From Pocillopora verrucosa (Eukaryota > Cnidaria > Anthozoa > Scleractinia > Pocilloporidae): a DNA stretch of 64,000 nucleotides. The notes below the pieces were generated by a model. It made no database searches. It saw only the letters and a list, made by a program, of their open reading frames with translations, and was not told the origin of the DNA. Within the stretch, counting starts at the first letter, position 1. Every line of letters begins with the position of its first letter. Location of the stretch: assembly GCF_036669915.1 (NCBI RefSeq), contig NC_089318.1, positions 24,545,238-24,609,237 of the forward strand, written 5' to 3'. Position numbers and translations under genes: made by a program. Below, in pieces: positions 1-64,000 of this stretch.

Positions 1-91
1 CTTAAAGCATGTTTCAGCCGACAGCTCTAAAGTAAAAAACCCATTCCAGTCCAAAGGTTCCGTTTATTAACCAAACCCGGTTTCCGTATGG

Positions 92-1310
92 TCATCCGAA
101 TCACCTCAGATCGTCCTAAACAATACTCCTGCAACCGGGAAGATTACATGAAAAGCAGGCCAAGTGACCACTTGACGAACCACGTCCAGCAAAAACTGGC
201 TTACTTCTCGAGTTTGTGTTTCAAAAGATCGCTAGGATCGCCGATTCGTCTAAAAGCTGATGGCGATTGGAACGATACAAGAAATCTGAAAGCGGAAGTA
301 CTGCATTTTGTCGCTTGTTACCCAAATATCTCTTGATTACGTGACTCTTTTCCTTTGTGCATTGCAGAAGGCCGTTGAAAACATTAGGCACCAACATAAA
401 ATGCTTAGTCATGGAAAAAAACGGTTTAACACGTATGAGACACAGTTTGAGTCAATGATCCCCAAATAGCAATTAATTTTCTTGAGTCTTCAATATGCTA
501 ATTGCATCCTTCTTGTCAACTTCAAAAATAACATTCAGCATCCAAACAAAAGCCACAACAACCATAGCCCTGTATTTTCGTTTAATAAAGATGTTATCTT
601 TACATTTCAAAATCTGAACAATTGATCCATGGATAAATCAAATAGTTCTAATCATAAGAAGTTATTAACTTTCGATTTTCATAATTTGAAATATTCAGCA
701 CATCATGGAATGAACAGACCTCAAATTCAAAACTGAGGATTTTTTAATCTGATGACACTAAGCCTCTATTTTCCTCACTCAATAGAATACTATGTAATGA
801 TTGCGGACCACTATTTATGGCAAATAAAAGTGCTACTGCAGACTACAAATAACACTACAGTCTTAACTGTGGCTCTTGTGGGAATGAAAGATATCATATA
901 AAATCAAGTATAACATCCCTTTCAGTTTAGCCTAGAAGTGCCATGACACATTAAGTTTACTTAGCCAATCCTGACCCATTTTGACACCAGTAAGCTGATG
1001 CTCACGGAAGACATTTGAGCTCATATTTGAGACATGTTTTACATACTCATTGTAAAGCACTGAAAAACTGTCCATGCCAACTTATTCAGAGCTCCACTAG
1101 CCTGGAAACTTATATTAATGTCACCATTGTCATTTATAAGCCTTACAACAATGTGTAAACATAATTTACTAAAGTACAAAGATGAGAAACAAAAAGGCAT
1201 GAAGACCCTCCACAAAAACACTTGAATTTAACACTGGGGTCACCTCTGTATGTTCTTTTCCTGTGAAAGTCTTCATCAAATATCCATCAGGTTTGACCTG
1301 ATACAGATTT
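92..1310. repeat. Tandem duplication, left unit (partner 3085-4290)
   Basis: Most of this stretch aligns with 3085-4290 at high identity with small indels, including the 3' flank of the TPM genes and a region with AATAAA on the plus strand near 584. The two units lie in the same orientation, so TPM copies 1 and 2 are a tandem pair. Confidence 0.75.
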
Positions 1311-2682
1311 GTGCATGTTACCAGCTACCTCCACTACCACCACCTCCAATTATTCCACCCCCACCAAACCCTACACCACTACCAAAGCTACGTCTCTTAA
1401 ACATAGTACACCTGTCGTAGTCAGGTTTACACAGATAGAAAGGATCAGATTTGGTAAGATCAAAATTAGAGATACCTGGGTATGTATCTCTTTCCCATTC
1501 CCCACGTGATTGTTCTTTCTTTAGCTTAATGCACAGCACAACAATAATTGCAAGAATAATGATCAACAGCACAGCATAGAAGATGATATGCCCATGGTTT
1601 GATGCACTACGAATACCGAAAACTTCACCCATTCGGACAATAGCGAGTTCCACACCTTTATCATAATCTTTCTTTAGCATGTATGGCTTCATTTCCTCAA
1701 TGATAATATCAATCTGGTCATCGGATAACAACTCCATGGCTCTTTTTCCTGTGGAGACATACAGTTGACGATCTAAAATGGAAATCAGCAACATAACTCC
1801 GTCATCACATCCCGCGTGGCCGACAGCCCAGCTGTCATGTAAATGTTTGGCAAGCGTCTTCGCTGTTTCTTCAACAGGTTCACCAGGAATGCCACTCATT
1901 TGGTTTAGAACTGCAACACCAATTTGAAATCCAGGTTTGCCATTATCATAGTAGCTGCACCCTGAATCAGTATTTTTAACAACTGAATACAACAACTCTT
2001 CAATCTTATCGGCAGCCCCGTAGCTGAGAATATTCTCCGGATCACAGATCCAGGAAACCTTTCCTCTACGACCACAAGTTTCTACATCTATCGTAGGATC
2101 CGGAAAATCCTCCTTGTACCATCCTCTAGTTGCCTGTCCTTCTTGCAGGAAATAAAAAGCCGCAAAAGTAACCAGGAACTTAGCTAAAGCGCTCGCCATC
2201 TTGACTTTCTTGGATTGGATTTATTTTATCTTGATTTTCTTGGATTACGGCGGCTAAAACACTGAAAAATGCGTATCACTTACAGACAGTGACGTTCAAA
2301 CTTTCCTAGAAGGGATGTAAAAACCGAAAGGAAAGGAGGCAACGTGCTTTATATCCTTGCTAAGTGGTAACAACGGCTCGTGCTTCTGTTTGTTATGACG
2401 CATTCCAAATACTCCCTCAACAGTCATCTTTATTCATGAAGCTAAATTAATTACTTTAACCCTCCTGGGCAGTCATCCTATAAGTCCACGATGAATTATT
2501 TCTTAGTAAATCTACTGCATACTTACGCTATGTCGCGTTAGGAGTACTTAAGAGTTTTAACAGCAAATATGTACTGAGATACATTCTTTATGTAAATCTT
2601 ATGTGTTTAGTTGTTGTTTTTCTTCGGTTGAATTTGAGACCAAAGCGGTTTTCATAGTTATTAGGCGGTTCACCTGCTCCGG
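595..2682. repeat. Segmental duplication unit containing TPM copy 1
   Basis: The stretch from TTATCTTTACATTTC to about GGCGGTTCACCTGCTCC matches 30253-32902, which carries the TPM-RING copy 3 together with its 3' and 5' flanks. Differences include the missing RING part in this copy and an insertion of a hairpin element upstream of copy 3. The 3' flank also matches 3557 onward. Confidence 0.8.
1318..2199 (-). CDS. TPM-domain single-pass membrane protein, RING-less copy (family copy 1)
   Basis: Intronless ORF of 293 residues. Seen: hydrophobic N-terminal signal (about 1-22), a TPM/TLP18.3-like domain (about 45-195, with CDPENILS near 52 and a GCDDGVMLLISILDRQLYVS core near 130-149), a transmembrane segment (about 204-226), then a short basic tail ending in a Gly-rich stretch and GGSW. 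The first 200 residues are very close to the genes at 4297-5475 and 30946-32121. Those two carry a RING finger after the membrane segment, and here that part is missing and replaced by about 45 unrelated residues before the shared Gly-rich end. TPM domains are known from plant TLP18.3 and nematode MOLO-1, so an extracellular or luminal TPM domain is expected. The function is unknown. The frame is open throughout, so it may be expressed as a receptor-like form without ligase activity. Confidence 0.8.
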   Translation of the reverse strand: MASALAKFLVTFAAFYFLQEGQATRGWYKEDFPDPTIDVETCGRRGKVSWICDPENILSYGAADKIEELLYSVVKNTDSGCSYYDNGKPGFQIGVAVLNQMSGIPGEPVEETAKTLAKHLHDSWAVGHAGCDDGVMLLISILDRQLYVSTGKRAMELLSDDQIDIIIEEMKPYMLKKDYDKGVELAIVRMGEVFGIRSASNHGHIIFYAVLLIIILAIIVVLCIKLKKEQSRGEWERDTYPGISNFDLTKSDPFYLCKPDYDRCTMFKRRSFGSGVGFGGGGIIGGGGSGGSW

Positions 2683-3084
2683 ACTGTTGCGCCTGTTTGA
2701 CCAAACGTGTTCTACGTAAGTAGAAACTGACCACAATGATGACAACGACGACAATATCAAGTCTCAGCGACGTTCAATAAACTATTTAAACGCCACCGCG
2801 AGCTTTTGAAACTTAAGATGCTGATTTCATGAGCCGGAAAAACATCCATTTGAAATCCTTCGAGTTATTTAGTGATACTTTGTAAATCATTAAACCTCGC
2901 TTCGCTAAAACAGTTGTTGTAGTGAAGTCAGCGAAACAAATAAACGGGGGAATCTACATTTATTTTGTGGCGTCATCGACGTTCAAGTTTCAGTCAACAA
3001 AACGCTTGTTTTCATTTAATTTGACTCACATCAGGAGCAGGTAATGCCGAATGACAATTCCTCGCTAATGCATATTAATTTGTT

Positions 3085-4290
3085 TTCCTAAACAATGCTC
3101 GAGCGATCGGAAAGATTACATGAAAAGCAGGCTGTGACAACTTGACGAACTATGTCCAGCAAAAACTGACTAACTTCTTAAAGTTTTTGTTTTAAAGATT
3201 GCTAGGATCGCCAAATCGTCTAAAAATTGATGGCGATTGGAACGATACGGGAAATCAGAAAGCGGAAGTACTGCATTTTGTTGCTTGTCACAGAAATATC
3301 TCTTGATTACTTGACTCTTTTCCTTTGTGCATTGCAGAGGACCATTGAAAACATTAGGCACCAGTACAAAATGCTTAGTCATGGGAAACCAAACGGTTTA
3401 ACACGTATAAGACACAGTTTGAGTCGAAGATCTGCAAATAGCAATTAATTTTCTTGAGTCTTGAATATGCTAATTGCATCCTTCTTGTCAACTTCAAAAA
3501 TAACATTCAGCATCCAAACAAAATCCACAACAACCATAACACTGTATTTTCATTTAATAAAGATGTTATCTCTACATTTCAGAATCTGAACAATTGATCC
3601 ATGGATAAATCAAATAGTTCTAATCATAAGAAGTTATTAACTTTCGATTTTCATAATTTGAAATATTCAGCACATCATGGAATGAACAGACTTCAAATTC
3701 AAAACTGAGGATTTTTTATCTGATGACACTAGGCCTCTATTTTCCTCACTCAATAGAATACTATGTGAATTGCGGACCACTATTTATGGCAAATAAAAGT
3801 GCTACTGCAGACTACAAATAACACTACAGTTTTAACTGTGGTTCTTGTGGGAATGCAAGATATCATATAAAATCAAGCATAACATCCCTTTCAGTTTAGT
3901 CTAGAAGTGCCATGACACATTAAGTTTACTTAACCAATCCTGACCCATTTTTGAACCAGTAACCTGATGTTCACGGAAGACAACTTTTTTTCAGCTCATA
4001 TTTGAGTCATGTTTTACATATACATTGTACAGCAATGAAAAACTGTCCATGCTAACTTATTCTGAGCTGCTCTAGCCTGGAAACTGATATCAATGTCATC
4101 ATCATCATTGTAAGCCTTATGACAATGTGTACACAAAATTTACCTTTAGTTAGTAGAAAGAGGAAAAACAAAAAGGCATGGAGACCCTCTACAAGAACTC
4201 CAGAATTTAAAACTGAGGTACCCTCTGTAAGTTCTTTGCTTGTGAAAGTCTTCATCAAATATCCATTAGGTTTGACCTGATACAGCTTTG
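3085..4290. repeat. Tandem duplication, right unit (partner 92-1310)
   Basis: Direct-oriented partner of 92-1310. The intervening 2700-3080 is not duplicated, and the 5' flank of TPM copy 2 is also not shared with copy 1. Confidence 0.75.
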
Positions 4291-4296
4291 TGCATG

Positions 4297-5475
4297 TTAC
4301 CAGCTGCCTCCGTGACCACCACCTCCACTACTTCCACCTCCACCAAACCCTGCACCACTGCCAAAGCTACCTCCCCCAACCATAGGTGACCTGACAAAAA
4401 TGGGATCAGAAGTAAAACTCCCTGTGTAACTGCTGCTGCCCCATCTGTCCACCATGGTGGGTGTAACAAATGATGGGTGCTGCAGCTGTAACATCATCAG
4501 TCGGAACTGAAGATCAGGGAGGAAGTCATAGGTATGGCAGGCACCACCTTCATCTTCACGTCTGTCAGCTGATTGGCGACAGATTGGACAAGTTGCATGG
4601 TCTTCCAGCCACTTGGTCAAGCAAGGTTCACAGTATTTGTGACCACAAGCCAACAGCCTTGTTTTCGTTTCCGGCTGAAATTCCTCCAAGCAAATGGGAC
4701 ATGATTTGCTTTCATAAGTTTTTTGAGACTGTCTGGCTCTGTCTCTTTCGTCTTGAATTCTCTTCAGTTTTCTTTCACATCTTTTACGTTCTTGTTCTTG
4801 CTTATGCCCAATGTACAGCCCAACACCAACAATAATGATCAACAGCACACAGAAGACGATAAGACCATAGTTTGTTGAACGCTCGAGGACTTTACCGCTG
4901 AAAACTTCACCCATTCGGACAATGGCGAGTTCCACACCTTGATCGTAATCTCTCTTTTGCATGTATGGCTTCATTTCCTCAATGATAATATCAATCTGGT
5001 CATGGGATAACAATTTCATGGCTCTTTTTCCTGTGGAGACATACAGTTGACGATCTAAAATGGAAATCAGCAACATTGCTCCGTCATCACATCCCGCGTG
5101 GCCGACACCCCAGCTGTCATGTAAATGTTTGGCAAACGTCTTCGCTGTTTCTTCCACAGGTTCACCAGGAATGCCTCTCATTCGGTTTAAAACTGCAACG
5201 CCAATTTGAAATCCAGGTTTCTCATCGTTGCTGCACCCTGAATAAGTATTTTTAACAACTGAATATATCAACTCTTCAATCTTGTTGGCAGCCTTGTAGC
5301 TGAGAATATTCTCCGGATCACAGATCCAGGAAACCTCTCCTCTACGACCACAACCTTTAACATCTCTCGTAGGATTCGGAAAATCCTCCTTGTACCATTC
5401 TCTAGTTGCCCTTCCTTCTTGCAGGAAACAAAAAGCCGCAAAAATAACCAGGAAAATAACAGACGCGAATGCCAT
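4297..5475 (-). CDS. TPM-domain, transmembrane, RING-finger protein (copy 2)
   Basis: Intronless ORF of 392 residues. Order: signal peptide (1-23), TPM domain (about 45-195), transmembrane helix (about 204-223), a basic and charged stretch rich in Lys, Arg and Glu (225-255, probably coiled), a C3HC4 RING (Cys259, Cys262, Cys277, His279, Cys282, Cys285, Cys296, Cys299), then a tail ending in Gly-rich repeats and GGSW. The topology predicts an extracellular or luminal TPM domain and a cytosolic RING, so the likely role is a membrane-bound E3 ubiquitin ligase. The ligand and substrates are not evident. A TATA-like motif lies 46 bases upstream of the ATG. It forms a tandem pair with the gene at 1318-2199, and a third copy lies 26 kb away. 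The domain calls are by eye; the TPM-RING pairing is the unusual feature. Confidence 0.87.
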   Translation of the reverse strand: MAFASVIFLVIFAAFCFLQEGRATREWYKEDFPNPTRDVKGCGRRGEVSWICDPENILSYKAANKIEELIYSVVKNTYSGCSNDEKPGFQIGVAVLNRMRGIPGEPVEETAKTFAKHLHDSWGVGHAGCDDGAMLLISILDRQLYVSTGKRAMKLLSHDQIDIIIEEMKPYMQKRDYDQGVELAIVRMGEVFSGKVLERSTNYGLIVFCVLLIIIVGVGLYIGHKQEQERKRCERKLKRIQDERDRARQSQKTYESKSCPICLEEFQPETKTRLLACGHKYCEPCLTKWLEDHATCPICRQSADRREDEGGACHTYDFLPDLQFRLMMLQLQHPSFVTPTMVDRWGSSSYTGSFTSDPIFVRSPMVGGGSFGSGAGFGGGGSSGGGGHGGSW

Positions 5476-5519
5476 TTAGACGACTTTCAATTTTGTTTTG
5501 TCACAAGGATGGCCGCTGA

Positions 5520-5530
5520 CTTATATAAAG
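5520..5530 (-). promoter_or_regulatory. TATA-like box upstream of the TPM-RING gene at 4297-5475
   Basis: On the minus strand the sequence reads CTTTATATAAG about 46 bases before the ATG at 5475. Copies 1 and 3 have a different upstream region without this motif, so copy 2 may have its own promoter. The call rests on motif and distance only. Confidence 0.4.
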
Positions 5531-5944
5531 CAGGCGCGCATCCTTTACGTGGACTACGCGCATTGGCCGCTCGACTTCCTCGCAAGTACCTGAAAATGTT
5601 GCGTCAGGGGCTGTTTACAAAAAGGTTCGTGACTAAAACCCTCCAGAAAAATCTGTAGTGTTTCAGGGCTGCAATTATATCTTTAACCAAGGGAAAGGAT
5701 CACACTCTTCCACTTTACCTACATGTAAATTTCCTTGTTCACTCGATATCCAAAAAGGGTTCTTGTGTAAAGTGCATTCGGTTGCTTTCGCAAAAAAGGT
5801 TCAAGTTTGAACGGTAAAATGTAGTTCTTCCACCTTAAATATATTAATTAAATATTAGAATCAAACCATAGTTAAAATCTTTGAAAAATTGTAAGTTTGC
5901 AAAAATATGTGATTAGAGTTAACTATAAGCAAGTCTCAACTACC

Positions 5945-6140
5945 AGAGGTGATTAACATGTTACTTCTCCCTAGAAATATCTATACATAATTCAACAAAT
6001 AGGTAATGAGAATACTCAAACTTATCAGGTAGAAGTTGTTATCTTGACTTCACAACAAATTCTTGTGACTAATTTAAAAGGAAATGTGTGGCAGCTAAAT
6101 AGGGAGAATTAACAATCAGATCTTGGGAGTCAAGGGTTCA
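5945..6140 (+). repeat. Interspersed repeat, family B
   Basis: Contains ATTCTTGTGACTAATTTAAA, GGAAATGTGTGGCAGCTAAA and AATCAGATCTTGGGAGTCAA, shared with 35787-36015. It fills part of the gap between TPM copy 2 and DNAAF10. Confidence 0.65.
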
Positions 6141-6704
6141 GATACTTGAACTGAGTCCATTTTAAAGAAGCTATTAAACATTCACTTGGTAAAGCTTGGT
6201 CAGTTCATGTTCTCATTCAAAAACTCAATTCTCCTGCATAAATTTGACAAATTTTTCCTCGAAAAACAATTAAGTTCACTGTTATTTGTATTTAATGGCC
6301 CACAAATAGCCCAATCACCAATAGCTTAATCAGGACTGTCCAATAACTGTCCAAGGTTAAACTGAGATTGTCTTTGCTTTATGTTCATGAAAGATGTTTT
6401 AACTCTTCCTTTACACTGTAAACACTTTTAAAAGTAAATAATTTGTACATCTCTTTCAAAACGTGAAGCAGATTAGAATGTCTGAACCTCTATTTCTAGT
6501 ACATTTAACACAACTTTGTGTGATCAGATAAATCAAATGGAACTACTTTCAAAAAGCTGCAAATAATTTTATTACATGTATCAGTCCACAGCCAAGAACC
6601 TCTACAAAATATATTTACATGGAATATTGTGATACAGTTTGAACTTCTTATAAATAAAAATATGTGATGGGTGATCATGAGGAGGGTAGGTGCTAGTAGT
6701 GATG

Positions 6705-9700
6705 TCACACAGTCTTGAGTTTTGTTACAATAATGACTCTTAAACTCTGGTCAAGTGCCGTACACACACAAAGCCCTTCCTATAAAGAAAAAAACAGTAA
6801 AACTGGTGTCAAAAGATTATCAGAGGGAATAACAATGATACAAATAAAGATTTTAGATAATTTAAGTTTGAATTGTTTTATTTAAGAAAACAATTTTTTG
6901 TCCCAGAAAACAACCTCATTGCCATCCCCTTCCTCATCCATTGTCCATTCTACAAGTGTAAAAATTTTTCAGTTTGTGTCCCTCTTCCTCCTCAAGAAAA
7001 TTGCTGACTTTCAGACCCATCCTCTTTGGAAATTCCAATTAGTTCCACTTTATGGGGCTTCAACAGCAAGTGATTTGTGAAATTCCAATTAGTTCCACTT
7101 TATGGGGGCTTCAACAGCATGCGATTTGTGAGGAAACTCTTACAGTAGATCTGATTAAATGAAAAATATCATTTAATTTTAAATATTGACCTTACCATTA
7201 CATGTATGCCAACTGACCTTATCTGGACTCCAGTCAAAGGAAGTGATTGGTTGAGTTGACAGACTGGCATTTTGCAACATTGATACAGAACCCATAACAC
7301 CCATATCCAAGTCTTTTGCATCTTTTGTCACCCGCTGTTCTGGATATGAGCTAGGAATATCAAGTAGATTTGTAAGTAAATATATCAAGAAAACAAGAGA
7401 ACACTTCTGTGCTTACCGATGGTGTGCATTATTTTTGGAAGGAAATTTTCATTTTTGGAGGAATAAGCTCAATATAAGGAGAGTAATTTATTTGACATGT
7501 ACTTTGTAAGACATTGTTTTCCTAATATATTGGAATCCAAAGAATGGTTGCTCACTAAACTAATGGGAGATAGAAGTGGCTCCTGGTGGAAAAAAAAGTG
7601 TTACAAATTATACCACTTACTATTTCCAGAGATTAAGGGACCCAGACCCACCACAGGTCATGAAAATTTCACGGTTTTGTGGCAGATGTCTGACACACCA
7701 AACTGTAGACTTGTGAGCCTGTATGAGATAAATGTTATATTAACAACCAAGAAGAGGAAGAAATTTAAAGAGATCAAAGGTAACCATCTCTAATCACACA
7801 AAGGCCCAAGAAGAGAATCAGAAATAATTGTTAAAGTAAAAAGGTTAATATACAATAATTTTGGTGAAAAGCAATTATAGTTGTGGTTAGTCATAAATTT
7901 CATTGAAAATAAGAGTGTAACTGCACATTTAAAGTTGTCAATGTGACCATAAACTACACAAGTAGTATTACATGTTAACTGCAAATCCTGGGTGTTATAA
8001 ATTAACCCTTTACACTCAAATATCAGTATGCATACCCTTCTCTATAGATTTCCCAAGGAACTGGCAGGGAGAATTTGTTATACAAAAAGAGCTTCTATAG
8101 TTGGTGATCATTCCCTTTCTTCTTGTGACCTTAACGTATGATTCAGGGGTGATATTGTAAGGAGAAATTAGATGCTGGTCACTGTTTGGAGTCAAAGGTT
8201 TAACAGATATAAATGCATATTTAAGTTTCAATCAAATATCACAGAATAAATATTTGCATCAAAGCAAAATACCTTCTCAGAGAGAGAAGCAAATCCTTTC
8301 TCAGGATGTTGTGTTCTTACATCAAACACGTGAAATTTTGATTCTAATGTGGTAGCCACTAGCTTGTTCATCATGATATCTTTTCTATCAAATTCAATTC
8401 CACAAACCTGCCACACAAGAAAATTGTGAGGTTAAAATAAATAGCAATTTGACTACAAAACTTAGATACAAGTAAAACATTGCTTCAAAATTGAATTTCA
8501 ATGTTGTTCACAGTTTTTCCCAAGGCTAAAATCAAATAAAAACAACCACCAATGTTCTAAATCTTGCTTAGCAACCTGGCTTCTCCTCTTTCTTCTATCT
8601 CTTGGTAAGCTTTTTGAAACCTTTCAATGTAGGAGCTCTACGTGAAGCCATTTAAGACTCAAATCATGATAGTTCATTGTGATATCCCAAGCAGCAGCAG
8701 TTCATGTGATTCTCACCATTTGGAAGGGAGTAAATCAAACAAGACAACATCCTCAGGCAATGTAAGAGCACATTTGAAGACAACTATCAAACAGGTTTTT
8801 TTAGGTTTCTTTTAGAATCTTAAATAACAGTAAGTTGTAACTCTTTATACATACTTTTCAATTTGGAATAATACTTTAAATTAAGATCATATTTTTATAA
8901 TCATATTTTAAAACCATTAATAAATAAATAATACCATCAGTTTATAATTTTTAAAAAGGATCACTTTTATCTATTCCAAGTGACCTTACTTAACCATGGT
9001 GAAAATCCGAAAAATAAAGTGATTGACATATGTTATTCACCCCATTTTTAACATTTGTCTCCCATCGGACAGTCATCTTTTTAAGATCAAACATCTTTAT
9101 ATCACCATTGTCGTAGCCTGCTACAACTGAACGTTCTTCTGTATTGTAAGCATCTCCTGTAATAGGTGAAAATTAAATACACTTTGGTCAATAAATGAAC
9201 TGGAACCATAGGAAACACTAGATATCCAATGGATATGACTGTGTAGCAACTAAACTTAAAGCTCTAATTCTAATCTAAAACAAAAATGAAAGAAAAGTAA
9301 AATAACATGATTTTAGCCACTGTTAAAAGTTATTAAAAGCAAATGTTTTAAGTGTTAGCCTTTCCGGCTCAAAACACCAGTGGTGGTTACTTTACATTAT
9401 CAACTCAGAGGATTAAACCAAGTTATCTTGTAATACACTGCACCAATGCAGCACCAAAGTTTGTATTAACCCTTTAACTCCCAGACCAAGTTTGTGATTC
9501 TCCTTACTGTCAACCATACAATTCTTTTAATATTAGTCCAGAGAATTTAGTATTGGATCAACTAATTATCCCATGATTGACATTTTTCTCTATTCTCATC
9601 ACTTATCTGGTTGATATTCATCATCATCATCTTTTACTTGCCTTATTTACACAATAAAAAAAATTTATTTACAGCAGTTATAGCTGGAAGGCGAGGAGAC

Positions 9701-12316
9701 CCAGGAAGCCACTGGGCTTATAGAAGAGCCACCTCAATTACATTAATAAATAAAGTAAAGGAAAAGTGCTGCAAATGTGCGGCTAGGCCAATTCAGTGAT
9801 CATTTAAGTAAAAACTCTTGCATTTTTGTCTTAAAACAAAGAAGGTTTGATGAACGAGTGACTGAAACTGGAAGAGAGTTCCAAATTTAGGACCTTGCTA
9901 GAGAATTGTAAATTGCTTGAGACTTGTACAGCACAAATGCGTTTGATAATTATTGGCTGTTCTGGTACCATAGTTGTGAATTTGGCTATTTGTAACAAAA
10001 AGATTGAGAAGCAATGGAGGCAATAGGTTATTTCTATAATAAAACATGAATTTGGCGATTCCAAATATATTACCAGTACTTGGAAAATATCTTAAATTCC
10101 TAGTTTGGAGAATAAAGGAGCAGAATGGGCTTGATAGTCTGAGTTGGTGATAGCCCACAGAGCTTGCTTTTGCAAGTAATAAATTCTATTTAAGTTAGAT
10201 ACAGTTACAATGTTACAGGTGCAGTTACAATGGACGATATAAGGATAAATTAAGGTGTAGTACAAAGTGAGTTTGGTTGTAGAGGATAGGAAAAAGCAAG
10301 ACCTGAATATAATACCTATTGATTTAGCGATTTGTTTACATACATAGCTGATATAAACAATCTATACAAATACAATACCACACTTTCCTTAGTTAGAAAC
10401 TTACCTCCTTTATTTATTTTTGAAAGAAAAGTAGATTGATAAATTATGTGAATTCTATAAACTGCAGTAATGCTCAAGACACTAAAGAGATGATGAGTTA
10501 ATAAGACTTATCAATGAAATTATTTTTATTTAAATTTACAGGCAGTTAAAGGGGAGTATTACAAGAACAGATCATAAGAGTTCACAGGCTTTAAAAAAGT
10601 CTTACCAAATGCCACACACCAACAGTCACGTCCCTCTTCACCTTCAGCTGGTGCCATGTTGGCCACAGGTTTGTCCTTCTGACGAGGATCCCAAACTTTT
10701 ACAGATCCTGCCAAAACACAAATGAACAGCACCAAAGCCACAAACTCAGACCTAAAGTTTTCAACCCAAAAATTTGGCTTTTCCTTTGTTCTAGGCACAT
10801 TACCATTAATAGCACTTAAAAATTGAAAACACAAATCAGACTAATTTGAAACATTATAACTTCAAATCCTTCAAACTATACAACCTACATGTACATTGTC
10901 TGTCATGTCTTCAAAGGTCTCTTCAAAAAGAGAAAATGGGCTATCTTTGTAAAAAGAGGAAATTGAAACAGCTGGTCATTTACTCCTTTAACTTCCTGAT
11001 TAATCTTGCCACTTTGTTACCACAACTGTAAGTTGAAAGAAAGTCTTAAGTCTCCCAGGGGAAGGGGTTCTGGACACAAGTAGCTTTCAAAGCATTACAA
11101 GTAATTTTCATGGCAGTACATGGCAAGGTTCCTGATCAAGTAATGTTTAGCTGCTCAAGGAAGCCAAGGCAACCTTAAATTGGTTAAAAGGTCTCTTAAC
11201 AAGGAAGGTTTAATGTCACTCAACAGCAAGAAATGTAAACCTATTCTCATGAAAAACAACATGGCACCTTTAGGAGCCAATAAATTTGATTAATTTCTAT
11301 CCCTGTGTATTTTTATGAAGTTCTTGCTAGTTTGCTCACAGACTAATAAATTCGTGATGATATTTCAATTTAGAGAAATTTGTAGCACATTTTCCAACTG
11401 TATTTGCAGATAGGCCTTAACTTTGATTTGGTACAAAAGTTATGGGGAAAAAGGTGTCACTTAAATGTTGGTGTCTACAATAACTTAATTCTGTTGATAG
11501 TTATTAATGACTCACCATCCCTACTCCCAGTGACAATCTCTGGTGCTCCCTCACCAATTCCCAGACCCCCCACACCATCAATAGTATTCACAATCTGTGA
11601 GTGAGCTTTCACAGAATAAACTGGCCTCTCTGTGTTTTCAAGATTCCTGAAGAAAACAGTAACACTATATAATTGATCAAGAAAATCAAGGTATACTGGT
11701 TTTAAGGTCAAAAACATACAGAAAGGATGACGATTCCAAGAATTATGTGTTTGTAACTCTGTTATAACATAATTGTCTGCTTCATACCAAATCATCATTT
11801 TCCCATCAAAGTCTCCTGTTGCAAGATATCTCTGTTGTAAACTTGAGGCTCCAAATGTTCCACATTTTAGTGCTGTCCTCTTCTCTTCCTGTGACAAAAA
11901 ACATAATGTATGATCCTCAAAACTATTCTAGTAGAGGCTCAGTGATGCATTAACTTCCAATTTACATCAGACAATCTCTTACATTGTGTACAAACTATCT
12001 AACATTTTTGTTGTGAGGACATCTTGGAAAAAAAATTTTAATTGTAACTCTTGTAGTCCCTGTATTCTTCATACGTGTTGATAACATCATTTTATCGGAA
12101 GACAGCTGCCGTCTACAAAATACAAATCTCAACACTAACATTTTTCAAAAGTTTCAGTTCCCCCTTCGAAACTTCGTATATTTGCAAAGCTCCTGTTCCA
12201 CGCGCAAAGTTTCCAAGAACTACAAATCGTGCACTGCAAGGGATCCATCGTGCATCGAATAATGTGTAATCTAAAGATTTAGTAACGTGCTCTATAATCT
12301 TAGGTTTATCCACCAT
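6705..12316 (-). CDS. DNAAF10: Dynein axonemal assembly factor 10 (WD-repeat protein WDR92/Monad)
   Basis: Nine exons on the minus strand: 12140-12316, 11788-11888, 11516-11646, 10606-10707, 9041-9156, 8273-8407, 7621-7718, 7218-7350, 6705-6779. All joins have GT/AG borders and compatible phases, giving 355 codons plus stop, close to the usual 357 residues of vertebrate WDR92. Recognisable pieces include [11 protein letters not shown] at the start, [54 protein letters not shown] and [18 protein letters not shown] at the end. The product is a seven-bladed WD40 propeller. In known animals it works with R2TP-type chaperones to assemble axonemal dynein arms in the cytoplasm. An AATAAA signal is visible about 130 bases past the stop (minus strand, 6568-6573). 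The introns carry a LINE relic, foldback repeats and a 50-bp tandem duplication. No frameshift is seen. Confidence 0.95.
7031..7131 (+). repeat. 50-bp tandem duplication in a DNAAF10 intron
   Basis: The unit AATTCCAATTAGTTCCACTT through GATTTGTGA occurs twice back to back, with a one-base insertion and two substitutions. Confidence 0.9.
8003..8208 (-). repeat. About 200-bp interspersed repeat, family A
   Basis: The reverse complement matches 58825-59028: AATCATACGTTAAGGTCACA-type start, AAGAAGCTCTTTTTGTATAA centre and a TAAAGGGTTAAT end. It lies in a DNAAF10 intron. Confidence 0.7.
9350..9465 (-). repeat. Foldback family, degenerate copy
   Basis: As reverse complement it shows TTTGGTGCTGCATTGGTGCA, GAGTTGATAATGTAAAG and a GTTAGCC remnant in the family order. 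It lies in a DNAAF10 intron. Confidence 0.5.
9468..9610 (-). repeat. Interspersed repeat, family B, divergent copy
   Basis: Starts TAACCCTTTAACTCCCAGAC and continues with a TTAGTCCAGAGAATT block that corresponds to the reverse of the family B core. More diverged remnants occur at 16235-16325, 29196-29345 and 42912-43045. Confidence 0.5.
9800..10250 (-). mobile_element. Relic of a non-LTR retrotransposon reverse-transcriptase C-terminus
   Basis: Minus-strand frames show a typical LINE ORF2 end: a piece with [18 protein letters not shown], then [14 protein letters not shown], then a G-P-K-F-W-N-S-L-P motif in a shifted frame. This order (M-x-x-Y-x-N-x-L-P-P, H-x-Y-x-T-R, G-P-x-x-W-N-x-L-P) is common in animal LINEs. 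Frameshifts and stops make it dead. It lies in an intron of DNAAF10. Confidence 0.65.
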
Positions 12317-13426
12317 GGTTGCGGACCAGAGCAAACACGAACCACTTCACAGCAAATGTACGAAATCTTCCAGGCGTTCTCACCTGGGTAGGATATCGCG
12401 CATGCTTTCGCGCAATGGCCGCTGTACATCATGTCATTGGAGAATGTAGGCACGCAAGACGTTTCAAATATCCCAAATTGATCATAGGGGTTGTGCGAAA
12501 CATAGAGTCACTTTGAGCTATTTATATACTATATTCACTTTCATACTGTCTTTGGTACATTTAGACATAACGATCTACTCCTGCCATACCAATTTTGCTG
12601 TCACATTCATAAATAAATTTTGAGCAGGTTGCACCTTTTTTTTTCTCAGTTTTCCTGACACAATTCGTGGCTTCTCCCCGGTGACTTTTAAGGCGTGTGT
12701 ATGAGAGAGGCTCTTTTCTATTTCCTGTTGACCTTCATTAGTGAATACTGCAAAATATTTCCTCATAAATAGTATGACACTGTTCAGTTTAGAGGGTTCG
12801 ATAACCTGATTCAACAAATGTCGCATAAAATGTTGGCGACATCAATTTTAAATAAAGGGGGTAAGTTTCTAAAAGAACTATGGTGCGGCGTCGGTGGGAG
12901 AGTATAACAAAGTAACTCAGGGACCGCGCAGCAAGTTTTCGAGTGGGGGGGGCTAAAGAAGAATGCGTGAAGGAAAATTTTTTTGTTAAATTATTTTTTG
13001 CTTAATTTATTAATCGACCACTATCTTGCTGAGATATATCACAACCCATAAGCCGAATATTCAGCGATTCATTTTCTCTCCAGGCTTTGAAATTTCTCAC
13101 ACCATCACATAGTACACTTTGAGCAAACAGAAACTTGCCTCACCTCGTGAAGCAAAAAAAAGACTCGTCCGACTACTCTTTTGGAAATGAATAAAATGTC
13201 ACAAAAAAAAAATATCGGCAAAATATTCTTGAAGCAAAAAAATGATGCAGGAGAAGGTTTAGGGTAAGTTTATTTGAATCAACATCAGAGGTACTGATTT
13301 CTTACAAAATTCTCACAGGGGTAAGGATATACCAGTGTAACGTTTTTTGAAGAGAAACTTGTTTACTGCTCAAAGCAGGAGCCAAGCTGAAACGGTTCAG
13401 CAGCTTAAGCCAGAGTAAGTAGCCTT
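12317..13426. other. Gene-free interval between DNAAF10 and the REEP-like gene
   Basis: Upstream region of DNAAF10 and downstream region of the REEP-like gene. Only a foldback fragment (12855-12918) and a poly-A-rich stretch near 13195 stand out. Confidence 0.6.
12855..12918 (+). repeat. Foldback family, flank fragment
   Basis: GTAAGTTTCTAAAAGAACTA followed by GGTGCGGCGTCGGTGGGAGA and TATAACAAAGTAACT matches the outer flank of the other copies; the arms are missing. Confidence 0.5.
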
Positions 13427-14185
13427 TTAATTTTCTTTTGTCTTGTTTACATTATCGCCTTCGTTGCCCGCGTCTTCCAGCTCTTTAAAGCCCACAATGC
13501 CCCCGATCTTTTTAACTTCTGAGAACAGATCCACACTTTCTATAGGTTCGTAATCTTCTTCCGCCTTTTCGGCGGCCTGTCGGACATGCTTAGCAACTTG
13601 GCAAATAGCAGTGTCGAGCTTGTTTCTGTGTCTCATTACAAAAGGACAGATGATGAGGTTGTAAATGACCGCCGTACCACTCCACGGGCCTGGAAACATG
13701 CACCAAACGAGGAGGAAGAACTTCAGCAAAAAATACAACGGAATCCACTCAAGAAAAATTTCCAAAAAATTCACCATGCTGAAAACTACCCAGTATGTTA
13801 ACCATTTGGTATCTTCCATCAGATCGCTGCTTTCGATCGCCTTCACTGATGCATAGGTCGGGAAAACGAAGCCGAGGAAATAGCAAAGAAGGTTCGCAGC
13901 GTAACCAACTGACAGGTATAATAAGATGAAACAGAGGCCGCCAAGAAATAGGGTTTGTCTCCTGACATTGGTAGCGGCCTCTAGCTTGTTTAAAAAATCA
14001 GTGAATATGTTGCGCTGTTCAAGAAGGTCGTTAATTACTTGAATTGACACACTACGTCGAACAGTTGCTACTAGCCTTTGGCAGATGTGAAATTTAGTCC
14101 TTTCCATACTCCATGAGGATGATCTTGAACCTCGAATAAGCGAGAGACGCCACTTAAATTTGGTCGCTTGATATCTAATTAACAA
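13427..14185 (-). CDS. REEP5/REEP6-like ER membrane-shaping protein (TB2/DP1/HVA22 family), intronless
   Basis: Single ORF of 252 residues from the first Met; a second Met at 14107 would give 226 residues and fits the family better, because the first 26 residues have no family character. Seen: a short N-terminal helix region (NIFTDFLNKLEAATNVRR), hydrophobic hairpins around LGGLCFILLYLSVGYAANLLCYFLGFVFPTYASVKAIES, the DTKWLTYWVVF block, and the WCMFPGPWSGTAVIYN motif typical of this family. The tail is acidic and Lys-rich. REEP5/6 proteins insert hairpins into tubular endoplasmic reticulum and bend the membrane. The lack of introns suggests a retrocopy, but I saw no poly-A tract or target duplication. 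A minus-strand AATAAA lies near 13268-13273. Whether it is REEP5 or REEP6 cannot be settled. Confidence 0.9.
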   Translation of the reverse strand: MLIRYQATKFKWRLSLIRGSRSSSWSMERTKFHICQRLVATVRRSVSIQVINDLLEQRNIFTDFLNKLEAATNVRRQTLFLGGLCFILLYLSVGYAANLLCYFLGFVFPTYASVKAIESSDLMEDTKWLTYWVVFSMVNFLEIFLEWIPLYFLLKFFLLVWCMFPGPWSGTAVIYNLIICPFVMRHRNKLDTAICQVAKHVRQAAEKAEEDYEPIESVDLFSEVKKIGGIVGFKELEDAGNEGDNVNKTKEN

Positions 14186-14725
14186 TTTATGATTTCACTA
14201 ATCAGGTAATTGAATTTAAAGCGCGCAACTCGCGCATGATCTCAAACGGTATGTTAGATGTTGAAAGTTTCACCCCTTACCATCTTTGCGATTTTGCCCC
14301 CTGATGTAAACTGTTTTATTTTAGGGGGGCGAAACGTCCATAAACCGTATGTGAGAGTGACGGATGACTCACCACTGATATCTCGGGCGAATGTATCAAA
14401 TAGACGACGCCTATCTGCCGGTTCTCAGGAGCTCCTAAATTTGGAAAAATATAGGCACAAGAAGTCACGATTTTCACATTTAATTCACTGGTAAATATCA
14501 TATATGAGAGGCACCCGAAAAGCATTTTCTGAAAACCTCGAAAAATGTTGTACAAACTGTCAATATGGATTAGCTTTATGCTGAAGTTTAGAACAGTACT
14601 GGAATTACACTAAAATAAAGCCACCAATAAGTTTTCAACGCAATAGGTAATAAGGGCGAAGGAAGGATTGCGTTTTCCCAAAATCACTCTTTAGAATCTA
14701 CCGCGACTGATCTTTTTTACCACTA

Positions 14726-14768
<43 letters not shown>

Positions 14769-16770
14769 CATCATCATCATCATTATTATCATTTACACTA
14801 TTAACACAACTATCATCAATGTTATTACCATCATTTTTTGCGAACAAACAAAACAAAGCCCACATGTTGCGGCGGAGAAGACTATTAAATGAGATTACTC
14901 GTGTGAGACTTCTAAAGTCTTGGATTTTGCTGGATGCAATTTTTATATTAAAGTTAATTGAGTTCATGATTTTGAATTCAAAGGACAGCAGGATCTCATA
15001 AGAATGAGTGACTTGTTTGTCATCAACGCAATTTCCATCTTTGCTCTCATGATATGAATGGAAAGAAAACGGTCAATCAAAATCTGAAGTTAACATTGTT
15101 AACATCAGCAATTCTGATTAAAATTGATGAGAATTTAAAGGAAACATGGCAAAAAGTTGATTTGTATGTTAAATGATCAGAGATCAGGCAATACCATAAC
15201 TATGATTAGATCGACGTTTACATCAACGTACCCTTCATTCGCGGCTTTTGCTGAGCGCGCCATCTCTTAAAAGAGTTAAAATTTAATTGCCTAACATTTC
15301 CCGTGGCTTAATGCTGTTTGTGGCGTACGTTTGGAGGAATGTAACACATAAAGGTCATCAAGCTCGATTGGTTTACATCACAATATTTCAAGATGTTTCG
15401 GTTCTTCGACTATTGTTGCAAATCGAAAGGAAACGAACGTGAGGGCAGACACACACAGAGAGACACACCCACACAATACAAAAGATAAAGCGAAATAGCT
15501 CAATAGAAAATGGTTAGACACATCAAAGACAAACGAGGATTTTAAATCATACTGACAAACTGCGACATTCACGAAACGTTATTTGGCTGCTTTAAGAAGT
15601 GGATCAAACTCCTTATTTGCTCATTTTCGGCAATGAAATGAGCTGATCGAATCTTTTCGAAAGAACCGTCGTAATGAAAAACGTTGACTCAAATTCCTTA
15701 ACCCTAAAATATCACTTTGCCTGCTTGCATCGGATCCCATTACCGGTCACACAAGGCAAGGGTTTTGGATAGTTTGAGTCTTCTTGCAACCATGACAACT
15801 CGTTTTAATGCCAACAAGCCGGTAGGAAAGCGGGAATCAAAATTATTCTTATGATTACTTTTTGCAGAGTTGTGTCAAAATCAACCTGATATTCTCTTGC
15901 CTGAAATAAATTAACCTTGTCGTGCTTTTGTCGCGGCTCGAGCACATTAAGGCGAAACCATAGCTTATGTGTTAATGGCACCTCTAGTCGTTGTCTTTTG
16001 CCAAAAGTTTGACGCATTTCGTTATTTGACGACCGAGCTAAGAAACAACCATCTTTCCAGTTGTATTTCTCCAAATAAGATACACCAGTCACCCACACTT
16101 TAAACATTTCTGATTCAAGTGGAAGACAGGACAGTAGAACTTTTAACTCCTGTGAGAGGCGGACCAAGACCGAAGTCCTCCTTACAATATCAACACAAAA
16201 ACAAGCAGACAAGTGATGAGAATAAAGGGAAATATCGATCAGGGGGTTATTAGTTGATTTAATACCAAATTCTTAGAACTAACGTCATAAACATTGTAAG
16301 GCAGACAGTAAGGAGAATTACTAATGAGATGTTTGGCTTGTTCTCACGAAAAAGCTCAGGCTTGACTCTGTCTCATATACTCTTGAAAAATTGTTGTTCA
16401 AATATTCTGGACTACTATTGAAATTTGGTGGAAAGGAAATTAAAACAAACGAGATTACTTCATGCATTATAAACTCTGAAATCTTTAGTGTTTGTATTGG
16501 CTGCCTCTCTGTGCTTCCTTTAGTTTCATCGCTCAAAATCCTCAGTTGAGTCCCTTCTTACTGAAGTAAGCTCCTTAGTAATTCGCTTTCATTTCAATGG
16601 ATATCCAAAAAGTCATTATTATCTAATTTTAATTTAGCAGCACGTAACAAATGTAAGGCATTTAAAACGGTGAGGTAAACCACAGAAGCTTTCGATCAAA
16701 AACATTTAGCGGGTTTACATTTATTGAGTTTCCTGAAAATTTTTAAAGCATAAGGCCGTTTGGAACTTTC
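14186..16770. other. Gene-free interval upstream of the Ig gene
   Basis: Holds an ATT microsatellite and a family B remnant near 16235. Minus-strand open frames at 15805-16212 and others lack splice, domain or codon support. Confidence 0.55.
14725..14800. repeat. (ATT)n/(ATC)n microsatellite
   Basis: A long ATT tract passes into ATC repeats. It explains the poly-Leu and poly-Asn open frames there, which are not genes. Confidence 0.9.
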
Positions 16771-19700
16771 ATGGGTCCGTTTTGGAGTCAGATGAAAAGT
16801 TCAGACAGTTCTCTGTACCTTTGGCTCATTCTGTTGGGTAAGTACCAATTTGTTGTAAGAAACAGAGAAAGAAAAATGTCACAATAACTGCGCTCCGAGA
16901 ATAGAACTCAATAAAACTTTCTGACCAATCCATCTTCACGTGGTCGTGGGCCTGGTAAAATGTGCACAAAATTGTTAAAGGAAATTCTATACCCATATGG
17001 TAACAGTGATTTTCTTCGAGAAGTAGGCAAGTGAAGTAATGGCATGACAACTAAGAAGTGCACCCTTATCAAAACAACGTTTCCATGAAGGAAAAAATCT
17101 AAGAGAAATTAAGCCTTTGTTGAAATGGACCACAATAAAGTTGAGGATCAAATATACTTTCACAAATGAGAGAATCTTTTGAGTAGAATTTTTCCAAAAT
17201 GTTTTGAGATATTAAAAAGACATGTTTGCTACATTGCTTCCAAGGTTATAGCTCAATAATCATCCCGTGCACATTAACTCCGCCCCATCTGCGTCAAGAA
17301 CTCGAATTGTTGGACAGAATATTATAACAAAAGATGCATTTTTTAGGCTTCGGCAAGCAGGTTTTTCAGTAGCAACACGGTTTACCCAGAAAACTTCAAA
17401 AGTTTTCGTTCTGTAAGGCTTTGAGCGTACGAAACGAGCGAAACGAGTTCGAAACGAGCTAGACGATTATCCTTTGTAAAAAGTTCATGAAATATTAAAA
17501 ACTTTCCTAGATTTCGTCATTATATAGCTCTGATTTCAGGGGCCATAAAGGTCGGTAGGACATCTTAAAATAAAAGAGCTTAGCATATAGTTGACCGAAG
17601 CATATGACCAAGGCCAACCTGAATATGCTCTCGCGGGACAAATTTTTGGAATAAAATATTTCGCTTTGGAGTGAAGTTCACCTGCATGGCGTCTGCACAT
17701 ACCAAGGAATCGTTTACACGAGTAATAAGCAAATTATATTTGACAATGGTATGCGAATTCCAACTCAAGCACTTTCAATCCAATAAAATCACAATTTAAT
17801 TTATTTTAGCCGCCACGGAAAACAAAACGATGAACACTGTGTCGGTCACCGGGAAGACCCATTAAAATGTAGTGAACAAAGTGACTCAGGATTATTTCGT
17901 GTAAACACATAAAAAACTTACCTGAAAAGAAAAAATCAGTTATTTTATTTTCTCGAGAATAAACAGGATTGTAAAGATTTCCGTATAACTCTAGATTATT
18001 CAAAGCTGTAGTTCCAAAGGCAATCTGTTTTTGCCATTGTTTTCTTTCTCCAAGAACTATAAGCATAATGAGATATAGAGCTGTGCGGAAATCTTGCCAC
18101 ACAATTAGATACGTTGAACAGTTTATAATTAAGTCAAATCCTCTATTGAAATATCGCAAAATGACAGTTGGGCGGCCTAAGCATCTACTAAAGAAGGAAT
18201 GAAGACTTAAAACCATATAATCCCGAATACGCCTTTTTTAATCACTTTTGAGAGGAAAATCATTCGAAACATCCCAGTAATCCAGTCTGGCGCGATTTCA
18301 TTTGTGCTCTTTCTCTGTTCATTGTGGACAACATCATTATCATTCATTATTATTATTTGAGTCCAACATCTTTCGGCTGAGGTTTCACTTGTTAAAATCT
18401 CAACTTCATGGCATTTTTTCTTTTTTTTTTGCTAAATTGTTTAGTGCCATTAATTTGTTTTGTTAAATCGTTTCACTGAAGTATTAATTCTCTGACGCTT
18501 CTATACTCAAGATTTTATTGACGAGTTTGAGTAATCTATTAATGACTTCAATAAAGGCAAGATTTTGACGCAGAAATTGCGGCTTTAAATGTTCTCGCTA
18601 TCTGAAGGGTCTCCAGGGGTGATAGCTTTTACGGTTGACGGTTAATTTCTTTCCGCGTCGATCAAAAGAAAATATTTTACGGTTAACTTTCTTGACGATT
18701 TACAGTTGACTGTTAATCGCATTGAGACCCTCTGTCTAGGTCACTTATCTGTCATTGGAATTGTTCAATTTCCAGCTAGATCTGAAAAGCAGAAACACCA
18801 GAATTACTGTGACTTTATGACACAAGACACTCCAAATTCCTGTCCCCCCCTCCTCCCTCAAGCACATGCAAACAATCGCTAATAAAGGTTTTTTTTTCCC
18901 ACTTTTCGATTCTTTTCTAGTGTTCTTTCCCATAGAGACACAGCCACTAAAAATACTATTGACTCCTCGCCGATCTTCACACTCAGTAAAGGTTGGTGAA
19001 CATGTGACACTGATATGCACAACAGGGCCAAGTGTTAAAGCAACATACAAATGGCAGAATGATTTAGCTATAGGAACAGGAAAAGAGCCGAGTATGATAA
19101 CAGGAAATGCTACATTGAAAATATGGAAGACAAAATTACATCACACTGGAGTCTACAGCTGTACAGAAACACGAAAGGGAGAAGAAATTCTACAACAAAC
19201 CCGTTCGGTTTTGTTAACCATCGTAGGTAAGACTATTATTCTGTTACGATTTAAAGGTATTGTTTGTCTGGTAGGTTTAATGTCATTAGATGCATAACTT
19301 ACACAAGTTTTCCTTTGTTCTATGGTAATCGAATCAATAAGAAACTGCACCTAACAAAGACCTTGTTAATAGAGCAGTTGCGTCCATTTTAACTTCTTTA
19401 AGCGAACAAAACCGCTTACTTTTTTTGCGAAGACCCCGAAGTTGTTCTGATAGCGAAAGCTAAAAGAAAATGGAAATCAAAGATATCCAGTTAATCACAC
19501 TTTGAATTGACGATAGTCCTTGGGGTCGAGGCCCACGCATGAAAGCGAGACGAGTGTCAGCCAGTCCTGGATGGAACCCGAACCCTGATATCGTATGACC
19601 TATAGATCAACACGACACAAATAGTATAGGTTCTCCAAGCGTCAAACGTAACCAAAGATTTATATTGGAAGCTCCGATATGCTCACCTGGCGTGGGTTAG

Positions 19701-21667
19701 CGTTTATAAATGTGTAACAATGAACACTGACTGACTGCAATGTCAACACTACAAACCAAATATTCATAACATTTTCCAAACCAAACTTCTTCATACCACT
19801 AGCTTCTTCGCAGCACCTTGTGTGGAGAATGGCCAATTGACCTTAATTGTTATATACATTTTTTTTAATTTTAGACATGTGCCATGAGGCCACAATTACG
19901 ATTCAACCCACCCTTGCAAGAATTTATTCCGAAGGAACAGACCTCACATTATACTGTGAGTGTTCTAGCAATTCTAATGAAAAGACCATAACATGGATCA
20001 AGAACGGTGCCAAAGTTACACCACATAACCGCCAGAGTATAACTTCGGACGGCAAAAAATTGATGCTCAAGAATGTAAAGTTTGCTGATAGTGGTAAATA
20101 CGCTTGTAATGTTACAGTGGACAGGATGGTGACAGCGACATCAAAGGAACTTGAGCTTTGGGGTACGACCCACAACTTTTATAGGTGGAAGTGTATCTTT
20201 TCAAAAGACTAGTCATTTTACATTCACCAAAGAGAGGGGGGGGCGACTTTGGGGGTCACATGGTTTTCAGGGGAAACAGAGTGGGGGGAATCAGTCATCG
20301 CCGACAGATATAAAGGGAAACTAGAGAAAATGACTGCCAGTTAACCGTTTATACGAGGGGGTGGTGTTAAGTAGACAGGGACAGTAGAATTAAAGATTTC
20401 AAGAAACTCACGGTAACTGGTTTGACGCGCGACTAACACGCCTGCGCTCTGAGACATTTTAAAGTGGTTTTAACTAACTGTGCCTACATTATACCACTGT
20501 TGATATGCGTCTAGTTAATGTTCTATGACGCACGTGCTCATGAGCGCTTGTAATCTCCCCTTTGAGTAAAACTTTGCTAGAACGCATGATGATGAGGCTT
20601 AGACGGGTTAATTCATAAATATACCAAAGAATAAGAATTTGGAGAACACTGAATACCTTACTTACATGACGTGAAAATCACAATATGTCTTTTTTTCCTT
20701 TTCAGTGGGAAACAAACCAGAAATCACTGATTATCCACCGGAAGTAACGCAATTTAAATTGTGGACACAGTATATTTTTTTGACTTGCATAGCAGAGGGA
20801 GTACCATATCCACGAGTAAAGTGGTACTTCAATGGCGGACCTGATGAGTCGCAAATTCCTGTGCCAAACGACGGAACTAATTTCACGGTCTTTGACAACG
20901 GGACCATGGCAATAAGGGAATTCAGATCATATCATGTAGCTGTCTACAAGTGCATGGCTATTAATATCCTGGGGTCTACGAAGAGGATAATTCATATTCA
21001 AACCCCAAGTAAGTTTAACCCGCTGACAATGAAGGCGGCAGCGACGCGAAAGCGATTGGAGAGAGAGAGGAAGGGAGAGAGGGAGGGAGAGAGAGAGTGT
21101 GGAGCGAGTTCTCTAATCTGACCTAATCCTGGTGGAATGAGAGGTTACTCAAATACTTCCAAGAACAGTGTTCTATTTAAAGAGTCATGTGATTTCCGAG
21201 CAGTTTTTTATGTGTGCACTAATGTATTTAGTTTTTTGTGTGCAGTAAAAATAGAAGTACAAAGAAAAGTATCAGCAGCTGAGGGAAAGTCGTTCAATTG
21301 GCGCTGCACAGTCGAAGGTCTTCCAAAACCAAACGTCTACTGGGCGGATGCAAAGAGAAATGAAATAAGAGAAGGCACTCGATTCATAACAAGGTTTGCG
21401 GAGGAATTACGAATACAAAATGTACGCATGGGTGACTCTGGGCGGTACTATTGTGTCGCTTACCGTAATGAAACTCGTGAATCCAAATGGACTGAATTGA
21501 GGATGGACGTTTATGGTAAGTAGTGTTGAGAATGTCCAGCTATAGCACCTGTATCATTAAACAAGGGAAAAATAAAAAGTGCCACGTTATATTATGTAGC
21601 GTCAAGTCAAGTCAAGTCAAGTCGTATAATGAGATTATGATAAAGATGATAATAAATCATAATAATA

Positions 21668-21702
<35 letters not shown>

Positions 21703-21904
21703 AAGATTGAGCTTAGCCTAAACTTCTAATGTTTTTTTCCCCTCCCATGATAGGGCCTGTACCCTAATGAGTTTGTTTTAAAACTCTCCGCATTCAAACC
21801 CTACTTTAAGGACCTTTGCGAAAATAAACTCTTAAAAAAAAAGAATTCATCCGGCAGTAGCGGCTGAAAGCAAAACGCGAACCCGAGGTCTGGGCTGGTC
21901 TTTT

Positions 21905-21940
<36 letters not shown>

Positions 21941-24276
21941 ACGTAAAAATCATACATAGCCATCCAATATTTGATTAAAATAAACTATATAACTATAGCA
22001 GCCTCAGAATGCCTACCCAAAAACGCAAATACTGTATTCTTATCATTATTATTATCATTACTAAAATCATTACTATTTTGAAAAAAAGCATTATCTATTT
22101 TATATATCGCCTTGTCGGGTTACATCATTCCGTGTGAATTAATTTTTTTTTCAATCCATGACTCTGTCTTATCATGTATACTATTAGCATAGCATTTCTT
22201 GGCTCTTATTTCATAGCATTTCTTGGCTCTTATACGTCACAATAGAATTTCATCACAACCATCACAATGCATGTTTCTGGCGAGCCGGGGAGAAAATATA
22301 ATCATTTCTTGCCTGAATATTTGAGACCAAATCATCAATTAAACTTCTTTCTTCTTCATTCAGAAAATGACAGCCTCACAATCAAGTCTTCTCCCAAGAA
22401 TATAACACACGTGTTTACTGGAACAACGGTAACGCTTAGGTGTGAGTTTGACAGTAAAGCACCTTTTACCACCTGGTGGGGCATAAAAGGTTTGGAAGGG
22501 TTGCCAGATTACTATAGAATGAGAGATTATGGCTCCTGGTTAGAAATAGATGACGTGGGGGAGTCTGACAACAACGTTTATTACTGCCGCGCATCGAATG
22601 GTTTCAAAACCGTCACGGCTTACACTCATTTGTCAGTGTATAGTAAGTGGAGGACATGATTACTCAGCCTTATCAATTCACTATTGTCATTTTACCAAAT
22701 AAGGTCACGAGAATGTGCAAAATATGCCACGGTATTACTCTGGGGAACAGGGCAAAAATACGAGACAACAAAATGGCTATACTGAACGATTCAAACTTTG
22801 ATTTTCTTTTCCCTTTTTTAGGCTGAACTTTTAAAGAAAATAACTTTCAAGCGTAATAGATTCTTTGTTGGTCACAAAGAACACTTAAATGGTTACGTTG
22901 GTGTTGTTTCAGCTTGTTTTCGCCTTTTAAGTACTCTTTGTGGGATCGATACGATGCCCAGATAAGGCCTTAAGATGTATTTGGCAAACTAAAATCAAAT
23001 ACTAAAAAGTGAAACAATAGTGGAATAATAAATCCCTTAATCGATGTTTTAATATGTAATTCGAACGGACATTTTGTTCATAGCTCGTATTTTTCCGCGC
23101 CCCTTCGGGCTTCGGAAAAATACTGCTCAACTCGTAAAATATCCGAACTTATTATATATAAAACGATAAAAAAATGCGTATATATTCAGTGAAAGGTCCT
23201 GTTTTTGTCTTTTGTTTGAAAATTCATTATGCTTCGCTGTGGTGTTAAGTCAGAAAATTCGTCAGGTATTGATGAGTCGATTAAGTTAAAAATAAGCTGA
23301 AAAATCAATAAATTTCTGTCCTCAGAGTCTACGGAGTGGAAACCGAGCAACATAACAGTTTACGTCGGAGACTCAGTTTGGTTTCACTGTGATGCACGAA
23401 GGGTCCCTCGATTTCCATTCAAAGTCGCATGGTTTAAACGTGGACAGGGTAGTAAAATGCTCGACAAGAAAAGGTTCCGTGTTATTGCGAACGGTTCGAT
23501 CCACATAACTGATATTCGGCTCAATGACGAAGGAAAGTATTTCTGTATTACCAACAAAAACTTCAAACAGACCTTTGGAACGCGGTATCTTCTAGTTAGA
23601 GGTAAACCCTGTCAGAGGTACTTTGGAATATTTCTTAATGTTACAAAAGAACCACTAAACTTCGTGCAAGGTGTCACTAGCCGTCTAAGAAATCCTTATG
23701 CAGGTAAATTTGGGATAGGTTTTATAAAAGTGGTTAGTTCAAATCAATAATAATAATGCAAAACAAGAGAGAAAAAGTGATCCCATTATATTCTCCTGCA
23801 TGAGACCAAATAAGAACGTCAGGGCCAAGATTTTTGGGTCAACTGACTGCCGCGTATATCAGCAAATTATTTTTCGGTTGTTGACATTAAATATGGTCCT
23901 TCTAGTGAGAACGTTGGTACAAAATCAGGATCCGCTATTCAATTTTTTAAGTCGTAACACTTTTCTCCTCGGCACAAATAATGTTCAAACAAGCTAAACA
24001 AGAAACTTAGAATTTCAAAATTTAGATGAGCTGTTAAGTATTGGTCACGAAGTGAAAGTGGGCCACATCCATGACGGCTGGTATGGTAACCATTATAACA
24101 GACATTTACACACATCTTCAAAACTTTTTAATTCATATATCTTATTTACTTTTACAGAAAAACTCAACGGAACCAAAAAAACACCACATCAACTTACGGC
24201 TGCGTGCAAGAAATATCGAAGTCATTTTCCTGTAGTGATTTTCGTGGTAGTAGTGATTTATGCTGTACTTCTTTGA
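16771..24276 (+). CDS. Six-Ig-domain cell-surface protein with signal peptide and probable GPI anchor
   Basis: Eight exons assembled by splice sites: 16771-16837 (signal peptide, ends LYLWLILL), 18921-19226, 19875-20162, 20706-21008, 21246-21515, 22364-22642, 23326-23601 and 24158-24276. Every intron is phase 1, and each middle exon encodes one whole Ig domain; the total is 635 codons plus stop. Each domain shows the first Cys, the core Trp and the Y-x-C motif (GVYSC, GKYACN, AVYKC, GRYYC, NVYYC, GKYFC). Several N-glycosylation sequons are present. The last exon ends in a short polar spacer with Ala-Ala-Cys, then SHFPVVIFVVVVIYAVLL and stop, with no cytoplasmic tail, as in GPI-anchored proteins. 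Domains resemble I-set Ig of adhesion molecules and receptors; there is no kinase or ITIM. An alternative start of exon 2 is 18936, also in frame. A role in adhesion or recognition is inference. Confidence 0.85.
21600..21703. repeat. (GTCAA)n and (GAT)n microsatellites
   Basis: Four to five GTCAA units at 21600-21622 and about twelve ATG/GAT units near 21668-21703, in the intron after the fourth Ig exon. Confidence 0.85.
21906..21938. repeat. Poly-T tract
   Basis: About 31 Ts in a row in the Ig-gene intron, preceded by GGTCTTTTCA. It may be the tail of a retroposed element on the minus strand, but no body was recognised. Confidence 0.8.
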
Positions 24277-26855
24277 CACGCGCAATCAAACATTCTTATT
24301 GTTTTTCTTTTATCGTTATTGTGGAAACAACAGCTGTCATTTAAATGTTGTTACGGCCACACCATAGAGAGTGGCCGACAGTGTGCTGCTTGTTGCTGTA
24401 ATCATATCCCTCATGAGCTGAAATTTCAGTCTTCTTGAAATACAAATGTAATTATAGTTGGCCACGGAATCCTCTTTAAATGCTCAATAGTTACAGGTAC
24501 TGTCCCACTCCGCGAGAATGTTGGAGATGAAGCACCGCCTTGTATTATTGTAAAATTCTGATAAAATTATTCACCGAGATCTTGTGGTGAAGGAAAAGAG
24601 CGTTCAACCAGCGGGGGTGATTTTTTTTTGACATAAAACATGATTTAGATTTGAAAAATTCAGGTCATCAGGCAATAAATGATAACAAAGCAAACGAGAA
24701 ATGAAGTCTTTGATTGAGGAATCAGTGAATCAATGAATCAGTGACACTACCATGAAATCGATGAATTAAGCAACTTAGCACACTCCCTTAACCACTAAAC
24801 TATACATCAACCCACTCACTAACCGACTAATTAATCACTCACTATGGAATGACTGATCAATTCACTGACCAGCGCCTTTCAACTGGTACAACGCTTAACG
24901 TTGCACTGGTTGAATAAAGAAGAGCGTTACATCATCTCTCATAGATTTCACCGGTTTTCGCTGGGCTGCTGTCTAAACGTGACACAGGCGTATGTTCAAA
25001 GACGCTCTTGGCCATTCATTCAATGACATTTGCGCCGACTACTCGAAATCTTCGCGCGCTTTTCCCTGCCCCAGTTAATAAAAAGAAAACTCGATGCACT
25101 GGCGAGTATATCAAAACATGATAAGTTTAAAGAAATGCGTAGTTTTCTGATGTTACTTATTAAAAGTGAACTGATTCATCCCGCCATGTTTAGCAAGTTT
25201 TTGGCTCAAAAAAAAAAACATTTGATCATTTAGTCTGATCGTCCATGTGAGAATAGTTTTGTAAAAGACTAATTTTGGTCGCACAGAGACAAACCTACGT
25301 ATGCTGAGCAGAAGTAATCATTAGGGTCAAGTCATTAGAGTAACTCGACCCTGATGATGACTTATGTTCAGGCCGTTAAAACGTCAGGACCACACTAACC
25401 CAGAGGTCAGACTGAACGATCAACTATAGCCCGTGAGGGAGCCCTCCTGACTGCTGCTACACGAGCGCTGAAATCTTAGCCGTGAGAGGTCTCTAAGGGG
25501 TCTGGGTAAGGCAGATCCCTCACAATCCTTTAGCGCACCAACATATACCGTGAACATTGCTTATTTTCAATCGAACCCTGCCATAGCATATGGCCAGGGG
25601 ATATCAAAAAAGGGACCCATTTAAACTTTGAATATATTTATTTTCCACATTATATGTATTAATGTTTACCGTAACTGATGCCAGCGATTTACAGAAAAGT
25701 TTGAAATAACTGCTGCCACCTTCGGTTGCAGATACATTAAAATTTATTTCTTCAGATAGGAAACTGATTGTGTCAAAGTGCACGAGTCAGAGAAATGAAC
25801 ACCGCGCGGCCAGAGAGAATGAAGTGCCTCTCTAGAAAAAAAAAAAAAGACCCTATATATAGCATGTGTAACGAAAATGTCCTGGCAGCTCGTCTCCACC
25901 ATACTGGGTGAGAAGAGGAGAGACCGTGGGAACGAGGTTGTGTCATTATTTGAAGTCACTCAGGAGTAAAGTGAAAGCCGTTCAGTTAGTTTTGAGTAAT
26001 AACCGAAAGACTTAAGTACTCCAAAACTGCTTGCAATACCCATTTTACCTGTTTCATCCCGTTTTCCATACGTATTTTTGGTTAAAACCTAGCAAAATTT
26101 TCGAGAGATGAGGGAGGCCTTGATGAGGAAATATAACCAAAATACGGTTGCCTTTTTAGAAAACAATGATTCAACAGGTTGATTCGAAAATTTGCATAAT
26201 GTGGCACCGATGCAAATTGGAAATTGAAAGACTCGCTCATGGTCAGATCTTTTGATCCGATGTTCACGTTAACTAATAAAGATCCCAGTCAACAATATAT
26301 TCTGAGTAATCCTAATTTAAAATATCCTGCCTTCTTTGATTTGATATTTGTCATTAGGTATCAATATCGTAACACTTTTCTGTAGGGGGTTTACGAAACA
26401 AAAGCAACAGGTCTATTATTAAGGAAACATTCGAAACAAAAAACTCGAGATGTTAATCACCTGAAAAAAATAGCAGATTTCATAAAGGAAGGATTAAAAT
26501 TCGTAACTACTGAGAAATTCGATTGAAAAAATGGATCGTCAAATCTATTGAATGGAACAACGACAAGCTTTGAAATCTTCTGTTATTGTTGAAAATTTAT
26601 GCTTGCTTGCGCGCAAAAGAAATATGATCAAATCACTCGCGCGCTCGTGTTTCGTTATGCAAATCCAAGATCTTTTGTTGTTGATGACAAATGACGTGTA
26701 CAACTTTAACAAAACAATATTTTCTCAGCTGATGAACACGCAATAACACAACGGCAGCACCGCTTATTCTTGACGTCAACATCTAGAAAACTGAAGCCGT
26801 CGAAATTTTTAAATCCCTCGGCAGTTAAGGTAAACACAAGTTTAAGTAACTGACC
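24277..26855. other. Gene-free interval between the Ig gene and the RING-TRAF gene
   Basis: Contains a possible AATAAA for the Ig gene at 24674-24679, a low-complexity AATCA/ACTCA-rich stretch near 24720-24860 and no ORF with domain character. Confidence 0.6.
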
Positions 26856-27764
26856 ATGGGTTACGGCCTAAACAAATTTGTGAACCACGTGGATCAAAAT
26901 CTGCTTTGTAGTATTTGCGCCGGTGTTTTACAGGAAGCGGTTATAACACCTTGTGGACACTCGTTCTGTGATGAATGCTTGCATATATGGCTAAGCAGAC
27001 CCAACACAACGACTTGTCCTTCTTGCCGCTCCGACGTTCCACCTTACGATGTCATTCCCGTGTTGGCGTTGAGAGGAGTCGTAGAGGGCCTGGCGGTACA
27101 CTGTGATAATGATGAACACGGTTGTAAAATGGTTTTAAAACTGGAAAAACTACCAGCCCATTTACAAGAGTGCGAGTTTGCGTTGATTGAGTGCGGCGCG
27201 TGTGGGAAAAGCGTGAAACGGTTCGAGTTACCAGACCATCACGAAGAGTGTGAGATTATAAAAAATTTGGTTGCAAAACACAAGAAGACACAGAAAGAAG
27301 AACTCACCATCGATAACCTTACAAAACAGATTGCACTGCTGGAAGTGGATTTAAACAAGACTAAAACAGCTTTGAGAGAATCAGAGGGGGATGTGCGCCG
27401 GGTCAAACGGGAACTGAGAGAATTACAATTTCAGTTGGAGGTGAGAATGTCAGAGGAGCAAGAATTTGATCAAGACTGGGACCCGGAATATAACTATGGG
27501 TATTCTCCCTCAAGCATCGCCCAACTTGCTAGTTTGGTGTCTCGATATCTTTTGAACAAACCGTATTATGTTGACAGGAATCGCATTTTTAACGCGATCA
27601 AACGCTGTTATGATTACTACCACGGGTACGCTGGTTATTCACAAGATGTACACATGTTACTTGCTGCGAGTTATGCAAGTAATTGGTTCACGGAGAACCA
27701 ACGATCAAACTTCGATTCGTGGCTGCAAAATCTTGCGCGAGCGCGGTTTTTGATTTCAAGCTAA
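26856..27764 (+). CDS. RING finger plus TRAF-like zinc-finger protein with coiled coil, intronless
   Basis: Single ORF of 302 residues. C3HC4 RING at the N-terminus (Cys18, Cys21, Cys33, His35, Cys38, Cys41, Cys54, Cys57), followed by two TRAF-type Cys/His fingers (Cys83, Cys90, His102, Cys106; Cys113, Cys116, His128, Cys132), then a charged coiled coil (about 138-200). This is the plan of NRDP1/RNF41- and RNF151-like E3 ligases. The last 80 residues (about 222-302) are a helical, Tyr-rich region that I do not recognise, in place of the C-terminal domain of NRDP1. Likely a cytosolic E3 ubiquitin ligase. There are no introns, no frame breaks, and the nearest genes lie 2.5 kb upstream and 3.2 kb downstream. 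Assignment to a specific vertebrate orthologue is not possible by eye. Confidence 0.88.
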   Translation: MGYGLNKFVNHVDQNLLCSICAGVLQEAVITPCGHSFCDECLHIWLSRPNTTTCPSCRSDVPPYDVIPVLALRGVVEGLAVHCDNDEHGCKMVLKLEKLPAHLQECEFALIECGACGKSVKRFELPDHHEECEIIKNLVAKHKKTQKEELTIDNLTKQIALLEVDLNKTKTALRESEGDVRRVKRELRELQFQLEVRMSEEQEFDQDWDPEYNYGYSPSSIAQLASLVSRYLLNKPYYVDRNRIFNAIKRCYDYYHGYAGYSQDVHMLLAASYASNWFTENQRSNFDSWLQNLARARFLISS

Positions 27765-29839
27765 TGACTTGATCGCGAAAGATCGCTTTTGTTTTCAACG
27801 TCAGGCGATAAATTTGCATTTTTCCAGCATGACTTAAACATTGATATTGAAAATGTTCGCCGCATTTCATGTAATATTCCAGATCAAAGAAGTGCTGTCG
27901 TAAAACTTAAGGTTAATATTTGTTGTAAGATTTTTAAATTACTTAAAATCTTTGTCAAAGAGACTAATTAATCTGTGACAGCAGGTTGAACTAAGAGATC
28001 TTTACAAATTGTTCAAACAAGTGATATTGCGGCGGTTATGGATTGTTAATAAAGCGAAATGATGCGAAATTGTTTCCAAAACATGTATGTGAGTATTGTG
28101 TTCCTACAATGTCAAAACAAGAAAAGAATGAACGCCCGATAAATTTTGAATGAAAGGGAATTTTAGATATCGTTCTTAATGGAGTTTTAGCAAGTTCCGC
28201 CAATGATATTCCCATGCAAAATTTATTTGTGTTGAATCTTTCTAAGAAAACAAACAACTCCATAACCTGAGGCAGCCTAGTCTCTTTAGAAACGATCGCA
28301 GATCTCTGAAAAATCCACCGCTAAATTGATGAAAAAGGGAAATGAAATTAAAGTTTTCGATCAAATTGAATGAGATCCATTTCCCTCACACGTCCATTAA
28401 ATTCAATTCCTTTTATCGAACGCGAAGAAAAAAACTTCATCTGAATAGCAATCAGGTCTACAGCTATTAAGCTGATAGGATTTTCTATACAATGAAGGAA
28501 AAAGAAAGAAAGAGTGATAAGAGTGTAATGTTTCACATAAGCTGGGCAAACTACTGTTCTCGCAGTCACTTTTCCTCGTGGCCAGCAAACGTGTGCTACT
28601 GACCAATATCAAAATTCGAACCGTATAAGTACAGCTAAAACTGCAAGTTCTTGAACAAGGAAAGACCTTTCATTGATAAGAATACTGTTTTATCCGATAA
28701 TTAATCAGATAAACATATCTTTCAGCGGTAAAGAAGAGATTATTTGCAAATTCATAATCTCAACTTTAATACTCGTTTGTTCTTTCCTTAGAACAACCGT
28801 ATCAGCTTCTGGTTTCCCTTATTTCCTCAATTCTTTATGTTAGCATATGATATTGTGTTTTCATCCTTGACCTTCTTTCGGGCTAATTCGTTTGTTTCCT
28901 TCGTGACCCTCATAACATGATAATTAAAAAATCCTATGATTTCTTCTAGAATGATTTGTTTGCGTATTAACAGGAAACTAATCTTCACTGTCGGGTTTTC
29001 GAGAAAGACTCCGAAAGAGAGGCCGCTCCTTTAAAGAACCGCTTCACCACAATTCTAGTATTAAAAAAAGACAAAACGGAAATAAGTTACTCAAATCGAG
29101 TCTTAACACTTAATTATAACTGACAGTATTTTGTAAACAAGCACAAGAAGAGACACTTGTATTCTTGCCTCTGAAGGTCACTTCACGCCAAACCCAACCT
29201 TTAACTCCCAAGATGTGATTACCAATTCTTCTAACTAGTTGCCTCCAATTGTCTTTCATGTTAGTTTAAAGATTTGGTTCTATGAAGATAATTGTTCTGT
29301 CCTTAGCTTTCCTTGATTCATTCAGTCTCCTATCCAAATGACTATGACTGTACCACCGACACAAATGGTTTAGGTGAGCTATTGTCTTCCAAGAAGATAA
29401 TAGCTCACAGTATCTTTTTCAATATCATCCAAGAAGACACAAACCTTCAGATGCCCTAACTTCTCTGCTACGTACAGACAAAATGCCGGCAAATCAAGCC
29501 ATGCACAAGGTATATGTATCATAACCATCCCGTGTACTACTAGCTTGTTCAGCCGCTTTGAATAACCTCCTAAATTTTTGAGACAAAATCAGGTTCAGAT
29601 TTCATTGAGTTTTTCAAGGTGTCGCCGTGGTGAGTACTCTGTATCTTCACTCTTTGATCAATAATTACAATCCTATTATCTCGGCCAGAACCAGAACAAT
29701 CTGGGGTCGTGGTCTTACAGGGTTTACCAGCACTCTATCCCACGATTCCACCTTAGGAAAGGGGTCTGGAGCGAGCATCTCGACCCTTGGAGTATAACAA
29801 GAATAGCTCACCGGGCGAGTTTGTACAAAGTGGGTTTCA
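27765..29839. other. Gene-free interval
   Basis: AT-rich DNA after the RING-TRAF gene with a diverged family B remnant near 29196-29345. No gene recognised. Confidence 0.6.
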
Positions 29840-30252
29840 TTTTTGAGGGTTACGGTACAAATAGAACAGAAATTGGCGTAGCCTTGGCAAACATCAACAG
29901 CATTTTGTCTTCAGACACTCTACTTAAAATGTGACGACGACAGCAAATGGAGAGGTTTAAATCTCTTTAATTGGAGCGCTGTAGATTTTTTACAGGATTG
30001 CTCACGTCTACTGCATGTAAAGAAAATAAATCTTAAGCCGTCCTTCCACTATCTTTAAGAAACTAAAATACATATAGAGGAAAAACTAAAACTTGTTCCA
30101 ATCTTGTTGACCTCCATTGATATCAAAAGGAGTTCGAATTGTTTACAATTGCGATTTATATAATTTGAAATGTGGCTCCAAACGAATACATGGGCTCAAT
30201 CATCTCTTAGTGGTCTTTATTGGTTTAAAGGGCTTGTGCCAACTACTAGTTT
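29840..30252 (+). repeat. 413-bp direct repeat, left copy
   Basis: Starts TTTTTGAGGGTTACGG and ends ACTACTAGTTT. It aligns without gaps to 33372-33784, with only a few substitutions (for example AACATCAAC against AACGTCAAC), so the duplication is recent. No coding content is recognised. Confidence 0.9.
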
Positions 30253-30945
30253 ATCTTTACATTTCAAAATCTGAACAACTGTTCCATGGATAAATCAAAT
30301 AGTTCTAATCATAAGAAGTTATCAACTTTTGATTTTCATAATTTGAAATATTCAGCACATCATGGAATGAACAGACTTCAAATTCAGAACTGAAGATTTT
30401 TTGATCTGATGACACTAGGCCTCTATTTTCCTCACTCAATAGAATACTATGTGATGATTGCGGACCACTATTTATGGCAAATAAAAGTGCTACTGCAGAC
30501 TACAAATAACACTAAAGTTTTAACTGTGGCTCTTGTGGGAATGCAAGATATCATATAAAATCAAGCATAACATCCCTTTCAGTTTAGCCTAGAAGTGCCA
30601 TGACACATTAAGTTTACTTAACCAATCCTGACCCATATTTGAACCAGTAACCTGACGCTCACGGAAGACATAACATTTTTTTCAGCTCATATTTGAGTCA
30701 CGTTTTACATATACATTGTACAGCAATGAAAAACTGTCCATGCCAACTTATTCTGAGCTGCACTAGCCTGGAAACTGATATCAATGTCATCATCATCATT
30801 ATAAGCCTTATGACAATGTGTACACAAAATTTACCTTCAGTTAGTAGAAAGAGGAAGACCCTCTACAAGAACTCCAGGATTTAAAACTGAGGTACCCTCT
30901 GTATGTTCTTTGCTTGTGAAAGTCTTCATCAAATATCCATGCATG

Positions 30946-32121
30946 TTACCAGCTGCCTCCATGACCACCACCTCCACTACTTCCACCCCCACCAAACCCT
31001 GCACCACTGCCAAAGCTACCTCCCCCAACCATAGGTGACCTGACAAAAATGGGATCAGAAATAAAACTCCCTGTGTAACTGCTGCTGCCCCATCTGTCCA
31101 CCATGGTGGGTGTAACAAATGATGGGTGCTGCAGCTGTAACATCATCAGTCGGAACTGAAGATCAGGGAGGAAGTTATCGGTATGGCAGGCACCACCTTC
31201 ATCTTCACGTCTGTCAGCTGATTGGCGGCAGATTGGACAGGTTGCATGGTCTTCTAACCACTTGGTCAAGCAAGGTTCACAGTATTTGTGACCACAAACC
31301 AACAGCCTTGTTTTCGTTTCCGGCTGAAATTTCTCCAAGCAAATGGGACATGATTTGCTTTCATAAGTTTTTTGAGACTGTCTAGCTCTGTCTCTTTCGT
31401 CTTGAATTCTCTTCAGTTTTCTTTTACATCTTTTACGTTCTTGTTCTTGCTTAGGCCCAATGTACAGCCCAACACCAACAATAATGATCAACAGCACACA
31501 GAAGACGACATGACCATAGTTTGTTGAACGCTCGAGGACTTTACCGCTGAAAACTTCACCCATTCGGACAATGGCGAGTTCCACACCTTGATCGTAATCT
31601 TTCTTTAGCATGTATGGCTTCATTTCCTCAATGATAATATCAATCTGGTCATCGGATAACAACTCCATGGCTCTTTTTCCTGTGGAGACATACAGTTGAC
31701 GATCTAAAATGGAAATCAGCAACATTACTCCGTCATCACATCCCGCGTGGCCGACACCCCAGCTGTAATGTAAATGTTTGGCAAACGTCTTCGCTGTTTC
31801 TTCGACAGGTTCACCAGGAATGGCACTCATTCGGTTTAAAACTACAACGCCAATTTGAAATCCAGGTTCCTTATCGTTACTGCACCCTGAAGCAGTATTT
31901 TTAACAATTGAATACAACAACTCTTCAATCATATCGGCAGCCTCGTAGCTGAGAATATTCTCTGGATCACAGATCCAGGAAACCTTTCCTCTGCGACCAC
32001 AAGCTTTTACATCTCTCGTAGGATCCGGAAAATCCTGCGCGTACCATTCTCTAGTTGCCTCTCCTTGAAGGAAACAGAAAGCTGCAAAAATAACCAGGAA
32101 CATAGCTGATACGCTCGCCAT
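30946..32121 (-). CDS. TPM-domain, transmembrane, RING-finger protein (copy 3)
   Basis: Intronless ORF of 391 residues, nearly identical to the gene at 4297-5475 from the TPM domain to the Gly-rich GGSW end. It has a signal peptide (1-22), TPM domain (about 44-194), transmembrane helix (about 203-222), and a C3HC4 RING with all eight ligands present (SCPICLEKF start, CGHKYC centre, CPICR end). Compared with copy 2, a short piece of about 26 bases is missing just after the stop codon, where the 3' flank goes straight from ATATCCAT to GCATGTTACC. The upstream flank matches that of copy 1 rather than copy 2, so it probably derives from a copy-1-like locus that still had its RING. Likely role: membrane-bound E3 ligase with an extracellular TPM domain; substrates unknown. 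Confidence 0.87.
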   Translation of the reverse strand: MASVSAMFLVIFAAFCFLQGEATREWYAQDFPDPTRDVKACGRRGKVSWICDPENILSYEAADMIEELLYSIVKNTASGCSNDKEPGFQIGVVVLNRMSAIPGEPVEETAKTFAKHLHYSWGVGHAGCDDGVMLLISILDRQLYVSTGKRAMELLSDDQIDIIIEEMKPYMLKKDYDQGVELAIVRMGEVFSGKVLERSTNYGHVVFCVLLIIIVGVGLYIGPKQEQERKRCKRKLKRIQDERDRARQSQKTYESKSCPICLEKFQPETKTRLLVCGHKYCEPCLTKWLEDHATCPICRQSADRREDEGGACHTDNFLPDLQFRLMMLQLQHPSFVTPTMVDRWGSSSYTGSFISDPIFVRSPMVGGGSFGSGAGFGGGGSSGGGGHGGSW

Positions 32122-32529
32122 CCTAACGATTTTCTTGGATTATGGCGGCTTAAACACTGAAAAATTCGTATCACAGACAGTGACGTTCAAACTCTCCTAG
32201 AGGGGAAAGAAGAAAACCGAAGGTTACTTATTCAGTGGCTTTAATAATGGCATTTCTCTCGGCTGAGAACGAAAATCGACAAGGCCGAAAGAATTGCCAC
32301 AGGCCGATTTGGCCTTTTACCTGAAAGATTTCTTCTGTCAGTAAGGACGAAGTCGATGATTGAGAATTTTGTCAAATACGCCCAAAATTGCTTGTGTAAG
32401 CATGATTCACGCATCATTACCCACTGCGCGTTTTATTCGGGAATCGTCGATTCCTTTATTTTCATTTAACAATAAAGTCGGCTTTTCTTGTCATGTCTAT
32501 TGTATTTATTTGTTTAAAAAAATAATACA

Positions 32530-32650
32530 TGGTTGCTTGCAGATATGGAATTTCTCTTCTCGTGCTCAACTCGACATCTCACTCGTTCGTTGCGCTCACT
32601 CGTGAGCTATCGAGTTAAACACTCGGGGAGAAATTCTATATCTACTCGCC
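32530..32650. repeat. Imperfect long hairpin upstream of TPM-RING copy 3
   Basis: The arms ATATGGAATTTCTC and GAGAAATTCTATAT, with CTCAACTCG and CGAGTTAAAC inside them, pair around a centre near TCGTTGCGCTCACTC. Copy 1 has no equivalent, so it inserted after duplication. A hairpin with similar CTCAACTCG wording lies at 23080-23150. Confidence 0.55.
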
Positions 32651-33072
32651 ATTATATCCTCGCTAAGTGGTAACTACGGCTCGTGCTTGTGTTTGTCACG
32701 ACGCATCCCATCGCTATTTTTGTGGCTAAATTAATCACGCAAACCCCCCTCCGGGCAGTCATTCAATAAGTTTAGTTAACCAGCAAATATGTAATGAGAT
32801 GTATTCTTTAGGTAAATCATACATGTGTGGCTGTTGTTTTTCTTCGATTGAATTTGAGATCAGAGCGGTTTTCATAGTTACTCGGCGGTTTACCTGCTCC
32901 AGTATGGCAAGCCGATTGTAGCAATATTCAATAGCCCTTTTTACAGTTCCCAGGGCTATATTGAATTAGTAGCCGCGCAAACACGATAGCGAGGCTGCCG
33001 GTGACCCGCGTATTACAAAAACAGTAAATACAGCTGATTGGAGAAGTCTTTCGTGGTTCAATCGCTTCTAAA

Positions 33073-33378
33073 ATGGTGCTAGTTTATAAGGATATGCAGA
33101 TTACAACGCTAGAATATATCCAGAAGTTAAAAGTGAAGGATTTAAGGGAAATTTTGCGTTCTAATTCGGAAGCGACGGGCGGAATAAAAGCAGATTTGGT
33201 CTACGCGATACTCATGCGACACGTGCTTCGACCGGGTGAGTATCAGCAGCAAAGGAACGATAATACTGCTCAAGATCACCAGAATACAACGGAAAATAGT
33301 GGTGACTTCCAGTACGATGAAACTTTAAGACGAACCTCTGCTCTCGGATGGTCCACTGATTTACGTCAGCTTTTTTGA
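33073..33378 (+). CDS. Short SAP-domain ORF, probably truncated
   Basis: ORF of 101 residues. Residues about 14-50 fit the SAP motif: a first helix with Leu-Lys-Val-x-x-Leu-Arg-x-Ile-Leu, then Gly-Gly-Ile-Lys-Ala-Asp-Leu-Val before a second helix. SAP motifs bind AT-rich DNA or occur in chromatin and RNA-processing proteins. The rest is polar and Gln/Asn-rich with no domain. The last few codons lie at the left border of a 413-bp direct repeat (33372-33784), so the reading frame may have been cut by that rearrangement. It could also be the first exon of a gene whose next exon I could not find. No obvious TATA or poly-A signal was seen. Confidence 0.45.
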   Translation: MVLVYKDMQITTLEYIQKLKVKDLREILRSNSEATGGIKADLVYAILMRHVLRPGEYQQQRNDNTAQDHQNTTENSGDFQYDETLRRTSALGWSTDLRQLF

Positions 33379-33784
33379 GGGTTACGGTACAAATAGAACA
33401 GAAATTGGCGTAGCCTTGGCAAACGTCAACAGCATTTTGTCTTCAGACACTCTACTTAAAATATGACGACGACAGCAAATGGAGAGGTTTAAATCTCTTT
33501 AATTGGAGCGCTGTAGATTTTTTACAGGATTGCTCACGTCTACTGCATGTAAAGAAAATAAATCTTAAGCCGTCCTTCCACTATCTTTAAGAAACTAAAA
33601 TACATATAGAGGAAAAACTAAAACTTGTTCCAATCTTGTTGACCTCCATTGATATCAAAAGGAGTTCGAATTGTTTACAATTGCGATTTATATAATTTGA
33701 AATGTGGCTCCAAACGAATACATGGGCTCAATCATCTCTTAGTGGTCTTTATTGGTTTAAAGGGCTTGTGCCAACTACTAGTTT
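33372..33784 (+). repeat. 413-bp direct repeat, right copy
   Basis: Same orientation and length as 29840-30252. After it the sequence continues with unique DNA (GCAACCTTAAAATTGG), whereas the left copy joins directly to the TPM segmental duplication. The two copies bracket 3.1 kb. Confidence 0.9.
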
Positions 33785-34234
33785 GCAACCTTAAAATTGG
33801 AGATAAATATACAAGACTGTTGGCTATTAATTAAAGAGCCCAAACACTTAAGTGGTACAACTTCCTCTTTCAGTTTCTATGATTCAATTTGCATTTTGTA
33901 AAATTTGAAAACTTCAAGGTAGGATTTTGTGTTTTAAGGCGCTTGGCATAACATGGGAAAGAGATACGCGACATAACAAATTTCAACTGCCTACTAAAAT
34001 AGTTCATGCTCTCAGATCTGAGTGGTGATAAAAAATGACTAAAACGCTACTAATTTTGACATATCAACTCCACTGGAGATAACAAACCCAAATAACTAGT
34101 TTCAACTAAAAATTTAAAATTCCTCAAATAAGAGGAAAGTCCATTTTTAATCACCTGGTAACAATAACTGACCATAAAACGTTAGTGAGGGGAAAATGTT
34201 TCTTTCTTCTCTGACAGGAAGTCCATTAACAGAT

Positions 34235-37200
34235 TTATTTTGCAGTGTTTTTCTTTCCAAGAAGTTTCCTGAGCCTTTCATATCGCCCTGATACTGGTTG
34301 AAGATTGCCATAGATTGGGTCTAGCCACATGACTCTGTCCTCAAAACTCATTTTCTGCAACACAGTGCTGTTGGTGTAGAATCTTGAAAGAGCATCCAAA
34401 GGCAGCAGTACAGACGGTCTAGGGGGAGGAGACAGCTTAGGCTGTGTTTCTGACACAGAATCTAAAGGTTCTCCCAGCCACCAGCCAGGTATCACCTTAG
34501 GATAATCATCAACAACTTCCTCCTCATTCCCCTTGTCCTCAACCTCATCCTCATCAACAAGCTCCCCCTCCCCCTCCTCATCAGAGACAACTTCTCCTTC
34601 TTCCACACTCCTCCTGACCTTCTTTCTTATCTTCTTAGGTTCACTATTGATAGAATCACTGCTTGCTTCTCCGTGTAGTTCTTTCAAGGCAAAATGAGTG
34701 GGTTTGCTTTCAGAGTATTTCCTGTAATGCTGGAGAAGTTCTTGTTCCTGTGATCCATACTGAACACCAGGGTGGGAGGGAGAATAGCCACCACTGTTAT
34801 CCACACCAACATCTCCTTGTGTGTCATACTTTGTTCTCTTGGCGGCAGCAGGATTATGTGGTGGGACTGTTGAGCCCAGCTCTATTGAAGGATTAGCACC
34901 ACCTAACACAAACAGAAAACAGTTTTTGAACAAAATAAACTTTTAAATGACCTTACAAAAATAATTTACAAAATAATTTGATGAAGTCAATTTAATATTG
35001 ATAAATATTAAGTATTACATTAACTCAGTCCAAGACATGCAATAATTTTTGTTTTCATATGTCAGAACTGAATGACTGAAAAATCAGATCTTCCTCATCA
35101 CATAGTAACAAAACCGTTAAAGTTGCTGAAAACGCTTTGATGGTGTCAAAAATTACACCAGTAGAAAACTGAAAGAAGATAAAAATTCTTAAATTTTTGT
35201 TTAACACATACCTAAAATTTATTCAAGAGTTTATCTTCTATTTTCCTTCAAATTACCAGACTTACATTCCAGCCATGAAATTGGTTTAGTGATGCTTATC
35301 CTCAGGGAAGTTCCTTCTCATTCATACAAATTATTTTATAATTTCACCAAATACCTTACACAATTTTGAGAATTTTTGTCACTAACTGTAAACAATCCTA
35401 CTCATGAGCCAATTGGCAAACACTGCGGAAGACTTATCTTGATTTAGTAGCATAAGGTGACTATGTGGCATGCTTAAAAGGAGAATTTCATAACATACAC
35501 AACACACTTGTACAGGAAACTAACATTCTTTCCTTCTAATTATTATACTATGAACATATTAAAAGTCACTTAGTATAATCTAACCATCTTCATCAACATC
35601 CATGTCCTGCTCTTCCTGATCCTGTTTCTCTCTCTTTCGTTTCCTGTCACTGCCCGAAGCAGCAGAGTTTGATGACATTCCTCTCATGTGCACATACTTT
35701 GCCACTAAATTATCAATCTGCTGATGAGGGAGCATTGGAGGAGCTCTTAGCTCAGCACTCTTGTCTCTAACACCTGAAAATTACAATCAATCCTTTGACT
35801 CCCACAAGTGATTAACTTATAATTATTTCTCCTGATAATATTGAATGGAGAGATATGATCCAGCAAACAGGTGAAGAGGAAATTTGAAACTTATTTGGCA
35901 GAAGTTTATCTTGATTTAATACCCAATTCTTGTGACTATTTTACAAAGAAATGTGTAGCAACTGAGGGGGAGGGGGGGGCCCCTAAAAATCAGATCTTAG
36001 GAATAAAACGATTAAATTTTTTAGTTCAAATGTGAGCAATAATCAATGATCCATCATTTCATGATTCGTTTTTTTTTCCCTTCCCAGGTAGACACAGGGT
36101 TGATGTTAGGCTTGTAAAGGGTGAGATCTAATTGTATTAAATGTAACATTGTGTATCTGTCAAGAAATGCACTACTTGAAAATAATGGAATTGGAAAAGT
36201 AACTTGTTGATTGCATTTTCCAAATAAAGTCACATATCCATTTAGGCAGGAAAGACCTTTTATTTCATAAAATTTGCAGAACAAGGTGTAATGTAACCTT
36301 GTGCATTTGCCAAGAAATATAGTACTTGAAAATAATGGAATTGGAAAAGGAACACGATTGTATTTTCCAAATAAAGTCACATATCCATTTAGGCAGGAAA
36401 GACCATTTTTTCATAAAAATTGCAGAACAAGGACAGCTTTTTGAACATGTATCATTTCCCTAAAATGTAAGTTGACTTTATAGGTAAATATCAAGGAAAA
36501 TGTTAACCAAAATTCATGTCCATGGCATTGAAGCTTATTATAACAATTCAATACAAGCACAAATTTCGGTAGAAATGTATGGTTACAAAATTCCTCTTTG
36601 TTTTTCTGTTTGGGAAATTAATAGTGACAAACAATGAACAGAACTGTGGATACTTGAATAACCCTGAATGGAGAACTCAAGCCACAAAATTTTTCAATTA
36701 TTTTTCTTATGCCCTGCTTCTTTTTTTCCTTTATTTTTTTTTGGCAAGTAATCATGGGAAATTTATACATTTGTGTCCATGGCTACAGCCTTACCTCACA
36801 ATTCTTTTATAAGCAACTGACAAAAGCCAGGAATAATGAAACTGACACTACCCACAAGACTTTGATGAACCTAAGGAGCACTTTTTTCACATTTTCTGTA
36901 TGACATAAATTTATTCAGGTACAAACTCACCTTCTGGTATGGGTGTATTAAAACCTGGGTATTCAATAAAAGAACTTCTAAAGTGTTCCTCATTCTTTTG
37001 TTCATCTTGGTCCTCAATATAATCATTTATACTGCCATCACCATCATAAATAAGCAAACTTGGTTTTGTGGCCTTGGGTAAATACCCTGGTGGATAACCC
37101 AAATGTCTCATTCGATAGATGTATGGTGGCAAATCTTGCTCATTAATTCCAAGTGCTTCCCTGAGTTCGTCAGAAATCACCCCTGGTTTGAATCTTCCAA

Positions 37201-37981
37201 AGCGTTTCATTGCTGAATCATCAAAGTGGTATCTAGTTTTAGAGTTTACTGGTGAAGCAAACTTATTGAGAAATTCTCGCCTGTTTGCATTGATTCTTTG
37301 CATGTCATGTGTCTCAGTGCAATCTTGGAGAGAGTGTCCAGGATTTCCACAATTGAAACAACAACTCCGACTTTTTAGCCTCACTTTTGGTGTTTGATCT
37401 GGAGCCAAAACTCGAAAATAAACTTGTTCGTATTGAGGAATGGTCCAGCCATCACTAATTTGAGGATTTAAATCGACCAAAGGCAGCCCACAGCAGTCTA
37501 TGCAATATTCATCGTAGTACTGCAAAGAACTAATGATGGAAAAAGGTTGGCTACAACCATTGTCCCTGGCTAACTTGCCCACTTCACAATTTGTGTCACA
37601 GATGGACGGTGGAAAATTTTGGCTTCCAAACGACTCCCTCTCATTAATGTCGTCGGTTCGTCGTTGTAAAGTTTGAATGAATTCTTCAACCTTTTCTCTG
37701 GATCTGATCGAAGTCTTGTTATCGAAAAAAATCCCCTGAAATAAAGGAGAATGACGATCTTGTTGTCCGCCTGTAGTACTACATTTCAACTTCCACACAC
37801 CGATCAGAGATTTCAAAGCATTCTTTAATCGTATGTTTTCTTGCTGTAAGGAGTTCCGAGGAATTTTACCAGGGCAATCATGCCTCTCTTCCGATGGTCT
37901 CGTTGTTTCCTTTTCTGCCTCAAATTCTGTAAAAAGAAGCTCTTCGTCGAAGCACGCATCTTCCGTAACTTCTTCCGCCAT
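34235..37981 (-). CDS. ZCCHC8: Zinc finger CCHC domain-containing protein 8 (NEXT complex scaffold)
   Basis: Three exons on the minus strand: 36931-37981, 35585-35773 and 34235-34902, all joined in phase 1 with GT/AG borders, giving 635 codons plus stop. Seen: a coiled-coil stretch near residues 43-60, a CCHC zinc knuckle (Cys208, Cys211, His216, Cys221), a PSP (proline-rich, spliceosome-associated) domain at about 257-305 containing LGYPPGYL, an acidic and KRKRE-rich middle, and a C-terminal block with FEDRVMWLDPIYGN. The zinc knuckle plus PSP plus C-terminal module identifies ZCCHC8, which with MTR4 and RBM7 forms the nuclear exosome targeting complex that feeds short nuclear RNAs to the exosome; its C-terminal part is known to stimulate MTR4. 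Intron 1 contains a local tandem duplication and an interspersed repeat. Confidence 0.93.
35787..36015 (+). repeat. Interspersed repeat, family B
   Basis: Shares GTGATTAACTTATAATTATT, ATTCTTGTGACTATTTTACA and AAATCAGATCTTAGGAATAA with the copy at 5945. It lies in intron 1 of ZCCHC8. Confidence 0.65.
36135..36432 (+). repeat. About 150-bp tandem duplication in ZCCHC8 intron 1
   Basis: Two adjacent units share ACTTGAAAATAATGGAATTG, TTTTCCAAATAAAGTCACAT, ATCCATTTAGGCAGGAAAGA and TTGCAGAACAAGG in the same order. Confidence 0.85.
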
Positions 37982-39245
37982 TTTGGAGAAACACTAGTTA
38001 CCAGTCTGCTGACCGAGTAAACAGATAGCAATGATGATATATTCATTAAATTTTGCGACAGCGGTAACAGCCATCTTGCCGCAATGTTATCCATCCATGA
38101 AAGCATTTGAAAGACTGAAATTCAATTGTGCCATATGGGCTCCTCATTTTCAGAGGTTTAGAAATGAATTAATCGCCAGAGTACATGTGGAGGGCACAAC
38201 AGACCCATGTGGCTCTCACTGCTCTTTGTTCCCCAGAATAATCACCCTTGTATTTCTTTTCATCAATTGATGATTCCTACTAGTGAGAAAGTGGAGGATG
38301 ATAAACAAAGATTGTGAAAATTATTTTGGACTTTGAATCAGTTCTCCTAGCTAGTGACCCATGGAAGGCAATACTGATTGAATAAAACATGACTCTCAAC
38401 ACATGCACATATGAGCTAGGAGTCACCCTCACAAGAGGAATGGTCTCTTGATTTTTTTTCTCTCCCCATGCATATTTTTTCATGTTCTCAAAGATTAGCT
38501 CCTGCTTCACCAACACTAACTGATGACACACTGCATGAACACTGAGTGGGAAAGTTTCATGTTATCAACAGGGACAGAAAGTAGTTTATAAAAGAAATAT
38601 TTGTTTATTTCAGTCAAAGTAATAGTAAGTGCACTTACACAGATGCATACATGTATCCCATGCAGTCCTAACTGACATCAAACACTATTCTTAATCTGAT
38701 CCCATACCTCAGCATATCATTAAAATGACTGTAGAACTTGTTAGTTATCAGTGAAACAAAAGATAGGAAAAATGGCAATGTGAGTAAGAAATAACAGATC
38801 ACATTTTAAAGAACAGAGTTTTTCTGAGAAGTTCATTTATTCTTCTACAAACAAAGTCTTAAAAATTGGATTGGAAAAATGATCACCACAACAGATTTGA
38901 TTCAATAAATCAAACAAATTGGTTCAAGTTTTCTGATTTTTAGTAATTCAAATATTAATTCAAATTCGAAAAGAAATGTGAAGAAAAATTTATTCTTAAA
39001 TGTAACATCAATTCACAGGAAAAAATCATGACAATAATTTAAATCCAAAAAGAAAGAAATGTAAAGAAATATTTACTGCTAAATGTTAACTCAGTTCACA
39101 GGAAAAAATATAAACAAACAAACAATATTGTTCCTCAGTTCACAGAATATTTAATATTTGATGTAAAAAGTTCTTGCAGTTACTGATAAAAAGTAATGAG
39201 CAGGGAGCAGTTTCCAAAGGCATCATTCAGTATCCCCCCCATATG
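37982..39245. other. Gene-free interval upstream of ZCCHC8
   Basis: Contains the ZCCHC8 promoter side and the 3' flank of the minus-strand small gene, with A-rich segments at 38940-39130. No gene recognised. Confidence 0.6.
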
Positions 39246-41089
39246 TCATGTGACCCCTAAATAAGGATCATCTTCACCCTGAGACCAAGTATCACCATCA
39301 TCATCACCAAGGTTACCATCCAAAGCATCAACTCCATCACTCCCTCCATCGATTGAGAGGGGACAAGCCTTGGGAACAGCACCTGTTGATAGAAAAAACA
39401 ACTACTTATTAAAGGGTAATTTAGTATTATCAACTAAGTTGATTATGTAAAATTACCGCCTTAAGGGTTTTCAAAGCTCACATTTTGAGTGTTAGCCCTT
39501 TATCAGAGCAAATAATTCCTGTGATTCACTCTGATTAAGGGCTAACGCCCTAAACAGCTTTGAAATCCCTTACAGTGATCAGTCTTAGTTATCAACTTAG
39601 TTGATAATACTAAATTACCCTATTGTACTCTCCCACTGATGCAGCACCACAGTTACCTATTAAATAAGTTTACCTATTAAAGTTTCTTCATTTTATTACT
39701 TACTTTTTAGGTTACAAGTTATTCAAGAAATAACATAGTGTGGACATGCAGATTGCTGAATTACAGATATAACTGTAAAAGGGATGAAGTGCACTCAAGA
39801 GTTCATTACTGACATTGTCAGCTGGCAGCTCACAGCATGAACCTGGTGTTGACATAATTCTCCCAAAGGCATTATATGGTGAGAAGAACAAAACTTAAAT
39901 TCAATTTTGGCAAAATACCTCTTCTTAAGACATATTAATTCACATTCAAGCAATGTTGTGATGAAATTATAGGTGAAAATTTCAAGTTTATTCACATGTT
40001 TAAGTGTCCATGGGTGCCTACCTCTTTATAGAAAGCTTTTATCACTTACTTATGTATTAACCCAAGGAATACAGCTGTGGCTAGCATTCCAAAGTTCCTT
40101 TTGGATGTGACAGCTAAAAGCTGGCTTTGAAGACATCACAGAACAGTACACAAAACAAGGAATTATGCTGTACTTACAGACAAAGGACACTGGTGCAAAT
40201 CTTTTGTTAAAACTAATCCTGGATGACATTCCTGAACCTCTTATCCTTTAGAGAAATCAATTCAAATTAATGCAATTAATGCACTTCAAGCAGTGATATC
40301 AGATCACTGGGACCAAAAATTGCTTTGGGTTAGGGTTCCGTAAGTTATGTAATCCTTCAAAATCTCTGAGGTTTAAAGATATTTCAAGCCAACAAATTAT
40401 GTTGATTTAAAGATTTTATAATCATCTCAATTGTTCAGGTCTTCTTGAATTACATTTTAATCCCAACTGTACTTACAATCCACTGTCAGTGCTGAGGAAT
40501 GACTTCAGGAGTGGTGATGACACACTGCAACTTGATTCTGATATAAATAAATAAATAAATGAAACGAAAAAAATACCGACAACTTATTCTACTAGATTAC
40601 AGTATACACTACCCAAAGTTCAAACATTAGAAAATTCATTGCAACCTTTGAGCATTAAAAAAGTATACAAACGTAAAATGTAAACAATATCATGACTGTA
40701 TGATATGACCAGCCATTAGTTTAAAGATTATTATAAAGTACACCGACAGAGATTAGCTTGAAAGATTAAACACTGGAACACTCTGAGCAGATTCATGGGA
40801 AATACATTCTTTCTGTAAGTAAAAGTTTAAAGAAAATCGTTATCGAGGGGATAATGAATACGATTACCGGTATGCCTAAGAGAACATGTGTTGCGGTGGT
40901 GATCACATAAGTTTTATACTCACTTTGAGAAACATTTTTCACGACGTAGGAGGACAAATGCTGTAAGAGATGTGAAAATAAAGGTTAGCATTTATAGTTA
41001 ATGGATCAGACTGGTCTTTTAACATCGATCACCTTTGTTGCAGATGTTGAACGAGTCAGGGAACGCAAACAACGTGCTGCAGCCGCCAT
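39246..41089 (-). CDS. Small, probably mitochondrial protein, minus member of a divergent paralogous pair
   Basis: Five exons on the minus strand: 41033-41089, 40924-40960, 40477-40537, 40178-40245 and 39246-39382. Intron phases are 0, 1, 2, 1, and the joins give 119 codons plus stop. The N-terminus MAAAARCLRSLTRSTSATK is rich in Arg, Ser and Ala without acids, like a mitochondrial targeting peptide. The middle is basic (exons 3 and 4), and the C-terminus is strongly acidic (GDDDGDTWSQGEDDP). The partner at 41171-43700 has the same exon number, the same phases and matching ends of exons 1, 3 and 5, which supports both models. I do not recognise the family. Exon 4 has the weakest support: it was chosen because it alone gives the required phase 2 in and phase 1 out. 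Confidence 0.6.
39414..39657. repeat. Foldback (MITE-like) element, nearly complete
   Basis: The left arm GGTAATTTAGTATTATCAAC and the right arm ending TTGATAATACTAAATTACC are inverted repeats. Inner parts (GTGTTAGCCCTTTATCAGAGC and GCTCTGATTAAGGGCTAACG as reverse complement) pair too. The right flank has TACTCTCCCACTGATGCAGC, shared by the other copies. No transposase is present. It lies in the last intron of the minus-strand small gene. Confidence 0.7.
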
Positions 41090-41170
41090 TTTGAATTTAC
41101 CGCTGATCATGGTACATCGCCTTTTCGGTTGCATCATTAAGCGTGTGTAGGTTGATGGGAAGGTAGCAAA
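41090..41170. promoter_or_regulatory. Bidirectional promoter between the two divergent small genes
   Basis: Only 81 bases separate the two start codons of the head-to-head genes, so transcription of both must start in or next to this interval unless 5' exons are hidden in the opposite gene. There is no clear TATA box. Confidence 0.5.
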
Positions 41171-43700
41171 ATGGCGGCGTTATCTGCACGTTGTATTAGA
41201 TCAATTGCTCGTGTTTCGGTGCAAATATCGGTAAGAAATTCAGATAGTCTGATTTAAAGCAATCAAATAATACACTGGCTGATCTGATTCTTATTTTTTC
41301 ACAGAAAACAGCTTTGAATGCGAACAACGCGACACAAGGTGACTAGTGCTACGATATTTTTGCTTCCATGGTTGTCAGTTGATGTTATCAACGACTAATT
41401 ATGTAACAGATCAAAATGATGAGCTTAAATATATAATTCGAACCGTTTCTCTTATTTTTAGCAAGAAGTTTGTCCTCTGCAGTGGGAAAGTCCATTCTTC
41501 GAGACTGTGGATTGTAAGTATTTATTGGTGATGTTGTCACGTGTATCTAGGTACTGTTCTTTTGCGATTAACCGTTTAATAAGATTGTTGGATTGATCTG
41601 CGTTCTCGAGAAAAACCGTTTTGGTTGATGTTGGTGATCAACCTCTCAATGGGTGGGAAACCAGTTTGAGTCAGTTGTAAAACATGGGAAGTAGGACCTC
41701 TGCTGTAGACAAAAAAATGCTTGGCAATTAATGCTTAGTAACTTAGGCTCTTTCCACATACTGGATACTGAAAGTGATTGAATGCAATCCCCTTCCTTTG
41801 ACAGCTTTGTATTTCCTTACTTGAGCTATGAAGAACCCATGCATCATGTAACCCCTTCATCTTCTAGAAAATTTGCCCTAAACAGAGAAATTTATTTCTC
41901 TTTTGGTGGAAATTTAAATTTTATTGTTAGTCAAGATAAGTGTAACATTTTCCTGACTGCTTGAAGAGACAATGCAATCAGAGAAATTAATTTTGCACTG
42001 TGGTTTGCCCTCTGATGATATATTTAAGCTTGTACATACACTTGGGGGGTTTGTGTGGGAAAGTTCATGAAAGTAGTTATCCACCACTGTATTTAGCCAT
42101 TTTTACTAGCACAGATTCCTTAACTCCTTTTGAACATAGCTACAAGACACTCGCTTGTTCATTTTTAATGTGAATGGTTTAAATAAAAAAATTCTTTAAG
42201 ATTTAATAAAAGCAGAAAATATGAAGTAGTCTGGGTGAATTTTAGAGTCATTTATACTTCAAAAGACCTAAAATTTTTTTGCATATGATTTCTTTCGTTG
42301 ACAGACTCAAGACAATAGCAAGGGATAATGTAGTTGGAAAACTTGCCAGGAGACACACAAGATTATCAGCAGCAGTTAGTGAGTATATTTTTGCATGTCT
42401 TAAATTACTTTAAGATTCAGAAAACCATGAACACTGAAAATTCATTATATTTGGCCAATTGTGCTCTGACCGATCACAGTTAAGTGTCAGACACATGAGT
42501 AAACCCCAAACCACAAATTCCTTACAGCTGCTGTTTATGGTTTAGTTTTCTGACACCTGACTGGCTTTTTCCACAAAACGGCATAACCTTTAGTAACTAT
42601 TTCTTGTGTTCACAGTTTTCTAAGTTTCACAAAAAATTAAAGCCAGCAAAAAAGAAGATTCACACAGAGTTGCACAATACATGGGTTTTAATCTGGACTT
42701 AGTGACTGACTTTATTTAAGGCTAGCTTAAAATTGAAAATATATGACAACTTAATCAAAATTGTGTACTGAGTAACTTGATCTAAGGCAAGCTTAAAATT
42801 GAAAGTTATGACTACTTTATCAAAATTTATATTCAGGGGCAATCTTGAGAATTATGAAAGAGGTGGTATAAAAATTGTGGTGAGATCACAAATTCACTTG
42901 AGAGACTCTTTGTTAATCCTTACTCCCCAAGGATCTCATCATTAGTTTTTTGTTCATCTCTCCTTTCATCTTGTCATTTTTAAGTTCAAATTAGGTATTG
43001 AGTGAAAGAGTATCCCAGGAGTTGATTTAATTAATTCCTATTGCCATGTCTGCCCAACATCATATTGATATTGGACGGAGAATTTACTTATTGATCACTG
43101 CTCACAGCCACTTTTACCTTTCACTCCTCCCCTCCCCCCTCATTTATATCAATGTCACCTTTGACCTAGTGAGTCAGAGGCCTAAAAATTAGAAGATTTG
43201 AATTATTAGGAAACATGCACAGCAATGGGGTCATACAAATTGAAAGGCTATTTTATTATTAATTATTACTTTTTTCTTTCTTTCTCTACCTCTGCCTTTT
43301 ACTTAGATCAAATATTGTTTACATCTGTTGTGGATATGATGTGTGAAGATGAGGAGGGAAATGGTGATGATGATATCACCATGTCAGAACTTGTTACTGA
43401 TGAGGATGAAATATTGAAAGTTTCGCGAATGAAGTGCTTTTATGGGCAATGCGTCATATTTTCTGAGCTTAACATATTGAAAAAGTTTTATCATCGCTCC
43501 ACAATTAGTAGCAGGCTCTGATTTTATCTATGGTTGAAAGACAGTAAGCAACTTTATTTTTGGTTTTTATAGGTTTGGTGATATCAAACCCCCCGGTGAT
43601 GATAGAAAACTCAGAATCAGATGATGATAGTTTGGAGGCAGTTTGTGGAGACGATGATGAAACATTTTCTTGTTGTGAAGATGCAATACCTGGTCTTTGA
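41171..43700 (+). CDS. Small, probably mitochondrial protein, plus member of a divergent paralogous pair
   Basis: Five exons: 41171-41230, 41305-41338, 41462-41513, 42305-42378 and 43573-43700, phases 0, 1, 2, 1, giving 115 codons plus stop. The N-terminus MAALSARCIRSIARVSVQIS looks like a mitochondrial presequence and resembles that of the minus-strand neighbour; exon 3 ends in Gly followed by TT in both; the C-terminus is acidic with Asp-Asp-Asp and ends ETFSCCEDAIPGL. An AATAAA signal lies at 43789-43794, about 90 bases past the stop. A possible extra exon at 43307-43363 (phase 1 to 1, acidic) could be included alternatively, but the partner has no equivalent. The family is not recognised; function unknown. 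Confidence 0.62.
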
Positions 43701-45307
43701 ACAGTTTGTAATGAGAAAAAATTGGGAAAGTGACTGTATGAGGTTATGTAATGGTTTTATTTCTCTGTTAGATGTCTTTCTTTTTATTAATAAATGGTTT
43801 GCTTTAACTTGTAATTCTCGTGTCTATGTACTTTATCCAATCACTTAACCAGCGTAAACTTAGAGTTTAGTGTGTTGCTGAAAGGATCGTCTCAGTCTAT
43901 GCTTGAACCCCAAGTGTATTTGGTCCGGAATCCTGCACGCTCACCATCACACATGTTTCTAGCTAGACTATGATTAGTCCATACTTTTTTAACGAAGTCC
44001 GTAGTGCGAGTCAAAATAGTAATCAGAAAAAAGAAAATTAAAGTTAGCGTGCCGCACGGAACTTCGAGAGTCAGGCGCACTCCCAGAGTTCGCTCTGGAC
44101 CCTTGCGACGTACTTTGCGGGAGGGACTGCACGTAGTCTAGTTTCTAGCTTCCACACGTATCAGGCTACGTTATCCCAAAACTCATTACGTAATTATCAC
44201 AATGCATTTAAACGCACAGCGTGGGTTTTATAATGACTAAAACAAACTCGCATCGCATTTTTTCCAGGTTAATCAATGAGAGCGTTGGATCCAGGAAAAC
44301 ATATATGCTTCGATCCTACGCCAACTTGAAAGGAAGAGTGAAAAAAATAATACAAACGGCTTCTTTACGAGCCCTGAGTGTGAAAAACTCAATGAACACA
44401 GAAACTACTTTGATTGTTTTGAATGTATAAGTATTGGAATGTTTTCAACATCACGATGGGTAATTATGATAGACGATGTAAGAGGGGGCGAAGTCATTCA
44501 GCTTCGGGGCGACATGGCAAGAGGGCGAAGTGATCTGCATTCTTCGCAACAGTTCACGAATGAGTCTTTCGTGAGAGTACCCACTTTTGCTTAATTATAT
44601 CAACGGCTTACTGATTTATTGAGCTTTCTATTGAAAATAATAACAAAGCCTCTTTATGGTAGAGGGAAAGATTTCGACCTTAACGCCGACTCACTGCTCG
44701 AATTTTCACTCTTGTTTAACTTTTTTAATAATTATTGCGTGAAACACCACAGTTGTTAGTAAGCAGAAGATTAACTGAAAAAATTTTGTCGCCAGTTTTC
44801 TCCCGCTGTGTGAAGTTGTAATCATTCAACTTATTTTGAAATAATTCCTTGGCTTTTATGACTGATTTTTCAGGTATAACTCCTATAAACAGGTTATTTC
44901 GCTTTTCTCGGATCAAATTCAATAAAAACTCATGTGGATCTGGTTTATTGGCTTCGGAAGTTTTTTTTCTTGACCCTTTTAAGGTGCACTTACCGCAAAA
45001 AGACTGAATTGTTCAATGGCATCTCAAAGCAACCTATTCTCTCTCTTTATTGACACAGATCTCATCCATGTACGACTTCCAGCGCTCAAGTATCTTTCTT
45101 CTTTTTTAATCATTTACTGAATACTGTAATTACCTTTAACTAAGAAACAGTAACATGTAGGTATCCAACCTAAAATATTCAAAGCTCAGGATGATACGAG
45201 CTTTGTTAATAAAATGAATTAAATATAAAAACCACCTGCAAGGGGAACTGGTACAAAGCCGACGTAGACTTTATTAACGCGGCTTTACATACAAAAACAC
45301 TACAAAA
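43701..45307. other. Gene-free interval before the Kelch-like gene
   Basis: Begins with the poly-A signal of the small plus-strand gene (43789). Short open frames at 43892-44430 have no support. Confidence 0.6.
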
Positions 45308-48300
45308 ATGGATACCTCTGGAGCAGGCTTTATCAACGATCATGGGTATTTGATCAATTTTATCGCCAAAATGAACCAGATGCGAGAAACTGAGGTATTA
45401 TGTGATGTCGTGCTAATGACAGAGAATGGAAACACAAAGTTCTATGCGCACAGAGCTGTTCTTGCCGCAAGCAGTGAATATTTTTACAAGCTCTACACGG
45501 GTACTTCGCTATCAAGGTACCACAGAGAAACAATTCTACAAGGCATAACAGACTCTGTTCTTCAGGTTGTTGTAGATTACATCTACTCTGCTCATGTTGT
45601 TCTTACTGAAGTAAACATTGAAGAGATACTTTGCGCTTCTTTTCAGCTCGGATTAGAATCACTAAAACTTGAATGTGAGCAGTTTCTCATTCGTCATATT
45701 TCCGTCGAGAACTGCATCAAAATGACGGCTATGGCTCGCGTCTACTCATGCGAGAAACTTCTGCGGGAAGGAAAGCGATTTATGCCAGAAAATTTCTTGG
45801 AGATTCAAAACTCAGAGGAATTCTTCAAAATGCCAAAAGAGCAACTGGAAGAAATTATCGCAGACGATGACTTAAACGTGAAAAATGAGGAACAAATTTT
45901 CAATTCAATTCGTGCGTGGACAAACTTTGATGTTATTTCAAGGCGTGACTCATTTTCCGACTTATTGAGTCACGTGCGACTGCCTTTCATTGCGCGAACC
46001 TTTCTGCTCGGCACGATCGATAAGGATCCGTTGGTCACATCATCTTCGGTTTGTAAAGAAATAGTAGCCGAGGCCTTGTCTTACAAAATGGCTGGCCACA
46101 AGGAGAAGAAATTGCTTCAGAATGAGAGAACTAAACGGAGGTAAAATGTGCAGTTAGAGCAATTTTCGAATGATTGTCGAAATTTATCTAGAATTGCATT
46201 GGTTTTGCCTAGCTTCTTTCTGTGATTGGTCCAGAAAACTCGTGCCACCCTCTTGACAAATCAGAAGCGAAAGTGAAACCGATCACGACTCTGTCACCCT
46301 CGTTTTCCCGCACTTTAAATAGTTTGGTTGGTTTTACAGTAAATTCTCGTTGGCTCTCAAAGATATCTTTCCCTCCTCTGATTGGTTGTTGTTAAGACGC
46401 TTAACTGAAAAGTGCTCTAGTCAGAGCTAACTCATGTTGGTCATAAAAATTCACATTCGCCGTAAATTAAGTTTGTGTAGGGGTGGTGACCTACTGGTTA
46501 GCGCGCCAGAAATCAGACCGAGAGGTCCTCGAGCGAACCTGGTTGTTGTGTTCTGATCTTAGGCAAGCAACCGCGATGAGATCCGTTAAGAATGGGTCCC
46601 AGGTTCGAAAGACTTAGCTTACGTCTAAAAGTTCCCTAATAAACATTTCTTTATGTATTTCATGATGGTCAGTTCAAAATGTCCTTGAAATCCTTTGTCT
46701 TTTTGAGAATACCAGGTGGAGGTCTCAGTTGACAGATGTTATCATTCTAGTGGGTGGAGTCATCGAAAATGGCGTCCAAGCTTGCTGTCATTGTTTCAAT
46801 CCGCTGACCAATAAATGGCACTGCCTGTCTCCAGTGATTGACAGTCGGTTGAACTTTGGCATGGCCAGGTTACATCGCTGGTTGTTTGTCGTGGGTGGTT
46901 CCACTTCTGGAGAGAATATGAATGTTCTTTCGACTGTAGAAAGGCTGGACCCAAAGTTCAACACTTGGGAGAAAGTCGCCACACTTACGTCAGGTAAAAG
47001 TGGTAAACCGATTTATAGGAAAGGTCTGGGAAGAAAAGTGCTGGCTTTCTTGAGATGCTAGATGCTCTATGAAATTGAATTGAGTTCTGTAGTTAGTCCT
47101 ATGCTAACTCAAGAGCTGTTATACCCAGGTGAGGAAGAAGAACGTACAGAGAGAAGAAGGATCAAGGGTAGGAAAACTTACACACAAGGATGAAAGCAAC
47201 AAAGTATGAAAGCAGACAGCATAACCCTAACACACCAATTCTAGCCAAAAGATAGATTCAGAACAGGGATATTTTTCACCGCTGATGACCTCTAAGTTAA
47301 TTGTCCTAACAACGAATTAGAAATATCCGTTTTTGTTTTGTTTGTTTTCCAGGTCGCTTTAACCACGAGACCGTCGAGCTCGATGGGAAAATCTACGTCG
47401 TAGGAGGGGTCCTGGGAAACAGTAATCAGGAGCAAACAATGGAGTGCTATGATCACGTGACTGATTCTTGGTCCTCACTGTCCTCACCCCGTCAGACCCG
47501 TTATACACACTGCGCTGTTTCATTGGATGGATATATCTATGTTATTGGAGGTAAAGTTCGGCTCTAAATGATCGATAAAATACTTCTCCCCAAACTGACT
47601 AATTCGAGTTTCCTTTCTTGTCGATTATATACCTCTTAATTCTTTGATAGCTTCAGAATAATTTTTGACTTCCCAACATTTTGTTTTAGCATTAAATGTT
47701 AAGATTTAGGCAAATTGAAGTGATAATAGACCCTTGAATCATATTAAAAAAAGTTGCAAAGGGATTATCTTTAACATGCCGACTGCAATTCGATCAGTAA
47801 AGGTCCAAAGGTCTAGATTCCATTTTAATAAGGCACATAACGCTAAAACCATATGGTAGACTTTTACCCCACGAAAAAAATTATTAGAGATTTTTGAGCA
47901 AAAATAAGCATGTTTAAAAGGTTAAAAAAAGAAAATGTTTTGCTATATTGATTGATTAAAGAACAAGTATAACGAACAAAGAAACCGACGAGAGCCTTAG
48001 TAGAACACTCTCTTCATTTGATTCCACAATGAACATTCAGCTGTGAAGCTCTTATTATTCTCATTCTCCTAAAGGAATATCCAAAAATAACACAGTCCTG
48101 AGAACAGTAGAGAGATATGACCCGCATCAAGCTAAATGGACCCATGTTGCTAATCTAAACACGCCGCGAAGCGGAGCATGCACAGTGGTACTCTCAGGTC
48201 GGATCTACGTCATGGGAGGCGGGTCAGATTTTCGCAACATTTTGTGTTCCTGTGAGATTTACGAGCCAAGCAGAAATAAATGGACCTACGGGAAAGGTAA

Positions 48301-48966
48301 GTGGAGTTTCGTTTCAAATATTTCAGTACTAGAAGTTACCAACTTTCCGTAGGTTAAAACATAAATTCAGCTTATTTGTAACATATCGACGTTCTCGTCA
48401 CTCGCATGCGTGAGCTCTGGGTATTAAGAGAAACCTAACCATTGTGTTTGCTAATTTAAGCAAAACCCTTGAAACTTGGCTTTCTCGCTGACTGTTTTTC
48501 CTATTTCGTATCTTGTAACAGCAATCTGACCAATCTGGATGCTAAATCAGACTTGGCAGACAAACTTTTCAAACATAGAAGAGATTGGAATTTAAAAAGG
48601 CGGACATTGCCAGCAAATAAACCGGGAGAAAGCTTTTCAAGTTTGCACCATTTTACGTTATTGAAAAATTAAGGATATTTTAAATAAGACTCTCCATTTC
48701 TTAAATTAGACATGAACACCAAGCGTGATCGCGCAGGCGCAGCAGAATTTGGCGGGAAGATCTACGTGTTCGGTGGTTCTTATGGTCACGTGGCAGTGAC
48801 GTCAGTGGAGTGTTATGATTGGCGGGTAGACCAGTGGAACATCATAACAGAGTTACCTTACCCACGGTACGGGTTTCGCTGCACAAAGACTGTCGTCAGT
48901 AGGGACATGATGGCAGAGGTTCCTCCTCTAAAGCCGAAAGAACCTGCCCAGGAAAAGTTGATCTAG
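45308..48966 (+). CDS. Kelch-like BTB-BACK-Kelch protein, predicted CUL3 adaptor
   Basis: Five exons: 45308-46140, 46716-46993, 47353-47550, 48075-48296 and 48710-48966, phases 2, 1, 1, 1, giving 595 codons plus stop, the usual size of KLHL proteins. Exon 1 holds the BTB domain (about 20-130, with CDVVLMTENGNTKFYAHRAVLAASSEYF-type sequence) and the BACK domain (about 135-235). The remaining exons encode six Kelch repeats, each with the Gly-Gly doublet followed downstream by Tyr/Asp and Trp (for example IYVVGG, IYVIGG, IYVMGG, IYVFGG). Such proteins bring substrates to CUL3 ubiquitin ligase through the Kelch propeller. The exact KLHL orthologue is not evident. Intron 1 contains a tRNA-derived SINE-like element. 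Confidence 0.9.
46478..46650 (+). mobile_element. tRNA-derived SINE-like element
   Basis: An A-box-like CTACTGGTTAGCGCGC and a B-box-like stretch (GAGGTCCTCGAGCGAACC) lie 30 bases apart, as in a tRNA-derived SINE head, followed by an unrelated body. It does not fold as an intact tRNA by eye. It lies in intron 1 of the Kelch-like gene. Confidence 0.5.
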
Positions 48967-51900
48967 AACAGGCGTAGAGCTACGTAAAGATTTTTTTCAC
49001 CATGCAGCATGGACATTTCTTGAAATTTTAATTCCTAGGATTTTAAGGTTTTTCCTCCATCCGCAAATATAAGCTTCATCAATCTACGCGGTTTTGTGCG
49101 CGCTCAAAAGTAATGAGCGGCAAAGTCGCATGTGGGTCAGAATCCACACTCCTGGTGTATCTTTACTTGATATTTTGCATCCCAAACTTCACGCAACTTT
49201 GCCGCTAAGATTTATGGCTCGGCCGCTACACACTAAAATCCCACACAAAACCACTAGATAAACAGTCTAAACCTTCCGCAAGAAAAATGAAACTTTTCAA
49301 ATGCAACACCACCAAAATTTACGGCACGTCCACATATTGGTTCCAATAAAACCCTCCTGGAGGTGGGTTTCTTCCCTGATTAATCATTTAGGATATTCGC
49401 ATTCTTAACTGAACTTTCGGCGATAAATTTGAGACAAAACTTAAAATTCTCAATATTCAAATGAGACACTGATGCTCACCGGAAGTATAGTATTCATTGA
49501 AAACTGCTTTTCCGGTACGGGGTAACGCCCACTTTTAAATTACTATCTATGCAATATAAGTGACGCCTGTGGTTCTGATATCCGCCTATTTGTGAGGTGA
49601 GTTCAACATTGCTATATTGCAGTTTTCATCGGCTCTAAGACTTTGAAATGCAAATCATATATTGAACATTGGACGTTTCAAACAACACATAATCACTGAG
49701 GATTATTATCCGAGAAATCTAAAACTAGGAATATTCGGACAAAACTTCATCACAAAACAGAAATAGTTAGACGTATTAGCTCTATATTGAACAGGAAATA
49801 ATCCAAAAAAATTTTGCAACTGAGGAGATTTGAAATGTGATAAAGTTAGATTTCATTTAAAGATAAATAGTAAGCTGTAAAAAGTGATTTAAAAAAAATA
49901 TGTATAACACTAAACGGCCAACTGCAAGGGATGCCATACATGATGGCCTGTGTTTATTTTATCGATAGAAGCAGCTCACTTACCCTGGTTTGTTGACGCT
50001 ACTTCACTCAAATTGAATCAATTAAATGAATATTATACAATATAGTAAAGTTCTTTGGTACCTAAAGGGACTGCTCTGTTACCCCTTACCAAGCTTAGTT
50101 TCCGGTTCACCATATGATTCACGCCCGGTGATCTGATGGGGTTTCTGGTTCCACTTTTTTACTTGACTGAAAAAGAAAATTTGTTAACCAGCCGGACGCA
50201 TTGAATAAATTTCATTTCTAGAGAATATCATATATACATACCTAACTATGAGGTTTTACAGTAGTATAGAACCATGGAACAGTAACAAATCGCTGGATAC
50301 TTTGAGAACGGAGGTCGTGGAGCTGGTCATTCCTTCCATGCTCGTTTTACATGGTCGACTGAAACGACTTCTTATAGATTGATTGAAGTCTTGGAATATT
50401 GACGTGATTTGAAATCAAGTTCAATGAGTTATTAATGTTGAAGCAGTTACTCCGTATAATTATTTTATCTAGATTAGTAGTTTTATTGATCTTCAAGTGA
50501 AGAGATTCGACGAATGAGTCAAAACTGGAACTCGAGGGGTAAGATTCTAAAGAAACTGTGGAGCTGCGTCGGTGAGAGAGTATAACAAGGTAAACTGATA
50601 TTACCAACCGAGTTGATAACGTAAATTGACCACCGTAAAGAGCTTCAAAGCTGACGGTTCGGGCGTTAGCCCTTCGTCAGAGCGAAACTGGAACTATTTT
50701 TGTTCCCTTGTTATACTAATATATTGTTTTCTTAATCAAAGTATGTTTCTGCTGTGACCTCTCTCTCTTTCTTTAGGCTTAAGTGGTTCTTGTACATGCA
50801 TCTGCTCAAATCTCAGACCGAAGGTGGAGTGGTCATGATTCAAACAGGAGTTTAATGAACAGAAGAAACATCAGTTTTACCCTGTAATCTGAATCCTGTT
50901 TAAGAACCTGTCCTCAGCCTTATCCCTTGGTAGACATTCATAAGATAAAAGACTTATCGTCCTGTTTCGTAAAACAAACTCGGAGGTTTCCAATATGCGG
51001 GAGTTTATATTTAAATACTGTACCAAAGGTGGTTAGATCACGCGCTAAGCGTAGTGCTCAACGGGTATGTTGGTTCAGTGTCCTAAACTTGCTCTTGACA
51101 CCTTGAATCTATCGCAACCATTAACAAATACTCACGTGCCATATCGTGAAGGGCACTTCAGTTGAATCAAAGAGGAAAGAGAACTCTGTAGTGAAACCGG
51201 AAAGTTTCCACCATCAATACGTCATTTATTGAGGTAAACGCCCCAGCCCTGTATTGAAGTCACTCTGTCTGAATGAAATGAGGGTGGGCGTTTCGTAGAA
51301 AGAGCCGGTTAGAGGACTTTATTTCAATTCCTTCGATAAAGATCCTCGTGTGAAAGAAAAAAAAACAGATTCTGTGTTTATATCCTGTAATCAATTGCAA
51401 TAATAAAAAACAGGGATTTAAGGTAAATATGCTTTTTTTAGGGCTTCTCAGGTTGTATTTTTAGGGTTTCATAAGGTCGTAGGTTTTTTTCTGATCGATA
51501 TCATTCCTTATGTTGTATTAATCTTGAGTTTGATCGCAATTCAAACATATTGAATTCCTGTCAAAATTATTAAAAAAAAAATGATTTAATTGAGTTACAG
51601 CGTGTGACATGATTAGAATACCATGTTAGAAATGTGGTTTTCAGCTTTTTCTGGTCGGTGCAACAGGTATCTTTATAAATACTTATCTACTAAACATAAA
51701 GTTATTTTGTTTGCAAGTTTTGTTTGAAATACTGAAGGAGTTAAAAACATTAACAGCTCAAACAAAAACACCAGCTAAGGCTTTGTAATGTCTCGCTATT
51801 TAAGTCAAAGGCGATGTAAAATATTATTTCCAACAACAAAAGTGTGCTTGATGACTAAGAGAGCTTGTGGGGAAAGTTATATTGAACAGTGGAAATTTCA

Positions 51901-54900
51901 AGACATTATGAAATTGATTTCTTAAATAAATCACAGTTTGGAGGAATAATAAATAAAAAAAGATATATTCTGACAAAGGATCCCAAGATAATTTGTTTTA
52001 ATAGGTATTCAAATCGAAGTGATAGCAGACTCAGCAAGTGACATGCAAGTTTAGGCCAAAATTATGCAAGTTCTTATGTAAACAGTTTGTACTTTTTGGT
52101 ATTGTTTGTCAACCAATCATCGTCCGTATCGCAAATTCCTCAATGGCTGCCATAGTCGGCCACTGATGCGGAGTGAATGCAAAATATTCGATCTATGTCA
52201 CAGCTTCATCTACAACAGTAGTGATAACAAATGTAGCGAGGGTATGTACAACAGTCTGCAGTGGTTTAAATTCCCTTAAAGCTCAAAGTTCAAGCTTTTC
52301 GGTGAAAGAAAGGGCCTTTTGTTAAGAGAATATGTGACCCGTGTCGTCCATCATTGACATGGTTCATAAAAACGCTTATGCTACAAACCCTGATAGCGGA
52401 GTCGAACTGGAGGGTTTTGATTCCTCGTTGAAATCGGATACGGCTCGACAGATCACTCAACAATGGATTGAGGTGAGATCCACAGACATTTAGTGTCATT
52501 TTACAACAACCCCTGTGAAGCTTTTGCGTGCTTGTCCATGGACAGACGGTAGTAGACATTAGCAACCGGTTTGATTAACTTTGGTGTCTTTAATGGTATC
52601 TAGGAGGCTACAGGACGTCAATTTCATTCGTCACGATTCATAGAATCTCTGCAAGACGGCGTTCTACTGTGCTAGTAAGTTTTTATAAGGACATGTTGGC
52701 TTGAGGCCCAGGATAAGCTTACCACTGCATACCACTGAGCTCATCGTATATTTGTTCTCGATCTGCAGTCTTGTGAAGCGAATACAACCAGATTCGTCGA
52801 TAATTCAAGATGTGAACGAAAATCCAACCCCTCAGGAATCTCAGGTATTGTAAGAAACTTCTGTCTGACTCTTTGTAGTTCTTTCTGTGTCGGTGAATTG
52901 CACTTCGAACGCTCGACGTTCCTTTAATGTCGTAGAGGATACGGCTAGTAAGCACTCGAATATAATTGTTTTAAGTTTAGTGTTTTGCGGTTCCTTGCTG
53001 TTATGATGAGGAAAACGGTTTATTCCTAATTAATGTTAACAATTGGATGGTACAAGGCTAATCGAAAATTTGAAGCTTTCACTCGTTTCTCCAAGTCATG
53101 CCTCAAGTTGTGTATATAACTAATGAAAACATTCGTGACAATCGGTCTGCTTAGCAATATGGTGGAAGGGAGATATGGACCGTACGTTTTACTGGATAAT
53201 GGAGTAAATTTTCATCTTAAGTGTAAATTATGCTTCCCACGAATTTTTTTGAAACCTTAGTTGTTGCAAAGGTCACCAACAACACTACATGGTGCGAAAA
53301 TTTGCTTGTTGCGACCGGAAACTAGTTCATATCATCGCCGCCATTGTTGTGGATACGTTTAGTTAGTCATCGTACAAAAACGCCAACAGGAAACGTGATT
53401 GTTTCAAAATGAAGTTAATTTCAAGTGAATCTGAAACAGTATTGTCTGGATAGGTTACATTTAAAGACTCGGTCTCAAATATTCGGAGAATAATCCGCTC
53501 CTGTAGTGTAATTCTTCGCTTTTGTGAAAATCACACAACGTCTTTGATACGCCATTCTTTAGCATGATAATTTGCATTTGTTGACAGAATCCAATGTCTC
53601 AAGACGATGATTTCATTCAATCAATCAATGTTTTATTGAGCCACGATATTTCGAAGGGCTCCTGGGTGCAATATTATAGAGTATGAAAATTATTATTGTC
53701 ACGATCAATTGTTCTAGAAATACACATGTTTCTGTACATTCCATACTTATTTTCGAATCGGCAGCAGCTGTAGGTGTGAATGAGTAATTGCCAAGTTTCG
53801 TGACCAGCTTTGAGTTTAATCACCTAAATCCCAAAATATGTTGTTTTGGCCAGCTTTTGGTCAGCTAAGTGCATATTTCTCACACCATCATTGAGATGCT
53901 TTATCATGCTATCAGATAAACATTTCAACCTGAAATTTTTATTTTAGAAAATTTTTAATTTCTAATTGTTAAATTTGTTACGAGACAAAGTTATTTTCCT
54001 CACTTTTTCTAATGTAATATTGTTGAACAGAAAATCTTTATTACATGGCTATTTCAGTTTAATTACATCACAAATATTCGTTCTTGCTACAATATTGAGC
54101 CAAATAAAGGAATGATAGGAAATTTGAACAAGTTAAATAATTTAAGTTTAGTGACAAAAATTGTGCGAAATTTCTATCAAGATTGAGTGTATGAGTGTTA
54201 AGTAAAAAAAAATGTGACACTAAAAATCCAATTGGGACAGAAAGTATTAAAACCTAGACAAGTTTTGGGATACTATTTATTGTGTAAACCAAGAAACTTA
54301 CTTTTGAGCCAGTTTTATAACTAGCTTCTATCATTCACTGTTTGTATTCCTAACATAAACACAGTCTTAATGACATCAGGGGTGTCATTGTCTGCAGTTA
54401 AACCATTTTAAATGTGTGTTTGATGGTCTTTAACATCTTATTATCAGCCAGTTTAGTCAAGTGATGTAATGAAGTGAAAGCCCCTAGAAACAGACACAGT
54501 AGAGCATTGGTGTAAATTAAGACCATTGATAAAATTATTATTGAAATGTTCAAGCTGGTGTAGACAATACCCAATTGATACACAACTTATCTAAGTAAAA
54601 TATGAGAATGTCTTCATGTAAGATAATTGACTAGATTAGACTTAAACTTAATTCACACATTAATCAATTGTTGCAATTTTAGAGTTCATCTTTGATAATT
54701 TTCATGTAACTAATGTTAGTTGGTGTTTGTCCTGTTTTGAAATGAATATTTAGAGATATGAGTACTGCTGAATTTTTTTTTTTTTATAATTATGTAATGT
54801 CAAATTTAAACAGCTTTGGATTTACAATTTGACTGTATGTCAACAAAAAGAAAAATGTAGTGTATAATGGTGCTGGAACTTTAGAATCCTGTATTCTTGG

Positions 54901-56250
54901 AGTGAAGGGCAACTCTTTGACTGCATGTTGCAATTCTTTTTCTGGCAGTGAAATTTTTCTCAGTGAAATAATTTATACTCAAGTGATCAGATGGATTTTT
55001 AACAGCCGTGATTGACCCAAAACAATTGACTCCATTATCAACAAAGACTTGAGAGGGTCCAAGTAAAAGTGTACTAGTTGCACAGGTGGCTTGGAAATGA
55101 TTATGTGTAATTTACCGTGTTTTGTCAAAACAACAAAAAATTGAGAATCATGTTTAAATGGCCTAATGCTGGTTGGCAATTAATCCTTTGTATCTGATGC
55201 GGCCTTCCTTTCATGATCTAATTGAACTGAAGAAAGTGTGAAGTACATTTAGTTGTGTTATTGTGAGAGTTTATTTTCCAAATCATCATTACTAACAGTT
55301 TTTGCTTACCTCCCTGAGCTCTTTTAAATCAGGGTGATGTCAGTGATACGTCAGATGTTTGCTGTTTATTCAGAATGTTTTAACAAAATTATTGTATATA
55401 CATACATATAGTATGCACACTTACCTTGTAGGGTTCATTTCTTGGGATCAGCTTTAGAGTAATATTTGAGTTAAGACTTAGTCATAGTCTAAAAGCTGTC
55501 TGAGACCCTAAAGGTGAAAATAAAAATGGAACTGACAATATTAAACTAAGCAGATTTAAGTTTGGTATAGGATGTAATTAGATTTCATAACAATTAACGG
55601 TTGGTTCAATGGCTAGGACCCTGTCAAAATAGTCTCAGCTGTGACCCCATTTCCTGGTGACACATGTAAGAATTCTGTTTTAAAAAAAGTCACGCAATCA
55701 TAGATGAAGCCTAAAGAAACAAGGAAGCTAACAAGAGGTGTGAAGAAGATTCAGACAGATTTGATTAAGTTAAACTTAGAGATACAGCCCGAATTTTTCC
55801 ATGTTGTCTCATAAATATCATCCAAATTTGATGCCGTGAAATAATCCATGTTTGTGAACCATTTGTGATGTGACATTTTGAGCTTTGTAGATGATAAAAA
55901 TGAGTTTATTACATACCAATAGTTAACTAATGATTTATTGTTGACATTTTTTGCAGATAAACCTAAAAAAGTTCTTGCGTGTTTGTTCTGATCTTGGTCT
56001 GAGTGCTTGGCAACTTTTCGATCCTCAGGATTTAGAAGCAGGAGATAATGTGATGTAATTATCTTTGACAATTCATTGAATTATTCTCAGCTAATAACAC
56101 ATTAAATGTATGGCAGTATCAGTGAATCAAAATTACAAGCAGCAACTGCTTTGGATTCAGTTTGTACAGCTGAGCATTACTTTTTAGTGTGGCAGGCTAT
56201 CTTTTTAAAGATCCATATTTTTTAATTCATTTGATTTACTTTGATTTGTT
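48967..56250. other. Long gene-free interval, probable regulatory or 5' region of the PALS1-like gene
   Basis: About 7.3 kb without a recognised coding exon. It holds a foldback arm (50536-50690). The stretch at 53300-53460, with CGCCGCCATTGTTG and a short ATG-started frame that stops at once, could be an untranslated first exon of the PALS1-like gene, but no donor could be fixed. Confidence 0.5.
50536..50690 (+). repeat. Foldback family, one arm only
   Basis: Contains AAACTGTGGAGCTGCGTCGG, GAGTTGATAACGTAAATTG and GCGTTAGCCCTTCGTCAGAG in the family order. No right arm is seen. Confidence 0.65.
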
Positions 56251-59200
56251 ATGTTTAGCAACTACAAATCAGAAGATGAAGTTGTTCAAAAGGTAATGGA
56301 TAAAATTATCATGTTTTATTTAGTCTTTTTTTAAAGCTTGATATAAATAATTACTGTATTAATTTTGTTTTTCTCATGGACCTTCCAAGAAAATCAAGTT
56401 AAGGTGTTACTATAAGAAGTATTAGCATTATTATATTCACTATGTAAACATATTGATAGAGGTTTACAAGGTAAACCAAGGGCTGGGAAGTTTACAAAGA
56501 CAATCAACAGACAGAGAAACTTTTTTTAGTGAGAAAATATGTTACATGTGGTCTTGGTAACTCGAGTGCCTCAAATATAATTTACCTACAAGGTGAATGT
56601 AATCTGATTAGAAGTTAATCAGGATAAATAAACTTATGGCTTATGAACTTATTATTTTAGTTTTTCTTGGCCAGGATGTGACTATTAGCCTGGTTTTCTG
56701 TGTTTATTTCCCCTAAAAAATAAGAAAAATATGTTCATTGTCAGGTTGTGAGCACTTTATACTGGCTTGGGTGCACTATTCAAAGCATGTCTTACTACAG
56801 AGGACCTAAACTTGATGTTAGCAATTTTCAAAGGGAAAGTGATGGTACCATAACAGTAAAGGTATGTGACTCCATAAACAGAGAAAAACTAATGAATTAT
56901 AAACAAGTTTTTTGTGGCTTAATTGTTCTCAAGATGTTGAATGGAGGAAGGGATTACTGAACAAATTATATGGCATAAGTAAAGCAAATTGCAATGAAAT
57001 GAGAGTACCATTTCTTAGTTATTTGTTATTGAATTATTTTTTTAAGGGGGTGTCTATTACTTGTAGCTCTTAGGTGACAACTTAAAGTCAACCACAAGTT
57101 TACCATGTATAAAAATATGTTATCTATTTAGATTCTGTAGATTCCATCATGCACTGCTACTTTTGATAATATCAAAATCAGATAGATGCCGTGATAGTGC
57201 GCTCAGAAGATATTATTTGAAGTGAACTGCGGTGGGTTTATCATCAACTGAAATGCTGGGCCAGTTGTTAAGTAAAGTTCTGTCCATTAATTGTTTGTGA
57301 CTCTTGTCAACTTTCACATTTTATGTCAGTTGGTAACCCCTTGTGCCTGAGGGTTCATTTTAATGAATTCTGCCATATTGGAGCCTAGTTCATGAAAGCC
57401 TCGTTCATGAAAGTAATTTCCCACTCAGTTTGCTAGTGGCTTAATTCTGTTGTAGAGCTCATTAGTTCAATCTTAGGGTTCTTATTTACAGAGCAGCATT
57501 CATTGTCCAAGATCTTTTGGAATGCTTGATCAATGTTTACTCATATTTTGTATTAATAACAAAGGACAGCTGAGTGAAATAGACATGGAAGAATTTTTGT
57601 ACACAAGTATTTACAATATGCAAGTGCCATTTGATGGTTTGCCCAGTGATGTTGGCTGCAACTACTGGTCTTTATCTCACATTCCTTCTTATGTTAGATT
57701 ACTCAGCCCTCTAAGAGCTCAGTACTTGCATTTGTTATGGCTCTTTTGTTTCTTTCATATTTGATTAAAGAATGCCTTCATTAAGAAATGCTTGCCTAAC
57801 AGAGCAGAAAGCTTAAACTAAATTATATTATGCATCCATTCTCAATTGTTCAAGACTGACTTGTGGTTTATAAACAAATTCAACCACATAACCAGTACTC
57901 TTGTTTTAACATGTGACAATATTTACAATCATAAGTCTCTCTGTGTAACCAATATTTTGCAGTAAGCTTTACAACATTACTTTCAATGTGTAAATAAATT
58001 TCTGACTTCTGTGTTGTACCATATAAGCATGTATACATTACTGATCATGTGGAACAGTGAAAAAAAAATTGATGCTTTTTAAGACCAGGTTTATAAGTGA
58101 ATTGAACACTACAAATGGTTAGGCAGAGTGATATTGTTTTTCTGATGCCCTCTTCTGTAAAGTTTTGTGTCTCTAGTTGAATTCTGAATTTTAACTGCTG
58201 AAAAAGTATATTTCTTTCTTCCAAATCTAGATTACAGTTTGTGGTTGTTGCCATAGATGGCCCAATTTAGTTTTTTTGGGGGAAGCTTCTGCTGGTGCAT
58301 AAAAACGCAGTTAAAAACTACCCGTTATCATTGTTCAGTATGTACATGAGATAAAATGACTCATACGGGCAGACAATCAGAAAACACTGAGATCAATTTA
58401 ATGAAATGTAAAAGTCTCATTGTCAGTTATGTGTTATGATTAATCTGATATGCTTTTTGTTTTGTTTTTGTTTTTGTTTGTGGGTTTTTTAAAATTTTAT
58501 TTTTGTTTGTTAATTTTGTAATTTTCTGTTTTGTGTTTTTCTGACAAAGTTCTTTTCTTTGTTTCAACAGCCAACTGCCAGGGTCCCTGCTAATAATTAT
58601 TCCCACAGAAGAATGGAAGACAGACCTCACATGAATGGAGGATTAAGACAGGAAAACTCAATACCAATGCACCTTACTAATGGTTATGCTGATAATAATA
58701 ATACAATGGCCAATGTAAGTGTGACTAAAACATTATTGCATGGTATGGCCTGAGGCATCTAACCAGTGAAGTATAGCCATTAGCTATCACAGGGATGGAG
58801 CCACCAGCCAGAGTTACCTTATTGTTAACCCTCAGAGTGACTAGTATCTACTTTTCCGTCACAGTATCACCTCTGAATCAAACATTTTGGTCACAAGGAT
58901 AAAGGAAATGTTCATGTACTAAAGAAGCTCTTGATTGTTAAACATATTTTTTTGGTCAACACCTAAGGAAATGTGTAGAGAACAGTATGGAAAATATGTG
59001 TCTTGACGTTAGGGTGTAAAGGGCTAAGTACTTTGTTCAGTTTCTCTCCATCCTTGAATAATAAGGGTGACTCATCTTATAAGCTTGAAGGCCCATTCTC
59101 CTCGCAGGAATTGATTGGGAGTACTGCAGAATGGTATGCTGGTGTATAGCAGAGTTACCCCTCAGAATTTGTGAGGTTTTCCTGAGAGTTTTCATGTACC

Positions 59201-62200
59201 CATGTATACTCTTAGGTCATGAGAGGTACATGTACTGGGAAAGTCAAGTATAATTGTCAGAATGGATATAAAAAAGAATGTTTATTATGGTCAGAGAGTA
59301 GAACTTGAATCCAGGTCTTGAGGAGAAAAAGGGCTGGTATTGGTTAACATGTATAAATTGTTATATAATTCTAATAAAAGGCTGACATTTTGTGTCTCTA
59401 CTTTGATCTGCACAGGGAGATGATGCTGTGGAGTTTGCTGTTAATGTCAGAATACTTGGTGATGAAAAACGATTTGGCTTCTCTGTTATGGGAGGAGTAG
59501 ATGAGGGATTTCCACCAAGAATTGATGAAATCTCCAAAGGTAAACTGACTTCATGACATGATGTAACATTTGTACCTCTTGTTTAAGTTTTATTTAATTT
59601 TCCATGGTATAAAGTTATAACTGAAGTGAAGAATGAATTGCTCTGTGTTATCATGAATGTTGCTCAGGTTGGGTTTAATACTAATAAATATTTGTTTATA
59701 TTTTTAATAGATTCTCCTGCTGCAAAAACTGGTCTTCTGGTTGATGATGAGATCTTGGAAGTGAATGGAGAGCCTGTAACCAACCTTAGCCACACAGAAG
59801 TCATTTTAAGTATTCACAAAGTATGTCTTTAAGTTTATACAAAAATAATTTTAAAATCATTTATTTTGATACTTCAATAGAATTGATGGAATCCCAGTTA
59901 ATGTTAAAAAGTTCAAAATGTTTTTAGCAAAGCACATTTAAAGGGTTAAAACTTCCTCTTTCAGTTTGCTGTTTTCTTTTGGAAATCAAGTGGTTATGAA
60001 GCTTGTGTCATGCATGATGTAATTGGATCTTTTTTCATTTTATATTTAGTGTCTTAGAAACAGGGTCATTGCACTGAAAGTAAGGAGAGGACGAAGATCT
60101 TTTCAAGGTTAGTAAATAAATGTTTTGAAGAGGGTCATGGATCTGTTGTTAACTTATTTGTCAGAAAATGAATGGACTTAGAGTTTATTTATGTTTTTAG
60201 AAAGAATAGCTTTACTTGATTATCTACAACAATTTAATTGTAACTGATCAGAATCAGAGATATCAGTGTTTCAGATTAGAGCAAAACCAATTGAGAAAAG
60301 TAGTAATGCGTAAAAACATAATTTAAATACTTGTGTCTTCAGTGGCTTCCTAGATTGAATCAATGTTTAATACCTGTTGCACATTTAGGGCTAAACAATG
60401 GTATAGATGTTTATGATGGAATAAATGGCAACTACAATGGGCAAGTGGATACAGGCACAAGAGATAAACTTCAGCAAATCATGAGAGAGCATGAGAGTGA
60501 TCCACAATTCCAATATTACAACTCTGATGCTGAATCAGAAGGATCACACAACAGTGATAAATTTTATAGAAATGGAGACATTGGTGTTGTCTCACCAACT
60601 GACCCTGGGTGGAATAAAGATGTTGGCAATAAAAGTTTTGGAATATCAGGGAAAAACTTAGCTCAGTCAAACTTACAGAAACACAAGTCACTCTCAACAC
60701 CACTCATTGATTTGACAAAGCTGGATGCTATAGAGGCAGCTGTTGATGTGGATGATGATGATGATGATGATGATGATACATGGGCTCTGCATAATCAAGC
60801 TTATGATAGCGACAATGAAAAAGATCATCCAGGTAGGAGCCTATCCCTCATTAAAACATAAACAACTGAAAGCATACACTATGATTGGTCAATGCAGTGT
60901 CTACTTTTGCCCATGGGTGTACACTGCAGATGTGACATCTGACACTTTCATGATGGAACATTTGTACTGATTGTCTATAGATACAAAACTGAGAAAGAAT
61001 TTTTTTCATGAATTTCAGTAAATGTGATCACAATTACTTTAATAAGTAGTAGAGCTGCACAATGACTAGTTTTTGCCCACTTGTTTTGTCTGGTCATGTA
61101 AGACTACACAAACAGGTTTAGTTCAACTAAAGGGAACTCTTTTCCTATAATGTATCAATGTTATATTATGAAACAAATGGCAAACACCACAGCATACACT
61201 ATTGAGTTATAGATACACACAGGAGGTTTGCTAGGCACTCAAGAAGCTGGAGTCTTGCTTGACTATTACCTCAAGTGACTCTTACATTTCTCTTGTGCTC
61301 AGCAACCTGAAAGAAGTGTCACTTATGTTATGATGTTTAATAGCAATAGGCCCTAGTGGATTTCACTTGGGTCTGTAACCACTTAGGTAATAAACAAAAT
61401 TAGTTGAACTTAAAGCAAGTCAGTATAGCCCCATCTAGCGGACTTATTTTTCTTTCCTATTGTCCATTTACTGAAAAATGTAATGATATGGTGCAGAGAA
61501 GTTGCACCTAACATGCATTTGTTTATAAATGTTTTCAATAAGCTTTGAATAAACAGTGAAGAAGACCACTTCTTTTTCCTTCTGTGTGATCAATCCTCAG
61601 TTTTTAGAAAATAAACACTCAATAGTTATACAGAAATGAAAAAAGGGGGTAAGTTTCCGCTAAAGAAACTGTGGTGTTGCGTTGGTGAGATATTATAACA
61701 AGGTAATTTAGTATTATCAGCTGAGTTGGTAACGTCAATTGGCCGCTGTTAAGAGTTCCAAAGCTATACAACTTGAGATTTTCAAACTTTAAAACTTAAG
61801 CTTTATATCTCTTAACAATGGCCAATTTATGTTATCAGCTCAGTTGATAATACAAAATTACCTTGTTATTTAGGATGGTTTTTGTCAATTTAATTGGCAG
61901 AAACATAATCTATTTACTAACAAGGATTTAATACATTCTAGTCATGGCAAAGTTTGTTTTCTACTTTAGAATAACTGTTGTTGTTTTGTTTACAAGGAGC
62001 AGCAGAGAAAGAACTGTTTTTCCCAGGCATCAGTGAACTAAAATCAAAGCTGCAAAGTGGTAACGACAGAGAAGGAATTTCGTTTTTGGAAAACCTCTTG
62101 GAGCAGAAAGATTTTCAAGATGCTACAAAAGTGAGTACGGATTTGATAACTGCTTCAATACGTGATCAAGAAGAATAATAAGTTAGGGATGTAACCAGTG

Positions 62201-63916
62201 TCTCTTGCTTAATTCTGTATTTTTTCCGGTTGGTTTTAGGTTTACACTAAAATGATTGAACTTGAAAGATCTGGACGAGGACCGAGTGCAGTCAGACCTG
62301 TTGCTACAAATTCACAACATCTCTCTTCTCAGGTGATTTAATCGTTACTTCCCAATACTGCTACCTTGAAGCTAGCTATGAGAATTTTAAGGTCAATCAA
62401 AACATCACTTTGGCATAATTATTATTCTTAAACTTAGCCTGAGAAGGCCTTTGTTACATCAAAACTTATTTCTTTTGCATTGTTGTTTCTATTAGTGTTT
62501 TTGTATTGTTTCGTTGTTTGTCTGTTTGCTTTAGGGATCCAAACATTTATGTAGGTTCCTTAAATAAAGACAAAATAATTTCAGTTTTAAAGTGCGCATT
62601 CTGTTGAATATTTCAGTTGAAACATTCCCTCGAGGCAGCCAGACATTCAAGAGATGCAGATGAATTGGTACAAATCTTAGAGATGCCAAACTTTCAGGTA
62701 AATTAAAGTTTTTTCGGGGTGACCAATTAAGTGTTGGAGTATTTTCATCCGCTGACTTTAAATCTTAGGCCATGATCAAATGTCGAACCTTTCATGTCGA
62801 ATGTCGAAGTGATTTAAAATGAAACACAATCCATGTTCTATTGTGGAAAATTCAACGTTTCTCTTGGTTTGTGCCCTGTCAGGCAAATTCTGTGATTAGT
62901 TGCATTTCGATTGAGTGTTCTATAACCAAATCTAAAGTTACCCCAGCGGCCAACAACAACAAACTTTATATAAAATGTCACAAGAAACCCGACATCAGTA
63001 AAAACAACTAAACTGCGACTGAATCGCCATTGGGTTATTTTTTTGCCTCTGATCAGTTGAGAAGATGGTACGAGTATCTATACCAATCGTAGAGCTTAGA
63101 AGGCAAATGTAGCGTGTCTCCGGGTTACTTTTGACAGTAATCTGAAAATTGCGCCATTTCAGGGTCTTCTGATGGCGCATGATAGACTCGCTTTCAGAGA
63201 AGCTTTGCCGAGCGAGGAAGAAGAACAGGAAGTGGATGCACCCGAATCCCAAGATCAGCAAGAACCGCAGCAACCTACGGATGAATTCTCTCATGTGGAA
63301 GACGACAATGTGAAGATTGTGAGAATAGACAAAGCAACTGAACCACTTGGAGCTACTGTAAAGAATGAAAATGGCACCGTGATGATAGGTAGAATTGTCA
63401 AAGGAGGTGCAGCAGATAAGTGTGGTAAGAATCATCTTTGTTATCTTCTCTCTTACAAAACGGTTTCAACCTTGCTGATGCTAGCGGTGTTCAGAACACT
63501 TGTCGCATTTAAGTCTAGTTATGGCCTACCTCACTTAGGAGTCCCCTTTAGCTAAGGGGAAAGGTAACGAAGAGCTACAGTGCGTCTTTCTCTTTTCCTC
63601 TTTTAAACATGCTGTTTGGTTCCTAGGTCTTCTTCAAGAGGGCGATGAAGTCCTTGAAATAAATGGAGTAAACATGAGAGGGAAAACTGTAACAGAGGTT
63701 TGTGAACTGCTGGCGGACATGAACGGGACGTTAACATTTGTTCTAAATCCAGCCAATCGATCCCGCGTCCCACCTGATAGAGAAGTTCACGTGCGCGCGC
63801 ACTTCGACTACCATCCTTACGAAGACGAGTTGATACCGTGCAAGGAACTGGGACTAGCATTCAGAAAAAGAGACATTCTGCATGTTGTCAATCAAGAAGA
63901 TCCTAACTGGTGGCAG
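56251..63916 (+). CDS. PALS1/MPP5-type MAGUK with extra N-terminal PDZ, partial (right edge)
   Basis: Twelve exons in the window: 56251-56292, 56745-56861, 58571-58714, 59416-59539, 59711-59820, 60050-60107, 60389-60832, 61997-62130, 62240-62332, 62617-62697, 63163-63424, 63627-63916, all phase-compatible, 633 codons. Order: unfamiliar N-terminus (1-101), PDZ (about 106-193), acidic linker with a poly-Asp run, L27 (about 350-392), second L27 (about 422-465), PDZ (about 499-580), and the start of SH3 (HFDYHPYED to EDPNWWQ). The L27-L27-PDZ-SH3 part closely matches PALS1, the Crumbs-complex scaffold that binds PATJ, LIN7 and Crumbs at apical junctions. The guanylate-kinase domain must lie beyond the window. 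Vertebrate PALS1 has one PDZ; the first one here is extra. The start is uncertain: ATG at 56251 overlaps a possible splice acceptor, so an upstream exon may exist. Confidence 0.88.
58825..59028 (+). repeat. About 200-bp interspersed repeat, family A
   Basis: Contains TATCACCTCTGAATCAAACA, AAGAAGCTCTTGATTGTTAA, AGAGAACAGTATGGAAAATA and the end GGGTGTAAAGGGCTAA. It is the partner of 8003-8208 in opposite orientation and lies in a PALS1 intron. Confidence 0.7.
60748..60778 (+). repeat. (GAT)n repeat inside the PALS1-like coding sequence
   Basis: Roughly nine GAT codons in frame encode a poly-Asp run in the linker between the first PDZ and the first L27 domain, so length variants would alter the protein without shifting the frame. 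Confidence 0.85.
61645..61868. repeat. Foldback (MITE-like) element of the same family
   Basis: Flank with AAACTGTGGTGTTGCGTTGG, then AAGGTAATTTAGTATTATC and, at the right end, TGATAATACAAAATTACCTT as its inverted partner. It lies in a PALS1 intron. Confidence 0.7.
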
Positions 63917-64000
63917 GTCAGTGGTGAATGTTGTCCCAAACTGTTACCCACAACCCGAAATTATCTACCAATTTGTTATCGAGTTCGTTAGTAAAACATT

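Follow-up and report, generated by a model that had tools for sequence, protein, structure and literature searches.

The locus described here raises the question of whether a TPM domain has been joined, in a single animal gene, to a ubiquitin ligase RING finger, and what such a protein might do. Bacteria, plastids and animals all have TPM proteins, which are poorly understood factors in the assembly or repair of membrane complexes; fusion to a probable ubiquitin ligase would give a direct handle on what the TPM domain binds, because the target should be ubiquitinated. The analysis covered a window of 64,000 nucleotides from the coral Pocillopora verrucosa.

Gene layout and ectodomain fold

The window contains three related single open reading frames, all on the minus strand and, according to the list of open reading frames, all intron-free in their coding parts: copy 1 (1318–2199, 293 aa), copy 2 (4297–5475, 392 aa) and copy 3 (30946–32121, 391 aa). 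Copy 2 has a hydrophobic N-terminal segment, a MOLO1/TPM domain, a membrane helix, a RING finger and a Gly-rich tail, and copy 3 has the same architecture. Copy 1 consists of the ectodomain, membrane helix and Gly-rich tail, without a RING. The initial annotation had described a TPM–RING family with three copies within 32 kb, giving the interval 4297–32121. That interval spans copies 2 and 3, but copy 1 falls outside it, and the count of three holds for the ectodomain but not for the RING, which only two copies carry.

In a Pfam scan, for which the first Met of copy 1 was omitted, copies 1, 2 and 3 scored 69.8, 71.5 and 76.2 bits, respectively, against MOLO1 (PF17175, cut-off 27), the top-scoring ectodomain profile, and 60.4, 62.8 and 65.2 bits against TPM (PF04536, cut-off 22.1). 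The matched ectodomain comprises residues 27–189 of copy 2 (4909–5397, minus strand) and residues 26–188 of copy 3 (31558–32046, minus strand). Four ectodomain cysteines are common to all three copies.

Signal peptide and topology were assigned from hydropathy and charge rather than by a dedicated predictor. The TPM domain is followed by one strong helix in all three copies (hydropathy peak 2.7–3.5), located at residues 204–222 of copy 2 (4810–4866, minus strand) and 205–223 of copy 3 (31453–31509, minus strand). Copies 2 and 3 have an N-terminal hydrophobic segment above the threshold of 1.6; no segment of copy 1 exceeded it at the N-terminus. The net charge of the 30 residues past the helix is +6 in copy 2, +8 in copy 3 and 0 in copy 1.

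An AlphaFold model of copy 3 gave pLDDT values of 83–97 in 10-residue blocks of the ectodomain from residue 31 onwards and 56 for residues 21–30, with a single long helix at residues 201–254 covering the membrane helix. The modeled ectodomain matched solved TPM structures, including BA41 (E = 1.5e-7), Rhodothermus TPM, TLP18.3 and Psb32, and is thus predicted to have the TPM fold. A G-x-G-L-E stretch, mostly GYGLEG in bacteria, is absent from all three copies. GYGLEG occurred in 35 of 35 bacterial alignment rows, but these were hand-chosen from 78 that had partly been selected for it; among six bacterial and phage rows not so selected, all six had G-x-G-L-E and two the exact GYGLEG. The BA41 counterpart is GYGVEH. 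With G-x-G-L-E missing from the copies, an enzymatic or metal site of the TPM domain may be lost or altered.

The RING finger and the Gly-rich tail

The C3HC4 RING occupies residues 258–300 of copy 2 (4576–4704, minus strand; 51.6 bits against zf-RING_2, cut-off 27.3) and residues 257–299 of copy 3 (31225–31353, minus strand; 49.4 bits), where alignments and a model agree with the Pfam match. The scan found no RING family in copy 1. Both RINGs keep all eight zinc ligands, followed by an Arg after the last Cys, which we take to be the linchpin; these positions and the Arg are also retained in alignments to RNF4, RLIM, RNF126 and RNF38. Although zf-RING_2 was the best profile, the fifth ligand is a Cys (CGHKYC), making this a C3HC4 rather than a RING-H2 finger. 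Sequence matches included AMFR/gp78, synoviolin and ZNRF3. In the full-length model the RING had low confidence (block pLDDT about 45–60). Modeled in a separate AlphaFold job from three sequences, it reached a pLDDT of 81, with three of the five models scoring only 48–50, and matched RNF126, RNF12/RLIM, RNF38 and RNF13, several of them solved with E2 bound. Together, sequence and model indicate that copies 2 and 3 carry a probable ubiquitin ligase RING. Derivation from a neighboring single-ORF RING gene at 26856–27764 is not supported, as the RINGs are 38% identical and have different best profiles.

Thus, the TPM/MOLO1 ectodomain, membrane helix and RING lie in one frame in both copies 2 and 3. 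Pfam, hydropathy and tail all agree on the domain order in one intact intronless frame that the initial annotation had proposed, and the models of the ectodomain and RING, with a TPM and an E3-ligase RING fold, respectively, bear out its domain calls. No paper dealing jointly with a TPM domain and a ubiquitin ligase turned up in our searches of the open-access PMC literature, and we know of no published report of this combination in one gene.

The Gly-rich tails are located at 1321–1383 in copy 1, ending in GGGIIGGGGSGGSW, at 4300–4362 in copy 2, ending in GGGSSGGGGHGGSW, and at 30949–31011 in copy 3, all on the minus strand. All three copies share a C-terminal GG-x-x-GGGG-x4-[W/F] pattern. 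In the bacterial set, 74 of the 78 complete TPM proteins have it; E. coli YgcG ends in GGGGSSGGGGASGRW. A simple Gly count over the last 20 residues scored 70 of the 78, and four Ser-rich tails fit the motif as well. Its register shows the "GGSW" tail to be the one that typifies the C-terminus of YgcG-type TPM proteins in bacteria; its presence had been correctly noted, but it is not a local novelty. As these apparently animal proteins keep the register of the bacterial ones, the tail probably has a function of its own.

CxxC zinc modules lie between membrane and tail in 38 of the 78 bacterial proteins, a Bacteroidota-rich sample. Since 19 of these 38 have two or three hydrophobic segments past the TPM domain, the bacterial module need not be cytosolic. 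By sequence position, the RING sits in this same interval, between the membrane helix and the ancient tail. Like the copies, the bacterial YgcG-type proteins (PF04536) have an N-terminal TPM domain, one or more membrane segments and the tail; unlike them, they have G-x-G-L-E, their zinc modules are at best zinc-ribbon-like and none is a RING, while the three copies have four ectodomain cysteines in common with one another. We read copies 2 and 3 as probable type I membrane proteins whose design follows that of an ancient TPM protein of bacterial type (signal peptide, TPM ectodomain, membrane helix, Gly-rich C-terminal tail), with a RING between helix and tail.

Scans of collections of genome contigs and viral contigs with the three-copy alignment, and a further viral scan that took the cytosolic portion of copy 3 as query, used short exact patterns that reach close relatives only, and found none. 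A tblastn search with copy 3 matched TPM domains only, in four plasmid records and one phage record. Separately, a viral scan with bacterial TPM hit one locus (L087), which did not enter the analysis.

Local duplication and the copy without a RING

The initial annotation had suggested local duplication, and the three related frames with homologous flanks support this. The 3' flank of copy 1 (114–1317) is homologous to that of copy 2 (3086–4296) and partly to 30253–30945, and parts of the upstream region are common to copies 1 and 3. Because flanks are shared, the duplication was DNA-based; retroposition is ruled out by the 0.7–1.2 kb of 3' flank and the upstream parts held in common. Copy 3 and its 5' and 3' flanks form a 3.1 kb segment (30253–33371) bounded by direct repeats of 413 bp (29840–30252 and 33372–33784) that differ at two of 413 positions. 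The repeats neither start with TG nor end with CA, leaving an LTR transposon unsupported; most simply, though this is unproven, the segment was inserted and a large target duplication arose with it.

Copy 1, which had been left uninterpreted, shares ectodomain, tail and 3' flank with the RING copies and has an unrelated cytosolic segment. Identity to copies 2 and 3 is 87–98% over most of the ectodomain and 78–99% in the 3' flank, but drops to 35–78% from the membrane helix to the tail. The segment that replaces the RING region (1384–1530, minus strand) has no detectable similarity to copy 2: the local DNA score of 17 compares with a shuffle mean of 16.7 and was reached by 475 of 1000 simple shuffles, and the protein score of 27 with a mean of 24.6, reached by 296 of 1000. 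Copy 1 does not look like a simple deletion of copy 2, as the cytosolic part retains no residual similarity; the RING may have been lost by copy 1 or gained by copies 2 and 3.

The ectodomains of all three copies had been said to be highly conserved; in copies 2 and 3, amino-acid differences instead concentrate there. Between these two, w is 0.86 in the ectodomain (N 24/417 versus S 8/111, p = 0.65; counts of 24.5 and 7.5 rounded to 24 and 8) and about 0.35 from the membrane helix to the end (N 9/451 versus S 7/125, p = 0.057). The RING alone has w = 0.12 on six changes, two of them nonsynonymous, and the tail has no nonsynonymous difference. The excess of nonsynonymous change in the ectodomain over the rest gave p = 0.004 by Fisher's test, for a contrast chosen post hoc that excludes from both sides the signal-peptide stretch (residues 1–24), where seven nonsynonymous and six synonymous differences were seen.

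Possible functions and known systems

The labels "receptor" and "E3" for copies 2 and 3 are ones that we infer from sequence. TPM proteins bind photosystem II. They have also been proposed to be chaperone-like assembly factors for membrane complexes (excerpt of PMC11237479), and an excerpt of PMC9714921 describes MOLO-1 as associating with L-AChR and, in one study, as lowering the response of one receptor and leaving others unchanged, so the effects of TPM proteins on receptors vary. By analogy, the MOLO1-type ectodomain would dock on a membrane complex from its extracellular or luminal side. The RING would recruit E2–ubiquitin and ubiquitinate that complex, sending it to endocytosis, quality control or turnover. 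Copy 1, whose ectodomain is nearly identical but which lacks a RING, would attach to this partner and leave it unmarked, acting as a stabilizer or competitor. We put the chance that this whole reading holds, from the bacterial-type plan to the marking of the bound complex, at about one half. Counting against it are the missing G-x-G-L-E stretch, the low confidence of the RING in the full-length model, the possibly non-cytosolic zinc modules of the bacterial relatives, the varied effects of TPM proteins on receptors, and the lack in copy 1 of an N-terminal segment above threshold and of positive charge past the helix. The wider idea, an ancient prokaryotic membrane-complex assembly factor rewired in an animal as a turnover device, with a RING E3 in the place of the bacterial zinc modules and a paralogue pair marking or sparing one target, is tentative and on balance doubtful.

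Among the alternatives, a secretory-pathway quality-control or endosomal ligase, in which the TPM domain recognizes misassembled proteins in the lumen of the ER or endosome and the RING serves ERAD or sorting with no surface receptor role, is unlikely yet deserves the most weight. The sequence matches to AMFR/gp78 and synoviolin fit it, as do the proposed chaperone-like nature of TPM domains (PMC11237479, in excerpt) and the ER or endosomal location of some PA-TM-RING ligases (PMC4021871, in excerpt). Against this, the best ectodomain profile is MOLO1, and MOLO-1 is described in the excerpt of PMC9714921 as a surface-membrane protein; moreover, a housekeeping factor would be less likely to show local duplication and a clustering of amino-acid changes in the ectodomain.

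The shared ectodomain and 3' flank and unrelated cytosolic parts of copy 1 and the RING copies resemble the arrangement of paired receptors, and the post hoc excess of nonsynonymous change in the ectodomain could point the same way. The proteins might then sense a ligand, with the RING copies signaling and copy 1 not, in immune or self/non-self diversification. We consider this improbable: ectodomain w does not exceed 1, the sample is three copies, and we know of no ligand for any TPM domain. Least probable of all is recent duplication with partial decay, in which activity rests with a single ancestral gene while the local copies are relaxed or non-expressed; the direct repeats around copy 3, its upstream stretch that cannot be aligned to copy 1 and the ectodomain w near 1 would fit, but the three frames are intact, the four ectodomain cysteines and the tail register are kept, the RING ligands of copies 2 and 3 are complete, and RING and tail are nearly unchanged between copies 2 and 3.

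The preferred reading, in which the RING marks what the ectodomain binds, has partial counterparts in known systems. MOLO-1, the auxiliary subunit of the nematode levamisole receptor, whose profile (PF17175) fits the copies best, is likewise a single-pass membrane protein, but the partial descriptions available mention no RING. Plasmodium TPM2, as given in a figure legend, also has a signal peptide, a TPM domain and a C-terminal membrane helix; unlike copies 2 and 3, it is crystalloid-resident and has no RING in that legend. ZNRF3 and RNF43 are single-pass, receptor-directed RING ligases, and the ZNRF3 RING was among the sequence matches to copies 2 and 3; to our knowledge, neither has a TPM domain. 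The PA-TM-RING ligases (RNF13, RNF128/GRAIL, RNF130 and RNF167) have a PA ectodomain and RING-H2 where copies 2 and 3 have TPM, C3HC4 and the Gly-rich tail, and no PA family was found among all 22 Pfam matches of copy 3 or the best 25 of 28 of copy 2. They share with these copies the succession of signal peptide, ectodomain, one helix and RING, and the modeled RING has an RNF13-like fold. The TPM domain, helix and RING of copies 2 and 3 thus support the earlier suggestion of a PA-TM-RING logic with another ectodomain.

Domain organization and predicted structure

All three genes lie on the minus strand as intact ORFs with no introns in the coding part: copy 1 at 1318–2199, copy 2 at 4297–5475 and copy 3 at 30946–32121. 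In Pfam searches, MOLO1 (PF17175) and TPM (PF04536) were matched far above their curated cut-offs in all three copies, and RING profiles were matched only in copies 2 and 3, the best being zf-RING_2, likewise far above its cut-off; some further RING models in these two copies scored below their own cut-offs. A resemblance to Psb32 in NCBIfam was weak and far below cut-off. Hydropathy analysis gave a single strongly hydrophobic helix after the TPM domain in each copy, and an N-terminal hydrophobic segment above threshold in copies 2 and 3 and below it in copy 1. Over the 30 residues following the helix the net charge is +6 in copy 2 and +8 in copy 3, which favors placing the C-terminus of these two copies in the cytosol; in copy 1 it is 0. 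The combination of TPM domain, membrane helix and RING in one ORF, proposed for copies 2 and 3 in the initial annotation, was borne out by intact ORFs, Pfam and hydropathy.

Copy 3 was modelled by AlphaFold2 using 38 aligned sequences, and the models were compared by Foldseek. The ectodomain, which had high model confidence, matched the solved TPM domains of BA41, Rhodothermus TPM, TLP18.3, Psb32 and BA42; a weaker match (E 0.016 or worse) was to a subunit of mycobacterial respiratory supercomplexes. The RING, covered by just two near-identical rows of the alignment, was poorly modelled. A model of the RING alone, from 3 sequences, reached a pLDDT of 81 (two of the five models at 80–81, three at 48–50) and matched RNF126, RNF12, RNF38, RNF165, RNF4 and RNF13 with E values of 1.7e-4 to 6.2e-4. 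In sequence alignments to RNF4, RLIM, RNF126 and RNF38, the zinc ligand positions were kept, the fifth ligand being Cys in this RING and RNF4 and His in RLIM, RNF126 and RNF38. The Arg after the last RING Cys, common to all of these, we take to be the E2–ubiquitin linchpin.

Duplication and divergence of the copies

Copies 1 and 2 adjoin and have their 3' flanks in common, while parts of the upstream region are common to copies 1 and 3 and absent from copy 2. The segment holding copy 3 measures 3119 bp and is bounded by 413-bp direct repeats (29840–30252 and 33372–33784) differing at 2 positions. The copies are DNA duplications of genes that already had no introns in the coding part, and the repeats, being nearly identical, point to a recent insertion of copy 3. 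Of the active duplication previously suggested, local duplication stands. The repeats resemble a large target-site duplication, or else an insertion generated by repair. Upstream of copy 3, at about 32210–32610, a stretch that does not align with copy 1 splits the shared 5' region; it is perhaps a small mobile element. By eye it contains an imperfect palindrome, and no inverted repeat of at least 20 nt was listed by the repeat search.

Two other features lie between copies 2 and 3. One is a further single-ORF RING gene (26856–27764, 302 aa), with a RING 38% identical to that of copy 3 and a TRAF-type zinc finger match below cut-off; the other consists of five successive ORFs (18866–22659), all with Ig-domain profile matches above cut-off, which are likely to be exons of a gene for a multi-Ig surface protein.

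Copy 1 matched copies 2 and 3 at 87–98% per 100 columns over most of the ectodomain and at 78–99% in the 3' flank, falling to 35–78% from the membrane helix up to where the tail begins. The cytosolic segments of copies 1 and 2 showed no similarity, simple shuffles scoring as high in 475/1000 (DNA) and 296/1000 (protein) trials. The pattern corresponds to a different cytosolic cassette placed between flanks that are homologous and possibly homogenized by conversion.

Between copies 2 and 3, dN was 0.061 and dS 0.071 in the ectodomain (residues 25–200; dN/dS 0.86), against 0.020 and 0.058 from the membrane helix to the end (dN/dS about 0.35). The signal-peptide stretch, with 7 nonsynonymous and 6 synonymous differences, was excluded from both sides. 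The nonsynonymous excess in the ectodomain (p 0.004, from few changes and a comparison picked after seeing the data) contradicts the earlier description of the ectodomains as highly conserved. Synonymous change did not differ between the two regions (p 0.79), and positive selection on the ectodomain was not shown (nonsynonymous 24/417 versus synonymous 8/111, p 0.65).

The C-terminal tail and zinc modules of bacterial relatives

The Gly-rich GGSW tail, originally noted in copies 2 and 3, is seen in all three copies and also has the register of bacterial TPM proteins. The E. coli TPM protein YgcG ends in GGGGSSGGGGASGRW, and tblastn with copy 3 found five more bacterial or phage TPM proteins that end in Gly-rich tails with W or F; in the phage protein, GGG stands where the last GGGG would be. 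A bacterial genome scan, using a query without the tail, gave 580 confirmed loci, of which 80 were listed and 78 kept for their complete 3' ends, two cut ones being dropped; the query, itself rich in Bacteroidota, made the sample so too. Among the 78 listed, 74 proteins end in GGGG, 3–4 residues and W/F, with GG at −13/−12 and GGGG at −9 to −6 invariant in those 74; the motif is missing in loci L021, L045, L066 and L072. The register fits all three window copies, which are the only 3 of the window's 626 stop-to-stop ORFs of at least 40 aa with the end motif. By this shared register, the window proteins keep the bacterial TPM plan, with the RING lying inside it. Some Bacteroidota proteins (L034, L036 and L040) have a long Ser run in place of much of the Gly-rich part and still keep the final GG-x-x-GGGG-x4-W, so what is conserved is the final motif and not Gly content. 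LemA-family genes are annotated next to the TPM genes in the bacterial loci L002 and L005, and the adjoining ORF in L006, which has no annotation, is LemA-like by eye.

Of the 78 proteins listed, 38 carry at least two CxxC motifs C-terminal to the TPM domain. In all 38 the motifs fall after the last hydrophobic segment and before the tail, the interval that the RING occupies in copies 2 and 3. Pfam gave weak zinc-ribbon matches at such motifs, the two commonest families each in 13/78 listed at E 0.01 or better. The RING may have replaced such a module or may have been acquired independently. Since half of the CxxC-bearing proteins listed (19/38) have two or three hydrophobic segments, the zinc module of these may face the other side of the membrane.

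Putative function and relation to known ligases

Proposals for TPM proteins are that they act as phosphatases, or that they serve in a chaperone-like way in membrane-complex assembly and repair (PMC11237479, PMC7487766), and MOLO-1 is described as a single-pass protein associated with a nematode acetylcholine receptor (PMC9714921). The G-x-G-L-E stretch is missing in all three window copies. It was present as GYGLEG in 35/35 bacterial rows hand-picked from the 78 listed, themselves partly selected for GYGLEG, and as G-x-G-L-E in 6/6 rows not selected for it (exact GYGLEG in 2/6); BA41 has GYGVEH. Its absence mildly favors binding over catalysis for the window TPM domains. In the best-supported putative mechanism, the ectodomain of the RING-bearing copies would dock on a membrane complex that the RING would ubiquitinate, and copy 1 would bind but not ubiquitinate.

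Searches of an open-access library gave no paper joining TPM and RING, and the same domain order may already be present, unremarked, in the annotation of animal proteins. PA-TM-RING ligases are defined by a PA domain, a membrane helix and a RING-H2 (PMC4021871). Copies 2 and 3 have neither a PA domain among the Pfam matches listed nor the RING-H2 ligand set and are therefore not members of that family, though they may work like PA-TM-RING ligases.
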